From assembly GCA_014654775.1 (NCBI GenBank), contig JACVZW010000007.1:508580-572579 (forward strand): DNA of 64,000 bases. The letters run 5' to 3'. The notes beneath the pieces were generated by a model. It saw nothing but the letters and a program-made list of their open reading frames with translations. It had not been told where the DNA came from and did not search any database. Positions 1 to 64,000 of the stretch are shown here, piece after piece; the first letter of the stretch is position 1, and every line of letters starts with the position of its first letter. The DNA is from Paracoccaceae bacterium. Lineage in GTDB: Bacteria; Pseudomonadota; Alphaproteobacteria; Rhodobacterales; Rhodobacteraceae. The position numbers were made by a program, and so were the translations under genes.

Positions 1-818
1 GCAAGGTTCGAGATATTCACCTCGATCAGGTCGGTGAAGCGGTTCTTCGGCGCGAATTCCTCAAGATAGATCGACGTCGCCACCCCCACCGGCACGGTGA
101 AGATCGCCACCAGCACCATCATGTACAGCGACCCGATGATCGCCACGCCCAGACCCGATGCCTCGGGCCGCAGGTCCGATGCATCTGGCCCGGTCAGGAA
201 ACCCCAGTTGAACGGCATGGTCAGCAGGCCCGCCGCCACCAGATTGTCGGCAAGGTCCAATTGCTCGGGCGTCACATTGGTGTCCCGCTCCGCCGTCTCG
301 CGCGTCACGCGGCCCTTCAGGTATCCGTCGATCCGCCCTGTGGCATAGACGGAAACCTCCACCACCTGCCCCACCAGCGACGGATCGGCCAGCACCATGT
401 CGCGCAGCCGCGCCGGGCCGTCATCCGACAGCATGTCGCCCAGATCCTTCTCGGGCACACCCGCCGTGTCGATCCCCGCCGCCGCCAAATGCGCGACGAA
501 GCCTTGGCTCAGCAGCCGCTTGTAGCCGATGGTCGTGACCTTCGCCATTTCCTCGACATTGCGGTTGCCCGTCTTGTCGACGATCGCCGCATCCACTGTC
601 AGCGGAAAGGTGATCGTCGCCTGCCGAAAGGCCGAAACGCCATCCATCAGGATCGTCGCCAGCATGAAGAACAGCGTCGACAGGCTCAACACGATGGCCC
701 CGATGCCATAGGCCTTCATCCGCCATTCCCGCGCCCGCCGCCGCTTGGTCCGCGCGCTCCCTTCCAGAAGCGACCCGCCGCGCGCCCCTTCGGGCGTCCC
801 TGCCATCACATCGCTCAT
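1..818 (-). CDS. pstA: Phosphate ABC transporter permease PstA (3' end beyond window)
   Basis: Inner-membrane permease of the high-affinity phosphate importer PstSCAB. About 272 residues are visible; the C-terminal part with the remaining membrane helices lies beyond base 1, so the gene is partial. It opens with a hydrophilic, Arg-rich N-terminus, one membrane segment near residues 38-60, then a long extracytoplasmic stretch with no helices, as in the alphaproteobacterial PstA form carrying the DUF3333 N-terminal extension. The permease core begins around residue 225 (SLYMMVLVAIFTVPVG, then SIYLEEFAP). The ATG overlaps the pstC stop in an ATGA arrangement, so translation is coupled. pstB and phoU are expected just past the window edge. 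Confidence 0.9.
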   Translation of the reverse strand, partial: MSDVMAGTPEGARGGSLLEGSARTKRRRAREWRMKAYGIGAIVLSLSTLFFMLATILMDGVSAFRQATITFPLTVDAAIVDKTGNRNVEEMAKVTTIGYKRLLSQGFVAHLAAAGIDTAGVPEKDLGDMLSDDGPARLRDMVLADPSLVGQVVEVSVYATGRIDGYLKGRVTRETAERDTNVTPEQLDLADNLVAAGLLTMPFNWGFLTGPDASDLRPEASGLGVAIIGSLYMMVLVAIFTVPVGVATSIYLEEFAPKNRFTDLIEVNISNL

Positions 819-2269
819 TCATATTGCTCCCGATAGCGCCGCACGATCCACAGCGCGAACACGTTCAGGCACAGCGTGATCACAAAGAGCGAGATCCCCA
901 GCGCAAAGGCCACCAGCGTCTCGGGCGAATTGAACTCGGTATCCCCCGTCAGCTGGCTCACGATCTTCACCGTGATCGTCGTCATCGCCTCGAACGGGTT
1001 CAGGTTCAGCTGCGCCGCAGCCCCCGCCCCCATCGTCACGATCATCGTCTCGCCAATGGCCCGGCTCGTCGCCATCAGGATCGCGCCGACGATCCCCGGC
1101 AGCGCAGCAGGCAGAACCACCTGCGTCACCGTCTCGGCCTTGGTGGCGCCCAGACCCAGCGACCCGTCCCGCATCGACTGCGGCACCGCCGTGATGATGT
1201 CATCCGACAGCGACGAGATGAACGGAATGTTCAGAATGCCGATCACAATCCCCGCCGTGATGACGGACGATCCCGAATTGCCCAGCCCCGTCGGCACGGC
1301 CAGCCAGTCGCGCACCAAGGGCCCCACCGTCACCAGCGCGAACAGACCAAAGACCACGGTCGGAATCCCCGCAATCACCTCGATCAGCGGCTTGACCACA
1401 GACCGCACCCGCGGATCGGCGAACTCTGCCAGATAGATCGCCGCGAACAGCCCCACCGGAACCGCCACCAGCATCGAAATCAGCGTGATATACAGCGTGC
1501 CCCACAGCAGCGGCAGAAGGCCAAGCTGCGAATTGCCCTGAAAGGCGGGCGACCATGTCAGCCCGAAGAAGAAATCCTGAATGGGATACAGCCCGAAGAA
1601 CCGAATGCTCTCCGACAGCATCGACAGCACGATCCCCACCGTCGTCAGGATGGCGATGGTCGAGGCCAGCATCAGCAGCGCCAGCACAACGCCCTCAACC
1701 CGGTTGCGGGCCCGGAACTCCGGCCCCGTCGCCTTGATGGCATAGGCCAGCCCGCCAACGGCCAAAGCCAGAACCAGCACCGTGCGCCACAGCGCACCGA
1801 CCGTGGCCAGCCCGCGATATTCCTGTGCCGCCGCCAGCGTCTCGGGCAGCACATCCGCCCCCAACGCCACGCCCGTCGCGGCCAGCCGCTCACGCACCGC
1901 GCCCGCATCCAGCGCCGCCGCCTCATCGGCACCGATCGCGCCCGACGCGATTGCCGCCTCCAGCCCCGACGCGATCCGCCGCACATCAGCGAACAGCAGG
2001 GTGCGCGCGCTGTCATCCTGCACCATCTCGGCCGGGAACATGCCCTCCAGACGGCTTTCAATCACCATCGGCTGGGCGATTTGCCAGACTGCCAGAAACA
2101 GCAAAGCCGGCACCCCGGCCATGATCGCCCCGTGCCAGCCATAATATTGCGGCCGAGAATGCAGCCGCCGCGCGTCACCGCCCACAAGGGCCATCGCCCG
2201 CTGGCGCGACAGGACGAAACCTGCAAGGGCCAGCACGCCCAGAACGGTAAGGATCAAAAATACCGACAT
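815..2269 (-). CDS. pstC: Phosphate ABC transporter permease PstC
   Basis: Second membrane permease of the Pst phosphate importer, pairing with PstA. It has 484 residues, longer than the roughly 320-residue E. coli form, because of a large N-terminal extension that is usual in this order. There is a membrane segment at residues 1-20, another near 50-65, then a periplasmic-looking region before the core. The permease core has AIYLAEFADPRVRS and the cytoplasmic coupling loop around LGLGATKAETVTQVVLPAA, which contacts the ATPase in this family. The C-terminus ends with a Tyr/Arg-rich tail. It lies between pstS and pstA in one minus-strand operon; a strong hairpin separates it from pstS. Confidence 0.95.
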   Translation of the reverse strand: MSVFLILTVLGVLALAGFVLSRQRAMALVGGDARRLHSRPQYYGWHGAIMAGVPALLFLAVWQIAQPMVIESRLEGMFPAEMVQDDSARTLLFADVRRIASGLEAAIASGAIGADEAAALDAGAVRERLAATGVALGADVLPETLAAAQEYRGLATVGALWRTVLVLALAVGGLAYAIKATGPEFRARNRVEGVVLALLMLASTIAILTTVGIVLSMLSESIRFFGLYPIQDFFFGLTWSPAFQGNSQLGLLPLLWGTLYITLISMLVAVPVGLFAAIYLAEFADPRVRSVVKPLIEVIAGIPTVVFGLFALVTVGPLVRDWLAVPTGLGNSGSSVITAGIVIGILNIPFISSLSDDIITAVPQSMRDGSLGLGATKAETVTQVVLPAALPGIVGAILMATSRAIGETMIVTMGAGAAAQLNLNPFEAMTTITVKIVSQLTGDTEFNSPETLVAFALGISLFVITLCLNVFALWIVRRYREQYE

Positions 2270-2296
2270 GCCGCCCCCCGGCTGGCAAAGGAAAAC

Positions 2297-2322
2297 GGGG
2301 CGGCGCCTGCTGGCGCCGCCCC
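2297..2322 (-). terminator. Hairpin between pstS and pstC (attenuator or mRNA-stabilising)
   Basis: A perfect 11-bp stem (GGGGCGGCGCC paired with GGCGCCGCCCC) with a 4-base loop lies just after the pstS stop. On the minus strand it is followed by GTTTTCC, a short, interrupted T stretch. Such hairpins commonly keep binding-protein transcript higher than permease transcript in ABC operons; whether this one terminates or stabilises cannot be read from sequence. Confidence 0.65.
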
Positions 2323-2333
2323 AATTGCTCCGC

Positions 2334-3374
2334 TTATTCCAGCGGGGCCATCACTTCTTCGGCCGCCACAGCAGCCTGCGTTGCCGCCAGTTCCGGGTCA
2401 GACACGAGGCCATAGGCCGCCAGCGGGCCATCCGGGCCAGCCATATCGTCCGACACGAAGAACTCGATGTATTCCTTCAGGCCGGGGATCACGCCGATGT
2501 GCTGCTTCTTGACGTAGAAGAACAGCGGACGCGACACCGGATAGTCGCCCGAAGCGATCGAGTCGACCGACGGCACCACGCCCGACATCGTCGCGACGCG
2601 CAGCTTGTCGGTGTTGTTCTGGTAGAAGCTCAGGCCGAACACGCCGACCGAGGTCGGGTTGGCGTCCAGACGGGCCAGCGTCTCGGTGTAGTCGCCGTCG
2701 ATGTCCACCGACACGCCATCCGTGCGCAACGTCATGCACTGCTCTTCCGCCGCATCCTCGTCACCGCCGGCAGCGGCCTTGAAGGCTTCGAAGGCACCGG
2801 TTTCTTCGCAACCAGCCACGATCACCTTGGTGTCGAACACTTCACGCGTGCCGTGCTTGGTGCCCGGGATGAAGGCCAGAATGTCCTGCGCGGGCAGCGC
2901 GGCATCGACTTCGTTCCACGCCTTGTTCGGGTTTGCGACCAGCGCGCCGTCCTTCATCACCTGCGCGGCCAGCGCGTTGTACCAATGCGCGGGCGTGAAG
3001 GCGAATTCCGGGCCGTCCACTTTCGAGGCGAAGACGATCCCGTCATAGCCAAAGCGCACTTCCATGATGTCGGTCACGCCATTGGCGGTGCACAGCTCGA
3101 TGTCCGACTTGCTGATGCGGCTGGACGAGTTGGCGATGTCGATGGTGTTCTCGCCCACGCCTTCGCACATCTTCTTGCGGCCCGCGCCCGAACCACCACC
3201 TTCCACGACCGGGGTCGGGAACTCGAAGTTTTCGCCGAAGGCTTCTGCCACGATGGTGGCATAGGGCAGCACGGTCGAAGAACCAGAGATCTGCACGTTG
3301 TCGCGCGCCAGCGCCACGCCGGTGGACCCGGCAAGCACCGCGACGGCGGAAAGGGTAAGCTTAAGGGAGGTCAT
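2334..3374 (-). CDS. pstS: Phosphate ABC transporter substrate-binding protein PstS
   Basis: Periplasmic phosphate-binding protein that delivers phosphate to PstCA. From the chosen start it has 346 residues, with a clear signal peptide (hydrophobic core LTLSAVAVLAGS, cleavage after GVALA). The mature protein has the family's SGSSTVLPY and GGGSGAGRKK phosphate-loop motifs near the N-terminus and an SSRISKSDIE motif. I chose the ATG at 3374 over the in-frame ATG at 3386, because GGAGAGAG lies directly before it and would be inside the gene with the earlier start. A PHO-box-like sequence about 90 bases upstream suggests PhoB control. First gene of the pst operon. Confidence 0.95.
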   Translation of the reverse strand: MTSLKLTLSAVAVLAGSTGVALARDNVQISGSSTVLPYATIVAEAFGENFEFPTPVVEGGGSGAGRKKMCEGVGENTIDIANSSSRISKSDIELCTANGVTDIMEVRFGYDGIVFASKVDGPEFAFTPAHWYNALAAQVMKDGALVANPNKAWNEVDAALPAQDILAFIPGTKHGTREVFDTKVIVAGCEETGAFEAFKAAAGGDEDAAEEQCMTLRTDGVSVDIDGDYTETLARLDANPTSVGVFGLSFYQNNTDKLRVATMSGVVPSVDSIASGDYPVSRPLFFYVKKQHIGVIPGLKEYIEFFVSDDMAGPDGPLAAYGLVSDPELAATQAAVAAEEVMAPLE

Positions 3375-3460
3375 GTCTCTCTCCATCGGTGATCCGCGAC
3401 CCCCCGCACGGGCGCCGCTTCACCGATGCTGCTACCGCCCCTGCGTGACGCCTCTGCAAA

Positions 3461-3484
3461 GGTAATGTGACAGTTGTGTAACGA
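3461..3484 (-). promoter_or_regulatory. PHO-box-like PhoB site upstream of pstS
   Basis: Read on the minus strand, this stretch has two 11-base half repeats, TCGTTACACAA then CTGTCACATTA. The second carries a perfect CTGTCAC PhoB half site and the first matches GT.AC of it (4 of 7). It lies about 90-110 bases before the pstS ATG, where a PhoB activation site is expected. Confidence 0.6.
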
Positions 3485-3671
3485 AGCGGCTTCCAAACGG
3501 CCCCGCACAACCCCGCCGCGCAAAGGTTAACAGGCCGTGCCACCGGCGCGCGTGGCCACAGTTTGCTGCACAGAATGCGGCACAAAACAGGGCACAGTCG
3601 TTTTCGCCACTGTGGACAGGTAAACGCCCGTCAGGATTGCGATTTATCGAAACTGCAACGGCCTTTGTCCG

Positions 3672-6600
3672 TCACAGATCCTCGACCAGAACCACACCCT
3701 GCATCGCCTTTATCGCGCCCTTGATTTGCGGGGTCACGGGATAGGGGTCGGGCAATGTGACATCGATCTCGCGCCCCGTCTCATCGGGCACGCAGATCGT
3801 CACCTGCGCCTTCGACCGCCCCTCCACCTTGGCCAGCAGCGCCGCCACCGATGCCGCCGCCTCCGCCCGGTTCAGATGGATGCGCAGCGCCGTCGCCCCC
3901 GCCTCGGCGGCAACGGAATCAATGGGTTGCACCCCATTGGCCAGCAGTTTCACCGAATCGCCATCCGGGTCCGCGCGCACCGTCAGCACCACGTTCCGCC
4001 CCGGTTCCAGATGATCCCGCGCCGCTTCCAGCACGTCCGAGAAGACCGTCACCTCATAAAGCCCGGTCGGATCGGACAGCGACACAAAGGCAAAGCGGTT
4101 CCCCTTCGCCGATTTCCGCTCCTGCCGCGACGAGACGGAGCCTGCCATCTTCACCACGCAGGTGCCCCGCTCTGCCAGCCGCGTCACCTCAGCCAAGGTC
4201 TTGATTTCCTTGCGCTTCAACGCCGCCATATAGTCATCCAGCGGATGCCCCGACAGATAGAAACCGATCGCCATATGCTCCTGCGACAGCCGTTCCGTGG
4301 GCAGCCAATCGCCCCGATTGGCCAGCCGCGGTTCCGGGATATCCGCCCCCGCCTCACCGAACAGCGACACCTGCGACGACGCCTTCGCCTCGTGGATCGC
4401 CGCCGAATAGGCCACCAGCGAATCAAGTCCCTCGAAGACCCGCGCCCGATTCGCATCCAGAATGTCGAAGGCCCCCGCCCGCGCCAGCATCTCCAACGGC
4501 CGCTTCCCGATCTTCTTCAGATCGACCCGCCGCGCAAAATCGAAAAGGGAAACAAAGGCTTGGCCAGCCCGCGCCTCGACGATCATCTTCATCGCCTCAA
4601 CGCCCACATTCTTCAACGCGCCCAGCGCATAGACAATCTGCCCCTCCACCACCGTGAAAGTGGCCAGCGACCGGTTCACGCAGGGCGGCACCGTGGTCAG
4701 CCCCAGCTTGTCCACCTCGCGCTTGTAGACGGCCAGCTTGTCGGTCAGGTGGATATCGCAATTCATGACGGCCGCCATGAATTCCACCGGGTAGTTGGCC
4801 TTCAGATAGGCCGTCTGATAGCTCACCACCGCATAGGCGGCGGCATGCGACTTGTTGAACCCGTAATTGGCGAATTTCTCCAGCAGGTCAAAGACTTCAC
4901 CCGCCTTCTTGGCGTCGATCCCATGCGTCGCCTTGGCCCCTTCGATGAATTTGGGGCGCTCCTTCGCCATCTCCTCGGCGATCTTTTTCCCCATCGCCCG
5001 GCGCAGCAGGTCGGCGCCGCCAAGGGAATATCCCGCCATGACCTGCGCGATCTGCATCACCTGTTCCTGATAGACGATGATGCCCTGCGTCTCTGCCAGA
5101 ATATGGTCGATGGTCGGATGGATGGATTCCAGATCCCTCAGCCCGTTCTTCACCTCGCAATAGACGGGGATGTTCTCCATCGGGCCGGGACGATAGAGCG
5201 CCACCAGCGCCACGATATCCTCGATGCAGGTGGGTTTCATCCGCCGCAGCGCATCCATCATGCCGCTGGATTCCACCTGGAACACGGCCACCGTCTTGGC
5301 CGCGGCGTAAAGCTCGTAGGTCGGCTTATCGTCCAATGGAATCAAGCTGATATCCAGTGTGACCCCGCGCAGCTTCAGCAAGTCCAGCGCGTTCTGGATC
5401 ACCGTCAGCGTCTTCAGGCCAAGGAAGTCGAACTTCACCAGACCCGCCGCCTCGACCCATTTCATGTTGAATTGCGTGGCAGGCATATCAGACCGCGGGT
5501 CCTGATACAGCGGCACCAACTCATCCAGCGGCCGGTCCCCGATCACCACCCCCGCAGCATGGGTGGAGGCGTTGCGATACAGCCCCTCGATCTGCTCGGC
5601 ATAGGTCAGAAGCCGCCCCACCACCTCTTCCTTCGCCGCCTCCCGCAGCCGCGGCTCATCGGCCAAGGCCTTGGTGATCGAGACAGGCTTCACCCCCTCC
5701 AGCGGGATCATCTTCGACAGCCGGTCCACCTGCCCATAGGGCATCTGCAGCACCCGCCCCACATCCCGCACCGCCGCCTTGGACAAAAGCGCGCCGAAGG
5801 TGATGATTTGCCCCACCTTCTCGCGCCCGTACCGCTCCTGCACGTAGCGGATCACCTCTTCCCGACGATCCATGCAGAAGTCGATGTCGAAGTCGGGCAT
5901 CGACACCCGCTCCGGGTTCAAGAACCGTTCGAAAAGAAGGGCATAGCGCAAGGGGTCAAGATCGGTGATCGTCAGCGCATAGGCCACCAGAGACCCCGCC
6001 CCCGACCCCCGCCCCGGCCCCACGGGGATGTCATGCGCCTTGGCCCATTTGATGAAGTCGGACACGATCAGGAAGTACCCGGGGAACCCCATCTTCTCGA
6101 TGATGTCCAACTCGAAGTCGAGCCGCGCCTGATACTCCTCTACCGTCGCAGCATGGGGAATGACGGCCAGCCTGTTCTGCAGACCCTCATTCGCCTGACG
6201 GCGCAGTTCCTGCACCTCGTCCTCGGCAAAGATCGGCAGGATCGGCTTGCGCTTGGCCGCCATAAAGGCGCAGCGCCGCGCGATCTCTACCGTGTTTTCA
6301 ACGGCTTCAGGCAGATCGGCGAAGAGCGCGCACATCTCTGCCTCGGTCTTCAGGTAATGCTGCGGCGTCAGGCGACGGCGCGGCTGGCTCTGGTCCACAT
6401 AGGCCCCTTCCGCGATGCAGATCAGCGCATCATGCGCCTCGTACATCCCGGATTTCGGGAAATAGACGTCATTGGTGGCCACCAGCGGCAGGCCCATCTC
6501 ATAGGCCATCTCGACAAAGCCCCGCTCCGTCGCGGCCTCGGCCTCCGTCAGCCGCCCCCCATCGCCCGGATGACGCTGCAGTTCCACGTAAAGCCGGTTC

Positions 6601-7103
6601 TCAAAGGCCGCCGCCAGCCGCTCCATCAACGCCCGCGCCTTGACTCCTTGCCCCTGCTGCAGAAACCGCCCCACCGGCCCCTCGGCCCCGCCCGTCAGGC
6701 AGATCAGCCCCGCCGAATGACCCTCCAACTCTTCCAGAGTGACCTGATTAAGCTGCCCTGCCTTGTCCAGATAGAGGCAGGAATTCAGCTTCATCAGGTT
6801 CATGTAACCCGCCTCGGACTGCGCCAGCAGCACCACGGGCGCGGGCATCCGCAGCTTTTCCCCCGGCTGGGCCGGATCATGCGCGACGGACACCTGACAG
6901 CCCACGATAGGCTGCAGCCCCGCCTCCTTGGCAAGAACCGAAAACTCCAGCGCGCAGAACATGTTGTTGGTATCTGTCACGGCGACGGCGGGCATCTCGG
7001 CCCCGGCGCAAAGCTTGACCAACTTCTTCACCGGGATCGCGCCTTCCAGCAGCGAATGTTCGGTATGGACACGCAGGTGAATGAATCGGGGAATGTTTGC
7101 CAT
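3672..7103 (-). CDS. dnaE: DNA polymerase III alpha subunit DnaE
   Basis: Catalytic subunit of the replicative DNA polymerase. At 1143 residues it has normal length for DnaE1. The N-terminal PHP domain starts at once (HLRVHTEHSLLEGA, residues 9-22). The palm motif PDFDIDF lies at residues 403-409, where Asp406 and Asp408 match the catalytic aspartates of the E. coli enzyme. The third catalytic Asp is in FDFLGLKTLT near residue 556. Helix-hairpin-helix and OB-fold regions follow in the C-terminal third (VKMAGSVSSRQERKS begins the OB part). It stands alone: the downstream pst operon has its own promoter, and xdhA is transcribed divergently upstream. Confidence 0.97.
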   Translation of the reverse strand: MANIPRFIHLRVHTEHSLLEGAIPVKKLVKLCAGAEMPAVAVTDTNNMFCALEFSVLAKEAGLQPIVGCQVSVAHDPAQPGEKLRMPAPVVLLAQSEAGYMNLMKLNSCLYLDKAGQLNQVTLEELEGHSAGLICLTGGAEGPVGRFLQQGQGVKARALMERLAAAFENRLYVELQRHPGDGGRLTEAEAATERGFVEMAYEMGLPLVATNDVYFPKSGMYEAHDALICIAEGAYVDQSQPRRRLTPQHYLKTEAEMCALFADLPEAVENTVEIARRCAFMAAKRKPILPIFAEDEVQELRRQANEGLQNRLAVIPHAATVEEYQARLDFELDIIEKMGFPGYFLIVSDFIKWAKAHDIPVGPGRGSGAGSLVAYALTITDLDPLRYALLFERFLNPERVSMPDFDIDFCMDRREEVIRYVQERYGREKVGQIITFGALLSKAAVRDVGRVLQMPYGQVDRLSKMIPLEGVKPVSITKALADEPRLREAAKEEVVGRLLTYAEQIEGLYRNASTHAAGVVIGDRPLDELVPLYQDPRSDMPATQFNMKWVEAAGLVKFDFLGLKTLTVIQNALDLLKLRGVTLDISLIPLDDKPTYELYAAAKTVAVFQVESSGMMDALRRMKPTCIEDIVALVALYRPGPMENIPVYCEVKNGLRDLESIHPTIDHILAETQGIIVYQEQVMQIAQVMAGYSLGGADLLRRAMGKKIAEEMAKERPKFIEGAKATHGIDAKKAGEVFDLLEKFANYGFNKSHAAAYAVVSYQTAYLKANYPVEFMAAVMNCDIHLTDKLAVYKREVDKLGLTTVPPCVNRSLATFTVVEGQIVYALGALKNVGVEAMKMIVEARAGQAFVSLFDFARRVDLKKIGKRPLEMLARAGAFDILDANRARVFEGLDSLVAYSAAIHEAKASSQVSLFGEAGADIPEPRLANRGDWLPTERLSQEHMAIGFYLSGHPLDDYMAALKRKEIKTLAEVTRLAERGTCVVKMAGSVSSRQERKSAKGNRFAFVSLSDPTGLYEVTVFSDVLEAARDHLEPGRNVVLTVRADPDGDSVKLLANGVQPIDSVAAEAGATALRIHLNRAEAAASVAALLAKVEGRSKAQVTICVPDETGREIDVTLPDPYPVTPQIKGAIKAMQGVVLVEDL

Positions 7104-7348
7104 GACCGCAGCCTAGCGAAGCGTCACAGGCGGGGAAAGACCGCCCTGTCTTTCGGCAAAAGCGGAAACTGCTTCGCGGGATTTCAAAAAGGTTCCGCTT
7201 GCCATGTGGCAGAGCGGCGCGCTTCACTGCTAGGAAGACACAAGGCCCGAACCGGAAAACGGGGGGCATGGGGCGCGTGGCCCGCTTTACGCCGCATCGG
7301 GCGGCCACGCAAATCGCCTCGAACGGGGAGAAGGCGGCGGGTTGGACC

Positions 7349-8791
7349 ATGACAGGGATCGCGTTTCTCCTGAACGGAACGCCTGTCCGGGTGGCGGCAG
7401 AGGCCCCCACGCGCACACTTCTCGATTTCCTGCGCGAAACGCGCGGGCTCTGCGGCACGAAGGAAGGCTGCAACGAAGGCGATTGCGGGGCCTGCACCGT
7501 GATGGTCACGGATGGTGGCGGCAGCCGGGCGTTGAATGCCTGCATCCTCTTCCTGCCGCAGTTGCACGGCAAGGCCGTCCGCACCGTCGAAGGCCTGTCC
7601 GGCCCAAAGGGCGAGATGCATCCCGTGCAAGAGGCAATGGTCACCCATCACGGCTCGCAATGCGGCTTCTGCACGCCCGGTTTCGTGGTCTCCATGGCCG
7701 TGGCCCAGATGAACGGGCGGCGCGACCATGACGATGTGCTGGCCGGCAACCTCTGCCGCTGCACGGGATATGCCCCCATCATCCGCGCCGCCGAAGCCGC
7801 CGCAGCTGCTCCCATCCCCGACTGGATGGAAAACGACCGCAGCTTCATCTTGGCCCAAATACTCACTTCCGACGGCAACATCCCGATCGACGCTTCAGGA
7901 AACGGCGCAGGGGGGTCCGGGGGGACGACTGTCCCCCCGGCCTTCCGCCCGACAAACTCGGACGATCTTGCCGACTGGTATCTCGCCCATCCCGACGCCA
8001 CCCTCATCGCCGGGGCCACCGATGTTGGCCTCTGGGTGACGAAGCATCTGCGCGACCTCGCGCCCGTGGCGTTCCTGAGCGGCGTCACCGACCTACAGCA
8101 GATCGAACGACAGGGCGGGATGCTCCATGTCGGCGCCGCCGTGACGATCGCCGCCCTGCGCGAGGCGGTGCAGGACCGGCTCCCCTCGCTGGCCGAACTC
8201 TTCCGCCGCTATGCCAGTGAACAGGTCCGCAACGCCGCCACCATCGGCGGCAACATCGCCAATGGCTCTCCCATCGGCGACGGCCCGCCCGCGCTGATCG
8301 CGCTCGGCGCAACGCTCCACCTGCGCCGGGGGGATGACCTCCGCTCGATCCCGCTCGAGTCCTTCTTCCTCGACTACCGCAAGCAGGACCGCCGCCCCGG
8401 CGAATTCGTGGCCGGGATCAGTTTTGCGGAACAGGCCCCCTCTTTGCGCTGCTACAAGATTTCCAAGCGCTTTGATCAGGACATCTCCGCCGTCTGCGGC
8501 TGTTTCAACCTGACCATCGAGGATGGCCGCATCACCGCCGCCCGCATCGCCTTCGGCGGCATGGCAGGCATCCCCAAGCGCGCCGCCCATGTCGAACAAG
8601 CCCTGATCGGCCAGCCATGGGAGGAGGCGACCATCACCCGCGCCCTGCCCGCCTTCGCGCAGGATTTCACCCCGCTGTCCGACATGCGCGCCAGTGCCGC
8701 CTACCGCTTGGAAACCGCCGCCAACCTTTTGCGCCGCTACTTCCACGATCTGAACGGTAGCCCCGTCTCGGTGCTGGAGGTCGCGCCATGA
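7349..8791 (+). CDS. xdhA: Xanthine dehydrogenase small subunit XdhA (2Fe-2S and FAD domains)
   Basis: Electron-transfer subunit of bacterial xanthine dehydrogenase, which oxidises hypoxanthine and xanthine to urate. From the chosen ATG it has 480 residues. The N-terminal plant-type [2Fe-2S] cluster uses Cys41, Cys46, Cys49 and Cys65 (motif [11 protein letters not shown]); the second cluster uses Cys105, Cys108, Cys136 and Cys138. The FAD domain starts around residue 200 ([12 protein letters not shown]). An in-frame start at 7199 exists, but the 50 extra residues are Arg-rich and precede the normal family start ([10 protein letters not shown]), so I reject it. The linker at residues 187-197 is Gly/Pro-rich and encoded by a perfect hairpin resembling an intergenic repeat (see separate entry). 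First gene of the purine operon. Confidence 0.95.
7910..7940 (+). repeat. GGGGGTCC-type hairpin repeat in frame inside xdhA
   Basis: Within the xdhA linker there is GGGGGGTCC followed by a perfect 10-bp stem, CCGGGGGGAC and GTCCCCCCGG, with a 4-base loop. The same GGGGGTCCGGGGG layout occurs in intergenic copies at 36.9 kb and, inverted, 60.9 kb. Here it encodes [10 protein letters not shown] in a domain linker, where extra residues should be tolerated. Confidence 0.6.
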
Positions 8792-11088
8792 CCATGGGCA
8801 AATCCCTTCCCCATGACGCGGCGCCCCTGCATGTCACGGGACAGGCGCGCTACATCGACGACATTCCCTTGCCCTCCGATGCGCTGCACCTCGCCTTCGG
8901 CCTCTCGACCATCGCGCATGGCGAGGTCACGGCGATGGACCTGTCCGCCGTCCGCGCCGCCCCCGGCGTGGTGGCCGTCCTTTCTGCCGAAGACTTCAGC
9001 GAAATGCCGGATTGCAGCCCCTCGGTGCATGACGAACCGCTGCTCTCCACGGGAATGGTCAATTACCTCGGCCAACCGCTTTTCCTCGTCGCCGCTGACA
9101 GCCACCTCGCCGCCCGCCGCGCCGCGCGTCTGGCCAAGGTGACATATCGCGAGTTGCCCGCCCTCCTCACGGTGGACGATGCGCTGGGCGCCAACAGCCG
9201 CTTCGAACAGGGCCCGGTGATCTGGACAAAGGGCGACCCCGCCGCCGCCATCGCCAAGGCCCCCCACACCGTCGAAGGCAGCTTCGAGGTGGGCGGTCAG
9301 GAACACTTCTACCTCGAAGGCCAAGTCGCTGCCTGCCTGCCGCAGGAAGGCGGCGATGTCACCATCCTCTCCTCCACCCAGCACCCGACGGAAATCCAGC
9401 ACAAGGTGGCCCACGCCCTTCACCTGCCGATGAGCAGTGTCAGGGTCGAGGTGCGCCGCATGGGTGGCGGCTTCGGCGGCAAGGAAAGTCAGGGCAACGC
9501 GCTCGCCATCGCCTGCGCCGTGGTGGCCACCCGCACCGGGCGGCCCTGCAAGATGCGCTACGACCGCGACGACGATATGATGATCACGGGCAAGCGGCAC
9601 GACCTGCGCATCCTCTACCGCGCGGGCTTCGATGATCAGGGCCGCGTGACAGGGCTGGAATTCACCCATCTTTTCCGCTGCGGCTGGGCGCAGGACCTGT
9701 CCTTGCCTGTGGCCGACCGGGCGATGCTGCATGCCGACAACTGCTATCACCTTCCCGACATCCGCATCGAAAGCCACCGCCTGAAAACCCATACCCAAAG
9801 CGCGACCGCCTTCCGCGGCTTTGGCGGCCCGCAAGGGATGGTGGGGATGGAACGCGTGATGGACCACATCGCCCATGCCCTCGGGAAAGACCCGCTGCAG
9901 GTGCGCCGCACCAATTTCTACCGCGCGGCGGCGGAACCGGGCCCAGTCCAAACCACGCCCTTTCACATGGCCGTCGAGGATTTCATCGGTCAGGACCTTG
10001 TCGCCGAACTGGAACGGACCAGCGACTATCACAAGCGACGGGCTGAGATCGCGGCATGGAACGTCGCCTCCCCGATCCTGAAACGCGGCCTCGCGCTCAC
10101 GCCGGTCAAATTCGGCATTTCCTTCACCCTGACCCATCTCAATCAGGCCGGGGCATTAGTCCATGTCTATCAAGACGGCTCCATCCAGTTGAATCATGGC
10201 GGGACGGAAATGGGGCAGGGCCTCTTCCAGAAGGTCGCACAGGTCGTGGCGGGGGTCTTTGGCGTGGATGCCGGGGCGGTGAAGATCACTGCGACGGATA
10301 CGGGAAAGGTTCCAAATACATCGGCCACTGCCGCCTCCTCCGGGTCGGACCTGAACGGTATGGCAGCCAAGGCGGCGGCCGAAACGATCCGCGCCCGCCT
10401 TGCGGCCTTCCTTGCCGAAAAGCATCAGACCAAGCCCGAAAAGGTGCGCTTCACCGATGGCCTCGTCCATGTCGCGGGCGAGGCTTACGATTTCGCCCGT
10501 GTGGCGGGCTGGGCCTATCAGGCCCGTGTCTCGCTCTCCGCCACAGGCTTTTATGCCACGCCCAAGATCGTCTGGGATCGTGTCCGCGGCACCGGCCGCC
10601 CCTTCCTTTACTTCGCATATGGCGCGGCCGTGACCGAGGTGGTGATCGACACGCTCACGGGCGAGAACCGCATCTTGCGGGCCGACCTTTTGCATGACAC
10701 CGGCACCAGCCTGAACCCCGCGCTGGATATCGGACAGGTCGAAGGGGCCTATGTGCAAGGCGCAGGCTGGCTCACGACCGAGGAACTTGTCTGGGACGCG
10801 AAGGGCAAACTGACCACGCACGCGCCCTCCACCTACAAGATCCCCGCCTGTTCGGATCGCCCGCGCCTCTTCAACGTGGCGCTCTGGGGTCGGGCCAACC
10901 GCGAGGATACGGTGGGCAAGTCCAAGGCCGTGGGCGAGCCGCCCTTCATGCTGGGAATCTCGGCTTTGATGGCGCTGTCGGATGCGGTTGCGGCCTGCGG
11001 GGATGGGACAGTCTACCCGGCGCTGGACGCGCCCGCTACGGCGGAACGGGTGCTGGCGGCGGTGAAGCGGGTGCGTGGCGATGCTTGA
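8788..11088 (+). CDS. xdhB: Xanthine dehydrogenase large subunit XdhB (molybdopterin domain)
   Basis: Molybdenum-cofactor subunit carrying the xanthine/hypoxanthine hydroxylation site; pairs with XdhA as a heterotetramer in related Rhodobacter enzymes. It has 766 residues, the normal length. Visible family motifs are [10 protein letters not shown] near residue 170, the glycine-rich molybdopterin segment [10 protein letters not shown] near 230, FRGFGGPQG near 345, and VGEPPFMLG near 715, whose Glu is the catalytic base of the family. Its ATG overlaps the xdhA stop (ATGA) and its stop overlaps xdhC, so the three genes are translationally coupled. Confidence 0.96.
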
Positions 11089-12019
11089 CCTCGACGCCCT
11101 CCGCGCCGCCATCGCCGCCCATGGCCCCACCGCCCGCGTCGTGATCGCCGCGCATGACGGGTCCAGCCCGCGCGAGGTGGGGGCCTCCATGCTCGTCTGG
11201 GCCGATGGCCAATCCGGCACCATCGGCGGCGGCGCACTGGAACATGAGGCCACTATCCGCGCCCGCGCCCATCTGGCCGAAACCCGCCCCCTCCTGACGC
11301 GCGAGGCACTGGGCCCCAAACTCGGCCAATGCTGCGGCGGGGCGGTCACCCTGCTGACCGAAGTCTTCACCGAAACCACTCTTCCCATAGCCGAGGCCGA
11401 CGTCTTCGCCCGCCCCGTCGATGGCCGCCCCATGCCGCTGTCGGTCAAGCGCCTGCTCGCCCGCGCACGCGGCGAAGGCGTGGCACCCCGCCCCGCCCTT
11501 CTGCAAGGCTGGATGGTCGAACCCCTCGCCCGGCCCGACCGCCTTCTCTGGATCTGGGGCGCTGGCCATGTCGGGCGCGCGCTGGTCGGCGTTCTCGCCC
11601 CGCTTCCGGACGTCGCGATCACATGGGTGGACATCGCCGCCGCGCGTTTCCCCGAAGCGGTCCCCAAGTCTGTCACCCGCGTGATCGCCCCTGATCCCGC
11701 GCAGGCGGTGGCAGGCGCCCCAAAGGATGCCGAACACCTGATCGTCACCTTCTCGCACGCGCTCGACCTCGAGCTTTGCCACCGTCTTCTGGGGCACGGC
11801 TTCACCACCTGCGGCCTGATCGGCTCGGCCACCAAATGGGCGCGCTTCCGGGCGCGCCTCGGGGCACTCGGTCACCCCGCCCAGACCATCGCCCGCATCG
11901 ACTGCCCCATCGGCGACCCGGGCTTGGGCAAACATCCGCAAGCCATTGCCCTGGGGGTCGCCACGGCCTTCCTGCGGCGGAACCAGCCGGGCGCGTCACG
12001 ACAGGAGAACGCCGGATGA
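11081..12019 (+). CDS. xdhC: XdhC, molybdenum cofactor insertion chaperone
   Basis: XdhC binds molybdopterin cofactor, promotes its sulfuration and inserts it into XdhB; it is not part of the mature enzyme. About 312 residues. The XdhC/CoxI N-terminal domain has DGSSPREVGASML and the strictly conserved GTIGGGALEHEA; the C-terminal Rossmann-like half has WIWGAGHVGRAL and GLIGSATKWARF. I chose ATG 11081; GTG 11075 just upstream is equally possible and both lie inside the xdhB end. The stop overlaps the start of the downstream transporter ATPase (ATGA), tying purine oxidation to purine uptake in one transcript. Confidence 0.94.
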   Translation: MLDLDALRAAIAAHGPTARVVIAAHDGSSPREVGASMLVWADGQSGTIGGGALEHEATIRARAHLAETRPLLTREALGPKLGQCCGGAVTLLTEVFTETTLPIAEADVFARPVDGRPMPLSVKRLLARARGEGVAPRPALLQGWMVEPLARPDRLLWIWGAGHVGRALVGVLAPLPDVAITWVDIAAARFPEAVPKSVTRVIAPDPAQAVAGAPKDAEHLIVTFSHALDLELCHRLLGHGFTTCGLIGSATKWARFRARLGALGHPAQTIARIDCPIGDPGLGKHPQAIALGVATAFLRRNQPGASRQENAG

Positions 12020-13560
12020 CAGCGACAGCACCCACGCCAAGGCCCGAACTTCTGGCCGTTTCGGGCGTAACCAAGGCCTATCCGGGTGTCATCGCCAACA
12101 GCGACGTGTCCTTCGCCATCAGCGAGGGTGAGGTCCACGCCCTTCTGGGAGAGAACGGCGCGGGCAAATCGACACTGGTGAAGATGATCTATGGCCTCGT
12201 CAAACCCGACAGCGGCACGATGCGCTTTCGCGGCCAGCCCTATCAGCCAGCCGAACCCCGCGCCGCCCGCGCTGCGGGCGTGGCCATGGTCTTCCAGCAT
12301 TTCAGCCTGTTCGAAGCGCTGAACGTCGCCGAGAACGTCGCGCTGGGCATGGAAAACCCGCCGCCCCTGCGCGAGTTGGCCACCCGCATCCGGGCGGTGT
12401 CGGAAGAATACGGTCTCCCCCTCGATCCTGGCCGAATGGTGGGCGACCTTTCCGCCGGGGAACGTCAGCGCGTCGAAATCATCCGCTGCCTTCTGCAGGA
12501 CCCCAAGCTACTGATCATGGATGAACCCACCTCCGTCCTGACCCCACAAGAGGTGGAGATCCTGTTCAAGACCCTCCGCCAACTGTCGTCCGAAGGCACC
12601 GCGATCCTCTATATCAGCCACAAGCTGGAAGAGATCCGCGCGCTCTGCGACGAAGCGACAATCTTGCGGCGCGGCAAGGTCGTGGCGACCTGCACGCCGC
12701 GTGAACGGTCCGCGCGCGAGATGGCGGAATTGATGGTCGGCGCGACCCTCACGCCCCCCGCGCGCGCAGCCCAACCCAAAGGGGCCACGGCGCTGGAAGT
12801 TGCGGGGCTCTCCGTCGCCTCCCCGATCCCCTTCGGCACCAGCCTGAAGGACATCTCCTTCCGTGTGGCGAAGGGCGAAGTACTGGGCATCGCGGGTGTT
12901 GCCGGAAACGGGCAGGACGAATTGCTGTTGGCGCTCTCCGGCGAACTTCGCACGGCACCCGAGGCCATCCAAATCGACGGGCAGCCGATGGGGGCCACCG
13001 GGCCGAATGCCCGCCGCGCCGTGGGCTTGGTCGCCGCGCCTGAAGAACGGTTGGGCCATGCCGCCGCCCCCGACATGTCGCTGGTGGAAAACGCGCTTCT
13101 GTCCGGCGCGGTGCGCAAGGGGCTGGTGAAGGGCGGCTTCATCGACTGGGCCGCGGCAGGCGACTTTGCGGCGGGCATCGTCAAGGAATTCGACGTCCGC
13201 ACCCCCGGCACCCATGTCGCCGCCCGTGCGCTTTCGGGCGGCAATCTGCAGAAATTCGTGGTGGGGCGCGAACTCTCGCAAGACCCCAGCGTCATCGTCA
13301 TCAACCAGCCCACATGGGGCGTCGATGCCGCTGCGGCCGCCGCGATCCGGCAAGCGATCCTTAACCGCGCCGCAGCCGGGGCGGCCGTTGTCGTCATCAG
13401 CCAAGACCTCGATGAACTGCTTGAGATTGCGGACAATTTCGCCGCACTCAACGAGGGGCGGCTGACAAAGCCCCGCCCGGTGGAAGGCCTGACCATCGAC
13501 GAGATCGGCCTGATGATGGGCGGCGCCGACGGGATGGAGGTGGCGCATCATGCGGGTTGA
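12016..13560 (+). CDS. Purine/nucleoside-type ABC transporter ATPase, double nucleotide-binding domain
   Basis: Energising subunit of a BMP-type importer. It has 514 residues and two fused ABC modules as in RbsA/NupA-like proteins. The first module has Walker A LLGENGAGKSTLVKM near residue 45, signature LSAGERQRVEI and Walker B LLIMDEPTS. The second has a degenerate Walker A (GVAGNGQDELLLA) and signature LSGGNLQKFVVGREL, the usual asymmetry of this family. The ATG, preceded by AGGAG at 8 bases, overlaps the xdhC stop. Because it sits directly behind xdhABC, the likely cargo is a purine base or nucleoside rather than a sugar; this is inferred from context. Confidence 0.92.
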   Translation: MTATAPTPRPELLAVSGVTKAYPGVIANSDVSFAISEGEVHALLGENGAGKSTLVKMIYGLVKPDSGTMRFRGQPYQPAEPRAARAAGVAMVFQHFSLFEALNVAENVALGMENPPPLRELATRIRAVSEEYGLPLDPGRMVGDLSAGERQRVEIIRCLLQDPKLLIMDEPTSVLTPQEVEILFKTLRQLSSEGTAILYISHKLEEIRALCDEATILRRGKVVATCTPRERSAREMAELMVGATLTPPARAAQPKGATALEVAGLSVASPIPFGTSLKDISFRVAKGEVLGIAGVAGNGQDELLLALSGELRTAPEAIQIDGQPMGATGPNARRAVGLVAAPEERLGHAAAPDMSLVENALLSGAVRKGLVKGGFIDWAAAGDFAAGIVKEFDVRTPGTHVAARALSGGNLQKFVVGRELSQDPSVIVINQPTWGVDAAAAAAIRQAILNRAAAGAAVVVISQDLDELLEIADNFAALNEGRLTKPRPVEGLTIDEIGLMMGGADGMEVAHHAG

Positions 13561-13564
13561 GAAC

Positions 13565-13608
13565 CAAAAGTTTTTGAAAACTTTTGCAAATTCCTTCGAA
13601 GGAATTTG
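13565..13608 (+). repeat. Two adjacent perfect palindromes inside the transporter operon
   Basis: Two back-to-back inverted repeats fill the gap between ATPase and permease genes. The first has 10-bp arms CAAAAGTTTT and AAAACTTTTG around TG (13565-13586). The second is a 22-base perfect palindrome with half CAAATTCCTTC (13587-13608). Both are AT-rich against a GC-rich background. They could set relative subunit levels through RNA structure, or be a dispersed palindromic element. Confidence 0.7.
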
Positions 13609-13635
13609 TTCCCAAGCTGCTGCGGAGGGCCGCGC

Positions 13636-14724
13636 ATGATCCGGCTTGAGAAACGTCCCTCGCCCAGCGCCTTCTGGCAATGGGCCACGCCCGTCCTCGC
13701 CGTGATCCTGACGATGATTGCGGGCGGGATCATGTTCGCCCTTCTGGGCAAGAACCCTGTCGAGGCGATCCGGACCATCTTCTGGGACCCGCTTTTCAAC
13801 GAACAGTTCGCCTCCTATTCCCGCCCGCAGCTTCTGGTGAAAGCGGGGCCGCTGATCCTGATTGCGGTGGGCCTGTCGCTCGGGTTCCGCGCGGGCATCT
13901 GGAACATCGGCGCCGAAGGCCAGTACATCATGGGCGCGATCTTCGGGGCGGCTGTGGGACTGGCGCTTTATCCCGTCGAGACGCGCTGGGTCTTTCCGCT
14001 CATGGTGGTGGCGGGTATCTTCGGCGGCTGGCTCTGGGCGATGATCCCGGCAATCCTGAAGACGCGGTTCAACACGAACGAAATCCTCGTCTCCCTCCTC
14101 CTCGTCTACGTGGCGCAGAACATCCTCGCCTCGATGTCCATCGGCCTGCTGCGGAACCCCGAAGGCGGTGGCTTCCCCGGCAGCAGGAACCTGAGCCAGA
14201 TTCCCGCAATGGCCAACCCCGAGCTTATCCCCGGCACGGGGATGCATTGGGGCGTCATCGCGGCTTTCGTGGTGGTCATCGCGGCCTATATCCTGCTGCA
14301 GCGCCACATCCTCGGCTATCATATCAAGCTGGCGGGTCAGGCCCCCAAGGCGGCGCGCTTTGCCGGTGTCAGCCCCAATCGCCTTGTCCTCCTCTGCATG
14401 GGACTCTCGGGTGCTCTGGCAGGGATGGCGGGCCTTTTCGAAGTGGCCGGCCCCTCGGGCCAGATCAGCATCGATTTCAACGTGGGCTACGGCTTCACCG
14501 CCATCATCGTGGCCTTCCTCGGCCGCCTGAACCCCATCGGCATCCTGCTGGCGGGGCTTCTCATGGCGCTGACCTATATCGGCGGCGAACTGGCAAGCTT
14601 CATGCTCGCCCTGCCCTCCGCCGCGATCCAGGCCTTTCAGGGGATGCTCTTGTTCTTCCTGCTGGCTGTGGACCTCTTGACCAATTACCGCATCCGCTTC
14701 GGCACGAAGAGAGAGGTGGCCTGA
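13636..14724 (+). CDS. Purine/nucleoside-type ABC transporter permease 1
   Basis: Inner-membrane permease of the BMP-type importer, family BPD_transp_2 (as in NupP/YufP). It has 362 residues with about ten hydrophobic helices; typical motifs are GFRAGIWNIGAEGQYIMGA near residues 83-100 and NTNEILVSLLLVYVAQN near 140. The start with MIRLEKR follows GGAGGG at 13624-13629; the in-frame ATG at 13606 falls in the palindrome region and gives an unlikely Cys-rich leader. The stop overlaps the next permease start by one base (TGATG). It forms the heterodimeric channel with the next gene. Confidence 0.93.
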   Translation: MIRLEKRPSPSAFWQWATPVLAVILTMIAGGIMFALLGKNPVEAIRTIFWDPLFNEQFASYSRPQLLVKAGPLILIAVGLSLGFRAGIWNIGAEGQYIMGAIFGAAVGLALYPVETRWVFPLMVVAGIFGGWLWAMIPAILKTRFNTNEILVSLLLVYVAQNILASMSIGLLRNPEGGGFPGSRNLSQIPAMANPELIPGTGMHWGVIAAFVVVIAAYILLQRHILGYHIKLAGQAPKAARFAGVSPNRLVLLCMGLSGALAGMAGLFEVAGPSGQISIDFNVGYGFTAIIVAFLGRLNPIGILLAGLLMALTYIGGELASFMLALPSAAIQAFQGMLLFFLLAVDLLTNYRIRFGTKREVA

Positions 14725-15656
14725 TGGATCTCGGCGGCATCAACCCGGCGATCCTGATCGCCTCGCTCATGGTGGCCTCCGTCCCGATCATCCTCGCCGC
14801 CATCGGCGAGTTGGTGGTGGAAAAGGCAGGCGTTCTGAACCTCGGGGTCGAGGGAATGATGATCATGGGCGCGATCTGCGGCTTTGCCACCGCCGTGGGC
14901 ACAGGCAGCCCCGTTCTGGGCTTCTTCGGCGGTGCCTTGGGGGCGGCGGCGCTGTCCCTCGTCTTTGCCGTGCTGACGCAGGTCTTTCTTGCCAATCAGG
15001 TGGCGACGGGCCTTGCGCTCACGCTTTTTGGGTTGGGCCTGTCGTCGATGATCGGGCAGGGCTATGTCGGCATCAAGCCACCCGCCACGGGCGAGGTGCC
15101 GATGGGGCCGCTGACTGACATCCCCTTCTTGGGCGAGGTCCTCTTCAGCCATGACTGGATGGTCTACGTCTCCATCGCCGTTGTGGCCGCAGTCTGGGCG
15201 GTGCTGAAATACACCCGCATGGGTCTGATCCTGCGCGCGGTGGGCGAAAGCCACGATGCCGCCCATGCGCTGGGCTACAAGGTCACCCGGATCCGCGTGC
15301 TCGCCATCCTCTTCGGCGGCGCGATGGCGGGCTTGGGCGGGGCCTATGTCAGCCTGATCCGCGTCCCGCAATGGACCGACGGCATCACGGCGGGCGCGGG
15401 CTGGATCGCACTGGCCATTGTCGTCTTCGCCAGCTGGAAACCTTGGCGCGTCCTGCTTGGCGCCTATCTTTTTGGCGGTATAACGGTACTACAGCTCAAT
15501 CTTCAGGCAGCCGGGGCCCGAATCCCGGTCGAATACTTGTCGATGAGTCCGTATCTGATAACCATCCTCGTGCTGGTCATCATGTCCTCTGGCAAGGGCA
15601 AGGCGGCGCTGAATGCCCCCGCCTCGCTGGGCCAGAACTTCCACGCCTCGCGATGA
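14724..15656 (+). CDS. Purine/nucleoside-type ABC transporter permease 2
   Basis: Second inner-membrane permease of the importer, 310 residues, shorter than the first as is usual for the NupQ/YufQ-type partner. Motifs include the family hallmark EKAGVLNLGVEGMMIMGA near residues 33-50, FLANQVATGLALTLFGLG near 88-105 and the coupling-region sequence LRAVGESHDAAHALGYKV near 170-190. Overlaps the first permease stop by one base, so it is translationally coupled. A GC hairpin and then the BMP binding-protein gene follow. Confidence 0.93.
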   Translation: MDLGGINPAILIASLMVASVPIILAAIGELVVEKAGVLNLGVEGMMIMGAICGFATAVGTGSPVLGFFGGALGAAALSLVFAVLTQVFLANQVATGLALTLFGLGLSSMIGQGYVGIKPPATGEVPMGPLTDIPFLGEVLFSHDWMVYVSIAVVAAVWAVLKYTRMGLILRAVGESHDAAHALGYKVTRIRVLAILFGGAMAGLGGAYVSLIRVPQWTDGITAGAGWIALAIVVFASWKPWRVLLGAYLFGGITVLQLNLQAAGARIPVEYLSMSPYLITILVLVIMSSGKGKAALNAPASLGQNFHASR

Positions 15657-15670
15657 GGCACACTCAACCC

Positions 15671-15689
15671 GGGGTCGGCTGCCGACCCC
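15671..15689 (+). terminator. Intra-operon hairpin before the BMP gene
   Basis: An 8-bp perfect stem (GGGGTCGG / CCGACCCC) with a 3-base loop lies between permease 2 and the binding-protein gene. No T run follows, so it is more likely an RNA-stabilising or processing element than a true terminator; binding-protein genes often need more transcript than permeases. Confidence 0.5.
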
Positions 15690-15706
15690 GCAACCGGGAG
15701 CAAGAA

Positions 15707-16804
15707 ATGCAGAGAAGAACAATCCTCAAGGGCGGCGCTGCGCTGGGCTTTGCCAGCATGGTCGGCGGCAAGGTCGCCTTTGCGCAGGGTCTGGAAAAGG
15801 TCAAGGCTGGCTTTGTCTATGTCGGCCCCATCGGCGATGGCGGATGGACGTTCCAGCATCATGAGGGCGCTCTGGCCGTTCAGGAAGCCTTTGGCGACAA
15901 GGTCGAAATCGTCTGGCAGGAAAACGTTCCCGAAGGTGCCGATGCCGAACGCGTGCTGACGCAGATGGCGCTGTCGGGCTGCAACATCATCTTCACCACC
16001 TCCTTCGGCTTCATGGACCCGACCAATGCGGTCGCGGCCAAGTTCCCGGATATCAAGTTCGAACATGCGACCGGCTACAAGCGCGAGCATCCGAATGTCT
16101 CCACCTACAACGCGCGCTTCTATGAGGGCCGCGCGGTGCAGGGCCATATCGCGGGCAAGATGACCAAGACGAACAAGATCGGCTACATCGCGTCCTTCCC
16201 GATCCCCGAAGTCATCATGGGGATCAACAGCTACTACCTGCACGCCAAGAAGGTGAACCCGAACGTTGAACTGTCCATCGTCTGGGCCTTCACCTGGTTC
16301 GATCCGGCGAAAGAGGCCGATGCGGCCAAGGCGCTGATCGATCAGGGCGTGGACGTCATCGCCTCGCACACCGATTCCACCGCGCCGCTGGCCGAGGCTG
16401 CCAAGACCGGCGGCAAGGTCATCGGCTTTGGTCAGGCGTCGGACATGGCGGATTACAAGCCAACCCCGCGCGTTTCCTCGATCATCGACAACTGGGCACC
16501 CTATTACGTCAAGCGCGTCGGGGAACTGCTGGATGGCACCTATGCGCAGGTTGACAGCTGGGCGGGCATTCCGGAAGGCGAGGTCGAGATCGGCGAGATC
16601 ACCGATGCCGTCCCCGCAGATGTGAAGGCCGAAGCCGAAGCGATGCGCGATGCGATTGCCGCACGCACCTACCACCCCTTCACCGGCCCGATCAACAAGC
16701 AGGACGGAAGCCCGTGGCTGGCCGAAGGCGCTGTCGCGCCGGATGGCGACCTGCTGGGGATGATGTTCTACGTCGAAGGCATCACGGGCGAAATCCCGTC
16801 CTGA
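15707..16804 (+). CDS. BMP-family ABC transporter substrate-binding protein
   Basis: Periplasmic ligand-binding protein of the Bmp/PnrA family, which includes purine nucleoside and base receptors. It has 365 residues, starting with RRTILKGGAALGFASMVGG, a twin-arginine-like leader (RR.xLK), cleavage near AFAQG. Family motifs are FVYVGPIGDGGWTFQHHEG near residues 31-49, then IIFTTSFGFMDP and VIASHTDSTAP. The start ATG follows GGGAG at 7 bases. Last gene of the seven-gene xdh-transporter operon, followed by a strong terminator. The ligand is inferred to be a purine from the linkage to xdhABC. Confidence 0.92.
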   Translation: MQRRTILKGGAALGFASMVGGKVAFAQGLEKVKAGFVYVGPIGDGGWTFQHHEGALAVQEAFGDKVEIVWQENVPEGADAERVLTQMALSGCNIIFTTSFGFMDPTNAVAAKFPDIKFEHATGYKREHPNVSTYNARFYEGRAVQGHIAGKMTKTNKIGYIASFPIPEVIMGINSYYLHAKKVNPNVELSIVWAFTWFDPAKEADAAKALIDQGVDVIASHTDSTAPLAEAAKTGGKVIGFGQASDMADYKPTPRVSSIIDNWAPYYVKRVGELLDGTYAQVDSWAGIPEGEVEIGEITDAVPADVKAEAEAMRDAIAARTYHPFTGPINKQDGSPWLAEGAVAPDGDLLGMMFYVEGITGEIPS

Positions 16805-16830
16805 TCTCGCAAGGATTATCGCATCTGGGA

Positions 16831-16855
16831 AAGGCCCGCCACGGCGGGCCTTTTT
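16831..16855 (+). terminator. Rho-independent terminator of the xdh-transporter operon
   Basis: Stem AAGGCCCGCC / GGCGGGCCTT with a tight loop, followed directly by TTTTT. It sits 27 bases after the BMP stop codon and is the clearest intrinsic terminator in the window. Confidence 0.9.
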
Positions 16856-16884
16856 CCATGCGGAGCGACAGAATCGTCGCGGGA

Positions 16885-16898
16885 CTGATCCAGATCAA
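16885..16898 (+). promoter_or_regulatory. FNR-type box upstream of sqr
   Basis: CTGAT-CCAG-ATCAA matches 9 of 10 positions of the FNR/FnrL consensus TTGAT-N4-ATCAA. A TATATT hexamer at 16921-16926 would put a start near 16933, exactly 41.5 bases from the centre of this box, the spacing of a class II Fnr-activated promoter. Confidence 0.65.
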
Positions 16899-16901
16899 AA
16901 C

Positions 16902-16921
16902 AAATTCTATCTTTTGAATTT
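16902..16921 (+). promoter_or_regulatory. SqrR-type operator upstream of sqr
   Basis: AAATTC-N8-GAATTT, a perfect inverted repeat with 6-bp arms, contains ATTC-N8-GAAT, the site reported for the persulfide-responsive repressor SqrR of Rhodobacter capsulatus. It lies between the FNR-type box and the presumed -10 hexamer, where a bound repressor would block RNA polymerase. Confidence 0.65.
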
Positions 16922-16959
16922 ATATTGCCCCCCGAACCCATAACTCAGGAGGGCAAGGG

Positions 16960-18246
16960 ATGGCGCATGTCGTCGTATTGGGCGCGGGTCTTGGCGGGGC
17001 CATCATGGCCTACGAGTTGAAGGATCAACTGCGCAAAGAAGACACGGTCACTGTGGTCACCAAGGACCCGACCTATCACTTCGTTCCCTCGAACCCGTGG
17101 ATCGCCGTCGGCTGGCGCGACCGGGAAGATATCACCGTCGATCTTTCGCCGACCATGGCCAAGAAGGGGATCAACTTCATCCCTGCCGCCGCGGAAAAGC
17201 TGCACCCCGAAGAGCACCGCATCGCGCTGGTGAACGGCGAGTCCGTCTCCTACGACTATCTCGTCATCGCCACCGGCCCCGAACTGGCCTTCGACGAGAT
17301 CGAAGGGTTTGGACCCCATGGCGGTTTCACCCAATCGGTCTGCCATATCGACCATGCCGAAAAGGCCAAGCTCGTCTTCGACGAGCTGGTCAAGAACCCC
17401 GGCCCCGTCATCATCGGCGCGGCGCAGGGGGCAAGCTGCTTTGGCCCGGCCTATGAATTCCTCTTCATCCTCGAAACCGCGCTGCGCCGTGCCAAGGTGC
17501 GCGACCGCGTGCCGATGACCTTCGTCACGCCAGAACCCTATATCGGCCATCTCGGCCTTGACGGGGTGGGCGATACCAAAGGCCTGTTAGAATCCGAGAT
17601 GCGCGCCAAGCACATCAAGTGGATGACCTCCACACGCGTGAAAAAGGTCGAACAGGGCAAGATGACGGTGGAAGAGATCGCCGATGACGGCACGTCGAAA
17701 GGCGAAAAAGAACTGCCCTTCGCCTTTTCCATGATGCTGCCCGCCTTCCGGGGCATCAAGCCCGTCGCGGGCATCGAAGGCCTGTCCAACCCGCGCGGCT
17801 TCACCATCGTGGACCGCCACCAGCAGAACCCGAAATATCCCAACATCTTCGCCGTCGGCGTCTGCGTCGCCATCCCGCCAATGGGGCAGACACCGGTTCC
17901 CGTCGGCGTTCCCAAGACCGGGTTCATGATCGAGTCGATGGTCACCGCCACCGCCCACAACATCGGCAACATCGTGCGCGGCAAGGAACCCGATCAGGTC
18001 GGCACCTGGAACGCCGTCTGCCTTGCCGATTTCTGGGATGGAGGCATCGCCTTCGTGGCCCAACCCCAGATTCCGCCCCGCAACGTGAACTGGTCATCGT
18101 CGGGCAAATGGGTGCATATGGCGAAGGTCGGCTTCGAGAAGTACTTCCTGCACAAACTCAGGAAGGGGGTGTCCGAACCCTTCTACGAAACCCTCGCACT
18201 CAAAACGCTGGGGATCGACAAGCTGAAGGAAACCCATCAGGGATGA
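16960..18246 (+). CDS. sqr: Sulfide:quinone oxidoreductase
   Basis: Membrane-associated flavoprotein that oxidises sulfide to sulfane sulfur and passes electrons to quinone. It has 428 residues. The N-terminal FAD-binding GAGLGG is at residues 8-13. Redox cysteines are visible at Cys128, Cys160 (GASCFGPAYEF) and Cys354 (NAVCLADFWDGG), matching the three-Cys pattern of the R. capsulatus enzyme; a further Cys302 lies in the second FAD motif (FAVGVCVAIPPMGQT). The C-terminal amphipathic region (KWVHMAKVGFEKYF) would attach it to the membrane. A strong AGGAGG precedes the ATG. SqrR- and FNR-type sites upstream suggest induction by sulfide and low oxygen. I did not resolve the SQR subtype. Confidence 0.9.
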   Translation: MAHVVVLGAGLGGAIMAYELKDQLRKEDTVTVVTKDPTYHFVPSNPWIAVGWRDREDITVDLSPTMAKKGINFIPAAAEKLHPEEHRIALVNGESVSYDYLVIATGPELAFDEIEGFGPHGGFTQSVCHIDHAEKAKLVFDELVKNPGPVIIGAAQGASCFGPAYEFLFILETALRRAKVRDRVPMTFVTPEPYIGHLGLDGVGDTKGLLESEMRAKHIKWMTSTRVKKVEQGKMTVEEIADDGTSKGEKELPFAFSMMLPAFRGIKPVAGIEGLSNPRGFTIVDRHQQNPKYPNIFAVGVCVAIPPMGQTPVPVGVPKTGFMIESMVTATAHNIGNIVRGKEPDQVGTWNAVCLADFWDGGIAFVAQPQIPPRNVNWSSSGKWVHMAKVGFEKYFLHKLRKGVSEPFYETLALKTLGIDKLKETHQG

Positions 18247-18255
18247 TCTCGACTG

Positions 18256-19233
18256 ATGTCGGGTGCCGTCCCCAAAGCGGCGGCCCCCGGCTTTCCTTCC
18301 GTCCTGCATCATGGCAGTTTCGCCGCCATGAGACCGTCCTCTCCCCTCGCCTTCGGCTGCATGCAATTCGGCGGTCGCGCCGATCCCGTCGCCTCGCGCG
18401 CGCTCTATGACGCCTGCCGTGCCGCAGGGATCACCCATTTCGACACCGCCCATGTCTACACCAACGGGCAATCCGAACGCCTGCTCGGCGGGTTCGCCAA
18501 GGGCGACGCCATCTCCATCGCCACCAAGGTAGGCTATGACGGCGGCGCGGGTCGCGCCAACCTCACCCGACAATTCGAAGAAAGCCTCCGCCGCCTTGGC
18601 GTCGAGGGTGTCGATCTTCTCTACCTTCACCGCTTCGATCCCGGCACGCCGCTAGAGGAAACCCTCGCCCTCTTCGTCGAATGGCAGCAGAAAGGCCGCA
18701 TCGCCCGCATCGGCCTGTCGAATTTCGCCGCGTGGCAGGTGATGAAGGCGCAAGCCATCCTCGCCCGCTATGGCAGCCGGGTGGATGTGATCCAGCCGAT
18801 GTTCAACCTCGTCAAACGGCAGGCAGAGGTGGAACTTTTGCCGATGTGCGCCGACCAGCAGATTGCCGTCCATGCCTATTCCCCCTTGGGCGGCGGCCTC
18901 TTGACCGGGAAATACGCCGCAGGCGGCGCGGGCCGTTTGGCCGAGGACAGCCGCTACGCCGCCCGCTACGCGCCCGAGGCGATGCACGCCGCCGCCAAAG
19001 GCCTTGCCGAGATCGCCGCCGAGGCAGGCACCCACCCCGCCACGCTCGCCGTGGCGTGGGTCATGTCCTGCCCGATCACGCCCGTGATACCGCTGATATC
19101 GGCGCGCAGCACGGATCAGATTGCCCCCTCACTCGCCGCGGCGGACTTCCCCATGACCCCCAACCTGCGCGCGCGCCTCTCGGCGCTTTACCCCGCGCCA
19201 CCCCCGGCCACCGACCGACTGGAAGAAGCATGA
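18256..19233 (+). CDS. Aldo/keto reductase family protein
   Basis: Predicted cytosolic NADPH-dependent reductase of the AKR superfamily; substrate unknown. Up to 325 residues. The catalytic tetrad can be placed: Asp and Tyr in HFDTAHVYTNGQSE, Lys in ISIATKVGYD and His in LLYLHRFDP. NADPH-binding features are GLSNFAAWQV and YSPLGGGLLTGKY. The fold seems to begin at SPLAFGCMQFGG, so ATG 18328 may be the true start; 18256 gives 24 extra low-complexity residues. It lies nine bases after sqr and overlaps the next gene by ATGA, so it is probably cotranscribed with sqr, but no link to sulfur is evident in the protein itself. Confidence 0.85.
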   Translation: MSGAVPKAAAPGFPSVLHHGSFAAMRPSSPLAFGCMQFGGRADPVASRALYDACRAAGITHFDTAHVYTNGQSERLLGGFAKGDAISIATKVGYDGGAGRANLTRQFEESLRRLGVEGVDLLYLHRFDPGTPLEETLALFVEWQQKGRIARIGLSNFAAWQVMKAQAILARYGSRVDVIQPMFNLVKRQAEVELLPMCADQQIAVHAYSPLGGGLLTGKYAAGGAGRLAEDSRYAARYAPEAMHAAAKGLAEIAAEAGTHPATLAVAWVMSCPITPVIPLISARSTDQIAPSLAAADFPMTPNLRARLSALYPAPPPATDRLEEA

Positions 19234-20303
19234 CCGATTTCCTCATCATCGGCGGCGGCATCGCCGGCATCTCTGCTGCCGCCCGCCTGTCCGAACTGGG
19301 CTCCGTCACGGTGATCGAGGCGGAATCGGCCCTCGCCCATCATGCCTCCGGCCGCTCTGCCGCGCTTTATGAACCGCGCTACGGCGCGCCCGCCGTGGTG
19401 GAACTGTCGCTCGCCTCCGAAGACCATTTCAGGGCTGCCGAAAACGTGCTTTCCCCCCGCGGCCTGATGATCGTGGCCAAGCCGGACCAGAAGGACGACT
19501 TCGACACCGAAGTCCGCGACATGCAGATGACCCGCTGCACGTTTGACGAGGCGCGCGCTATCGTCCCGATCCTGAACCCAGACAGCGTGGCGATGGCCGC
19601 CTATGCCGACCATGCCTGGGACATCGATACCGACCTTCTGCTGCAGGGCTTTGCGCGCGAGGCAAAGTTGCGCGGTGCCCAGATCGTCACGGGCGCCCGC
19701 GTCACCGCCATCGCCAAGGGAGACGCAGGCTGGACCGTCACCACCGCCGCAGGTGAGTTTACCGGCAGACTTCTCATCAATGCCGCAGGCGCATGGGTGG
19801 ATGAGGTCGCCACGATGGCCGGCATCCGCCCGCTGGGCTTTACCCCCAACCGCCGCTCCATGGCGCGCATCCCCGCCCCCGGCGGCCTTGATATCAGCAA
19901 ATGGCCCATGCTCTTCGGCGCGGGCGAGGCGTGGTATGCCAAACCTGACGCGGGCGCCCTGATCGTCTCGCCCGCCGAAGAAGACCCGCAAATCCCGCAT
20001 GACGCTTGGGCCGACGACATGGTGCTGGCCGAGGGTCTTGCCCGTTACGAAGAGATGGTCACCGAACCCGTCACTCGTCTGATCTCCAACTGGGCGGGCC
20101 TGCGCACCTTCTCGCCCGACCGGGTGCTGGTGATCGGGCGCGATGCGCGCGAGCCATCCTTCTTCTGGCTGGCAGGCCAAGGCGGCTATGGCTTCCAGAC
20201 CTGCCCCGCCGCCAGCCGCCTTGCCGCCGATCTGATCGGCGGCCGCGCCACCGCCCTGTCCTCCGGACTGGTTGCCGCGCTGGACCCAGCCCGTTTTGGA
20301 TAA
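19230..20303 (+). CDS. FAD-dependent oxidoreductase, DAO family
   Basis: Predicted flavoprotein amine or amino-acid oxidoreductase of the glycine oxidase/D-amino-acid dehydrogenase superfamily. It has 357 residues. The FAD dinucleotide-binding motif IIGGGIAGISAAARL starts at residue 6, HHASGRSAALYEPRYG follows near 40, and the C-terminal FAD-contacting segment is WLAGQGGYGFQTCPAASRLA near 310-330. It has no signal peptide. The ATG overlaps the aldo/keto reductase stop. Substrate cannot be told from sequence; the D-amino-acid dehydrogenase label is often given to such proteins without proof. Confidence 0.85.
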   Translation: MTDFLIIGGGIAGISAAARLSELGSVTVIEAESALAHHASGRSAALYEPRYGAPAVVELSLASEDHFRAAENVLSPRGLMIVAKPDQKDDFDTEVRDMQMTRCTFDEARAIVPILNPDSVAMAAYADHAWDIDTDLLLQGFAREAKLRGAQIVTGARVTAIAKGDAGWTVTTAAGEFTGRLLINAAGAWVDEVATMAGIRPLGFTPNRRSMARIPAPGGLDISKWPMLFGAGEAWYAKPDAGALIVSPAEEDPQIPHDAWADDMVLAEGLARYEEMVTEPVTRLISNWAGLRTFSPDRVLVIGRDAREPSFFWLAGQGGYGFQTCPAASRLAADLIGGRATALSSGLVAALDPARFG

Positions 20304-20323
20304 ACATTCCCAAAAGTGAATGT
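20304..20323 (+). promoter_or_regulatory. SqrR-type operator upstream of the AhpD-like gene
   Basis: ACATTC-N8-GAATGT, a perfect inverted repeat with 6-bp arms, again contains ATTC-N8-GAAT. It begins right after the DAO-family stop codon and ends one base before an FNR-type box. The arrangement mirrors that at sqr, but the order of the two sites is reversed. Confidence 0.6.
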
Positions 20324-20324
20324 T

Positions 20325-20338
20325 TTGACCCAGATCAA
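20325..20338 (+). promoter_or_regulatory. FNR-type box upstream of the AhpD-like gene
   Basis: TTGAC-CCAG-ATCAA matches 9 of 10 FNR consensus positions. It is 12 of 14 identical to the box at sqr, including the CCAG spacer. Class II spacing would put the start near 20373; TAACCC at 20361 is the best, weak, -10 candidate. Confidence 0.6.
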
Positions 20339-20391
20339 GGCGCAGGCCTTACCCTGCCCCTAACCCTCGGCCCAAAGGAAAGGGCCGCGCC

Positions 20392-20745
20392 ATGAGCTAC
20401 AAATCCAAGATCGCCGATATGCGGGGTGAAATCCGCGCGATGAACAAGTTGATCCCAGATGCCGCCGCAGGCTTCGGCACCTTGTCCAAGGCGGTCAAAG
20501 AGAATGGCCCGCTGTCATTCAAGGAAAAGGAATACATCGCGCTCGCCATCGCCATCAGCCAGCGCTGCGAACCCTGCATCAACTTCCATATCGAAGCGCT
20601 GATGAAATCCGGCGCCTCGCGTGACGAGTTGGGGGATGTGCTGGCCATGTCCATCCAGATGGGCGGCGGTCCGGCGCTGATGTATGCCGCCCATGCGCTG
20701 GCCTGCTGGGACGAGCTTGCCGCCCCTGCCATCGCTGCGGAATAG
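20392..20745 (+). CDS. AhpD-like carboxymuconolactone decarboxylase family protein with CxxC
   Basis: Small all-helical protein of 117 residues belonging to the CMD/AhpD superfamily. It has the redox-type motif Cys59-Glu-Pro-Cys62 followed by His66 (CEPCINFH), the arrangement that carries peroxidase or disulfide reductase activity in AhpD. AhpD-like members form trimers or hexamers and handle thiol or peroxide chemistry; the partner is unknown here. The ATG follows AAAGGAAAGG. Its upstream region has the same pair of SqrR- and FNR-type sites as sqr, suggesting a role in sulfide or persulfide handling rather than aromatic catabolism. That role is inference. Confidence 0.88.
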   Translation: MSYKSKIADMRGEIRAMNKLIPDAAAGFGTLSKAVKENGPLSFKEKEYIALAIAISQRCEPCINFHIEALMKSGASRDELGDVLAMSIQMGGGPALMYAAHALACWDELAAPAIAAE

Positions 20746-20810
20746 GCGGCGCAGCGCAGGGCGGCATTTTCGGCGGTGACAGCCCGCCCCGGATCGGTCA
20801 GCATCACCGC

Positions 20811-21632
20811 ATGATCCGCACCGCGCTTGCCCTCGCCCTCGCCCTCGTGCTGACTGCCTGCGTCGCTTCGGGCCCGGCTCCGTCGCCCACGGTCTCCACC
20901 GGCGGCCTGCGCGTTGCGCCGCAGGATCCTACCGCCGTGATCCGCCCGAACTTCGGCGATGCAAAGCCAGTCAGCTTCGGAGGCAATGGCCCAGAGAGGC
21001 ACGAAGTCCACGGCATCGACGTGGCCCGCTTCCAGACCTCCATCGACTGGCCAAAGGCGCGCGCCAGTGGCGTCAACTTCGCCTTCATCAAGGCCACCGA
21101 GGGCGGTGATCTGGTCGATCCGATGTTCCGCCAGAACTGGCGCGGTGCGGCGCGCGCTGGTGTGCCGCGCGGGGCCTATCACTTCTTCTACCACTGCCGA
21201 CCCGCCGCCGAACAAGCCGCCTTCTTCATCCGCAACGTCCCGCGCAGCCCCGGCGCCCTGCCGCCCGTGCTCGACATGGAATGGACGCCCTTCTCGCCCA
21301 CCTGCACCATCCGCCGCGCGCCCGACGTGATCCGATCCGAGGCGAAGATCTTCCTCGACATCGTTCAGGCGCATTACGGCCAGCGCCCCATCATCTATTC
21401 CACCGTGGATTTTTACCGCGAGAATCAGATGTGGCGCGTCGGCCCCTATCCGTTCTGGCTGCGCTCCGTCGCCGCCCATCCCGACGAAGTCTATGGAGGG
21501 CGGCATTGGAGCTTTTGGCAATACACCTCGACCGGCCTCATCCCCGGCATCGCCGGAGAGGTGGATATCAATGTCTTCGACGGCAACGCGGCTCAGTGGG
21601 CGGCATGGCTGGCGGCCAACCGCCACCCGTGA
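20811..21632 (+). CDS. GH25-family lysozyme, predicted lipoprotein
   Basis: Predicted muramidase cleaving peptidoglycan, anchored as a lipoprotein. It has 273 residues: signal peptide residues 1-16 with lipobox LVLTAC, lipidated Cys17. After a Pro/Ser-rich linker the GH25 domain begins at VHGIDVARFQ (Asp70); the catalytic pair Asp155 and Glu157 is in PVLDMEW, and WSFWQYTSTG near the C-terminus completes the family pattern. It stands alone, ending three bases before the convergent chemoreceptor gene. Could act in cell-wall turnover; an anti-bacterial role is not suggested by context. Confidence 0.9.
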   Translation: MIRTALALALALVLTACVASGPAPSPTVSTGGLRVAPQDPTAVIRPNFGDAKPVSFGGNGPERHEVHGIDVARFQTSIDWPKARASGVNFAFIKATEGGDLVDPMFRQNWRGAARAGVPRGAYHFFYHCRPAAEQAAFFIRNVPRSPGALPPVLDMEWTPFSPTCTIRRAPDVIRSEAKIFLDIVQAHYGQRPIIYSTVDFYRENQMWRVGPYPFWLRSVAAHPDEVYGGRHWSFWQYTSTGLIPGIAGEVDINVFDGNAAQWAAWLAANRHP

Positions 21633-21635
21633 CCG

Positions 21636-23354
21636 TCACTCCGCCGCGATCCCCCGGCTGGCCAGCATCGCGTTGATCTGGCTCATCAGCCCGGCAGGAA
21701 CCCCGCTCAGGTCCAGCTTGCCCCCGGTCTTTGCGCCCGGCCGCAGACGGAAGTGATCGATCGCCTTCCGCATCGCCTCGGACGAAGATTGCAGCTCCGC
21801 CGCCCCGGCGGCCAACTGTTCTGCCTGACTGCTGGTGGTCGTCGCGGTATTGGCCACCTCGCCGATGGCCGTGGTGATTTGCGCCACCGCCCGCGATTGT
21901 TCGTCACCCGACGAGGCGATGCTGCCAACCAGCGATTCCACTTCGGAAATGTCATGCGCGATCCGGGCAAAGGCGCGCTGCGTTTCATCCGCGATCGACA
22001 CACCCGAAGCCACACGCTGCGCCGCATCCTCGATCAACTCGCTGCTTTCGCGCGCGGCACGCGCGGACCGCCCGGCGAGATTGCGCACTTCCTGCGCAAC
22101 GACAGCAAAGCCACGGCCATATTGGCCGGCCCGCGCCGCCTCCACCGCCGCGTTCAGCGCCAGCAGGTTGGTCTGGAAAGCGATCTCGTCGATCACCTTG
22201 ATGATCTTTGCGATATCGTCCGAAGAGGTGCGGATCGCCTCCATGGCCTGCACCATACCGCCCACCTTTTCCTGCCCTTCGCGCGTCGCGGTCGATGCCG
22301 ACCCCGCGCGATGGCTCGCCAAATTCGCAGCCGAGGCATTGGCCCGCACCTGCGCATCCGTCTCTTCCGCCGAGGCCGAGATTTCATCCACCGACGTGCT
22401 TTGCACCTGCGAATTGTCGGCCAGCATCTGCGCGCTCGACGCGATCTGCCCGACCGTCGCGGAAACCTGCTGCACCTGCGTCCCGATCTGCGCGAAAGTC
22501 CCGTTCAGGGCATCATAGGCCCGCTCAAAGGCCTCCGCGACCAACCGGAAATCGCCCGGGAAGTCCTGCGGCCGGATATCCCGGTCCAGACGGCCATCCA
22601 CGATGTCCTGCGACATCGCCTGAATCTCCTTGATCGTCCGGCGGAAGCTATCGGCGATGGCGTCCATCGCCTCGTTGATGAAACCGCGATCCCCGCTGAA
22701 CCGTTCCAGCACGTAGTCGAAACGGCCTTCGGCATAGGCCTCGGCGCAGGCAATGATCTTGCGCTTTGTGGCGATGTGGTCCAGCACCATCTTGTTCACT
22801 GCGGAAACCGCAGCCGCGAAATCTGCGTTGAACCCGCTGCTGTCCATGTAGTCATGGATGAACCCGTCCTCATGCGCCTTGGCCATTTTTCCCAGCGCCG
22901 ACACGAGTCCCGCCACCTGCGCCTCGTTCTCGGCAATGACGGTCCGGTCCTGCCATTCCACCAACATCCCAACCAGTTGGCCCGAAGCGTCCCGATGCGG
23001 GATCGCACGGAAGGACAGCTTGCGTCCGCCGATGGTGAACTTGCCATCATGCGGCGCGGCCAGATCCGTCATGATCCCGCGCTGGTAGGACGGGTTCTTG
23101 TGAAAGAAGTCGATCGACTTGCCCACCACATCGCGCGCGGTGAAATGCGGCAGATCCTGACGGATGTCATCCTCGATGGCTTCGAACATCTGGTAGCCCG
23201 CTTCGTTCACGAAGCGCACAATCATGTCGGGATCGGCCAGCATCACCGGGTTCGTCAGATGGTCAAGGGTCTGCAACACCCCGATCCCCGAAGCGAGCGT
23301 CTCCACCGACGCATCCGCCTTGCCTGCCTTGCCCGTGCCCGCCGTTGCTGCCAT
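21636..23354 (-). CDS. Soluble PAS-domain methyl-accepting chemotaxis protein
   Basis: Cytoplasmic chemoreceptor signalling to CheA/CheW. It has 572 residues and no transmembrane segment. The N-terminus has a PAS-like domain (residues about 25-145, [20 protein letters not shown]), a helical middle region with HAMP-like repeats (FGDYVLERF.. region), and a C-terminal MCP signalling domain whose hairpin tip is [20 protein letters not shown]. It closes with a short Lys/Gly-rich tail. I chose the ATG at 23354, preceded by AAGGA, over an upstream start that gives Arg-rich sequence. No other chemotaxis gene is near, so it is an orphan receptor, perhaps sensing redox or an internal ligand by the PAS fold. 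Confidence 0.9.
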
Positions 23355-23507
23355 GGTCCGATCCTTTCCGTATCCGTCGAAACGCGATGGATGATATCTC
23401 CGATGCCTCCAGAACGGCCGGCCGTGCAAAGTCGTTAGCGCAGGCCCTGCAGCGAAGGGATGCGACCACCCCGTCAAACGGATGGAACGCGCGCCTGCAA
23501 AGACAAA

Positions 23508-23533
23508 GGGCACCGGACCCGCGTCCGATGCCC
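23508..23533 (-). terminator. Terminator after the GcvT-domain dehydrogenase gene
   Basis: On the minus strand GGGCATCGGAC and GTCCGGTGCCC form an 11-bp stem with one T-G pair and a 4-base loop, followed by TTTGTCTTT. It lies 25 bases after the stop codon of the upstream minus-strand gene and separates it from the chemoreceptor. Confidence 0.75.
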
Positions 23534-23558
23534 CCTTGCCTTCGTGCCGCCAGCGACC

Positions 23559-26057
23559 TTAGCCGTCGATGCGGATACGTTCGTTCTTCGGGTCGAAGGG
23601 GCTGTCCTCGGTCACCACGGCATCCCATTCCTGCCGCAGGATCTTGACCTTCAGCTTCGTCCCCACTGCCGCCAGATCGGGGCGGACATAGCCCATGCCG
23701 ATCTGCTTGCCAAAGGCCACCGACCATCCACCCGACGTCAGACGCCCCACCTTCTCGCCGTTCAGAAGAAGGGCCTCTTTCCCCCAAGGATCGGTGTCAG
23801 CCGGCCCGTCGATCAGCAACGTCACGCATTTGCTGCGGATGCCGGTCTCCAGCATCTTCGCCTTGCCCCGGAACTCCTTCGACAGGTCCACGAACCGATC
23901 CAGCGCCGCCTCAAGGGGCGTGGCGTCCCGGCCAAGCTCGTTGCCGAAGGCGCGATAGGATTTCTCCTGCCGCAGCCAGTTCTGCGCCCGCGCGCCCACG
24001 GGTTTCAACCCGTGCTTTTCACCCACCGACCAGATCAGGTTCCACAGATACCGCCCCATCTCCACCGGATGATGCAGCTCCCAGCCCAACTCACCCGTAT
24101 AGGCCACGCGGACCGCGCGCACCGGGCACATGCCCAGTTCGATGTCGCGATAGCTCAGCCAAGGAAAGCGCTTGTTGCCCAGCACCGTCTCAGGATCAGC
24201 GTCCTTGACGATCTCCTTCAGGATCGCGCGGCTGTTGGGACCTGCCAGCGCAAAGACACCCCATTGCGTGGTGATGTCATGGATATCGATATGGCCGCCA
24301 CCCTGCGCCATCCAGTCTTCGGCGGACTTGATCAGGAAATCGGCATCATAGGCCGTCCATGCCCCGGCGGAGATCAGGTAGTACTCATTCTCCTTCAGCC
24401 GGACGATCGTGTATTCCGTCCGCGTGGTGCCATGATCGGTCAGTGCATAGGTCAGGTTGATCCGGCCCACATTCGGCAGCTTGTTGCAGGTGAACCAGTC
24501 AAGGAAGGCCGTCGCCCCCGGCCCGCGGCACAGGTGCTTGGTGAAGGCGGTGGCATCGATGATCCCCGCTGTGTTGCGAACGGCCTGCGCCTCGGCCTCC
24601 GCAAAGGGCCACCACGTCCCGCGCCGGAACGACCGCCCGTCATGGTCGAAGGTGGCAGGCGCATCCTTCGGCCCATAGTAGTTCGGCCGTTCCCAGCCGT
24701 TCACCTGCCCCATCTGCGCGCCCAAAGCGATCTGGGCGTCATAGTTCGGCGCGGTGCGCAGCGGGCGGCAGGCCTCACGCTCTTCATCCGGGTGATGCAG
24801 GATGAAGACATGCTCATAGCATTCCTCATTCTTGCGCGCGGCATATTCCGTCGTCATCCAGTTGCCGTAGCGCTTGGGATCAAGGCTCGCCATGTCGATC
24901 TCGGCCTCGCCTTCGGTCATCATCTGGGCAAGGTAGTACCCCGTCCCACCCGCCGCCGTGATGCCAAAGCTGAAGCCTTCCGCGATCCACATGTTGCGCA
25001 AGCCCGGCACGGGCCCGACCAGCGGGTTGCCGTCCGGCGTATAGCAGATCGGGCCGTTGTAATCGTCTTTCAGACCCACGGTTTCCGAACTGGGCAAGCG
25101 GTGGATCATCGACATGTATTCCGCCTCGATCCGCTCCAGATCCAGCGGGAAGAGGTCGGCCCGGAACGACTGCGGCACGTCATACAGGAACCGCGCCGGG
25201 GCGTTCCGCTCATAGGGCCCAAGGATCCAGCCGCCCCGTTCTTCGCGCACATACCACTTGGCATCGGCGTCGCGCAGCACAGGGTGCTGCGGATTGGTCT
25301 TGCGCCATTCCACCAGCGCCGGGTCCGGTTCGGTGACGATGTACTGATGCTCCACCGGAATGGCCGGGATCTTGATCCCCAAAAGCCGCGCCGTCCGCTG
25401 TGCGTGGTTGCCGGTCGCTGTCACGACATGCTCGGCATGGATGTCGTACTTCTCTTCCGTCGGCACCAGATTGCCGCCCCGGTCTTCCATCTTGGTGACC
25501 GACACGATCCATTCGCTGCCCGTCCAGCGATAGCCGTCGACCTGAATCTTCCGCTCGATCGTGGCACCCAGCTGCCGCGCGCCCTTGGCCATCGCCTGCG
25601 TCACATCCGCCGGATTGATGTATCCGTCCTGCGGGTGATAGAGCGCGCCGACCAGATCCTCCGTCCGCACCAGCGGCCAGCGATCCTTGATCTCTTTCGG
25701 CGTCAGGAATTCGTGATAGACCCCGGCCGTCTCGGCGACGGACGAATAGAGCATGTATTCATCCATCCGCTCCTGCCGCTGGGCCATCCGCAGGTTCCCA
25801 ACCACGTAGAAGCCGGGGTTCAGCCCCGTCTCGGCCTCCAGCCCCTTGTAGAAATCGACGCTGTATTTGTGGATATGCGTGGTCGCATAGCTCATGTTGA
25901 ACAAGGGCAGCAGCCCCGCCGCATGCCAGGTGGAGCCTGCGGTCAACTCGTCCCGCTCCACCAGCATCGTGTCCCAGCCTGCCTTGGCAAGGTGATAGGC
26001 GATGCCGTTCCCGACGGCACCGCCGCCGACAACAAGGGCTTTGACATGGGTCTTCAT
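23559..26057 (-). CDS. FAD-dependent dehydrogenase with GcvT domain (dimethylglycine/sarcosine dehydrogenase type)
   Basis: Predicted demethylating flavoenzyme that oxidises an N-methyl compound and passes the one-carbon unit to tetrahydrofolate. It has 832 residues. The N-terminal DAO-type FAD domain starts with VVGGGAVGNGIAYHLAKAGW, followed by the covalent-FAD type His in GSTWHAAGL. The second half is a folate-binding GcvT/aminomethyltransferase domain (GIIDATAFTKH near 510, YTGELGWELHHP near 690, GRLTSGGWS near 785). Dimethylglycine, sarcosine or a related methylated amine could be substrate; sequence alone does not settle it. It is monocistronic, with its own terminator. Confidence 0.88.
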   Translation of the reverse strand: MKTHVKALVVGGGAVGNGIAYHLAKAGWDTMLVERDELTAGSTWHAAGLLPLFNMSYATTHIHKYSVDFYKGLEAETGLNPGFYVVGNLRMAQRQERMDEYMLYSSVAETAGVYHEFLTPKEIKDRWPLVRTEDLVGALYHPQDGYINPADVTQAMAKGARQLGATIERKIQVDGYRWTGSEWIVSVTKMEDRGGNLVPTEEKYDIHAEHVVTATGNHAQRTARLLGIKIPAIPVEHQYIVTEPDPALVEWRKTNPQHPVLRDADAKWYVREERGGWILGPYERNAPARFLYDVPQSFRADLFPLDLERIEAEYMSMIHRLPSSETVGLKDDYNGPICYTPDGNPLVGPVPGLRNMWIAEGFSFGITAAGGTGYYLAQMMTEGEAEIDMASLDPKRYGNWMTTEYAARKNEECYEHVFILHHPDEEREACRPLRTAPNYDAQIALGAQMGQVNGWERPNYYGPKDAPATFDHDGRSFRRGTWWPFAEAEAQAVRNTAGIIDATAFTKHLCRGPGATAFLDWFTCNKLPNVGRINLTYALTDHGTTRTEYTIVRLKENEYYLISAGAWTAYDADFLIKSAEDWMAQGGGHIDIHDITTQWGVFALAGPNSRAILKEIVKDADPETVLGNKRFPWLSYRDIELGMCPVRAVRVAYTGELGWELHHPVEMGRYLWNLIWSVGEKHGLKPVGARAQNWLRQEKSYRAFGNELGRDATPLEAALDRFVDLSKEFRGKAKMLETGIRSKCVTLLIDGPADTDPWGKEALLLNGEKVGRLTSGGWSVAFGKQIGMGYVRPDLAAVGTKLKVKILRQEWDAVVTEDSPFDPKNERIRIDG

Positions 26058-26160
26058 GGGGCGACTCCGCGGAAAGGTGTTTGCCCCTTATCTGCCCGAA
26101 CGCGCAGGAACAGGGCAAGTCAACCCGACCCTTGGCAGACAAAAGCGACATGGCTGTAAA

Positions 26161-26180
26161 ATCCGCGACCTGCGCGGGAT
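26161..26180 (-). terminator. Weak terminator candidate after znuB
   Basis: On the minus strand ATCCCGCG and CGCGGAT pair with one bulge around CAGGT, followed by TTTACAG. It lies just after the znuB stop. The short stem and T stretch make it only a candidate. Confidence 0.35.
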
Positions 26181-26187
26181 GGCAGGC

Positions 26188-26979
26188 CTAGCGCCGCCCC
26201 ACCCGCCCGAACATCGCCGACAGCGCGAACAACACCGCCGCCGCCGCGATGATCGACGGCCCTGCCGGTGTGTCCTGCCAGAGCGACAGTTGCAGCCCCG
26301 CTATCGCCGATCCGGCCCCGATTACCACAGCGATGGCCGCCATCGCCTCGGGCGTCCGTGCCAGCCCGCGCGCCGCCGCCGCCGGGATGATCAGCATGGC
26401 CGCGATCAGCAATGCCCCCACCACCTTGATCGCCACGGCCACGACCACGGCCAGCGCCAATGTCAGCACCAACCGCTCCCGCGCTGGATTCAGGCCCGAG
26501 GCATGGGCCAGATCCTCATTCAGGGTCGAGGTGAGAAGCGCCTGCCACCGCCAGACCAGCAGGCCCAGCACCACCGCCGCCCCCCCCCAGACCAGCGCGA
26601 GATCCCCCCGCGTCACGGCAAGGATATCGCCGAACAGCCATGCCGACAGGTCCGTCCGTGCGCCGGGCACGAAACTGACCGCCACCAACCCGAAGGCCAG
26701 CGCCGAATGCGCCAGAACCCCCAGCGTTGTGTCCATCGCCCAGCCCCGCGCCGCCAATGTCGCCACGATAAAGGCCATGGCCAGCGCCACCACCAGCGTG
26801 CCAAAGGTCACCGGCAAATCGGTGGCCAGCGCCAGCGCCACCCCAAGGATCGCCGCATGCGACGTCGCATCCCCGAAATAGGCCATCCGCCGCCACACGA
26901 CGAAAGACCCCAGCGGCCCCGTCGCCAGCGACAGCCCCACCCCGGCCAGCGCCGCGCGGATCAGGAAATCGTCAAGCAT
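26188..26979 (-). CDS. znuB: Zinc ABC transporter permease ZnuB
   Basis: Inner-membrane channel of the zinc importer, family ABC-3. From the chosen ATG it has 263 residues, normal for ZnuB, with about eight hydrophobic helices. Motifs include ATGPLGSFVVWRRMAYFGD (residues 20-38), then GDATSHAAILGVALAL, and NEDLAHASGLNP in the coupling region. Earlier in-frame starts lie within the His-rich tail of znuC and would give a Met/Thr/Ile-rich leader read from the same DNA; I reject them. It overlaps the znuC end by eight bases and is the last gene of the zur-znuC-znuB unit. Confidence 0.94.
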   Translation of the reverse strand: MLDDFLIRAALAGVGLSLATGPLGSFVVWRRMAYFGDATSHAAILGVALALATDLPVTFGTLVVALAMAFIVATLAARGWAMDTTLGVLAHSALAFGLVAVSFVPGARTDLSAWLFGDILAVTRGDLALVWGGAAVVLGLLVWRWQALLTSTLNEDLAHASGLNPARERLVLTLALAVVVAVAIKVVGALLIAAMLIIPAAAARGLARTPEAMAAIAVVIGAGSAIAGLQLSLWQDTPAGPSIIAAAAVLFALSAMFGRVGRR

Positions 26980-27745
26980 GGTGGTGATCATGGTCGTGGT
27001 GGTGATGATCGTGATAGGCATGGTCATGCCCGCCATCATGGCTGTGGTCATGCACATGCTGATAAAGCGCCAGCGCCCCCTGCGTGCCCAGCCCGAACAG
27101 CGCGCGGTATTCCGGCGCGGTGGACACCACGCGCGGCGTCCCCTCGCAGCAGATATGACCGTTCAGGCAGATCACCCGGTCCGAGGCGGCCATGACGACA
27201 TGCAGGTCATGGCTCACCATCAACACCGCCACGCCCGTCTCGCGCCGGACCTCTTCGATCAGCCGGTAGAAGGCCGCCTCACCGGGCTGGTCCAGCCCTT
27301 GCGTCGGCTCATCCAGAATCAGGATATCCGGCTCCGACAGCAGCGCCCGTGCCAGCAGCACCCGCTGGAACTGCCCGCCCGACAGATCCGCCATCTGCCG
27401 CCCTGCCACCTCGGGCAGACCGACACGGATCAGCGCCGCCGCCGCCTCCGCATCCCCCACCCGGCGCGGCAGCGACAGAAACCGCCGCACCGTCATCGGC
27501 ATGGTCCGATCCACGGCCAACCGCTGCGGCACATAGCCCACCACCAGCCCCGGCCTCTGCGTGACCCGCCCCCCGCTCGCCGGAACGATGCCCAGCAGCG
27601 CCCGCAGCAGCGTCGACTTCCCCGATCCGTTGGGACCAAGGATCGTCACGATCTCGCCCGGCTGCACCGACAGGCTGACATCTGTAAGCACCGGCTGCGC
27701 CTCCAGCGTCACCGACAGCCGTTCCGCCCCGATCAGCGCGCCCAT
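26972..27745 (-). CDS. znuC: Zinc ABC transporter ATPase ZnuC with His-rich tail
   Basis: ATPase that powers zinc uptake through ZnuB. It has 257 residues: Walker A GPNGSGKST (residues 38-46), Q-loop GYVPQRL, signature LSGGQFQRVLLARAL near 139 and Walker B LILDEPTQGLD. The last 28 or so residues are mostly His and Asp (for example HDHHHHDHDHHHA at the end), a probable zinc-binding or sensing tail found in several alphaproteobacterial ZnuC proteins. The tail-coding DNA runs eight bases into znuB. It starts two bases after zur and is cotranscribed with it from the Zur-boxed promoter. Confidence 0.95.
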   Translation of the reverse strand: MGALIGAERLSVTLEAQPVLTDVSLSVQPGEIVTILGPNGSGKSTLLRALLGIVPASGGRVTQRPGLVVGYVPQRLAVDRTMPMTVRRFLSLPRRVGDAEAAAALIRVGLPEVAGRQMADLSGGQFQRVLLARALLSEPDILILDEPTQGLDQPGEAAFYRLIEEVRRETGVAVLMVSHDLHVVMAASDRVICLNGHICCEGTPRVVSTAPEYRALFGLGTQGALALYQHVHDHSHDGGHDHAYHDHHHHDHDHHHA

Positions 27746-27747
27746 GT

Positions 27748-28269
27748 TCAGGCCTCCCGGCAGGCCGGGCACAGGCCCAGCGCCTCGATATTCGACCGCT
27801 CCACCGTGAAGCCCAGCCCCGCCGCCACCGTCTCCAACGCCGCACGCACCGGGGCCGCCGGGGCCTCGGCCACATGGTTGCACTCGCGGCAGATCAGGAA
27901 AACCGGCGCATGATCCTCGCCCGGATGCATGCAGGCTGCAAAGGCGTTCAGACGGCGGATGCGATGCGCCAGCCCGTTCTCCACCAGAAAATCCAGCGCG
28001 CGATAGGCCACCGGCGGCTGGTTCCCGAACCCCTCCGCCGCAAGCCGCTGCAACACGTCATAAGCCCCCAGCGCGCGATGTTCCTCCAGCAGGATCTCCA
28101 GCACCCGCCGCCGGACCGGCGTCAACCGTGCGCCCTGCGCAGCGGCAAGCGCCTCGGCCCGCGCCAGCACGTCGCCTGCGCAATGGCTGTGGTCATGGCG
28201 CGCAAAGGCCACCTGCGGCGGCGCAGCGCAACCGGGGCAGGCCTCGGAATGATCATGCTCATGCGCCAT
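27748..28269 (-). CDS. zur: Zinc uptake regulator Zur (Fur family)
   Basis: Zinc-responsive repressor of zinc uptake. From the chosen ATG it has 173 residues. The winged-helix domain spans about residues 35-105 (LTPVRRRVLEILLEEHRALGAYDVL), and the structural zinc site uses Cys127/Cys130 (CREC) and Cys167/Cys170 (CPAC). The N-terminus is unusual: AHEHDHSEACPGC, then RHDHSHC, i.e. about 30 His/Cys-rich residues before the DNA-binding domain. An upstream in-frame start at 28335 would overlap the operator and the znuA promoter and is rejected. Zur, znuC and znuB share a transcript divergent from znuA. Confidence 0.93.
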   Translation of the reverse strand: MAHEHDHSEACPGCAAPPQVAFARHDHSHCAGDVLARAEALAAAQGARLTPVRRRVLEILLEEHRALGAYDVLQRLAAEGFGNQPPVAYRALDFLVENGLAHRIRRLNAFAACMHPGEDHAPVFLICRECNHVAEAPAAPVRAALETVAAGLGFTVERSNIEALGLCPACREA

Positions 28270-28283
28270 GGGGGCCTCTTGAC

Positions 28284-28300
28284 ATGTTATCTTATAACAT
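28284..28300. promoter_or_regulatory. Zur box between zur and znuA
   Basis: ATGTTAT-CTT-ATAACAT, a perfect inverted repeat with 7-bp arms, lies in the 70-base divergent gap between the zur and znuA starts. It resembles alphaproteobacterial Zur sites (GTTATnnnATAAC core). One site can repress both transcripts. Confidence 0.85.
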
Positions 28301-28339
28301 ACATAGGCCGCACAACACAGCACAGGAAGGGCCATCCCG

Positions 28340-29407
28340 ATGCGTTATATCATCTCCTCCGCCTTTGCCACCCTCGCCACCGCCCTTCCCGCCACGGCCG
28401 AAGTGCCGCGCGTCGTCACCGACATCCATCCCGTCCATTCCCTTGTCGCGCAGGTGATGGGCGATCTGGGCACGCCGGACCTTCTGCTGGAACGCGGGGC
28501 GTCGGAACATGATTTCCAGCTTCGTCCTTCGCAGGCCGCCGGTCTGGCCGAGGCCGATCTCGTCGTCTGGATCGGCCCCGAACTCACCCCTTGGCTCGAC
28601 CGCGCGCTTGACGGGTTGGGCGAAGGCTCCGCGCGGCTGGGCCTTCTCACCGTGCCGGGCACGGAAACCCGCGAATTCTCCGAAGACGGCGCCCATGCTG
28701 GCCATGACCACGGGCAAGACCATGGCGCCGAAGAGAAAACCGCCGTCGATGACCACGGGCACGATCACGGTCACGACCATGGGCATGAAGAAACCGCCGA
28801 TGCCGCGCATGACCATGGCCACGACCACGGACATGAGGAAACCGCCGAAGTCTCCCATGACCACGATCACGGCCACAGCCATGACGGCCTGGATCCCCAC
28901 GCCTGGCTCGACCCGGCCAATGCGCAACTCTGGCTTAAGGCCATCGCCGACGAACTTGGCAAACTCGACCCCGCCAACGCCGCAACCTACACGGCCAATG
29001 CGCAGACCGCCGCCGCCGAAATCGCCACCCTCGACGCCGAACTCGCCACCACCCTCGCCCCCCTGCAGGGAAAACCCATCGTCGTCTATCACGATGCCTA
29101 CGGCTATCTCGCCGCCCATTACGGCCTTGATATCTTCGGCTCCATCGCCTTGGGCGATGCCACGGCCCCGGGAGCGGCACGCCTTGCCGAACTGCGCGAC
29201 GGCGTGGCCGCTGGCACCCCCGTCTGCCTCTTCCCCGAAGCGCAGCATGATCCCGCCCTCGTCGAACAACTGGCAGAAGGCACCGGCGCGCGCATCGGCG
29301 GCGCCCTCGATCCGAACGGGTCGCTGCAGGACCCCGGGCCGGGGGCCTATGCCGGCCTTCTCCGATCCTTGGCCGAGACAATGGTCGATTGCGTTCAGAC
29401 CTCCTGA
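28340..29407 (+). CDS. znuA: Zinc ABC transporter substrate-binding protein ZnuA
   Basis: Periplasmic zinc-binding protein. It has 355 residues with a signal peptide cleaved after ATA (residue 20). Zinc ligands of the family are visible: His57 in ASEHDFQL, His187 in LDPHAWLDP and the His of VYHDAYGYLA; the C-terminal GSLQDPGPG holds the last region. Between residues about 118 and 182 there is a very His/Asp-rich loop made of near repeats (HGHDHGHEETA occurs twice), the longest acidic His loop in this window. The loop probably captures zinc for the main site. Divergent from zur and controlled by the shared Zur box. Confidence 0.95.
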   Translation: MRYIISSAFATLATALPATAEVPRVVTDIHPVHSLVAQVMGDLGTPDLLLERGASEHDFQLRPSQAAGLAEADLVVWIGPELTPWLDRALDGLGEGSARLGLLTVPGTETREFSEDGAHAGHDHGQDHGAEEKTAVDDHGHDHGHDHGHEETADAAHDHGHDHGHEETAEVSHDHDHGHSHDGLDPHAWLDPANAQLWLKAIADELGKLDPANAATYTANAQTAAAEIATLDAELATTLAPLQGKPIVVYHDAYGYLAAHYGLDIFGSIALGDATAPGAARLAELRDGVAAGTPVCLFPEAQHDPALVEQLAEGTGARIGGALDPNGSLQDPGPGAYAGLLRSLAETMVDCVQTS

Positions 29408-29464
29408 CGCCTTGACCCACGCGCCGTCCGAAGTCACCACTTGCAGACGGCAAGGGGGGATCGC

Positions 29465-30451
29465 ATGGCGGATCGGCAACTGGGCATCACGCCCTTCGGA
29501 AGAACCGCGCGGGGCGAAGGGGTGCAGCGCATCACCATCGGTCGTGACGGGCTGACCGTGTCGATCCTCACATGGGGCGCGGTTCTGCAGGGCGTGTGGC
29601 TTGAAGGGGCGGCGCGTAACCTCACCCTCGGCTCCGACCGTCTGTCGGATTACGAAAACGGCATGTGCTATCACGGCTCACTGATCGGCCCTGTGGTCAA
29701 CCGCTTCACCAATGCCCGCGCCACCATCGCAGGGCAGGAGTTGCGGTTCGAGGCCAATCAGGACGGCAAGCATTGCCTTCATTCCGGCAGCGCAGGCACA
29801 CATCTGAAGGTCTGGCGTCTGGCCGAGGTCACCGAAGACAGCCTCCGCCTTGAACTCGACCTGCCCGATGGCGAAGGGGGCTTTCCCGGCAACCGCCGCA
29901 TCACCGCCCTTTGGCATGTCGACGGGGCCAGCCTGCATTTGCAGGTCCATGCCTCCACCGACCGCACCACCCCCGTGAACTTCGCCAACCACAGCTACTG
30001 GAATCTCGACGGCACCCCGACATGGGCAGGCCACCGCCTGATGATCGCCGCCGACAGCTACCTTCCCACCACCCCCGACTTCACCCCCAGCGGCGAGATC
30101 GCGGCCGTCGACGGCACGCCGATGGACCTCCGCAAGGCCCGCCGGATCGAACCGGGTGTCGATGTCTTCGACAATTGCTACGTCCTCGGCACCGCCCCCG
30201 GCCCCCTGCGCGAAGCCCTTCGCCTGACCGGGCAAACCGGCATCGGCCTTGTCGTCTCAACCACCGAACCGGGGCTGCAGGTCTATGACGGGCGCAATGC
30301 CTTCCGCCCGGGACGCAGCGCCTATGAGGGTTTCGCGATCGAGGCGCAGAACTGGCCCGACGCGCCCAACCATACGGGCTTCCCCTCCATCACGCTGGAA
30401 CCGGGGCAGGACTACCGCCAGCACACCGTCTGGCGCTTCACCCGCGACTAG
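29465..30451 (+). CDS. galM: Aldose 1-epimerase (galactose mutarotase)
   Basis: Interconverts alpha and beta anomers of aldoses such as galactose. It has 328 residues, as expected. Family residues are seen in NRFTNARATI, the catalytic His of NFANHSYWNLDG (near 175-186) and the catalytic Glu of GFAIEAQNWPDAPNH near the C-terminus. The preferred start ADRQLGITPFG follows AGGGGGGA-type sequence; an ATG 24 bases upstream is possible. It is a single gene unrelated to its neighbours; its stop overlaps that of the convergent puuD by four bases (CTAG). Confidence 0.92.
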   Translation: MADRQLGITPFGRTARGEGVQRITIGRDGLTVSILTWGAVLQGVWLEGAARNLTLGSDRLSDYENGMCYHGSLIGPVVNRFTNARATIAGQELRFEANQDGKHCLHSGSAGTHLKVWRLAEVTEDSLRLELDLPDGEGGFPGNRRITALWHVDGASLHLQVHASTDRTTPVNFANHSYWNLDGTPTWAGHRLMIAADSYLPTTPDFTPSGEIAAVDGTPMDLRKARRIEPGVDVFDNCYVLGTAPGPLREALRLTGQTGIGLVVSTTEPGLQVYDGRNAFRPGRSAYEGFAIEAQNWPDAPNHTGFPSITLEPGQDYRQHTVWRFTRD

Positions 30452-31698
30452 CCGTCAATGCCGCCCCTGCCCGCGCTGCGAAACCACTGCACGATAGCCG
30501 CCCGTTCCGCAGGCTCCATGTAGCTCAGGTTCCCCGGCGGCATGGCATGCGACACGCCCGCCTGCAGATAGATGCGCCGCGCCTCCTGCGCGATCTGTGC
30601 AGGCGTCTCCAGCACAACCCCCTTTGGCGGCCAATACATCCCCTCCCAGACAGGTTCCGCCGCATGGCACATGGCACAGCGCCCCTGCACGATGCCAACC
30701 ACATCCTCAAACCCGCTGGCCGAGGCGTAGGTGAGTGCCGCACCCGACACCTCCGCGCCCTCCTCTGCGGCAACACCCTTCATCGGCGCAGTAGACAGCC
30801 ACGCGATGATCAGGAACAGGACCGCCGTCGCCGCCCAAGTCCAATGCGGGCTGCCCTTCCGCGCATGCCGCGTGTTGAACCAGTGCCGGATCGTCACGCC
30901 CATCAGAAAGACCAGCGACGCAATCAGCCAGTTCCACTCCGTGGCAAAGACCAAGGGGTAATGGTTCGACAGCATCAGAAACAGGACAGGCAGCGTCAGG
31001 TAATTGTTATGCGTGCTGCGCTGCTTGGCGATCTTGCCGTATTTCGGGTCCGGCACCCGCCCCGCCTTCAGATCGGCCACCACGATCTTCTGGTTCGGGA
31101 TGATCACCATGAACACGTTGGCCGACATGATCGTCGCCGTGAACGCCCCCAGATGCAGCAACGCCGCCCGCCCCGAAAACACCTGCGCATATCCCCAGGA
31201 CATCGCCACCAGCACAACGAATAGCGCCACCATCAGGACGGTCTGATTGGCATTCACGAAAACCCGGCAGAGCGTCGTATAGACCGCCCAGCCGAAGGCC
31301 AGCGAGGCAAGCGAGATCGCCACCGCCTGCCAGACCTGCAACTCCATCACCGTCGGGTCGATCAGGTACAGGTCTGCGCCAAGGTAATAGACAAGCACCA
31401 GCATGGCGAAACCCGACAGCCACGTCGCATAGCTTTCCCATTTGAACCACGTCAGATGCTCAGGCAGCCGCTCAGGGGCCACAAGGTATTTCTGGATGTG
31501 ATAAAATCCCCCACCATGGACCTGCCATTCCTCGCCATGCGCAAGTTCCGGCATCCCCGGTGCCTTCCGCAGGCCAAGGTCCAGCGCGATGAAATAGAAG
31601 GATGACCCGATCCATGCGATCGCCGTGATCACATGCGTCCAGCGCGCCGCGATCTCCACCCATTCCCACAGCACGGCCCAGTCATAGATGCCTTCCAT
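30448..31698 (-). CDS. puuD: Membrane-bound urate hydroxylase PuuD with C-terminal cytochrome c domain
   Basis: Oxidises urate to 5-hydroxyisourate at the membrane, feeding electrons to the respiratory chain through its haem instead of producing peroxide. It has 416 residues: eight or so membrane helices in residues 15-305 (DUF989 region, with THVITAIAWIGSSFYF and the conserved RHWFNTRHA), then a soluble cytochrome c domain with haem motif Cys341-Ala-Met-Cys344-His345 and a probable axial Met in HAMPPGN. It opens the urate-to-glyoxylate gene group and is divergent from a LysR regulator. No uricase of the soluble type is seen. Confidence 0.95.
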   Translation of the reverse strand: MEGIYDWAVLWEWVEIAARWTHVITAIAWIGSSFYFIALDLGLRKAPGMPELAHGEEWQVHGGGFYHIQKYLVAPERLPEHLTWFKWESYATWLSGFAMLVLVYYLGADLYLIDPTVMELQVWQAVAISLASLAFGWAVYTTLCRVFVNANQTVLMVALFVVLVAMSWGYAQVFSGRAALLHLGAFTATIMSANVFMVIIPNQKIVVADLKAGRVPDPKYGKIAKQRSTHNNYLTLPVLFLMLSNHYPLVFATEWNWLIASLVFLMGVTIRHWFNTRHARKGSPHWTWAATAVLFLIIAWLSTAPMKGVAAEEGAEVSGAALTYASASGFEDVVGIVQGRCAMCHAAEPVWEGMYWPPKGVVLETPAQIAQEARRIYLQAGVSHAMPPGNLSYMEPAERAAIVQWFRSAGRGGIDG

Positions 31699-31813
31699 CG
31701 GCGCGCGTCCCTTTGTCCGTTTACCGAAAGGCTATACCGCCCCGCATTCCCCTGTTAATCCTTCAAATGCCCAATCACTTTCAAATCCCGGCAAAGAATG
31801 GGGCGCGGCGGCC

Positions 31814-32752
31814 ATGTCCTATGTGAACAACATCAGAATGTTCGTGCGTGTCTACGAATTGGGCAGCATGAGTGCGGCGGCCCGCGACCAACGCTGCTCG
31901 CCCGCCGTCGCCTCTGCCCGCATCTCGGAACTGGAAAAGCATCTCGGCGTCCGCCTCTTCAACCGCACCACCCGCAGTCTACAACCCACCGAAAACGGCC
32001 GCATCTTCTATGACGGCGCGCGCCGCGTGCTGGACACGATCGACGAGGCAGAGGCCGCCGTGATGGACGTGACCCAGAATCCACGTGGCACGCTCTTCAT
32101 CGCGGCGCCCTTGGGCATCGGGCGGCGGTTCATCGCGCCCCATGTTCCGGCCTTCAAGGACCTCTACCCCCAGATCGACCTGCGCCTGCGCCTCTCGGAC
32201 CGGGTGATCGACGTCACAGCCGAAGGGCTCGATATCGCCTTCCACCTTGGGCTGCTGGAGGATTCCACCCTCAAAGTCCGCCTCATCGCAGAATGCCCCC
32301 GCATCCTCTGCGCCGCCCCCGCCTATGTCGCCCGGCGCGGCATGCCCGCCGATGGCGCGGCGCTGGTGCAGGACCGGCATGATTGCCTCAACCTCCGCTT
32401 CCCCGGCGCAAAGGAATTCCAATGGACGCTGCAAACGCCCGAAGGCCCCCGCCGCTTCGAAATCGCAGGCCCGTACGAATCCGATGATGGCGACGTGCTG
32501 ACGGGCTGGGCGCTGGACAGCCACGGGATCGTGCTGAAACCGATCTTCGAGGTGGCCGAACATCTGAAGGACGGCACACTGATCCCCGTCGCCACCGCCA
32601 CACCGCCGCTGCCGACGCAGCTTTCCGTCCTGTCGCAGCACCGCAGGCTCAAGGACCCAAAGGTCCGGCTCTTCACCGATTACATCGTCACCCGCATCAA
32701 GGCGGATATGGCCGCGCGCATGGCCGGACTGCCCGCCCTCGCCACCCCATGA
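31814..32752 (+). CDS. LysR-family transcriptional regulator
   Basis: Probable regulator of the divergently transcribed puuD. From the chosen ATG it has 312 residues. The N-terminal helix-turn-helix covers residues 5-65 (GSMSAAARDQRCSPAVASAR, then KHLGVRLFNRTTRSLQPTENG); the rest is a periplasmic-binding-like effector domain (GTLFIAAPLGIGRRFIAP). The upstream in-frame start would overlap the puuD start region and is rejected. The 115-base gap has two TTCAAAT copies (31762 and 31780) 18 bases apart that might be part of its site. The effector (urate, allantoin or other) is unknown. Confidence 0.88.
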   Translation: MSYVNNIRMFVRVYELGSMSAAARDQRCSPAVASARISELEKHLGVRLFNRTTRSLQPTENGRIFYDGARRVLDTIDEAEAAVMDVTQNPRGTLFIAAPLGIGRRFIAPHVPAFKDLYPQIDLRLRLSDRVIDVTAEGLDIAFHLGLLEDSTLKVRLIAECPRILCAAPAYVARRGMPADGAALVQDRHDCLNLRFPGAKEFQWTLQTPEGPRRFEIAGPYESDDGDVLTGWALDSHGIVLKPIFEVAEHLKDGTLIPVATATPPLPTQLSVLSQHRRLKDPKVRLFTDYIVTRIKADMAARMAGLPALATP

Positions 32753-33423
32753 CCCTGACGACCTTGATCGACGCGCCCCCTTGGCGCGTGGATATGGCCG
32801 AGGGCGCAGGCCCCGACCTCATCCTTGCCTTCGCCAGCATCGGCCACGATCCGACCCGCCCGCCCTCGCCCGAATTCGTGGCCTCCAGCCGCGCACAGGG
32901 CCGCCGCGCGCTCTTCCTCATGGACGCAAGCCGCAGCTGGGGCCTTGACCCCGCCTTCCCGGACATCCTCCACCGTGCCCTTGCCGCCGCTGGCCCCGCC
33001 CAGCGCCACCTCGCCATCGGTTCCTCCATGGGCGCAACCATGGCCCTACGCGCCGCCGCCCATGTGCCCTTCGACGCGATCCTCGCCATCGGCCCGCAAT
33101 CCCACCTGCACGATCCCCGCTGGTCCGCATGGACAGCCCGCCTTACCGATCCCGGCCCCCCTGCCTTGACCAAAGGCCCTTGGACGGTCCTCTTCCACGC
33201 CCTCGACGATGACCGCGATCAGGCCTTGGGTTTCCCACAGCAGCCGGGAACAGACCACTTGCTCTTTCCCGGCCTAACCCATTCCCGCCTTGGCCCGTGT
33301 CTCAAGGAGCGCGGCCTCCTGTCCGGCCTCATCGACGCCGCCCTTGCCCACGACCGCCGCCGCCTCCTGCGCATCGCCACCGCTGCAGGCGGGGTCCAGC
33401 GCCGCAAAGCTATGCCAGCCTAA
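32749..33423 (+). CDS. Predicted alpha/beta hydrolase
   Basis: Small predicted hydrolase of 224 residues with no recognised specific family. A nucleophile-elbow type motif, GSSMGATMALRAA, near residue 90 and IGPQSHLHDPRW near 120 suggest an alpha/beta hydrolase fold; a candidate acid and base are Asp in FHALDDDRDQ and His in FPGLTHSRLG. No signal peptide. The ATG overlaps the LysR stop, so the two are coupled. Its place in the urate group may point to hydrolysis of a ring-opened intermediate, but nothing in the sequence proves that. Confidence 0.7.
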   Translation: MTLTTLIDAPPWRVDMAEGAGPDLILAFASIGHDPTRPPSPEFVASSRAQGRRALFLMDASRSWGLDPAFPDILHRALAAAGPAQRHLAIGSSMGATMALRAAAHVPFDAILAIGPQSHLHDPRWSAWTARLTDPGPPALTKGPWTVLFHALDDDRDQALGFPQQPGTDHLLFPGLTHSRLGPCLKERGLLSGLIDAALAHDRRRLLRIATAAGGVQRRKAMPA

Positions 33424-33438
33424 GATATCGACGATATC
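33424..33438. promoter_or_regulatory. GATATC-GAC-GATATC repeat before the antitoxin gene
   Basis: Two copies of the self-complementary hexamer GATATC three bases apart lie 43 bases before the antitoxin start, directly after the hydrolase stop. Ribbon-helix-helix antitoxins often repress their own gene at such short repeats, so this is a candidate operator. Confidence 0.4.
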
Positions 33439-33480
33439 AGCCGTTATCCCAGTCAGCGCGACAGGGGGAATCCGGCCACC

Positions 33481-33693
33481 ATGGCAAGTATCATCATCCG
33501 CAACCTCGAAGACGACGTAAAGGCCCGGCTCAAGCTGCGCGCCGCCACCCATGGCCGCTCGATGGAAGAAGAGGCCCGCGACATCCTCCGTCTCGCCGTG
33601 GGCGCCGTCGATCCCCGCGCCGATCTGGGCGCCGCCATCGCTGCCCGCTTCGCCGATCTGGGCGAGGCGCTCCCGCTTCTCGACCGGGCCTAA
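33481..33693 (+). CDS. FitA-like ribbon-helix-helix antitoxin
   Basis: Small protein of 70 residues. The start MASIIIRNLEDDVKARLKLR and HGRSMEEEARDIL match the FitA/VapB-type ribbon-helix-helix domain, which binds DNA as a dimer and neutralises a PIN-domain toxin through its C-terminal tail. Its stop lies two bases before the ATG of a PIN-domain gene, the usual antitoxin-first order. A repeat upstream may be its operator. Confidence 0.85.
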   Translation: MASIIIRNLEDDVKARLKLRAATHGRSMEEEARDILRLAVGAVDPRADLGAAIAARFADLGEALPLLDRA

Positions 33694-33695
33694 CG

Positions 33696-34121
33696 ATGAT
33701 CCTGCTCGATACGCCGATCCTGTCCTCGCTGATGGCGCCCGACCCCGACCCGCGCCTCTTCCGCTGGTTCGCGCGCCATCCCGCCACGCTCCTCCACATC
33801 TCCACCGTGACCGAGGCAGAGCTTCTCGCCGCCGCCGCCCGCCTGCCGGAAGGAAAGCGTCAGCGCAGCATCGCCCAGATCGACGCGATGGTGGGCGAAG
33901 ATTTCGCAGGCCGTGTCCTGCCGCTCGACAGCGCCGCCGCCCGCGACCTTGCCGCGATCCTCGCCCGCAGCAGCCGCGCGGGCATCCGCATTCCCATGGC
34001 CTGCGCCCAGAACGCGGCCATCGCGCGCGCCAACGGGGCAAGACTCGCCACCCTCACCCCCGACCTCTACGCCCATACGGGCATCGACTGGCTCGACCCG
34101 CTGGCTCAGGACCCGCGATAG
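33696..34121 (+). CDS. PIN-domain (FitB/VapC-like) protein, catalytic site incomplete
   Basis: Presumed toxin partner of the preceding gene; PIN toxins are Mg-dependent ribonucleases. It has 141 residues. Asp5 (LLDTPIL) and Glu40 (TVTEAEL) are in place, and Asp123 (TLTPDLY) may be the fourth acid. The third acidic position, normally the Asp of a PDAxIAA-type motif, falls at Met101 in IPMACAQNAAIA. Loss of that residue would be expected to weaken or abolish cleavage. The last 16 bases overlap the convergent uraH gene. It may be a decayed toxin kept for its antitoxin-binding or regulatory function. Confidence 0.8.
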   Translation: MILLDTPILSSLMAPDPDPRLFRWFARHPATLLHISTVTEAELLAAAARLPEGKRQRSIAQIDAMVGEDFAGRVLPLDSAAARDLAAILARSSRAGIRIPMACAQNAAIARANGARLATLTPDLYAHTGIDWLDPLAQDPR

Positions 34122-34465
34122 GTCGAATAGGCGAAGGGCGAAATCAGCAGCGGCACATGGTAATGCTGCCCCGCGTCCGGCACGCCAAAGCGGATCGGGA
34201 TTTGGTCCAGAAACAGCACCCCCTCCCCCGCCTGCCCCGTCGCGCGCAGATACTCCCCGGCAAAGAAGACCAACTCATAGGTCCCTTCGGCAAAGTCCTT
34301 CCCCGTCAGCATCGGCGCATCCGTCCGCCCATCGGCGTTGGTCACCGTCTCGGCGATTTTGCGATGGGAATTCCCGCTCACCCGGTAAAGCGCGATCTTC
34401 ACCCCCGCCGCAGGCTTGCCGCGGCCTGTGTCCAGAACATGGGTCGTCAACCGTCCACCACTCAT
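34106..34465 (-). CDS. uraH: 5-Hydroxyisourate hydrolase UraH
   Basis: Hydrolyses 5-hydroxyisourate, the PuuD product, to OHCU. It has 119 residues, typical of the transthyretin-related protein family. The N-terminal TTHVLDTGRGKPAAG motif (His9) and the diagnostic C-terminal tetrapeptide YRGS (residues 116-119) are both present, as is HYHVPLLISP before it. It is monocistronic on the minus strand, divergent from the allantoinase/OHCU decarboxylase gene across a 155-base gap. Its last codons overlap the end of the PIN-domain gene by 16 bases. Confidence 0.96.
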   Translation of the reverse strand: MSGGRLTTHVLDTGRGKPAAGVKIALYRVSGNSHRKIAETVTNADGRTDAPMLTGKDFAEGTYELVFFAGEYLRATGQAGEGVLFLDQIPIRFGVPDAGQHYHVPLLISPFAYSTYRGS

Positions 34466-34620
34466 GCGATCCTCCTGCCTTGCCCGCCCATCCTAACGCC
34501 AACCCGCCGCTTCGCGCGACAGGATCACACCCGGATAGGTCTTTCTGGCATTTTTTGATAAACCCCGCCGCCCTTCCCGCCTAAGCTGGCCGCAGCACTA
34601 CCCAAACCGGGATCATCACC

Positions 34621-36036
34621 GTGAACCGCTACCCGCGCGATTTCCGGGGCCACGGCCCCAACCCGCCCGATGCCCAATGGCCGGGGGGCGCAAAGATCGC
34701 GATCTCTCTCGTCCTCAATTACGAAGAGGGGGGCGAGAACAACCTTTTGCATGGCGATGCTCAGTCCGAAGCCTTTTTGTCCGACATCGCCGGCGCCCAG
34801 CCCTGGCCGGGACAGCGCCATTGGAACATGGAATCCCTCTACGATTACGGCGCGCGGGCGGGGTTCTGGCGGCTCCACCGCCTCTTCACCGAACGGGGCC
34901 TGCCCGTCACCATCTACGGCGTCACCTCAGCCCTCGCCCGCAACCCCGAACAGGTCGCGGCCATGAAAGCGGCAGGCTGGGAAATCGCCTCGCACGGCCT
35001 GAAATGGGTCGATCACCGCGACATGCCCGAGGATGTCGAACGCGCCCAGATCGCGGAATCCTTTCGCCTCCACGAAGAAGTCACAGGCGAAGCCCCACGC
35101 GGATGGTACACGGGCCGCTGCTCCATGAACACCGTGCGCCTTACGGCGGAAACCGCCCGCCTCGACTGGATTTCCGACACCTATGATGACGACCTGCCCT
35201 ATTGGCTGGAACTCGGCGACCGCGACCAACTCGTGATCCCCTACACGCTCGAGGCCAACGACATGCGCTTCGCCACCGCGCCGGGCTATATCGAGGGCGA
35301 ACAGTTCTTCACCTACCTTCGCGACAGTTTCGACACGCTCTATGCCGAAGGTCAGGCGGGCCGCGCCAAGATGTTCTCCATCGGCCTGCATTGCCGCCTG
35401 ATCGGCCGCCCGGGCAAGATCGCGGGCCTGATCCGCTTCCTCGACCATGCCGCCGCCCATGACGGCGTCTGGTTCGCCCGGCGCATCGACATCGCGCGCC
35501 ACTGGTCCGCCACCCAGCCCCACCGCCGCATCGAACGCCCCTCGCAAATGACCAAGGACCGTTTCGTCGCACGTTTCGGCGGCATCTTCGAACATTCGCC
35601 ATGGATCGCCGAAGGTGCATGGTCGCTCGAACTCGGCCCCGCGCACGACTGCGCCACGGGCCTGCACAATGCGCTCGCCCGCATCTTCCGCAGCGCATCG
35701 CCCGACCAGCGCCTCGCCGTGCTGCGCGCGCATCCCGATCTTGCAGGCAAACTCGCCGCCGCGAAACGCCTCACCCCCGAATCCACCGCAGAACAGGCCA
35801 GCGCCGCGCTTGACGCGCTGACAGATGACGAACGCGCCACCTTCCAGCGGCTCAACACCGCCTATGTGGCCAAGCATGGCTTCCCCTTCATCATCGCCGT
35901 GCGCGACAACAGCAAGGCCTCCATCCTGCAGGCCTTCGCCACCCGCATCGGCAACGACACTGCGACCGAATTCGTCACCGCCTGCCGACAAGTCGAACGC
36001 ATCGCCGAACTGCGCCTCAAGGACATCCTGCCATGA
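34621..36036 (+). CDS. Fused allantoinase (PuuE type) and OHCU decarboxylase
   Basis: Bifunctional enzyme of 471 residues predicted to catalyse two consecutive steps: OHCU to (S)-allantoin (C-terminal domain) and allantoin to allantoate (N-terminal domain). Residues 1 to about 300 are a polysaccharide-deacetylase/NodB-like allantoinase (LNYEEGGENN at 32-41, SHGLKWVDHRDMP at 124-136, GLHCRLIGRPGK at 255-266). Residues about 310-470 are an OHCU decarboxylase (HPDLAGKLAAAKRLTPES, His371 as catalytic His, then LNTAYVAKHGFPFIIAVR). The start is GTG, with no better ATG upstream. Coupled by ATGA to the next gene. Confidence 0.95.
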   Translation: MNRYPRDFRGHGPNPPDAQWPGGAKIAISLVLNYEEGGENNLLHGDAQSEAFLSDIAGAQPWPGQRHWNMESLYDYGARAGFWRLHRLFTERGLPVTIYGVTSALARNPEQVAAMKAAGWEIASHGLKWVDHRDMPEDVERAQIAESFRLHEEVTGEAPRGWYTGRCSMNTVRLTAETARLDWISDTYDDDLPYWLELGDRDQLVIPYTLEANDMRFATAPGYIEGEQFFTYLRDSFDTLYAEGQAGRAKMFSIGLHCRLIGRPGKIAGLIRFLDHAAAHDGVWFARRIDIARHWSATQPHRRIERPSQMTKDRFVARFGGIFEHSPWIAEGAWSLELGPAHDCATGLHNALARIFRSASPDQRLAVLRAHPDLAGKLAAAKRLTPESTAEQASAALDALTDDERATFQRLNTAYVAKHGFPFIIAVRDNSKASILQAFATRIGNDTATEFVTACRQVERIAELRLKDILP

Positions 36037-36875
36037 CCGGATATTACGCCCCGACGGGCGGCCTGCCCCCGCAGACCAGCCTGATGACCGGCCGCGCCAT
36101 CTTCACCACGGCCTATGCCTTCCTGCCCAAAGGCGTCTTCTCCGACATTGTCACCTCCTCCCTTCCCGGCTGGGCCAAGACCCGCCTCTGGCTGATCGCC
36201 CGGCCCATGACAGGCTTTTCCGAAACCTTCAGCCAATATGTGATGGAGGTCGCCCCCGGCGGCGGCTCCGACGCGCCCGATCCGGAAACGGGGGCGGAAC
36301 ACTGGCTCTTCTTCACCCACGGCCTCGCCACCCTCACCATCGGCGATCAGGCGCAAGAGGTGGAGGCGGGCTCCTATGCCTACATCCCCCCCGGCACACA
36401 CTGGACACTCCTTGCCGAAGGGTCCGAACCCACCCGCTTCCACTGGCTGCGCAAACTCTACGAACCCGCCCCCGGCCTGCCCGCGCCCGACCCGATCCTG
36501 ATCAACGAACGCGACTTGGCCCCGATCGCCATGCCCGACACGCAGGGGCGCTGGGCCACCACCCGCTTCGCCGATCCCGCCGACCTGCGCCATGACGCCC
36601 ATGTGAACATCGTCACCTTCCAGCCGGGCGGCCTGATCCCGTTTGAAGAAACCCATGTCATGGAACACGGGCTCTTCGTCCTCGAAGGCAAGGCTGTCTA
36701 CAAACTCAACACCGACTGGGTGGAGGTGGAGGCGGGCGATTTCATGTGGCTGCGCGCCTTCTGCCCGCAAGCCTGCTACGCGGCGGGACCGGGTCCCTTC
36801 CGCTATCTCCTTTACAAGGATGTCAATCGCCACGCCAAACTGCGTGGACCGGGTGCCTTCGGCCCGCCCCGGTGA
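36033..36875 (+). CDS. allE: (S)-Ureidoglycine aminohydrolase (AllE/UGHYD type)
   Basis: Two-cupin protein of 280 residues that releases ammonia from (S)-ureidoglycine to give (S)-ureidoglycolate. The manganese site of the family is readable: Glu206 and His208 in FEETHVMEHG, His212, and Gln246 in PQACYA; Tyr261 and Lys262 in LLYKDVNRH match substrate-binding positions of the plant enzyme. The first cupin (HWLFFTHGLATL) lacks this metal set. Often mislabelled allantoicase. Coupled to the allantoinase fusion and followed, after a repeat, by ureidoglycolate lyase. Confidence 0.9.
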   Translation: MTGYYAPTGGLPPQTSLMTGRAIFTTAYAFLPKGVFSDIVTSSLPGWAKTRLWLIARPMTGFSETFSQYVMEVAPGGGSDAPDPETGAEHWLFFTHGLATLTIGDQAQEVEAGSYAYIPPGTHWTLLAEGSEPTRFHWLRKLYEPAPGLPAPDPILINERDLAPIAMPDTQGRWATTRFADPADLRHDAHVNIVTFQPGGLIPFEETHVMEHGLFVLEGKAVYKLNTDWVEVEAGDFMWLRAFCPQACYAAGPGPFRYLLYKDVNRHAKLRGPGAFGPPR

Positions 36876-36895
36876 CGGCAGACAAACCGACAGCC

Positions 36896-36952
36896 CTCAT
36901 CTTCTGTCGAAAAATATCCTGCGGGGGTCCGGGGGTGCAAAACCCCCGGTCC
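36896..36952 (+). repeat. Hairpin repeat, copy A, between allE and allA
   Basis: CATCTTctgtcgAAAAATAT followed by GCGGGGGTCC and a hairpin CCGGGGGT / ACCCCCGG with a 5-base loop. It resembles the 49.5 and 60.9 kb copies (CTTCATCTTGGC, AAATACTCTC, GGGGGTCC). It lies within an operon, so if it terminates it would lower allA expression. Confidence 0.6.
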
Positions 36953-36974
36953 GACACCAGCCACAAGGCGCGAC

Positions 36975-37448
36975 ATGACCACGATCCGCACCGAACCCCT
37001 CTCCGCCGCCGCCTTCGCCCCTTTCGGCGATGTGCTCGAGGCCACGGGCGACTTCCGCCTCATCAATGCTGGCCTCTGCCGTCGTCACCATGATCGCGCC
37101 CTGCTCGACTTCGGCGCCGATGGCCGCGCAGGCCTCTCCATCTTCAAGGCCGAACCGCGCGCGCTTCCCTACCGCTTCGACCTGATAGAACGCCACCCGG
37201 AGGGAAGCCAAGCCTTCCTCCCCATGACCGCCGATCCCTTCCTCGTCATCGTGGCCGAAAGCCCCGCCCACACCCCCCGCGCCTTCCTCACCGACGGCGC
37301 GCAAGGCATCAACCTGCATCGCCGCACATGGCATGGCGTGCTCACACCCCTCTACCTCCCCGGCCTTTTCGCCGTGGTGGACAGGATCGGCACCACCCCG
37401 AACCTTGAGGAACATCGCTATCCCGCGCCATGGACCGTGATCGCCTGA
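36975..37448 (+). CDS. allA: Ureidoglycolate lyase AllA
   Basis: Cleaves (S)-ureidoglycolate to glyoxylate and urea. It has 157 residues, the family's usual size. Motifs include the N-terminal FAPFGDVLE, YRFDLIERHPEGSQAFLPM (residues 55-75) and GINLHRRTWHGVLTPL near 115, the metal/substrate segment of the cupin-like fold. Last gene of the plus-strand allantoin group; it converges on a GAPDH gene with a five-base gap. Its product glyoxylate is the substrate of the bhc-encoded cycle just downstream. Confidence 0.94.
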   Translation: MTTIRTEPLSAAAFAPFGDVLEATGDFRLINAGLCRRHHDRALLDFGADGRAGLSIFKAEPRALPYRFDLIERHPEGSQAFLPMTADPFLVIVAESPAHTPRAFLTDGAQGINLHRRTWHGVLTPLYLPGLFAVVDRIGTTPNLEEHRYPAPWTVIA

Positions 37449-37453
37449 AGCGA

Positions 37454-38428
37454 TCACCCCATCAGCCGCGCGACATCCAGCATGCGGTTGGAAAAGCCCC
37501 ATTCGTTGTCATACCAGCCGAAGACCCGCAGCATCCCCCCGGCGGTGACCCGCGTCTCCGGGCAGGCCATGACGATGCTCTCGGGCCGCGCCCTCAGATC
37601 GGTGGACACGAGCGGCCGATCCGTCGCCCCGATCACGCCCCCCGCCGCCCGCAGTGCCGCGTTCACGTCCTCCGCCGTCACCTTCCGCGCCGTCATCACC
37701 GAAAGATCGACGCAGGAGACCGAGGCCGTGGGCACCCGCACTGCAGACCCCTCGATCCGCCCCGCAATCTGCGGCAAGACCACATCCAGCAAGCGGCTGG
37801 CTGAGGTCGTCGTCGGCACCATCGACAGCGCCGCCGCCCGCGACCGCGGATAATCCGCTGCGGGCGCATCCACCGTGGGCTGGCTGCCCGTGTAGCAATG
37901 GATCGTCGTCATCGATCCCGTCACCACACCCCAATTGTCATCAATCAGCCGTGCCAGCGGCGCCAGCGCATTGGTCGTGCAAGAGGCATTGGACACGATC
38001 GCCTGCCCACCCAACACCCCTTCATTCGCCCCCAGCACCACGGTGACATCCGCCGCCTTCGACGGCCCCGACACCAGCACCCGGGCAGCGCCCGCGCGCA
38101 GGCCCCGCTCCGCCACGTCCCGCGCATCGGCGCGGCCCGTGCATTCCATCACCACATCTACCCCTGCCAGAGCGAGGGTCGAAATGTCCGGCGTCTGGTG
38201 CAGCGGGATCGCTCGCCCATCCACCACCAGAGCACCGGGTTCCAAGGCCACCGCCCCGCGCCACGGCCCAAAGACGCTGTCATATTCAAAGAGATAGGCG
38301 CACATCTCCGCCCCGGCGATGTCGTTGATCCCGACGATCTCCAGCCCCGGCCATCGCGCAGGTGTCTGCAAGGCCGCGCGAAGCACCGACCGCCCGATCC
38401 GCCCGAACCCGTTGATGAAGACGCGCAT
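37454..38428 (-). CDS. gap: Glyceraldehyde-3-phosphate dehydrogenase family protein
   Basis: NAD-dependent dehydrogenase of the GAPDH family, 324 residues. The NAD fold starts with INGFGRIGRSVL; catalytic Cys150 is in SNASCTTNALAP, and HCYTGSQPTVD and FGWYDNEWGFSNRM complete the family pattern. An erythrose-4-phosphate or GapB-like role cannot be excluded. It lies between the purine and bhc groups but is separated from bhcD by a strong terminator, so it has its own promoter. Whether it is the main glycolytic copy is not visible from this window. Confidence 0.88.
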   Translation of the reverse strand: MRVFINGFGRIGRSVLRAALQTPARWPGLEIVGINDIAGAEMCAYLFEYDSVFGPWRGAVALEPGALVVDGRAIPLHQTPDISTLALAGVDVVMECTGRADARDVAERGLRAGAARVLVSGPSKAADVTVVLGANEGVLGGQAIVSNASCTTNALAPLARLIDDNWGVVTGSMTTIHCYTGSQPTVDAPAADYPRSRAAALSMVPTTTSASRLLDVVLPQIAGRIEGSAVRVPTASVSCVDLSVMTARKVTAEDVNAALRAAGGVIGATDRPLVSTDLRARPESIVMACPETRVTAGGMLRVFGWYDNEWGFSNRMLDVARLMG

Positions 38429-38513
38429 ATGACCAAGCCTCCCCGCCCGATGCGCCAGTCAGACCATGGCCCCGCAAGGGGTTCAATGCCTGAAACGAAA
38501 TATGATCAAAACC

Positions 38514-38541
38514 GTAGGATGGGCAGTATTGCCCATCCTAC
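38514..38541 (-). terminator. Terminator of the bhcABCD operon
   Basis: A perfect 12-bp stem, GTAGGATGGGCA / TGCCCATCCTAC, with a 4-base loop, eight bases after the bhcD stop. On the minus strand it is followed by GGTTTTGATC. It separates the bhc operon from gap. Confidence 0.8.
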
Positions 38542-38548
38542 GCCAAGG

Positions 38549-39508
38549 TCAGACCGCGACCTCCACACCCAGCCCGCGCTCCCGCGCGCGCTGCACGGCC
38601 ACAGCCGCCACCGCCAGATCCTGCAACCCGACGCCAGTGCCGTCGAACAGCGTGATCTCCGCCTCCGACCGCCGCCCCGCATCCGCCCCGGTCAACACCG
38701 CACCCAAGGGCACAATCTCCCCCGCCGCCACCAGGCCTGCCGCCACGGCATGCTGCGCCTCGCCGATGCTAACTGCCTGGGCCACCTCATCGGTGTAAAG
38801 CCGCGCCTTCGCCACCAGCGCGACCTCCACCTCCTGCTTGCCCCTGGTATCCGTCCCCATGCAGGCCAGATGGGTGCCCGGCCCCACATGCGCCGCCATC
38901 AGCGACGCCGCAGGCGAAGAGGTGATGGTGATGATCGCCTCCGCCTCCATCATCCGCTCCAATCCCACCGCCTCGAAGGGAAGGCCCAGATCCGCCGCCA
39001 CCGCCGCCAGCTTGGGCAGCATTTCGGGATGCAGGTTCCATGCGATCACCCGCTCCCAATCCCTGACCCGCGCCGCCGCGCGCAGTTGGAACCCTGCCTG
39101 ATGCCCCGCCCCCACAATGCCCAGCACCCGCGCGTCTTTCCGCGCCAGCCGGTCGATGGACAAGGCCGAAGCCGCCGCCGTCCGCCGAGCCGTCAGCAGA
39201 TTGCCACCGACCATCGCCGTGGGCCGCCCACTTTCCGGATCGAACAGATAGACCGTCGATTGGTGGTTGGTGATCCCGCGGCCCGCGTTGCCGGGGAAAT
39301 ACCCCCCCGCCTTCACGCCCAGCATCCCCCCCGCCCGGTCCAGCCCGGACTTGAACCCGTATTGCCGCCCCTCCCCCAGCGCCTCACGCACCACGGGGAA
39401 GTTGTAAGCCTCCCCCCGCGCCATCGCGGCAAAGGTGGCCGCCACCGCCGTATAGGCATCCTCGGGCGAAACGAGGTCGGCAATCAGCGCCTCGGGAACG
39501 ATCAGCAT
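38549..39508 (-). CDS. bhcD: Iminosuccinate reductase BhcD
   Basis: Reduces iminosuccinate to L-aspartate with NAD(P)H, closing the beta-hydroxyaspartate cycle. It has 319 residues of the ornithine cyclodeaminase/mu-crystallin family. Family motifs are GMLGVKAGGYFPGN near residue 62, VGGNLLTARRTAAASALS near 100 and the dinucleotide motif GIVGAGHQAGFQLRA near 130. On its own it would be called an ornithine cyclodeaminase; the direct link to bhcC, bhcB and bhcA decides the name. Last gene of the operon, after a 94-base gap containing a hairpin. Confidence 0.9.
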   Translation of the reverse strand: MLIVPEALIADLVSPEDAYTAVAATFAAMARGEAYNFPVVREALGEGRQYGFKSGLDRAGGMLGVKAGGYFPGNAGRGITNHQSTVYLFDPESGRPTAMVGGNLLTARRTAAASALSIDRLARKDARVLGIVGAGHQAGFQLRAAARVRDWERVIAWNLHPEMLPKLAAVAADLGLPFEAVGLERMMEAEAIITITSSPAASLMAAHVGPGTHLACMGTDTRGKQEVEVALVAKARLYTDEVAQAVSIGEAQHAVAAGLVAAGEIVPLGAVLTGADAGRRSEAEITLFDGTGVGLQDLAVAAVAVQRARERGLGVEVAV

Positions 39509-39545
39509 AGGGCATCCTTGTCAGCAAAAGGCTTCGACCGGGCAG

Positions 39546-39570
39546 GCGGGGGGAGCCACGCTCCCCCCGC
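39546..39570 (-). repeat. Hairpin between bhcC and bhcD
   Basis: A perfect 10-bp stem GCGGGGGGAG / CTCCCCCCGC with a 5-base loop, next to a run of eight C. It looks like the hairpin half of the dispersed repeat family without the CTTCATCTTGGC end. It may set the ratio of BhcD to the other enzymes. Confidence 0.5.
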
Positions 39571-39602
39571 ACCCCCCCCTGTTTCTCAGTGTCGGACGTG
39601 GT

Positions 39603-40766
39603 TCAGTAGGCCTTCCCGCGCGCCGAGACGGGCCAGACCACCTCAACCTTCCCGTTCCGGACGCCCACATACCAGTCATGGACGTTGCAGGTCGGGTCGC
39701 AATGCCCCGGCACCAGCCGCAGCTTGTCGTTCACCTTCAGCACGCCTGCCGGATCGTCGATCACCCCGTGCTCGTCGCTGCACTTGATGTATTTCACATC
39801 CGTCCGCCCAAAGATCACCGGCAGCCCGCTGTCCACCGACTGCGCCTTCAGCCCCGCATCGCAGATCGCCCGATCCACCTTCGCATGGCTCATGACCGAG
39901 GTCAGGATGAACAGCGCGTTTTCCCACTCTCCCTGATCGATGCGCTTGCCGTCCTTGTCCAGAATGCGCCCGTAATCCGCATCCATGAAGGCGTAGGATC
40001 CGCATTGCAGCTCGTTATAGACCCCAGAGTTCCCTTCGAAATAATAGGACCCCGTGCCGCCACCGCCGACGATGTCACACTCCAGCCCCTCGGCCTTCAA
40101 CGCCTCCACCGCATCGCGCACCATGGCGACCGCGATGTCGATCTTGGCCTTGCGGTCCTCATACCTGTCCATGTGCTGCATCGCGCCCTGATAGGCCTGA
40201 ATGCCCGCGAATTTCAGCCCCGGCGCGGCGTCGATGGCCTTGGCCAAAGCCACCACCGCAGGCGTCGTCGTCACGCCACAGCGCCCCGCGCCGCAGTCGA
40301 TCTCCACCAGACATTCCACCGTTGTCCCGTGCCTCACCGCCGCCGCCGACAGGTCCGCCACATTGGCCGGATCATCGACACAGCAGATCGCCCGCGCACC
40401 CAGCTTCGGGATACGCGCCAGACGGTCGATCTTGGCCGGATCGCGCACCTGATTGCTGACCAGCACATCCTTGATGCCGCCCCGCGCAAAGACCTCCGCC
40501 TCGCTCACCTTCTGGCAGCAGACGCCCACCGATCCGCCCAGCCGTTCCTGTAGCAGGGCCACATCCACCGATTTGTGCATCTTGCCATGCACCCGGTGCC
40601 GCACGCCCATCTCCTGCGCGAACCGCCCCATCTTGACGATGTTGCGCTCCAGCGCATCCAAATCTAGCACAAGGCAGGGCGTCTGGATATCCGCCTCATC
40701 CATCCCCGGCAGCGCGGGGATATCATAGCCCACTTCCAACCCATCGAGTTTCACCGGCGCGTTCAT
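39603..40766 (-). CDS. bhcC: beta-Hydroxyaspartate aldolase BhcC
   Basis: PLP- and metal-dependent aldolase that joins glycine and glyoxylate into beta-hydroxyaspartate. It has 387 residues of the D-threonine aldolase-like/DSD1 family. The PLP-binding Lys is probably Lys62 in VHGKMHKSVD; YGA-type strand GIQAYQGAMQHM, GGGGTGSY near 245 and CGSYAFMDADYG near 265 follow, and the C-terminal metal site is PGHCDPTCN. Begins five bases after bhcB. It would be annotated as a generic D-threonine aldolase without its neighbours. Confidence 0.92.
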   Translation of the reverse strand: MNAPVKLDGLEVGYDIPALPGMDEADIQTPCLVLDLDALERNIVKMGRFAQEMGVRHRVHGKMHKSVDVALLQERLGGSVGVCCQKVSEAEVFARGGIKDVLVSNQVRDPAKIDRLARIPKLGARAICCVDDPANVADLSAAAVRHGTTVECLVEIDCGAGRCGVTTTPAVVALAKAIDAAPGLKFAGIQAYQGAMQHMDRYEDRKAKIDIAVAMVRDAVEALKAEGLECDIVGGGGTGSYYFEGNSGVYNELQCGSYAFMDADYGRILDKDGKRIDQGEWENALFILTSVMSHAKVDRAICDAGLKAQSVDSGLPVIFGRTDVKYIKCSDEHGVIDDPAGVLKVNDKLRLVPGHCDPTCNVHDWYVGVRNGKVEVVWPVSARGKAY

Positions 40767-40770
40767 ATCC

Positions 40771-41742
40771 TCACCCCTTCATCCAAGGCAGCCTGTCCAG
40801 ATCCACATTCCCACCGGTCAGAATCACTCCGACCCGCTTGCCCCGGAACCGATCCGGGTTCTTCAGGATCACGGCCAGCGGCACGGAACAGCTGGCCTCG
40901 ATCACGATCTTCATCCGCTTCCAGTGCAGCTTCATCGCCTCCACAATCTCCTCCTCCGTCGCGGTCAGGACATCGGTCGCGTAGGTTTTCACGAAATGCC
41001 AAGTCAGCTCCTTCAGCGGCACCTTCAACCCGTCGGCCACCGTATCGGGCGCATCATCCGCAATGATATGGCCCGCCCGGAAACTGCGCGCCGCATCATC
41101 GGCGTTCAGCGGCTCGGCCGCGAAAATCTCCACCTTGGGCGCGATGGCCGACAGCGTCAGGCAGGTGCCCGAAATCATCCCGCCCCCGCCGATCGGGGCC
41201 ACCACAGCGTCCAGCCCCTCTACCTGCTCCATCAACTCGCGTGAACAGGTCCCTTGCCCGGCGATCACGCGCGGATCGTTGTAGGGATGCACGAAATCCG
41301 CCCCCGTGCGCGCCTGCACCTCGGCAAAGACCGCCTCGCGGCTGGACGTCGACGGCTCGCATTCCACGATCACCCCGCCATAGCCGCGCACCGCATCCTT
41401 CTTGGCCTGCGGCGCCGTCCTCGGCATCACCACTGTACAGGGAATCCCCCGCCGTCCCGCCGCATAGGAAAGGCTTAACGCATGGTTCCCGCTGGAATGC
41501 GTGGCCACCCCGCGCTCCAGCTGATCCTCGCGCAGACCGAAGACGGCATTCGACGCCCCCCGCACCTTAAACGCCCCGGCCTTCTGGAAGTTCTCGCATT
41601 TGAAGAACAGCTCCGCCCCGGTCAGTTCGTTCAGGAAGGACGAGGTCAATACCGGGGTCCGGTGGATATGTGGCGCGATCCGCGCATGGGCCGCCACCAC
41701 ATCCTCATAGGTTGGCACGCTCAATCCCTGAAAATCCTTCAT
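40771..41742 (-). CDS. bhcB: beta-Hydroxyaspartate dehydratase BhcB
   Basis: PLP enzyme that removes water from beta-hydroxyaspartate to give iminosuccinate. It has 323 residues of the threonine dehydratase/serine racemase fold. PLP Lys59 is in AFKVRGASNA; the substrate loop is SSGNHALSLSYAA near 85 and the phosphate loop GGGGMISGTCL near 184; the cofactor-facing LTGGNVD is at the C-terminus. It begins 10 bases after bhcA. Read alone it would be called threonine dehydratase. Confidence 0.92.
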   Translation of the reverse strand: MKDFQGLSVPTYEDVVAAHARIAPHIHRTPVLTSSFLNELTGAELFFKCENFQKAGAFKVRGASNAVFGLREDQLERGVATHSSGNHALSLSYAAGRRGIPCTVVMPRTAPQAKKDAVRGYGGVIVECEPSTSSREAVFAEVQARTGADFVHPYNDPRVIAGQGTCSRELMEQVEGLDAVVAPIGGGGMISGTCLTLSAIAPKVEIFAAEPLNADDAARSFRAGHIIADDAPDTVADGLKVPLKELTWHFVKTYATDVLTATEEEIVEAMKLHWKRMKIVIEASCSVPLAVILKNPDRFRGKRVGVILTGGNVDLDRLPWMKG

Positions 41743-41752
41743 TGCCGCCCCC

Positions 41753-42943
41753 TCACTCCGCCGCCATGGCCATCGGCACCGCCGACCCGCGATAGAACTC
41801 CGCCGCCGCCGCCACGCCCGATCCCAGCCGAACACCCCAGCCCAGATCGGCCATGCACATTTCGGCCGTGGCAAGGCCACCCAGCACCATCACATCCGTC
41901 AGCATCCCCAGATGCCCGATGCGGAACACCTTCCCCGCCACCTCGCCCAGCCCCACCCCGAAGGCCACGCCGTATTTCTCCGCCGCCAGTTTCACGATGT
42001 CCGTGCCATTGCACCCGGCAGGCACCACCACCGCCGTCACCGTATCGGAATACAGATCGCTTGATGCCGCGCAGGGCCGCATCCCCCATGCCGCCACCGC
42101 ACGCCGAACCCCTTCCGCCAACCGCGCATGGCGGGCATAGACCTGATCCAGTCCCTCCTCCTCCAGCATCTCGACGGATTTCGCGAGACCGGCGATCAAC
42201 CCGACCGCCGGCGTGTAAGGATAGCCACCGCCCGCATAGCTTTTAAGCATGTCGCGGAAATCAAAGAAGGTCCGGGGAAGCGTCGCCCCCTCCATCGCCG
42301 CCAGCGCCTTGTCGGACACCCCAAGGATCGCCAGACCCGCCGGCAGCATGAATCCCTTCTGGCTGCCCGCCACGGCGATATCTACTCCCCATCCGGCCAT
42401 GTCAAAGGGCATCGACCCGATCGACGACACGCCATCCACAAACAGCATCGCCCCATGCCCCGCAGCATCCATGGCGCGCCGTATCCCGGCGATATCCGAA
42501 CGCACCCCCGTCGCCGTCTCGTTATGCGTGGCCAGCACCGCCTTGATCCGGCCTGCCTTGTCCGCCCGCAGCGCCGCCTCGATCGCCGCCACGGGCGCGC
42601 CCTGCCCCCAAGGCGTCTCGATGATCTCCACCTCCAGCCCATGCCGCTGGCACAGATCGATCCAGCGATGGCTGAACATCCCGAACCGCGCGGCCAGAAC
42701 CCGATCCCCCGGCGACAGCGTGTTGGTGATCGCGGCCTCCCAGCCGCCCGTCCCGGTCGACGGCAGGATGATCACCTCGCCCCCCGCCATCCCCAGCACC
42801 CGCCGCACACCCGCCGCCGCAGGCCGGAACAGCTTGCCGAAGGCGGCAGAGCGGTGGTCCAGCGTCGGCATGTCGCAGGCTTTGCGGATCGCCTCGGGGA
42901 TATTGGTCGGACCGGGAATGAAGACGGGATTCTGAAAGGACAT
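41753..42943 (-). CDS. bhcA: Aspartate-glyoxylate aminotransferase BhcA
   Basis: Transfers the amino group from aspartate to glyoxylate, giving glycine and oxaloacetate, the net product of the cycle. It has 396 residues of the serine-glyoxylate aminotransferase family. PLP Lys196 is in VAGSQKGFMLPAG; FIPGPTNIPEAIR at residues 8-20, STGTGGWEAAI near 62 and GYPYTPAV later match the family. The chosen ATG has GAGGTGG upstream; the in-frame start 24 codons earlier falls in the intergenic operator region. First gene of the bhc operon, divergent from bhcR. Confidence 0.93.
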   Translation of the reverse strand: MSFQNPVFIPGPTNIPEAIRKACDMPTLDHRSAAFGKLFRPAAAGVRRVLGMAGGEVIILPSTGTGGWEAAITNTLSPGDRVLAARFGMFSHRWIDLCQRHGLEVEIIETPWGQGAPVAAIEAALRADKAGRIKAVLATHNETATGVRSDIAGIRRAMDAAGHGAMLFVDGVSSIGSMPFDMAGWGVDIAVAGSQKGFMLPAGLAILGVSDKALAAMEGATLPRTFFDFRDMLKSYAGGGYPYTPAVGLIAGLAKSVEMLEEEGLDQVYARHARLAEGVRRAVAAWGMRPCAASSDLYSDTVTAVVVPAGCNGTDIVKLAAEKYGVAFGVGLGEVAGKVFRIGHLGMLTDVMVLGGLATAEMCMADLGWGVRLGSGVAAAAEFYRGSAVPMAMAAE

Positions 42944-43094
42944 ATCGGCCACCTCGGTTGGGGATAGGCGCAAGCTACCCCCCGCAAACCCATCACACAA
43001 TTTTTTCGAAAACATTTTTCATTACCTTGAAATCCAATCATCCCCTCATAAAATCAAAAGCTTGCGCTTTTTCATGTGAACCGGACGCTTCTTC
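42944..43094. promoter_or_regulatory. Divergent bhcA/bhcR promoter region
   Basis: This 151-base gap is notably AT-rich in the middle. It contains the palindrome TTTTCGAAAA (43003-43012) and the inverted repeat AAAAGC-TTGC-GCTTTT (43056-43071), both candidates for BhcR binding. In Paracoccus BhcR is a glyoxylate-responsive regulator of the bhc promoter. Confidence 0.6.
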
Positions 43095-43910
43095 ATGCCC
43101 ACGAAACCCCGCGGCCGACCCAAGGCCTTTCACGACAAGACCGACCAGAACACCGTTCAGGCGCTCGACCGTGCGCTGGGACTTCTCTCCCTGCTTGCAG
43201 CCCATCCCGGCCTGACGCTTTCAGAACTTGCCGAAACCTCCGGTCAGGCGGTCGCCACCGTCTTTCGCGCCCTCGTCACCCTGCAAGCCCATGGCATGGT
43301 CGAATCCCAAGATCCCGCGCAGGTCTGGCATATCGGCCCCGGCGCCTTCCGCGTCGGCTCGGCCTTCCTACGCCGGACAAAGGTCGTGGAACGCGCCCGC
43401 GCCGCGATGGACGGGCTCATGCGCGAGACAGGCGAAACCGCCAATCTGGGGGTAGAGGTAGGCGACGAAGTCCTCTTCCTCAGCCAAGTCGAAACCCATC
43501 AGGCCATTCGCGCCTTCTTTCCTCCCGGCACCATGGCACCCATGCATGTCTCCGGCATCGGCAAGGCGCTGCTGGCCTGGTATCCGGAGGAAAAGGTGAA
43601 AGGCATCCTCGCCCGCAAGGGCCTCGAACGCTTCACCTCCCTCACCAATACCTCAGAAACCGCCCTTCTGCGCGATCTGGCCCGCACCCGCGACCGGGGC
43701 TTCGCCATCGACGATCAGGAACGCGCCGAAGGCATGCGCTGCGTCGCCGCCCCCATCTTCAATGCCCATGGCGAACCTGTCGCGGGCCTCTCGGTCAGTG
43801 GCCCTGCCTTCCGCATGGGCCTCTCGGATGCCGCCCGCCTCGGCACCCTCGTCCGCGCCGCCGCCGACCGGGTCACCGAAGCCACGGGCGGCCAGCAACC
43901 CACAGGCTAA
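43095..43910 (+). CDS. bhcR: IclR-family regulator BhcR
   Basis: Transcription factor controlling the bhc operon, responding to glyoxylate in the characterised Paracoccus system. It has 271 residues. A basic N-terminal arm (KPRGRPKAFHDK) precedes the winged helix (residues 22-80, LSELAETSGQAVATVFRALV), followed by the IclR effector domain (RETGETANLGVEVGDEVLFL, then HVSGIGKALLAW and GMRCVAAPIFNAHGEPVAGL). It is divergent from bhcA across an AT-rich gap. The name rests on this position and the family. Confidence 0.9.
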   Translation: MPTKPRGRPKAFHDKTDQNTVQALDRALGLLSLLAAHPGLTLSELAETSGQAVATVFRALVTLQAHGMVESQDPAQVWHIGPGAFRVGSAFLRRTKVVERARAAMDGLMRETGETANLGVEVGDEVLFLSQVETHQAIRAFFPPGTMAPMHVSGIGKALLAWYPEEKVKGILARKGLERFTSLTNTSETALLRDLARTRDRGFAIDDQERAEGMRCVAAPIFNAHGEPVAGLSVSGPAFRMGLSDAARLGTLVRAAADRVTEATGGQQPTG

Positions 43911-44127
43911 GCCCCTTCATCTTGGCAAAAAGACGCGCGGGGGTGAGGCGCGCCCGGACGATCTTCCCGTGAAAGATCGTCAGCGCCGAACGCCCGATGG
44001 CCATGCCATCGGGCCGGATAGGCGCGCAGCGGCCGCGGGGGCGGCAGCCCCCCACCCCTTCCGGCGGGGCGAAGTCCCCGGCGGAAGGGCAAAGGAATGC
44101 CGCGCATGCGGCGCCGCTCAATAACCG
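43911..44127. repeat. 217-base gene-free stretch made of hairpins, with repeat copy B
   Basis: Begins with repeat copy B (43915-43957: CTTCATCTTGGC, AAAA, GGGGGTGAGG). Then come ACGATCTT / AAGATCGT (43958-43980), GCCCGATGG / CCATCGGGC around CCATG (near 43992-44014), and CCTTCCG..GGGG / CCCC..CGGAAGG (44055-44092). No open frame looks real. It separates the convergent ends of bhcR and the PatB gene and could terminate both. Confidence 0.65.
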
Positions 44128-45300
44128 CTATTGCAGATCGCGGAACGCCGCCTGCATGCGCTCCACCGCCTCCACCACCATCGCGCGCGGGGCCGCGATG
44201 TTGAACCGCAGGAAACTCTCGCCGCCCGTGCCGAAGCTCGCGCCGTGGTTGGTGGCGATCCGCGCCTCTTTCTCCACCCGCGTGATGAATTCCTTCGCCT
44301 CCATCCCCGTGCCGGAAAAATCCAGCCACGCCAGATAGGTTGCCTCCAGCGGCATGGACCGCAGACCCGGAACATCCGCCATCCCGGCGTCAAAGACCTG
44401 CCTGTTCCCTTCCAGATAGGCCATCAGCGCATCGACCCACTGCGCCCCCTCGTGGCTATAGGCCGCCGTCGCCATATGCATCCCGAAACTGTTCCCCGAA
44501 ATACCCAAGGCCATGATCTTGGCCGCGAACTTCGCCTTCAACACGGGATCTGCGATGATCACATTCCCGGTATGGCTGCCAGCGATGTTGAAGGTCTTGG
44601 TCGTGGCCGTCATCATGACCAGCCGGTCCGCGATCTCTGGCGCAGCCAAGGGCATTGGCACATGCCGCTGCCCCGGAAAAACCAGATCGTGATGGATCTC
44701 GTCCGACACCAGAATCAGATCATGCCGCTGGCAAAACGCTGCCACACCGCGCAACTCCGCCGCCGTCCAGACCCGCCCGCCGGGATTGTGCGGCGAGCAG
44801 AGCATGAACATCCGCTCCCGCCCCGTCATCAACCCGTCCCAGGCGTCGAAATCCATCTCATAGCGCCCATCGGTCAACGTCAGCGGACATTCCCGCACCT
44901 CGCGCCCCGCTGCTTTGATCGTGCGGGCAAAGGCGTGGTAGACGGGCGTCGTCAGCACCACCCCATCCCCCGGCGCGGTAAAGGCCTCAAGGCACAGCCC
45001 CGTCCCGTTCACCAGCCCATGCGTGGTGAAGATATCCCCCGTCGCCACGTCCCAGCCGTGCCGCGTCTTCATCCACCACTGGATCGCCTCCAGATAGGCG
45101 CGGTCATCCCCGAAATAGCCGTAGACCCCATGCGCGGCCATCCGCTCCACCGCCTGCTGGACGATGGCCGGGGGACGGAACTCCATATCCGCCACCCACA
45201 TCGCCAACCCGCCCTCGGCCGGAACGCCGTAGAACTTCTCCATCATGTCCCATTTCACGCAATGGGTGCCGATGCGGTTGATCGGGGTGTCAAAGTCCAT
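44128..45300 (-). CDS. MalY/PatB-type PLP-dependent C-S lyase
   Basis: Predicted cystathionine beta-lyase or aminotransferase of the PatB subgroup, 390 residues. The PLP Lys is in ATTKTFNIAGSH near residue 235; MWVADMEFRPP near 34-44, SPHNPGGRVW near 170 and SDEIHHDLVFPG near 200 are classical. Family members cleave cystathionine or other cysteine S-conjugates to give a thiol and pyruvate. The chosen ATG lies after a long AT-rich leader with several TTCCA repeats, so it is likely regulated. Upstream in-frame starts give Cys-rich leader sequence and are rejected. Confidence 0.88.
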   Translation of the reverse strand: MDFDTPINRIGTHCVKWDMMEKFYGVPAEGGLAMWVADMEFRPPAIVQQAVERMAAHGVYGYFGDDRAYLEAIQWWMKTRHGWDVATGDIFTTHGLVNGTGLCLEAFTAPGDGVVLTTPVYHAFARTIKAAGREVRECPLTLTDGRYEMDFDAWDGLMTGRERMFMLCSPHNPGGRVWTAAELRGVAAFCQRHDLILVSDEIHHDLVFPGQRHVPMPLAAPEIADRLVMMTATTKTFNIAGSHTGNVIIADPVLKAKFAAKIMALGISGNSFGMHMATAAYSHEGAQWVDALMAYLEGNRQVFDAGMADVPGLRSMPLEATYLAWLDFSGTGMEAKEFITRVEKEARIATNHGASFGTGGESFLRFNIAAPRAMVVEAVERMQAAFRDLQ

Positions 45301-45352
45301 GTCCGCCCTCTGTCCAAGCTGCCTGTGGCAGGAATAGCAAGGCAGAACATAC

Positions 45353-45425
45353 GTTCCAATCAGGAAATTGATGCCGATACAATGTTCCATAATGTGAATT
45401 CATGATGGAACAAATTTCCAATATT
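45353..45425. promoter_or_regulatory. Cluster of TTCCA repeats upstream of the PatB gene
   Basis: GTTCCAAT (45353), TTCCATAATG-N6-CATGATGGAA (45385-45410, one mismatch in 10-bp arms) and TTTCCAATATT (45415) form a group of related half sites in an AT-rich stretch. It looks like an operator for the minus-strand gene starting at 45300; the regulator is not in the window. Confidence 0.45.
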
Positions 45426-45522
45426 AACTTCTATTTTGGACGAAAAGTCCGACAAAACTGCCGAACCCGTCACCCCCGTCCCGCCATTGCACCCACGGGG
45501 CCTTTTCCGCTATCCAACCCAC

Positions 45523-46047
45523 ATGATCCGCCCCATCCTGATCCATCCCGACCCGCGCCTCAAGAAACTCTGCGAACCTGTCGCCGAGATCACGCCCGAC
45601 ATGGGCAAACTGGCCGAAGACATGCTGCAGACCATGTACGATGCCCCCGGCATTGGGCTGGCAGCGCCACAGATCGGCATCACCCGCCGCCTCGTCGTCA
45701 TGGATTGCGTGAAGGGCGAGAATGAAAAGCCCCGCCCCCTCGTCCTCTTCAACCCCGAAATCACATGGTCCTCCGAAGAGCTTTCGACCTACGAGGAAGG
45801 CTGCCTCTCGATCCCCGACCAATATGCCGATGTGCAGCGCCCCGCCGAGGTGCGCGTCCGCTGGATGGGTCTCGACGGCAAACCGCAAGAAGAACAATTC
45901 GCGGGTCTCTGGGCCACCTGCATCCAGCACGAGATCGACCATCTGAACGGCAAGCTCTTCATCGACTATCTGGGCCCGCTGAAACGCCAGCTCATCACCC
46001 GCAAGATGGAGAAACTGAAACGCGAACGCGCGCGAGAGGGCGGATGA
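45523..46047 (+). CDS. def: Peptide deformylase
   Basis: Removes the N-formyl group from nascent proteins. From the chosen ATG it has 174 residues. All three metal and catalytic motifs are intact: GIGLAAPQ (residues 43-50), EGCLS with Cys94, and QHEIDH with His136, Glu137 and His140. The in-frame ATG 29 codons earlier would add a Pro-rich leader and is rejected. First of a def-def-fmt group; overlaps the next gene by ATGA. Confidence 0.96.
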   Translation: MIRPILIHPDPRLKKLCEPVAEITPDMGKLAEDMLQTMYDAPGIGLAAPQIGITRRLVVMDCVKGENEKPRPLVLFNPEITWSSEELSTYEEGCLSIPDQYADVQRPAEVRVRWMGLDGKPQEEQFAGLWATCIQHEIDHLNGKLFIDYLGPLKRQLITRKMEKLKRERAREGG

Positions 46048-46547
46048 CCGTCCGCCCCTGCCTGCCTTGGCCCCATCCGGCGCTGAAAGCGCCCGCCGCC
46101 ACGGTCGCGGCGATCACCGACGAAATCCGCGCGATCTGGACCGACATGATCGACACGATGGATGCCATGCCCGGCTACGGCCTTGCCGCCGTGCAGATCG
46201 GCATCCCCCTCCGCCTCGCCGTGGTGGATTGCTCCGACGAACGCGGGCAGGCCATCCGCATGGCGAACCCCGAAATCCTCCATGCCTCGGTCCAGCCCCG
46301 CACGCATGAGGAAGCCTCGCCCAATCTCCCCGGCGTCTCGGCGGTGATCGAGCGCCCCCGCGCCGTGACCGTCCGCTTCCTGAACGAAAAGGGCGAGGTC
46401 GAAGACCGCGACTTCGTCCATCTCTGGGCGACCTCGGTCCAGCATCAGATCGACCACCTTGCGGGCAAGATGTATTTCGACCACCTCTCGCCTCTCAAAC
46501 GCAAGATGCTCATCGCCAAGGCGGAAAAGCTGCGGAGGCGCGGGTGA
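46044..46547 (+). CDS. Peptide deformylase-like protein lacking catalytic residues
   Basis: Paralogue of the preceding deformylase, 167 residues. Motif 1 is kept ([10 protein letters not shown]). In motif 2 the metal ligand Cys is Ser92 (EEASPNLPG in place of EEGCLSIP), and in motif 3 the catalytic Glu is Gln135 (QHQIDH, histidines 134 and 138 kept). Deformylase activity is therefore unlikely. The rest of the fold, including the C-terminal helix, is intact, so it is not a pseudogene by appearance. It lies between def and fmt with ATGA/GTGA couplings, suggesting a role linked to formyl-Met handling. The exact function is unknown. Confidence 0.88.
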
Positions 46548-47440
46548 GGATCGTCTTCATGGGCACGCCGGATTTTTCGGTCCCCGTGCTGCAGGCCCTC
46601 GCGGCCCGCCATGACATCGTCACCGTCTACACCCAACCCCCTCGCCCCGCCGGTCGGGGCAAGGACCTTCGCCCCACCCCCGTCCATGCCGCCGCCGAAA
46701 CGCTCGGTCTGCCCGTCCGCCATCCCGTCAGCCTGAAATCTCCCGATGAACAGGCCGCCTTCGCCGCGCTGGATGCCGATGTGGCCGTCGTCGTCGCCTA
46801 TGGCCTGATCCTGCCGCAGGCCATCCTTGACGCGCCCCGTCGCGGCTGCCTCAACATCCACGCCTCGCTCCTGCCTCGCTGGCGCGGTGCGGCCCCCATC
46901 CACCGCGCCATCATGGCGGGCGATGCGGAAACCGGCATCTGCATCATGCAGATGGAAGCAGGCCTCGACACCGGCCCCGTCCTGATGCGCGAAGCCACCC
47001 CCATCGGGCCCGAGGACACCACCCAAGACCTGCACGACCGCCTCTCGCAGATGGGCGCACGCCTCATCCTCGACGCGCTCGACCGGCTGCCGACCCTCAC
47101 ACCCGAACCCCAACCCTCCGAGGGCATCACCTACGCCACCAAGATCGACAAGGCGGAATCCCGCATCGACTGGTCCCGCCCCGCAGCACAGGTCGACCGC
47201 CAGATCCGCGCCCTCTCGCCCTTCCCCGGCGCCTGGTGCCTGGGTGGCACGGAACGCATCAAACTCCTCCGCTCCCGCCTTGCCAAAGGCGACGGCCCCC
47301 CCGGCACAGTCCTGCACGGCCTCACCATCGCTTGCGGTACCGATGCCGTGGACATCACCCTCGCCCAGCGCGAAGGGAAAAAGGCACAATCCCCGCAGGA
47401 TTTCCTCAACGGTTTTGCCTTGCCCGCCCGGCTGGACTGA
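46544..47440 (+). CDS. fmt: Methionyl-tRNA formyltransferase
   Basis: Formylates initiator Met-tRNA using 10-formyltetrahydrofolate. It has 298 residues, with a GTG start overlapping the previous stop (GTGA). The N-terminal Rossmann domain has [14 protein letters not shown]; the formyl-folate site is [16 protein letters not shown] near residue 105-120 with [10 protein letters not shown] near 145; the C-terminal OB-fold domain recognises the tRNA ([15 protein letters not shown]). Genetic coupling with def is typical, since both act on the same formyl group. Confidence 0.96.
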
Positions 47441-47496
47441 CGTCTGGACGGACGGCCCCGTCTGCGCCACACTCGGCCCACAGAACGGAGGCACCC

Positions 47497-47733
47497 ATGC
47501 CCTTCCTCATCCTCATTGTCATCGGAGCCGCCGCAGGCTTCCTCGCCACCCGCTTCATGCGCGTTCAGACCGACGTGCCCACCACCATCGCCATCGGGAT
47601 CGGCGGCGCGCTGGTCGGCTGGGGGATCCTTCGCTTCCTCGTCTCGGTCACGGGCTGGGTCGCGGCCTTCGTCGGTGCAGTGATCGGGGCGATCGTCCTG
47701 ATCTGGCTCTGGCAGAAATACGTCTCGCGCTGA
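47497..47733 (+). CDS. GlsB/YeaQ/YmgE-type small membrane protein
   Basis: Small hydrophobic protein of 78 residues with three membrane segments separated by GF and GW motifs (GAAAGFLATRFMR, then GIGGALVGWGIL). This Gly-rich pattern is that of the transglycosylase-associated (GlsB/YeaQ) family, which is often stress-induced; molecular role unknown. A GGAGG before the ATG supports the start. It converges on a TetR gene. Confidence 0.82.
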   Translation: MPFLILIVIGAAAGFLATRFMRVQTDVPTTIAIGIGGALVGWGILRFLVSVTGWVAAFVGAVIGAIVLIWLWQKYVSR

Positions 47734-47742
47734 AAGGTTGCG

Positions 47743-48231
47743 CTAGCCGATCCGCTTCACCGCATCGCGCAGCCGGAACCCCGGCCCTCCCGCCGCCGCC
47801 CACAGCATTCGCCCCTGCCACGCGGCAAAGATCATCGCCGCCGCCTCGGCCTTGCATCCGGCCTTGCGTGCCACCGCCGCCTCCACTCCTGCGCGCCACG
47901 CCGCCGCCCGCTCCGCCGCGTCCACCTCGCCCAACGATGCCCAGACCAGTGACGCCCGCACCGCCGCCCCCAGCGCCTTCAGGAACCCCTGCGCGCTCTC
48001 CTCCGCCCCCTCGGCCGCCTCGGTCGCCACCGCAACCCGATCCCAACCATACGCCAATGCCGCGCGCAGCATCCCCTCCCGGTCGCCATAGCGCTGCACC
48101 AGCGAAGGCGGCGCCAACCCCACCACCTCCGACACGGCCCCAAAGGACACCGCCGCCGCGCCCCGCTCTTCCAGCAGGTCGAGAACAGCCTCATAGATCA
48201 CGGCATCGGGGATGGAACGCGGTCGGGCCAT
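47743..48231 (-). CDS. TetR-family transcriptional regulator
   Basis: Short regulator of 162 residues. The N-terminal helix-turn-helix spans residues 6-55 (AVIYEAVLDLLEERG, then VGLAPPSLVQRYGDREGM); the rest is Ala-rich helical ligand-binding domain, shorter than the 190-200 residues usual for TetR proteins. The gene stands alone, so no target can be named. Ligand unknown. Confidence 0.82.
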   Translation of the reverse strand: MARPRSIPDAVIYEAVLDLLEERGAAAVSFGAVSEVVGLAPPSLVQRYGDREGMLRAALAYGWDRVAVATEAAEGAEESAQGFLKALGAAVRASLVWASLGEVDAAERAAAWRAGVEAAVARKAGCKAEAAAMIFAAWQGRMLWAAAGGPGFRLRDAVKRIG

Positions 48232-48293
48232 GGCAAATCCTGAACGATCATTCGCCTATCCAGCCTGCGCCAGACCCGCCCTCTGATCAAGCC

Positions 48294-48959
48294 CTATCGC
48301 TTGGGCGATCCCGGTCGCGGCGGCATCGGCCTGTAGACCGGCAGCCGCCAGCCGAAACCCAGGCTTCCCGCCCGCAAGATCAGCGTCACCACCGCGCAGG
48401 CCAGCAGCGCCTGCCACAGCTCGGCCCCAACCAGCGCCAGCAGCACCGCCACCCCCGCCCCGCAAAAGGCACAGGTCACGTAAAGCTCACCCTGCTTCAA
48501 CACCAGCGGCACCTCGTTGCAGACCACATCGCGCATCAACCCGCCCATGCAGCCGGTCACCATCCCCATCACCAGCACCACAGGCCAGCCCAACCCTTCG
48601 GCAAAGGCCACGCCCACCCCCGCCGGAACCGCCACAGCCAAGGCGAAGGCATCCAGCCATTCGATCGCCCGATACCGGCTTTCCAGAAGATGCGCCCCGA
48701 AGAACACCAACACTGCCGCCAAAGCCGCCACCGCCAGCAGCGCTGGGTCCCCGATCCAGACAGGCGGCCGCCCGAGGATCACATCGCGCAGGGTCCCGCC
48801 GCCCACTGCCGTCAAGCAAGCGATGAAGATGAACCCCACGATGTCCAACTGCGACCGGCTCGCCACAAGCGCGCCGGTCAGTGCAAAGACCGCGACCGAC
48901 GAATAATCCAAGACCGGCAAAATCGTGGCCACCGATGCTTCCAGCCCCGGCGCCATCAT
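48294..48959 (-). CDS. TRIC-type (UPF0126) membrane channel protein
   Basis: Membrane protein of 221 residues, seven predicted helices. It contains two repeats of the UPF0126/TRIC domain: [19 protein letters not shown] with [12 protein letters not shown] (residues 28-64), and [17 protein letters not shown] with [13 protein letters not shown] (115-150). Bacterial homologues act as trimeric cation channels. Its ATG overlaps the rnhA stop (ATGA), so the two genes are expressed together. The physiological ion is not known. Confidence 0.88.
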
Positions 48960-49438
48960 GCGGCACCGCTCCCGCCGGACACCTTCGCAGGCTTGAACGG
49001 CGCCATCCCGGCGCGCGCCAGCGCATCCGCCCGCTCATTCTCCTCATGCCCCGCATGGCCCTTGATCCAGCGCCACTGCACCTTGTGCCGCGCCTGCGCC
49101 TGATCCAGCCGCTGCCAGAGCTCGGCGTTCTTGACCGGGTCCTTGCCCGCCGTGCGCCAGCCGTTCCGCTTCCAGCCGTGGATCCATTCCGTCACGCCGT
49201 TCTTCACATAGGCGCTGTCGGTCACGACCGTGATTTCCGACGGCTTCGCCAGCGTCTCCAGCGCCGAAATCGCGGCCAGCAACTCCATCCGGTTGTTCGT
49301 GGTCAGCGCCTCGCCCCCCGAAAGCTCGCGCTCCTTTACCACCGCGCCGCCTTCGCGCGCGATCAGCAACACACCCCACCCTCCGGGCCCCGGATTGCCC
49401 GAACAGGCCCCGTCGGTATAGGCGAAAAGCTCTGGCAT
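48956..49438 (-). CDS. rnhA: Ribonuclease HI
   Basis: Degrades the RNA strand of RNA-DNA hybrids. It has 160 residues. The four acidic catalytic residues can be placed: Asp9 in [14 protein letters not shown], Glu in [10 protein letters not shown] near 52, Asp in VVTDSAYV near 74 and Asp in [11 protein letters not shown] near 139. His of [10 protein letters not shown] is the nearby flexible-loop histidine. Coupled to the TRIC-like gene downstream; separated from DUF3429 upstream by a hairpin repeat. Confidence 0.96.
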
Positions 49439-49498
49439 CGGCGGCTCCTTTTCACCCCGTTTAGGCAGCGTCGCCTAGACCGTCAACGCAACGCCATG

Positions 49499-49564
49499 CT
49501 TCATCTTGGCAAAAATACTCTCAGGGGGTGAGGAGCGAAGCGACGAGGGGGCGGAACGCCCCCT
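49499..49564 (+). repeat. Hairpin repeat, copy C
   Basis: CTTCATCTTGGC, AAAAATACTCTC, AGGGGGTGAGG, then the hairpin AGGGGGCG / CGCCCCCT around GAA (49546-49564). It is the fullest copy of the family. It lies in the 144-base gap between two minus-strand genes. In that orientation no T run follows. Confidence 0.65.
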
Positions 49565-49583
49565 GCACCGCCTCCGCAAAAGA

Positions 49584-50039
49584 TCACGCCAGAAGGATCG
49601 GCACCGCCAGACAGCCCAGAACCACCGCTGTCAGCAGCACCCGCAACCTCATCCACCACACAGGCGCCAATCCCTGCCGCGCAAAGGCATAGTCCAGCAT
49701 CAAAAGCCCCGCAAAGCCCGCGAACAGGTTCACCGCCGCATCCCCCGGCGCGCCATTCACCATGAAAAAGGCCCAGAGCGCAGGGATCACCGACAGCGCA
49801 TAACCCACCGCCGCCGCCTGCCCCTTGGCCTTGGTGGCAAAACCCCACAGCACGCCCGACATGAAGGACAGGATCACCACTCCATAGGTGAGGATCACGT
49901 AACTCCCCATGAACATGGGCGGCATCCATTGCCCGCCCCAGCCTACCGTCGCCGGGAACAGCACATTCGCCGCCCCCCACAGGAACGGGATCAGCCCGGC
50001 AAGGCCAAGGATCAGGGCGGAACGGGGAATGGCTGTCAT
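49584..50039 (-). CDS. DUF3429 membrane protein
   Basis: Membrane protein of 151 residues with about five hydrophobic helices (ALILGLAGLIPFLWGAANV first). The FMSGVLWGFAT segment is typical of DUF3429. No enzymatic motif is seen. It is coupled by ATGA to the preceding DUF1905-type gene. Function unknown; similar genes are common in Rhodobacteraceae. Confidence 0.8.
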   Translation of the reverse strand: MTAIPRSALILGLAGLIPFLWGAANVLFPATVGWGGQWMPPMFMGSYVILTYGVVILSFMSGVLWGFATKAKGQAAAVGYALSVIPALWAFFMVNGAPGDAAVNLFAGFAGLLMLDYAFARQGLAPVWWMRLRVLLTAVVLGCLAVPILLA

Positions 50040-50485
50040 GTCAGGCTCTGGATCATCGCATCTATGCGCTTGGCCCGCGTGGGCGCGGTCTTCGCGGTGC
50101 CGATCTGATACAGCATCCCGCGCCGCTTGCCAGCCGTCAGCCCCTCCCACACCGCCGTCATCTCCGCCGCCCGCAGCGCAAGGGCCACATCCTCGGGCGT
50201 GTCCACCTGATCATCCGGCGCGGGCCGCAGGCGCACCTCCAAAAGTTCTCCCGGCACGATCCCCGTCCGCTCCAGCAGCGACGCCCCGGCCCAAAGGAAG
50301 ACCCCCTCCACGACCGGCGCACGCGACAGGGCAAGGTTCACCCAATGCTCGGCGATCTCGCCTTCCACACGCTTCGCCGCCCCCAGCGCCGCGACCGCAG
50401 CGTCGGGCAGCCGCAGGATCGTGTAGGTGGCCTTGCCCCATTCGACAGGCTCCACCACCCCCTCAAAAGCCACCCAATCGCTCAC
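50036..50485 (-). CDS. DUF1905/YdeI-type protein
   Basis: Soluble protein of 149 residues. The N-terminal 90 residues ([20 protein letters not shown], then [14 protein letters not shown]) match the DUF1905 beta-barrel; the C-terminal part (AWEGL-like [28 protein letters not shown]) matches the bacteriocin-protection YdeI helix region. The last function name is from homologues and not tested. Overlaps ispH upstream and DUF3429 downstream by four bases each. Confidence 0.78.
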
Positions 50486-51432
50486 GCAGGTTCCCGCAGG
50501 ATGCGCGGCACCTTGAACTCCACATTCTCCACCGCCGTCTCGACCATCTCCACCGTGGTCGCGAACCGCGCGCGGAAGGCGTCGATCACCTCATTGACCA
50601 GAACCTCCGGCGCACTCGCCCCCGCCGTGATCCCGATGCTGCGGATACCCTCCAGCGCGCGCCAATCGATATCCGTGGCCCGCTGGATCAGTTGCGCGTA
50701 AGCACAGCCCGCATTGGCCCCCACCTCCACCAGCCGCTTGGAATTCGAAGAATTCGGCGCCCCGATCACCAAGAGCGCGTCGATCTTCCCCGCCATCGCC
50801 TTCACCGCCATCTGGCGGTTGGTCGTCGCATAGCAGATGTCATCATGCGCGGGCGCCAAAATCGCCGGGAACCGCGCCTTCAGCGCCGCCGCGATATCGG
50901 CGGTATCATCCACCGACAGTGTCGTCTGCGTGATGAAGGCCAGCTTGGCCGGATCGCGCACCACCAGCCCCGCTACATCCTCCACCGTCTCGACCAGCAG
51001 CACCTCGCCCTCCGGCAATTGCCCCATGGTCCCCACCGTCTCAGGATGCCCCGCATGGCCGATCATGATCATCTGCAACCCGTTCTCGTGATGCCGGGCC
51101 GCCTCGTTATGCACCTTGGTCACCAGCGGGCAGGTCGCATCCACCGCGATCATCTCGCGCCGCGCCGCTTCGGCGGGCACGGCCTTGGGCACGCCATGGG
51201 CGGAAAACACCACAGGCCGGTCCAAGGGGCACTCGTCCAATTCCTCGACAAAGACCGCCCCTTTGGCGCGCAACCCGTCCACCACGAACTTGTTGTGCAC
51301 GATCTCGTGGCGCACATAGACCGGCGCCCCCCATTTCTCGATCGCCATCTCGACGATCTTGATCGCCCGGTCCACACCGGCGCAGAACCCGCGCGGCGCG
51401 GCAAGATACAGGGTCAGAGGGGGCAGGGTCAT
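50482..51432 (-). CDS. ispH: 4-Hydroxy-3-methylbut-2-enyl diphosphate reductase IspH
   Basis: Last enzyme of the MEP isoprenoid route, forming IPP and DMAPP. It has 316 residues. The three iron-sulfur cluster cysteines are Cys17 (RGFCAGV), Cys102 (DATCPLV) and Cys201 ([11 protein letters not shown]); the substrate residues HEIVHNK near 43-49, SAHGVP near 78 and SSNSKRL near 228 are present. The chosen ATG leaves out a 21-residue leader of non-family sequence. Located near rnhA as in many alphaproteobacteria. Confidence 0.95.
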
Positions 51433-51511
51433 GGCGCTTCCTTTCGGGCCGTCACGGCAGAAATAGGCCGAAACCCCGCCCCGGTAAACCGCCAACCGAA
51501 GGCGCCCGCGC

Positions 51512-51949
51512 TCACCCGATCACCCCCATCACGATCAGCCCCAACACCAGATAGCGCCCCGTCTTGGCGATGGTGACCAGCACCGCAAATAGCCAGACCG
51601 GAGTCTTCAACGCCCCCGCCACCACCGTCAGCACATCCCCCAAGGGCAGCCACGACAGCAGCAGCGACCACACGCCCCAGCGCCGGAACCACCCCTCCGC
51701 CCGCAGCATCGCCGCCTCGGGAATCCGGAACCGCGGCGGCAGGGTCAGCCCGGCCAGCCCCCGCCCGATGGCATAGTTCACGCAAGACCCCAGCACGTTG
51801 CCCACCGAAGCCACGGTCAGGATAAGCCAGAACCGCTCCGGTTCCGCCGCAACCATGCCGCCAAAGATGATCTCGGATTGAAAGGGGACGGGTGTCGCGG
51901 CCACGAAGGCGGCAAGGAACAATCCAAGCAGGGCGGAACCAAAGATCAT
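51512..51949 (-). CDS. YqaA/DedA-like membrane protein
   Basis: Membrane protein of 145 residues from the chosen ATG; a GTG ten codons upstream is possible. It has a hydrophobic start, a re-entrant-type loop [31 protein letters not shown] near residue 60 and [23 protein letters not shown] near 90-115, the VTT/SNARE-associated pattern of DedA/YqaA proteins, which are linked to lipid or envelope homeostasis. Monocistronic looking; the exact transported lipid is unknown. Confidence 0.8.
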
Positions 51950-52003
51950 CCCGCGCAGATGGCGCGCCGCGCGCGGCACCGCAAGGGCTGCCCGCGCCGC
52001 GGA

Positions 52004-52585
52004 TCAGTCAATCTTCGCCTGCCACTCGGCCGCGAAGGCGGATTTGGCCTCCGGGCTCAGAAAGGCCCGCGTCGGCACGATCATCACGTCCTGCCCGGTG
52101 GACAGGAAGACATGCCCCGCCGTCTCGCGCACCTCGCGCAGCGACAGCGCGCCAAAGGCCAGCGGCTCCTTCCGGTCGTCGCGGTACTCCACCAGCCGGT
52201 CGCCCCAGATCTCCAACCGCGCGCCCGTCCGCTGATCGGCCCGCCGCTGTGCCCGCTGCCGCAGGTCGCGCCGCTGCAACAGGATGACAAGCGCAAAGGG
52301 CGCCGCCATCAGCAGCGCCGCCGTCGGCGCCGAATGCAGAAGCGTCAGGTCCTTCATCACGCCGCCCAGCATCTGCAACAGGCCCAGCCCCGCGAACAAA
52401 GCCGCAAACAGCGCCACCTTGTCCCGCTTGCGATGGGGGGGCGAGGCCCGTTCCCAGACCAGCGCATCGTCATAATCTTGGGTATAATGGATCACCCGGT
52501 CAGGTTTGCCACCCGCCCGCTCGACAGCGGCGACGGGGGCCTCTGCCTCCCCCGCCTCGCCTTCCATGGCCACGTTCCCAGTCAC
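52004..52585 (-). CDS. Hypothetical two-helix membrane protein
   Basis: Protein of 193 residues that I do not assign. An acidic N-terminus (residues 1-50) contains RVIHYTQDYDDALVWERAS; two adjacent membrane helices follow at about 57-77 and 85-101 (LFAALFAGLGLLQMLGG and ALLMAAPFALVILL), and then a cytoplasmic domain LEIWGDRLVEYRDDRKE and VMIVPTRAFLSPEAKSAF resembling the YcxB-like C-terminal fold. It is coupled by ATGA to the NYN protein gene, so they may act together. Confidence 0.72.
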   Translation of the reverse strand: MTGNVAMEGEAGEAEAPVAAVERAGGKPDRVIHYTQDYDDALVWERASPPHRKRDKVALFAALFAGLGLLQMLGGVMKDLTLLHSAPTAALLMAAPFALVILLQRRDLRQRAQRRADQRTGARLEIWGDRLVEYRDDRKEPLAFGALSLREVRETAGHVFLSTGQDVMIVPTRAFLSPEAKSAFAAEWQAKID

Positions 52586-53157
52586 TTGACGTCGACAATG
52601 GCCTCTTCACGTTCGGCCGGGCGCGGTTCCCGCGGCGGCCGACCGATGACTTCGCGCAACTCGTCCAGTTCGATGAAATTGTCCGCCTGCCGACGCAGTT
52701 CGTCCGCGATCATCGGCGGCTGGCTGCGGATTGTCGACACGACCGACACCCGCACCCCCTGCCGCTGCAGACTTTCCACCAGCGGGCGAAAATCCCCGTC
52801 GCCCGAGAACAGAACGATATGATCCACGCGCGGCGCAAGTTCCATGGCATCGACCGTCAGCTCGATATCCATGTTCCCCTTGACCTTCCGCCGCCCTTGG
52901 CTGTCGGTGTATTCCTTGGCCGGTTTCGTCACCATGGTGAAGCCGTTGTAATGCAGCCAGTCCACCAGCGGACGGATCGGGGAATAATCGTCATTCTCCA
53001 GAAGCGCCGTGTAGTAGAAGGCCCGCAACAGCTTCCCCCGGCGCATGAACTCCTGCCGCAGAAGCTTGTAGTCTATATCGAAACCAAGCGCCTTGGCCGC
53101 TGCGTAAAGGTTCGATCCGTCGATGAACAGCGCAAGCCGTTCGTCCTTGTAAAACAT
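52582..53157 (-). CDS. NYN-domain (LabA/DUF88 family) protein
   Basis: Predicted PIN-like nuclease of 191 residues. The NYN acidic residues are visible: Asp13 and Asn16 in LFIDGSNLYAAAK, Asp near residue 97 in GNMDIELTVDAM, and Asp in LFSGDGDFRPLVE near 119-122, followed by the basic strand VRVSVVSTI. The C-terminal 20 residues are charged and probably disordered. Homologues cleave RNA or are regulatory; substrate unknown. It is divergent from folK and coupled to the two-helix membrane protein. Confidence 0.87.
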   Translation of the reverse strand: MFYKDERLALFIDGSNLYAAAKALGFDIDYKLLRQEFMRRGKLLRAFYYTALLENDDYSPIRPLVDWLHYNGFTMVTKPAKEYTDSQGRRKVKGNMDIELTVDAMELAPRVDHIVLFSGDGDFRPLVESLQRQGVRVSVVSTIRSQPPMIADELRRQADNFIELDELREVIGRPPREPRPAEREEAIVDVK

Positions 53158-53301
53158 TATGAGTTCCCCTCAAAAAAACTGCACGCCGGAAGATTTTCTG
53201 CGAGTGGTCTACAGCGGAAAAAGAAAACGACCGGTGAACAAGACCACGTTACTCGGAAAAGATGAATCCATTCAAGTTCGGCTATACGAAAGGCTACCAG
53301 A

Positions 53302-53907
53302 TTGATCATTATTGACGAAGTGCTCCTGATCGCCCTCGGCGCGAACTTGCCGTACAAGGACGCACCACCTGCGCAGACGCTGCTGATGGCGGCCGATGCC
53401 TTGCGTCAGGAAGGTCTTTCAACACTTCATCTCAGCCCCCTCTATGCCACGCCCTGCTTTCCCGCCGGGGCAGGGCCTGATTATGTGAACGCCGCCGCCG
53501 CCGCCTCTATTCCATCCGGATGGGACGCCGCCCGCACCCTCGCCCTATTGCATGAAGTAGAGGCCCGCTTCGGCCGTCGCCGCGACACCCGCTGGGGCAT
53601 GCGCACGCTCGACCTCGACCTCATCGCCTTCGGGTCCGCCATTGCCCCCGATCCGGCCACCTTTGCCCTCTGGCGCGACCTCGACCCCGCCCTTCAGCGC
53701 CGTGAAACACCCGACCGCCTGATCCTGCCCCATCCCCGCCTGCAGGACCGCGCCTTCGTCCTCGTGCCGCTCCACGACGTTGCCCCGGAATGGACCCATC
53801 CCGTCACCGGCCGAACCGTCGCCGCCATGCTGGCCGACTTGCCCGCCACCGACCGCGCCGAAGTCCGGCCGCTTCTCCCAGATTCAGCGCTTGTCAAGCC
53901 AGTTTGA
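53302..53907 (+). CDS. folK: 6-Hydroxymethyl-7,8-dihydropterin pyrophosphokinase FolK
   Basis: Transfers pyrophosphate to 6-hydroxymethyl-dihydropterin in folate synthesis. About 201 residues from a TTG start; a GTG six codons later (just before LLIALGAN) is an equally fair start. Motifs are IALGANLPY, PLYATPCFPAG, RRRDTRWGMRTLDLDLIAFG (residues about 91-110) and LILPHPRLQDRAFVLVPL. At the C-terminus it has a longer tail than E. coli FolK. It precedes rpoZ by 49 bases. Confidence 0.92.
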   Translation: MIIIDEVLLIALGANLPYKDAPPAQTLLMAADALRQEGLSTLHLSPLYATPCFPAGAGPDYVNAAAAASIPSGWDAARTLALLHEVEARFGRRRDTRWGMRTLDLDLIAFGSAIAPDPATFALWRDLDPALQRRETPDRLILPHPRLQDRAFVLVPLHDVAPEWTHPVTGRTVAAMLADLPATDRAEVRPLLPDSALVKPV

Positions 53908-53956
53908 TGCGACTAGATAGGCGCTTCCATGCCCCCCATCCGAACTGGAGTCGCCC

Positions 53957-54310
53957 ATGGCCCGCGTGACGGTCGAAGATTGCGTTGACAAGGTGCCGAA
54001 CCGCTTCGAACTGGTGATGCTCGCCGCGCACCGCGCCCGCGAGATCGCCGCCGGTTCCCCGCTCACGATCGACCGCGACAACGACAAGAACCCCGTCGTC
54101 GCCCTGCGCGAGATCGCTGAGGAAACCCAGTCGGCCGAGGTTCTGCGCGAACGCATGATCGAATCGCACCAGACCCAGATCGAAGTCGACGAACCCGAAG
54201 AAGACCAGATGGCGCTTCTGATGTCGGGCGAGATCGACCGCCCGATGCAGGACGACATGTCCGAGGAAAAGCTGCTGCGTGCCCTGATGGAAGCGCAAGG
54301 CGACAACTGA
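53957..54310 (+). CDS. rpoZ: RNA polymerase omega subunit
   Basis: Small subunit that helps beta-prime fold into RNA polymerase. It has 117 residues. The conserved N-terminal part is [20 protein letters not shown], followed by [17 protein letters not shown] and [12 protein letters not shown]; the acidic C-terminal tail (residues 70-117) is usual in alphaproteobacteria. Followed by rel, the classical rpoZ-rel neighbour order. Confidence 0.96.
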
Positions 54311-54341
54311 TCCGGGCTCAGGCCCGTCCAGCGGGGCGGTG

Positions 54342-56459
54342 ATGATCGACGTCGAAGACCTCATCGCCCTCGTCCGGAACTACAACCCGCGCACCAATGC
54401 CGATCTGATCCGCAAGGCCTATGCCTACGGAAAACAGATGCATGACGGCCAGTTCCGCAAATCGGGCGAACCCTACTTCACCCATCCTGTCGCCGTCGCC
54501 GCCATCCTGACTGAACAGCGGCTGGATGACGCCACGATCATCACCGCCCTTCTGCACGACACCATCGAAGATACCCGCTCCACCTATACCGACATCACCC
54601 AGATGTTCGGCGAAGAGGTGGCCGAGCTTGTCGATGGCGTCACCAAACTCACCAACCTCCAACTGTCTTCTGCGCAAAGCCAGCAGGCGGAAAACTTCCG
54701 CAAGCTCTTCATGGCCATGTCCAAGGACCTGCGCGTCATCCTCGTGAAACTGGCCGACCGTCTGCACAACATGCGGACGATCAAGTCGATGAAGCCGGAA
54801 AAGCAGGCCCAGAAGGCGCGCGAGACGATGGAAATCTTCGCCCCCCTCGCGGGCCGCATGGGCATGCAATGGATGCGCGAGGAACTCGAAGACCTCGCCT
54901 TCCGCGTCCTCAACCCCGAGGCGCGCAATTCCATCATCCGCCGCTTCATCACGCTCCAGCGCGAGGCGGGCGATGTCGTCCACAAGATCACCGCCGACAT
55001 CCGCAACGAACTCGAAAAAGTGCAGATCGAGGCCGATGTCTACGGTCGCGCCAAGAAACCCTATTCCATCTGGCGCAAGATGCAGGAGAAGGACCTCGCC
55101 TTCTCCCGCCTCTCCGACATCTACGGTTTCCGCGTGATCTGCGGGTCGGTTGCCGACTGCTACCGCATCCTTGGCGTGATACACCAACGCTGGCGCGCCG
55201 TGCCGGGCCGGTTCAAGGATTACATCAGCCAGCCGAAATCGAACGGCTACCGCTCTATCCACACCACCGTCTCGGGCCGCGACGGCAAGCGCGTCGAAGT
55301 CCAGATCCGCACCCGCGAGATGCACGAAGTGGCCGAGGCAGGCGTCGCCGCCCATTGGTCCTACCGCGAAGGCGTCCGCGCCCAGAACCCCTTCGCCGTC
55401 GATCCCGCGAAATGGATCGCCACCCTCACCGAACGCTTCGATGCCGAGGATCACGACGAATTCCTCGAACATGTGAAGATGGAGATGTACTCCGATCAGG
55501 TCTTCTGCTTCACGCCCAAGGGCGACGTGGTGCAGTTGCCGCGCGGGGCCACCCCCCTCGACTACGCCTATGCCATCCACACCCGCATCGGCAATTCCTG
55601 CGTCTCGGCCAAGGTGGACGGCATCCGCGTCCCCCTCTGGACCCGCCTGAAAAACGGCCAAAGCGTCGAGATCATCACCGCCGAAGGCCAGCGCCCGCAG
55701 GCCAGCTGGATCGACATCGTCACCACGGGCCGCGCCAAAGCCGCCATCCGCAAGTCCCTGCGCGAGGAAGACAGGGGCCGCTTCGTCAAGCTCGGTCAGG
55801 AACTGGCCCGCGCGGCCTTCGACCACGTGGGCAAGAAGGCCACCGACAAGGCGCTGCGCACAGCGGCAAAGATGCTGGGGCTTGCCGATGAAACCGACCT
55901 CCTCGCCCGCTTGGGCTCCGCCGAAATCACGGCCCGCCGCGTGATCGAAACCCTCTACCCCGAACTCGCCCGCGCGCAGGATGACGAGGTGGATGCCTCC
56001 CGCCCCGTTGTGGGCCTCTCGGATGACCAATCCTTCCGCCGCGCGCCCTGCTGCCAGCCGGTGCCCGGAGAACGTATCGTCGGCATCACCTATCGCGGCC
56101 AAGGCGTTGTGGTCCACGCCATCGACTGCCCGGCCCTAGAGGAATTCGAAGAACAGCCCGGCCGCTGGGTCGATCTGCACTGGCATTCCGGCCGCCATGC
56201 CGCCGTCCACACCGTCAGCCTCGAGATAACCATATCGAACGATGCCGGGGTACTGGGGCGCATCTGCACCTTGATCGGCGAACAGAAGGCCAATATCTCC
56301 GACCTGAGGTTTACAGACCGCAAGCCGGACTATTATCGACTCATCGTCGATGTGGACCTTCGCGATGTCGAACATCTGCACATGGTCATGACCGCGCTGG
56401 AGGCCGAGACCGATGTCGCCCAGATTTCACGTCACCGCGATATGACGCGAAAGCCCTAA
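54342..56459 (+). CDS. rel: Bifunctional (p)ppGpp synthetase/hydrolase (Rel/SpoT type)
   Basis: Controls the stringent-response alarmone (p)ppGpp. It has 705 residues. The hydrolase HD domain has GEPYFTHPVAVAAIL and LLHDTIEDT (residues 42-80), with the metal-binding His-Asp pair intact. The synthetase domain (about 240-340) has GFRVICGSVADCYRILG and SNGYRSIHTTV, so both activities look intact. TGS (VFCFTPKGDVVQLPRG) and C-terminal ACT domain (ITISNDAGVLGRICTLI) follow. GTG 54339 directly before the ATG is a possible alternative start. Sole RSH protein in this window. Confidence 0.95.
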   Translation: MIDVEDLIALVRNYNPRTNADLIRKAYAYGKQMHDGQFRKSGEPYFTHPVAVAAILTEQRLDDATIITALLHDTIEDTRSTYTDITQMFGEEVAELVDGVTKLTNLQLSSAQSQQAENFRKLFMAMSKDLRVILVKLADRLHNMRTIKSMKPEKQAQKARETMEIFAPLAGRMGMQWMREELEDLAFRVLNPEARNSIIRRFITLQREAGDVVHKITADIRNELEKVQIEADVYGRAKKPYSIWRKMQEKDLAFSRLSDIYGFRVICGSVADCYRILGVIHQRWRAVPGRFKDYISQPKSNGYRSIHTTVSGRDGKRVEVQIRTREMHEVAEAGVAAHWSYREGVRAQNPFAVDPAKWIATLTERFDAEDHDEFLEHVKMEMYSDQVFCFTPKGDVVQLPRGATPLDYAYAIHTRIGNSCVSAKVDGIRVPLWTRLKNGQSVEIITAEGQRPQASWIDIVTTGRAKAAIRKSLREEDRGRFVKLGQELARAAFDHVGKKATDKALRTAAKMLGLADETDLLARLGSAEITARRVIETLYPELARAQDDEVDASRPVVGLSDDQSFRRAPCCQPVPGERIVGITYRGQGVVVHAIDCPALEEFEEQPGRWVDLHWHSGRHAAVHTVSLEITISNDAGVLGRICTLIGEQKANISDLRFTDRKPDYYRLIVDVDLRDVEHLHMVMTALEAETDVAQISRHRDMTRKP

Positions 56460-56480
56460 CCGGGCCATTGGGAGAGAGAC

Positions 56481-57188
56481 TTGGTTTTCAAGCGGCGCAA
56501 TCCTCGTTCCCTCTGGGGATGGACCCGCGAGATGGTCTATCCCCAAGGCGGCTTCAGGCGCGCCACCCAATATGTCCTGCACCGCATGCGCCGCCTGCCC
56601 GACAGCCCGCACCGCATCGCGCGAGGGGTCTTCGCGGGCTCCATGGTGGGCTTCCTGCCCCTGCCGGGGATGCAGTTCATCGCCGCATGGCTCGCCTCAC
56701 GCGCCGTGAAGGGCAATCTTCTGGCCGCCCTTCTGGCCACCTTCAACACCAACCCGATCACCACGCCCTTCTTCGCCGTCCTCGCCATGACACTGGGCCA
56801 CTGGATGCTCGGCATCCAGAAACCCCTGTCGCCTGAATACATCGGCGGGGCCTTCGCCAATGCCGGCTCCGATCTGTGGTTCAACGTCAAGGCCCTGTTC
56901 GGCCCCGAACACACACAATGGGACGGCCTCGCCCAGTTCTGGCACGAGATTTACCTGCCCTATTTCCTCGGCGCGCTCGGCCCCGGCCTTTTGCTCTCGC
57001 TCGTCTTCTACTGGCTCACCATCCCGCTGGTGACCGCCTATCAGAAGGCCCGCGCCGCGAAATCAAAGGAACGCAACGAGCGCCGCCACAAATTGCGCGA
57101 AGCGATCGCCGCCGCCGCCGCCAAGCTCACGCATCGCGGCGATGCGTCCCGCGGTCCGGGGGATGACGACGCCTCCGGTCCGGCCTAA
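56481..57188 (+). CDS. DUF2062 membrane protein
   Basis: Protein of 235 residues with a TTG start behind GGAGAGAG. A basic N-terminus (FKRRNPRSLWGWTREMVYP) precedes a DUF2062 region: ARGVFAGSMVGFLPLPGMQF (residues 48-67), ATFNTNPITTPFF near 87, and a last helix GALGPGLLLSLVFYW. The C-terminal 50 residues are Arg/Lys/Glu-rich and probably cytoplasmic. Its place between rel and pdxJ is conserved in the order, but its function is not known. Confidence 0.85.
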   Translation: MVFKRRNPRSLWGWTREMVYPQGGFRRATQYVLHRMRRLPDSPHRIARGVFAGSMVGFLPLPGMQFIAAWLASRAVKGNLLAALLATFNTNPITTPFFAVLAMTLGHWMLGIQKPLSPEYIGGAFANAGSDLWFNVKALFGPEHTQWDGLAQFWHEIYLPYFLGALGPGLLLSLVFYWLTIPLVTAYQKARAAKSKERNERRHKLREAIAAAAAKLTHRGDASRGPGDDDASGPA

Positions 57189-57236
57189 TCTCCCTCCGAC
57201 TCGACCACGAACGCGATCAAGAGAAAGGCCACGGCC

Positions 57237-57995
57237 ATGAAACCCCTCGGGCGCCTCCGTCTCGGCGTGAACATTGACCACGTCGCCACCGTCCGCAACG
57301 CCCGCGGCTCCACCTGGCCCGAACCGCTCCGCGCGGCTTTGCTGGCCGAAGCGGCGGGCGCAGACGGCATCACCGCCCACCTGCGCGAAGACCGCCGCCA
57401 CATCCGCGACGCCGATATCGAGGCGCTGGTCGCGGGCCTCTCCATCCCGCTCAACTTCGAATGCGCCGCGACGGCGGAAATGCAGACCATCGCGCTCCGC
57501 CACAAACCCCACGCCGTCTGCCTCGTCCCGGAAAAGCGCGAGGAACGCACCACCGAAGGCGGCCTTGACGTCGCGGGCGATCTGGCCCGCCTGACCGATT
57601 ACATCGCCCCCTTGCGCGAGGCAGGCGCCCGCGTCTCCATGTTCATCGGCCACGACCCCCGCCAGATCGAAGCCTCCGCCAAGATCGGCGCGGCGGTGGT
57701 GGAACTCCACACAGGCCACTATTCCGAACTCCTTGCCGACGGCCATGACGACGCCGCCGCCGAAGAACTCGAAGGCCTCCGCCGGGGCGCCAAGCTCGCT
57801 CATGCCCTCGGCCTCGAAGTCCATGCCGGCCACGGCCTGACCTATGACAACGTGGCCCCAATCGCCGCAATGCCCGAGGTGATGGAGCTTAACATCGGCC
57901 ATTTCCTGATCGGCGAGGCGATCTTCCGCGGCCTCGGCCCCGCCATCGAGGAAATGCGCCGCCGCATGGACGCCGCGCGCGAAGGGCAGGCCTGA
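57237..57995 (+). CDS. pdxJ: Pyridoxine 5'-phosphate synthase
   Basis: Condenses 1-deoxy-xylulose phosphate with amino-acetone phosphate to pyridoxine phosphate (vitamin B6). It has 252 residues. Family residues are seen in [32 protein letters not shown] (residues 39-54), [27 protein letters not shown] and [11 protein letters not shown] near 200. PLP made here is used by many enzymes of this window (BhcA, BhcB, BhcC, PatB). Followed by acpS after four bases. Confidence 0.96.
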
Positions 57996-57999
57996 CCGC

Positions 58000-58443
58000 A
58001 TGATCCTCGGCATCGGCACCGATCTCGCCAATATCGAACGGATCGAGGCGACGCTCGCCCGCTTCGGCGACCGCTTCAAAGAGCGTGTCTTCACCGAACG
58101 CGAACAGCGCAAGGCCGAAGGCCGCCCCCGCGCCATCGCCGCCACCTATGCCAAACGCTGGGCCGCGAAAGAGGCCTGTTCCAAGGCGCTTGGCACCGGG
58201 CTGCGCATGGGCATCTCGTGGAAGGACATGGCGGTGACCAACCTCCGCTCCGGCCAGCCCGTCATGCATGTCACCGGCTGGGCCGCCGAGCGGCTCCGCG
58301 ACATGACGCCAGCGGGTCACGAGGCCGTCATCCACGTCACCCTGACCGACGACCACCCATGGGCGCAGGCCTTCGTCGTGATCGAGGCCCGCCCCCTCCG
58401 CGCGCCCGCAGAACTTGACTCCCCCGCGCCCAACGCGCAATGA
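58000..58443 (+). CDS. acpS: Holo-[acyl-carrier-protein] synthase
   Basis: Attaches the phosphopantetheine arm to acyl carrier protein. It has 147 residues. Motifs: [15 protein letters not shown] (Asp8 for Mg) and [16 protein letters not shown] with the conserved WxxKEA (near residues 54-65). The C-terminus has about 15 extra residues ([13 protein letters not shown] end) not found in E. coli AcpS. Lies between pdxJ and lepB in the conserved housekeeping block. Confidence 0.95.
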
Positions 58444-58468
58444 ACCCCGACCCGCAAAGGCGGGAAAC

Positions 58469-59278
58469 ATGAAGCAGAGTGGACCCATGGCAGGCAGCAA
58501 GGCCAAAAGCGAAAGCGGCATCGTCGAAACGATCAAGACCGTGATCTGGGCGCTGGTCATCGCAGGGGCCTTCCGCACCCTGTTCTTCCAACCCTTCTGG
58601 ATTCCCTCCGGCTCCATGAAGGACACGCTGCTGATCGGCGACTTCCTCTTCGTCAACAAGATGGCCTATGGCTATTCCCGCTATTCCTGTCCCTTCTCGG
58701 CCTGCCCCATCTCGGGCCGCCTCTTCGCAGGTGAACCCGAACGCGGCGATGTGGTGGTCTTCCGCCACCCGGTGAACGGCACCGATTTCATCAAGCGCCT
58801 CGTCGGCCTGCCGGGCGACACCGTGCAGATGCAGAACGGCATCCTCTTCCTCAACGGCGAGATGGTCCCCCAGACCGATGCCGGCACCTTCGAGGAAATC
58901 TATGAAAAGCAGGGCCCGATGGGCCAGTTGCCGCGCTGCGAGAACGGCCCCGTAGGCGAAGGCGGCATCTGCACCTCGTCGCGCTACACCGAAACGCTTC
59001 CCGGCGGGCGTCAGCACAATGTCCTGAACATCGATGAGGCAGGCTTTGCCGACAACACCGATGTCTTCACCGTGCCCGCAGGCCATTACTTCTTCCTTGG
59101 CGACAACCGCGACAACAGCCAAGACAGCCGCTTCGGTCAGGCCGTCGGCGGCGTGGGCTTCGTGCCCGCCGAAAACCTGATCGGCCGCGCCGACCGGATC
59201 ATCTTCTCCTCCGCCGGACGTTCCATGCTCTTCTTCTGGACATGGCGCGCCGACCGCTTCTTTAAGGCGGTCGAGTGA
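58469..59278 (+). CDS. lepB: Signal peptidase I
   Basis: Membrane protease that removes signal peptides from exported proteins. It has 269 residues from the chosen ATG; the ATG at 58487 is also possible. A single N-terminal helix covers residues 22-40. The Ser/Lys dyad is Ser49 in [11 protein letters not shown] and Lys109 in [14 protein letters not shown]; box [12 protein letters not shown] is near 212. A Cys-containing loop ([15 protein letters not shown]) follows the catalytic Ser. It overlaps rnc by a GTGA. Confidence 0.95.
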
Positions 59279-59979
59279 GCGGCCAGCGCGTCAAGCTGGC
59301 GGCAGACCTTGCCGCCTTCGCCACCCGCATCGGGCACGACTTCCGCCGACCCGAGCTTCTGGCGCGCGCCGTCACCCATGCCTCGCTGTCCTCGCCCACA
59401 AGGCCTTCGAACGAGAGGTTGGAGTTTCTGGGCGACCGCGTCCTCGGCCTCTCCATCGCCACCGCGCTGTTCCAACAGGACGGCAGCGCCGCCGAAGGCC
59501 AATTGGCGCCCCGCTTCAACGCCCTCGTCCGGCAGGAAACCTGCGCCGAGATTGCCCGCGAGGTGGGCCTTGGCGATGTGCTGAAACTCGGCCGCTCCGA
59601 AATGCTCTCGGGCGGGCGGCGGAAAGAGGCGCTCTTGGGCGACGCGCTCGAGGCGGTGATCGCCGCGATCTATCTGGATGCAGGCTTCGACGCCGCCCGC
59701 GATACCGTCCTGCGCCTCTGGGGCGACCGCATCGCCAGCGCCGCCAAGGCCGACACCCGCGATCCGAAATCCACCTTGCAGGAATGGGCGCAGGCCCGTG
59801 GCCTGCCGCCCCCCACCTATCTTGAAACCGCCCGCACCGGCCCCGATCACCAGCCCGTCTTCACCGTCGAGGCCCGCCTCGCCACAGGCGAAACCGCCCC
59901 CGGCACCGCCACGGGCAAACGCGCCGCCGAACAAGCCGCCGCCCGCGCCCTTCTGGCGCGCATGGAGCAACAGGAATGA
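59275..59979 (+). CDS. rnc: Ribonuclease III
   Basis: Double-strand-specific ribonuclease processing rRNA and mRNA. It has 234 residues with a GTG start overlapping the lepB stop. The catalytic signature [14 protein letters not shown] (about residues 46-59) and the second acidic pair in [12 protein letters not shown] (near 120) are intact. The C-terminal dsRNA-binding domain has [15 protein letters not shown] and [15 protein letters not shown]. Coupled to era by ATGA, the common lepB-rnc-era order. Confidence 0.96.
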
Positions 59980-60893
59980 CCGATACCGAAACCCGCGCCG
60001 GCTTCGTCGCCCTGATCGGCGAACCCAATGCCGGGAAATCCACTCTGCTGAACCGGATGGTCGGGGCCAAGGTCTCCATCGTCACCCACAAGGTGCAGAC
60101 CACCCGCGCCCGTATCCGGGGCGTCTGCATGGAAGGCCAGTCCCAGATCGTCTTCGTCGACACGCCCGGCCTCTTCCGCCCGCGCCGCCGCCTTGACCGC
60201 GCGATGGTCGCCGCCGCATGGGGCGGGGCCGCCGATGCCGATATCATCGTCCTGCTGGTCGAGGCACATCGCGGCCTGACCGACGGCGTGCAGGCCATCA
60301 TCGACAACCTGAAGGACAAGATCCCCTCCACCGCCACCGTGGCGCTGGCGGTGAACAAGATCGACAAGGTCAAGGCCGAAACCCTCCTCGCCCTGACCGC
60401 CAAGCTCAACGATGCCTTCCCCTTCGCCAAGACCTTCCTCATCAGCGCCGAACGCGGCTATGGCGTGGATGACCTGCGCGAATGGCTGGCGGCCGAGATT
60501 CCCGCAGGCCCGTGGTTCTATCCCGAAGACCAGATCGCAGACCTGCCCATGCGCATGATCGCGGCCGAGATGACGCGCGAAAAGCTGACCCTCCGCCTGC
60601 ATGAGGAACTGCCTTACCAGCTGACAGTCGAGACAGAGAAATGGGAGGATCGTCCCGACGGCTCCACCCGCATCGATCAGGTGGTCTATGTCGCCCGCGA
60701 CGGCCACAAGGGCATCCTGCTGGGGGCCAAAGGCGAAACCATCAAGGCCATCGGAAGCCAAGCACGGGCCGAAATCGCCACCTTCCTCGACCGCCCCGTC
60801 CACCTCTTCCTCACCGTGAAGGTCCGCCCCAACTGGCTGGAAGAGGCCGAGCGCTATTCGGAAATGGGGCTGGATTTCAAGGATGGCGACTGA
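59976..60893 (+). CDS. era: GTPase Era
   Basis: GTP-binding protein needed for 16S rRNA maturation. It has 305 residues. The GTPase motifs are [13 protein letters not shown] (G1), the switch region [15 protein letters not shown] (G3) and NKID (G4). The C-terminal KH domain binds rRNA ([17 protein letters not shown]). It is coupled to rnc upstream. After its stop comes an inverted copy of the hairpin repeat, then DUF1491 and recO. Confidence 0.96.
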
Positions 60894-60908
60894 GTCGCGG
60901 GATGGATG

Positions 60909-60963
60909 CCCCGGGGGCGCTTCGCCCCCCGGACCCCCAGAGAGTATTTCCGCCAAGATGAAG
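60909..60963 (-). repeat. Hairpin repeat, copy D (inverted orientation)
   Basis: On the minus strand: CTTCATCTTGGC, GGAAATACTCTC, TGGGGGTCC, then a GC hairpin whose plus-strand arms are CCGGGGGCG and CGCCCCC. It is the best match to copy C in the CTTCATCTTGGC...ATACTCTC part. It fills the whole era-DUF1491 gap and reaches the start region of the next gene. Confidence 0.7.
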
Positions 60964-60972
60964 GGGCATCCG

Positions 60973-61302
60973 GTGCGCCTGACGACCGACCTCTGGGTCT
61001 CCGCCTATCTCACCCGCCTGCGGCTGGCCGATATCCCCGTCTATGTCACCGCCAAAGGCGATGCGACCGCAGGCGCAGTCATCGTGAAATGCGCAACGCT
61101 GGACGGGCAGGCCAAGGCGGTGCAGCGCAGCTATGACCTGATGACGGGCGCGCGCGTCTGGGTGACGCTGGCCGAAGGGCCCGAGGCCGAGGTGGACGCC
61201 ACCCTCCGCCGCCAGCGCGACCGTGACCCCGATCTCTGGGTGATCGAGGTGGAAGACAGGCAGGGGCGCACCCTTCTCGATCAACCGGGTCTTGCCGACT
61301 GA
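60973..61302 (+). CDS. DUF1491 family protein
   Basis: Small protein of 109 residues from GTG 60973, starting [17 protein letters not shown], as DUF1491 proteins usually do. AAGGGG at 60961-60966 makes a fair ribosome site at six bases. The ATG at 60958 is in frame too, but it lies within the repeat element (the GCCAAGATGAAG end), so I prefer GTG. Conserved segment [19 protein letters not shown] is followed by [15 protein letters not shown]. Function unknown; it is found next to recO in this order. Confidence 0.82.
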
Positions 61303-61339
61303 CTTGCCCTTGCCCGACCTTGCGAAGATAGTCGGGCGC

Positions 61340-62068
61340 ATGGAATGGCGGGACGAAGGCGCGCTCCTGTCGGTCAGACCCCACGGCGAAAGCGCGGCGA
61401 TCATCGAGGTCTTCACAAGCAATCATGGCCGCCATGCCGGGGTCGTGCGCGGCGGCACGTCCCGCCGCATCGCACCCCTCTTGCAACCCGGCGCGCAGGT
61501 GCAGGTCACATGGCGCGCGCGGCTGGATGATCACCTGGGCATCTTCACCGTCGAACCCCTCCGCGCCCGCGCCGCCCTGCTGTCCGATCCGCTTGCCCTT
61601 GCAGGCCTCAACGCCGTCTGCGCCATGCTGCGCGTGGCCCTTGCCGAACGCGAACCCCATCCCCTCCTGCACGCCGCCACCCTGCCGCTTCTCGACGCAC
61701 TCGACGCAGGTCTCGACTGGCCGCCAGCCTATCTGCGCTGGGAACTTCTGCTTCTAGAGGAGATCGGCTTCGGCCTCGACCTCGCCACCTGCGCCGTCAC
61801 CGGATCACGCGACGACCTCGCCTATGTCTCCCCCAAAACCGGCCGCGCCGTCAGCCGCCACGGTGCGGGCGACTGGGCCAGCCGCCTGCTCCCCCTGCCC
61901 CCCGTCCTCTTGGGACAAGGCCCCGCCTCTGCGCGCGAGATTGCCGAAGCCCTCGCCCTGACGGGTCATTTCCTGAACCGCGAACTGGGCCCGATGCTGA
62001 ACGGCCGCCCCCTGCCCGAGGCGCGCGCCCGGCTGATCGACCGCCTCGCCCGCCGCGTCGCGCCCTAA
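61340..62068 (+). CDS. recO: DNA repair protein RecO
   Basis: Loads RecA with RecR in the RecFOR recombination pathway. It has 242 residues starting [19 protein letters not shown], the common alphaproteobacterial RecO start. The N-terminal OB fold ends near residue 80 ([17 protein letters not shown]); the helical C-terminal part has [22 protein letters not shown]. The usual zinc-finger cysteines are not complete, as in many alphaproteobacterial RecO. The stop overlaps that of the convergent EamA gene. Confidence 0.93.
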
Positions 62069-62958
62069 GCCTCGCCCTGCTGCGCCTTCACCCGCTGCCG
62101 CCACAGGGTGAAAACCCCCGCCGCCACCACCAGCCCCGCGCCGATGGCGACATTGGTCCGCAGATCCTCGCCGAACAGGAACAGCCCGATCCCCGATGCC
62201 CAGACCAGTTGCAGATAGGCAAAGGGCTGGATAGCCGACGCCTCGGCCACCGCAAAAGCCTTGATCAGCAGCCAATGCCCAAGGCAGGCCGTGCAGCACA
62301 GGGTCAGCATCCAGCCCCAATCCGCGCCCGTCATCGGCTCCCAGAACCACATGCCGACCAGCGTCATCGCCGCCGCCCCCACCGTGCCCGTCCAGAAAAA
62401 CGACACCGCCGCGCTGTCCCCCCGCGCCACATAGCGCGTCAGCAGCCCGTAGACGGCGAACAGGAAGGCCGAGAGCAGCGGCACCAGCGCCCAAGGCGAA
62501 AACACCGCATAGCCCGGCTGCAGGATGATCAGCACGCCCACGAACCCGATCAGGATCGCCGTCCAGCGCCGCCACCCCACCTTCTCCCCCAGCAGAGGCC
62601 CCGATAGCGCCGCGATCAGCAGCGGATAGCAGGTGAACACCGCATGGCTTTCCACCAGCCCCAGCTTGACGAAGGCAATGACCATTACGCAGACCTCGGT
62701 CACCAGCAGCAACCCCCGCGCCACCTGCAACCACGGGAATTGCGACTTCACCGCAGCCGCGATCCCGCCCTTGTCCCGCGCCGCCAGCAGCATCACGAAG
62801 ACGGCAAAGAACCAAAAGCGGATCATCACCACCATGTAGACGTTGTAGGCCTCCGCCAGATGGCGCGAAATGCCGTCCTGCACCGAAAAGACGACCGTCG
62901 TCGCCACCATCAGCCAGATGCCCAGCCGCGTGTTCTGCGCCGTCGCCTGCCCGCTCAT
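62065..62958 (-). CDS. EamA/DMT-family transporter 1
   Basis: Drug/metabolite transporter-type membrane protein of 297 residues with ten predicted helices in two EamA repeats. The first repeat has [21 protein letters not shown] and the second begins near residue 150 ([21 protein letters not shown]). Such proteins export amino acids, metabolites or drugs; cargo is not predictable. It is coupled by ATGA to a paralogue upstream, to which it is clearly related over the whole length (for example [24 protein letters not shown]). Confidence 0.9.
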
Positions 62959-63827
62959 CCCGCGACCTTCCTGCCTCTTTCCTGCAGCAGCGCATAAAGC
63001 CCCGCCGCCACGACCACCGCCGTCCCCAAGGCGACAGCCGGGGCCAGCACCTCGTCATAGACCAATATGCCGATGATCGTGACGAACACGATCTGCAGAT
63101 AGGCATAGGGCTGCACCACATTCGCCTCCGCCATCTCATAGCATTTCGTCAGCAGCCAATGCGACAGGATCGCCAGCGCGCAATAGACGGCCAGAAAGGC
63201 CAGATCCACCCCCGCCACGGGTTCCCAATTGGGCAGGCCCAGCAGGGTCATGAACCCCGCCCCGATGATCCCCGCCCAGAAAAAGCCCGCAAACACCGGC
63301 TCATCCCGCGCCGTCTTGCGGGTCAGGATCGAATACAGCGCAAACATCAGCGCCGCCGCGAAGGGCAGAAGCGCAGGCCAAGAAAACACCCCCGACGTGG
63401 GCCGCAGGATGATCAGCACCCCCACCATCCCCGCCCCGATCGCCGCCCAGCGCTGCCAGCCGACCTTTTCCCCCAGCAGCGGCCCCGACAGCGCCGCGAT
63501 CAGCAGCGGGCAGATGGCAAACACCGCATGGCTCTCGATCAGACCGATCAGCGTATAGCCCCAGACGATCAGGCAGACCTCCGCCACCAACAGCGTGCCA
63601 CGCAGGCCATGGGTGAAGGGCCGCTTCGTCACCACCGCGGCGCGAAACCCTTCGGGCCGCCGCATCGCAAGGAACAGCACAAAGCCCGCAAAGACCCAAT
63701 AGCGCACCATCACGATCATCAGCGTGTTGTATTCGCTGGCCAGATGGCGCGAAAACCCGTCCTGCGCGGCAAAGGCCGCCACGGCGGCAATCATCAGCCA
63801 GATGCCCGCCCTGCGGTTGCGGCTCAT
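62955..63827 (-). CDS. EamA/DMT-family transporter 2
   Basis: Tandem paralogue of transporter 1, 290 residues, ten helices, two EamA repeats. Shared segments include [19 protein letters not shown] near residue 115 and [18 protein letters not shown] near 250. The two copies are coupled (ATGA), so they may make a heterodimer, as some small DMT proteins do, though full-length EamA proteins usually work alone. Its start overlaps the mnmD stop. Confidence 0.9.
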
Positions 63828-64000
63828 TCCCGCCGCTCCGCCAGATGCCCCGCCGTCATGTGCCGCTTCCTTCCATGCCCCGGCCGCCGTTCGACCGCAA
63901 ACCCCGCCGCCGCCAGTGCCCGCCGCACATGCCCCGCCGCCGTATAGGTGGCGAATGTGCCGCCCGGCGCGGTATGCGCCGCCACCGCCACCATCAGGTC
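63824..64000 (-). CDS. mnmD: tRNA 5-methylaminomethyl-2-thiouridine methyltransferase MnmD, 3' end
   Basis: Only the last 58 residues are in the window. They contain [19 protein letters not shown] and [18 protein letters not shown], the recognised C-terminal pattern of the MnmD/MnmC methyltransferase domain that completes mnm5s2U at the tRNA wobble position. The 5' part lies beyond base 64000, so it cannot be told if a MnmC-type oxidase domain is fused. The stop overlaps the EamA 2 start (ATGA), coupling the genes. Confidence 0.85.

Follow-up and report, generated by a model that had tools for sequence, protein, structure and literature searches.

The locus analysed here raises the question of whether glyoxylate released from purines can enter the beta-hydroxyaspartate cycle (BHAC), a pathway studied so far as a route for algal glycolate. 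In the window, by which we mean the whole stretch of 64,000 nucleotides, genes leading from urate to glyoxylate lie beside a complete bhc cluster, and we consider it likely that the two form a composite catabolic locus leading from purines via glyoxylate to oxaloacetate, from which the cell would gain both carbon and nitrogen. We infer that there is flux along this route, that it is induced by purines and that the cell benefits from it.

Searches with NCBIfam and Pfam profiles confirmed puuD, uraH, an allantoinase/OHCU-decarboxylase fusion, allE, allA, bhcABCD and bhcR at the positions where the sequence-only reading had placed them. Elsewhere in the window, xdhA, xdhB and xdhC (7199..12019, plus strand; ORFs 7199-8791, 8788-11088 and 11075-12019) encode the xanthine dehydrogenase subunits (TIGR02963, 595.3 bits, cut-off 467; TIGR02965, 1230.7 bits, cut-off 849.5) and an accessory protein, XdhC, recognised by its Pfam domains. 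They are accompanied by a BMP-type ABC transporter consisting of an ATPase, two permeases and a substrate-binding protein (11776..16804, plus strand; Pfam ABC_tran, BPD_transp_2 in two ORFs, and Bmp), for which gene position suggests uptake of purines or nucleosides; the only NCBIfam match of its binding protein is a B6-transporter model at 54.2 bits against a cut-off of 400. The membrane urate hydroxylase gene puuD (30448..31698, minus strand; PF06181, Urate_ox_N, 455.8 bits) has a cytochrome-like C-terminal region that scored below the cut-off (PF13442, 20.3 bits against 27), and divergent from it lies a LysR-type regulator gene (31814..32752, plus strand, longest ORF from 31688; Pfam HTH_1 and LysR_substrate), which also adjoins puuD in many of the relatives whose bhcC regions were sampled. 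Urate oxidation and the HIU hydrolase, OHCU decarboxylase and allantoinase steps are all encoded, PuuD being assigned by Pfam and the others exceeding their cut-offs, namely the hydroxyisourate hydrolase gene uraH (34106..34465, minus strand; TIGR02962, 131.8 bits, cut-off 87.45) and the puuE-uraD fusion (34621..36036, plus strand), whose single protein matches both TIGR03212 (508.1 bits, cut-off 424.6) and TIGR03164 (202.2 bits, cut-off 96.25). The pathway continues with allE, encoding (S)-ureidoglycine aminohydrolase (36033..36875, plus strand; NF008373, 497.9 bits, cut-off 445), and allA, encoding the ureidoglycolate lyase that yields glyoxylate and urea (36975..37448, plus strand; PF04115, Ureidogly_lyase, 171.2 bits, gathering cut-off 23), the best NCBIfam model for AllA falling slightly short of its cut-off (245.1 bits against 260). 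AllE also exceeds the cut-off of NF040771, a bifunctional allantoicase/(S)-ureidoglycine aminohydrolase model (463.6 bits against 350), and may possess allantoicase activity in addition; a separate AllC or allantoicase family was not recognised among the conserved bhc neighbours, small unannotated families being left aside.

All four cycle enzymes exceed their NCBIfam cut-offs and are encoded on the minus strand: the iminosuccinate reductase gene bhcD (38549..39508; NF045643, 514.7 bits, cut-off 500), the 3-hydroxy-D-aspartate aldolase gene bhcC (39603..40766; NF045642, 764.3 bits, cut-off 690), the beta-hydroxyaspartate dehydratase gene bhcB (40771..41742, longest ORF to 41880; NF045641, 598.7 bits, cut-off 550) and the aspartate-glyoxylate aminotransferase gene bhcA (41753..42943, longest ORF to 43015; NF045640, 706.4 bits, cut-off 650). 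The starts of bhcA and bhcB are most likely at 42943 and 41742 rather than at those of the longest ORFs: the NF045640 match begins at residue 1 of BhcA given the former, NF045641 aligns with the longest bhcB ORF only from residue 55 onwards, and a conserved operator-like site extends across the first bases of the longest bhcA ORF. The IclR-family regulator gene bhcR (43095..43910, plus strand; NF045644, 404.8 bits, cut-off 350) is divergent from bhcA. The sequence-only reading had described allA and the bhc genes as separated by 1.1 kb, a spacing that holds, and had overlooked within it a gene that follows bhcD after 120 bases, in the same orientation, and encodes a member of a distinct group of the GAPDH family (37454..38428, minus strand; TIGR01534, 334.0 bits).

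The purine genes of the window form more than one operon, with puuE-allE-allA on the plus strand and uraH and puuD on the minus strand, and since puuE-allE-allA and the bhc genes are convergent, the two sets are not co-transcribed here. This convergence fits a different explanation, which we regard as quite unlikely, that the bhc genes serve glycolate, that purines are a nitrogen source only with their glyoxylate passing to malate synthase, and that the linkage reflects general catabolic clustering or a shared plasmid or island history. The source genome does contain a malate synthase gene, and GlcD-like genes, scoring below the cut-off of the model, are present on other contigs, so the bhc genes need not serve purines.

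In a purine-to-oxaloacetate route the two halves would instead be coupled through a metabolite, glyoxylate made by AllA acting on BhcR and thereby raising bhc expression, with the purine half under a regulator of its own, probably the LysR-type protein encoded beside puuD. An alignment of 24 bhcR-bhcA intergenic regions revealed the conserved operator-like site (42998..43021, minus strand), and with patterns drawn from this same alignment it was the sole match in the genome at three or fewer mismatches. Likewise, one site per genome, near bhcA, was found in six of six chosen genomes. Within the window, sites of this type were found in the bhcR-bhcA region alone, a second match being that site read from the opposite strand, and none lay at the purine genes. 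A common BhcR operator on purine promoters was therefore rejected; BhcR probably does not act directly on the purine genes, as far as these sites can tell. The intergenic region between uraH and puuE holds a conserved stretch of its own, which is unlike the bhc site. Passages of PMC11323563 describe BhcR as an activator that responds to glyoxylate, with which the switch proposed here would be compatible.

By the standard that the sequence-only reading had set, a linkage missing from close relatives would count against the purine route. We sought the linkage among one genome per genus of the family, which gave 125 other genomes with BhcC, in bhcC regions extending about 9.4 kb outwards, and found at least three of the five urate-pathway genes beside bhcC in a genome of the same genus (L101) and in 34 genomes of other genera (35/125 in all; at least two genes in 38/125 and at least one in 49/125). 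The bhcC region included allA in 38 of the 125 genomes, as compared to about 0.5 expected from random placement with one allA per roughly 4 Mb, and a scan of GTDB returned at least two purine genes in 28 of the best 80 loci. That the linkage recurs in other genera supports the entry of purine-derived glyoxylate into the cycle, a proposal which we consider partly supported.

Most bhc places are unlinked, as the glycolate explanation would have it: none of the five genes was nearby in 78 of 128 places, nor in 53 of the 92 uncut regions (any of them in the other 39/92). BhcC exceeded its cut-off in 119 of 273 genomes with AllA and in 7 of 22 without, and is thus not clearly commoner in the former. 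These counts speak against a strict dependence of bhc on purine genes. On the other hand, purine breakdown is the only pathway that recurs this often around bhc, which argues against clustering as a by-product; once bhc and a group of frames antisense to it are set aside, the only neighbour families in more than 10 of the 128 places were purine genes, a purine permease, LysR and the GAPDH-family gene, while GlcD (glycolate oxidase) was near bhc in a single place (1/128).

The linkage takes several gene orders, and in the commonest full one bhcABCD is nested inside the purine cluster between allE and allA. In 10 of 140 regions this order reads allE (forward), bhcR (reverse), bhcABCD (forward), NCS2, allA and puuE (reverse), uraH (forward), LysR (reverse) and puuD (forward), and a further five of the 140 are identical except for a GAPDH gene after bhcD. 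In two other regions the purine block lies at the bhcR side (L088 and L128), and in a locus outside the family (L234) puuE-allE-allA adjoins bhcD. Annotated plasmids also show the linkage, and on a Paracoccus plasmid bhcABCD, a purine permease gene, an 8-oxoguanine deaminase gene, uraH and puuD follow each other on one strand, with successive junctions of a 44-base gap, a 1-base overlap, a 17-base gap and a 192-base gap. At least one of the five urate genes was beside bhc in 7 of 12 plasmid regions, and one further region of the 12 had 8-oxoguanine deaminase and permease genes there. BhcC-like genes are found on many plasmids (119 of 72,556 records, E 1e-100), as a shared plasmid history would predict, but the variety of orders, the nesting between allE and allA and the co-directional Paracoccus run would be hard to obtain by hitch-hiking. 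In Sinorhizobium meliloti, an IS element separates the bhc cluster from nearby glcF.

On a tree of concatenated BhcABCD from 115 loci and the window, in which 35 were scored as linked (at least two purine genes), 59 as unlinked and uncut, and 22 as cut and hence unknown, the linked state required 25 changes, compared to a mean of 28.4 (range 21-35) in 300 label shuffles. The linked state is thus nearly as scattered as random labels, and single inheritance as the only account of the linkage is not supported; this tree cannot tell whether gains or losses produced the scatter. At one end of it, 22 consecutive loci, including six cut regions, show no linkage.

Glyoxylate carboligase, which accompanies purine breakdown in E. 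coli, was rejected as an alternative outlet, since with up to four candidates scored per genome none of the 295 family genomes had one above the cut-off, whereas the E. coli control exceeded it; weaker relatives were present in all 295. Purines are nitrogen-rich and glyoxylate is reactive, and the bhc genes beside purine genes might therefore serve mainly to dispose of glyoxylate in cells that draw nitrogen, rather than carbon, from purines. We find this rather unlikely. At L205 and L206, whose genomes have no BhcD above the cut-off, the purine cluster contains a solitary bhcC, which cannot run the full cycle and so agrees with simple removal, but most linked loci keep the complete cycle, whose product is a C4 acid (of the 35 places where at least three purine genes were counted, 32 retain the whole bhcABCD set in the region). 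In eight allA regions from genomes lacking a BhcC match, where most other frames are unannotated and may include a different outlet for glyoxylate, a GAPDH-family gene was near allA in G110 and G128, and a bhcR-like gene, a partial piece scoring 345.0 bits against the cut-off of 350, in G051.

Alongside the purine and bhc halves, the GAPDH-family gene recurs as a third part of the locus. Among the 128 sampled regions, 32 of 36 bhcD-GAPDH pairs were less than 400 bp apart on the same strand. Of the 113 genomes containing this gene at E 1e-110, 32 have it no more than 10 kb from bhcC, at least 18 no more than 10 kb from allA and at least 43 no more than 10 kb from one or the other, allA positions being absent among the matches listed for 47 of the 113. 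The protein of the window falls below the type I GAPDH cut-off (TIGR01534, 334.0 against 367.2 bits), which three other genes of the genome exceed. Four residues do not vary among the 38 sequences aligned, namely the Cys and His, which we take to be catalytic, and two presumed phosphate-site residues, the Thr that follows this His and the Arg in RVP, while adjacent positions are altered in all 38, e.g., Gly to Ser after the PTxT motif. An identity as erythrose-4-phosphate dehydrogenase was rejected (TIGR01532, 266.8 bits against a cut-off of 530.55), and among solved structures the best sequence matches are GAPDHs (3l0d, 281.7 bits) ahead of that dehydrogenase (2x5j, 228.9 bits). As candidate roles, the enzyme may catalyse a triose-phosphate reaction of gluconeogenesis or help to supply pyridoxal phosphate, which three of the four Bhc enzymes need.

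According to the purine-to-oxaloacetate reading, xanthine dehydrogenase, PuuD, UraH, PuuE-UraD, AllE and AllA would convert xanthine via urate and allantoin to glyoxylate, releasing purine nitrogen as urea and ammonia, and BhcABCD would combine two glyoxylate into one oxaloacetate, a stoichiometry given in passages of PMC8307300. With the halves coupled by glyoxylate, carbon as well as nitrogen would be drawn from purines. The cluster resembles bhcRABCD of Paracoccus denitrificans in having the identical four enzymes and a divergent IclR-family regulator, all over curated cut-offs, but differs from that system, described for glycolate and glyoxylate, by adjoining urate genes and the GAPDH-family gene. 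The introduction of PMC11323563 mentions purines and allantoin as a source of glyoxylate, and the same paper describes a comparable regulator, AllR of E. coli, a glyoxylate-sensing IclR-family protein over allantoin and glyoxylate genes. In Rubrobacter xylanophilus, too, purine breakdown adjoins a glyoxylate-using pathway, as outlined in parts of PMC4016543. Both E. coli, with allA and gcl, and Rubrobacter convert glyoxylate to glycerate with loss of CO2, whereas the window would lead to oxaloacetate via bhc. Purine catabolism in SAR11 likewise involves PuuD, PuuE and UraD, with glyoxylate proposed as carbon product in portions of PMC11698098, in the main text of which the word hydroxyaspartate does not appear. 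Both pathways are known, and no published purine-BHAC linkage, nor the composite locus, was recognised in the literature searched, the 2019 Nature paper lying outside that scope.

A broader and more tentative possibility is that in Rhodobacterales bhc serves mainly as the last module of a portable unit taking purines to oxaloacetate, rather than as a glycolate pathway. Such a unit would have three exchangeable pieces: the urate genes, bhcRABCD and a GAPDH-family enzyme dedicated to it, whose phosphate site is changed and whose role lies outside ordinary glycolysis; a lone bhcC, bhcR or GAPDH gene in a purine cluster would then be a remnant. The linkage in any case draws attention to this unexplained enzyme. 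Should purines be a further source, or even the main source, of glyoxylate for the cycle in Rhodobacterales, a common bacterial group would be able to assimilate carbon from dissolved purines while losing none of it at the glyoxylate step, and surveys that detect BHAC genes should not take them as a sign of glycolate alone.

Curated profile models recovered puuD, uraH, the puuE-uraD fusion, allE, allA, bhcD, bhcC, bhcB, bhcA and bhcR where the sequence-only reading had placed them. On the plus strand, puuE and allE overlap by 4 bases and allE is separated from allA by 99 bases. Missing from the first listing was a GAPDH-family gene (37454-38428, minus strand), which lies on the bhc strand 120 bases downstream of bhcD, with its stop end 5 bases from the end of the opposite-strand allA. 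Since the window also carries, at 7-17 kb, a BMP-type ABC transporter together with genes for xanthine dehydrogenase, most steps between xanthine and oxaloacetate are encoded in it, and other loci of the same genome encode urease, one malate synthase and GlcD-like genes under the cut-off of the GlcD model. Within the purine block, a PIN domain reading frame (33297-34121; 28.9 bits, cut-off 23.6) is possibly a VapC-like toxin gene, and was absent from the conserved neighbour families obtained by clustering 128 bhc regions.

The proposal that urate-to-glyoxylate genes adjoin the bhc cluster was followed across the Rhodobacteraceae in 295 genomes, one per genus plus a second genome from the window's own genus; BhcC scored over its cut-off in 126 of them and AllA was detected in 273. 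Regions of at most 19.9 kb centred on bhcC were taken for every over-cut-off place other than the window's (128 places in 125 other genomes, with a second copy in three), 92 of them not interrupted by a contig end, and 12 below-cut-off places brought the total to 140. To be counted, a purine gene needed a tblastn match with a minimum of 38 percent identity that spanned no less than half of the query. The urate-pathway set scored in this way comprised five genes, puuD, uraH, puuE-uraD, allE and allA. Taking one place per genome, at least one of them was found near bhcC in 49/125 genomes, at least two in 38/125 and at least three in 35/125, bearing out the proposed linkage, and the same tally in the 92 uncut places gave 39, 29 and 28. 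The 80 best loci of a GTDB scan, some of them incomplete, gave 33, 28 and 25, which is not an independent count because the organisms overlap with the 295-genome sample. The gene linkage is confirmed and extended beyond the window and, judged from gene arrangement, the purine-to-bhc interpretation is well supported as a genomic association and, as physiology, a prediction. The constituent pathways were already known, and their combination in one locus is new as far as literature searches show, the cycle's original description of 2019 aside.

The commonest full layout has bhc nested in the purine cluster (allE, bhcR, bhcABCD, purine permease, allA, puuE-uraD, uraH, LysR, puuD) and was seen in 10 of the 140 regions, with five more carrying the GAPDH gene after bhcD. 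The window differs from this order in that allE sits between puuE and allA, while in two other regions (L088 and L128) the purine block lies at the bhcR side, in two differing orders. Outside the family, BhcB exceeded its cut-off in 11 of 385 genomes sampled from the class, and regions of 12 kb or less were fetched for 10 of these. In one, puuE, allE, allA and an 8-oxoguanine deaminase relative adjoin bhcD (L234), in another uraH, LysR and a permease do so (L236), and a third has a permease relative alone beside bhc (L239, 46 percent identity); none of the searched purine genes was found in the other seven.

Reading frames from the 128 regions were clustered and, once bhc and its antisense frames were set aside, eight neighbour families each occurred in more than 10 places: allE, the purine permease, uraH, puuE-uraD, allA, the GAPDH gene, LysR and puuD. 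Next came an ABC-transporter ATPase, in 10. GlcD was near bhc in one of the 128 regions and in two of the 80 GTDB-scan loci, one of them weak. Since purine families recur and GlcD is rare, purine breakdown is the recurring partner of bhc in the window's family. In Rubrobacter, purine breakdown is reported to be paired with the glycerate pathway, whose first enzyme is glyoxylate carboligase (PMC4016543), whereas none of the 295 genomes had a glyoxylate carboligase over the cut-off with a maximum of four candidates evaluated in each, an E. coli control being over it.

The linkage was also seen on plasmids. A BhcC relative was found in 119 plasmid records. From these, 12 regions were picked by eye from two listings, a non-random choice, and in seven of the 12 bhc has one or more of the five genes as neighbours: Rhodobacteraceae bacterium SC52, Sulfitobacter sp. 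OXR-159, Pseudosulfitobacter pseudonitzschiae, Sulfitobacter sp. W027, Leisingera caerulea, Ruegeria sp. THAF33 and Paracoccus sp. SMMA_5. An eighth, from Methylobacterium oryzae, has an 8-oxoguanine deaminase, a permease and a molybdopterin protein beside bhc, and the four from Phaeobacter gallaeciensis, Paracoccus sp. Arc7-R13, Sinorhizobium meliloti and Tateyamaria omphalii were unlinked. In Paracoccus sp. SMMA_5, a permease, an 8-oxoguanine deaminase (694.2 bits, cut-off 532), uraH and puuD come after bhcABCD, a run that looks like one transcript because of the shared strand and short gaps. Two Sulfitobacter plasmids carry an AmiS/UreI-family gene (Pfam) between bhcD and the GAPDH gene (L249 10926-11372; L251 11402-11908), which fits the urea from ureidoglycolate lyase; such relatives are rare, occurring in 2 of the 128 sampled regions. 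The P. gallaeciensis plasmid has bhcB and bhcC (L252 8042-10164) in a region without annotated bhcA or bhcD, adjoining genes for RidA-family and FAD oxidoreductase proteins and a TRAP transporter, and this pair perhaps serves the use of hydroxyaspartate itself.

Partial cassettes were found as well. Two genomes, G211 and G025, have a single bhcC over its cut-off (L205 9401-10561, 729.9 bits; L206 9419-10561, 704.4 bits) directly after allE, at the spot where other genomes carry the whole bhc cluster, and no BhcD over the cut-off was found in either. Two further regions have a bhcC straight after allE that scores below the BhcC cut-off (L216 9404-10549; L218 2443-3585), and all four regions lack bhcA, bhcB and bhcD. 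The standalone bhcC of G211 and G025 may be a remnant, or else may reflect a separate use of the aldolase.

Four GAPDH relatives were found in the window's genome, and the GAPDH-family gene beside bhcD is the only one of them under the GAPDH-I cut-off. All 38 aligned sequences keep the catalytic Cys and His, and in every one of them several positions near the phosphate sites are unlike the three canonical copies of the genome, e.g., Gly to Ser after the PTxT motif. The gene is recurrent downstream of bhcD and sometimes stands next to allA without bhc. At E 1e-110 or better, 113/295 genomes have an orthologue. Among the positions listed, these orthologues lie within 10 kb of bhcC in 32 of the 113, near allA but away from bhcC in at least 11, and near neither in about 70.

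Regarding regulation, an alignment of 24 distinct bhcR-bhcA intergenic regions, from loci whose BhcR shares 70 percent identity or more with the window's, revealed a strongly conserved stretch with a few departures, e.g., in Rhodovulum. A pattern made from it (up to three mismatches) matched exactly once per genome in six selected genomes, always to the bhcA side of bhcC and some 2-3 kb away from it, and no second match was present in the 64,000-nt window. BhcR is reported to be a glyoxylate-responsive activator of bhc required for growth on glyoxylate and glycolate (PMC11323563). Since the bhc-type site is solitary in each genome and BhcR answers to glyoxylate, the purine half would most likely be coupled to bhc through glyoxylate itself. 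Separately, G051, a genome without a BhcC match, has a bhcR-like gene beside allA (L243 4417-5199), an arrangement reminiscent of AllR in E. coli.

Several observations weigh against a tight tie. None of the five genes is nearby in 78 of the 128 bhc places, and linkage is absent from 22 loci that follow one another in the tip order at an end of the Bhc tree as drawn, 6 of them incomplete. The linked state required 25 changes on this tree compared to 28.4 with shuffled labels, a scatter that is almost random-like. BhcC was over the cut-off in 119/273 genomes with AllA and in 7/22 without, so that co-occurrence of the two is not clear, and in S. meliloti bhc lies near glcF. Together, these patterns mark the bhc cluster as a module which can be attached to different glyoxylate sources.
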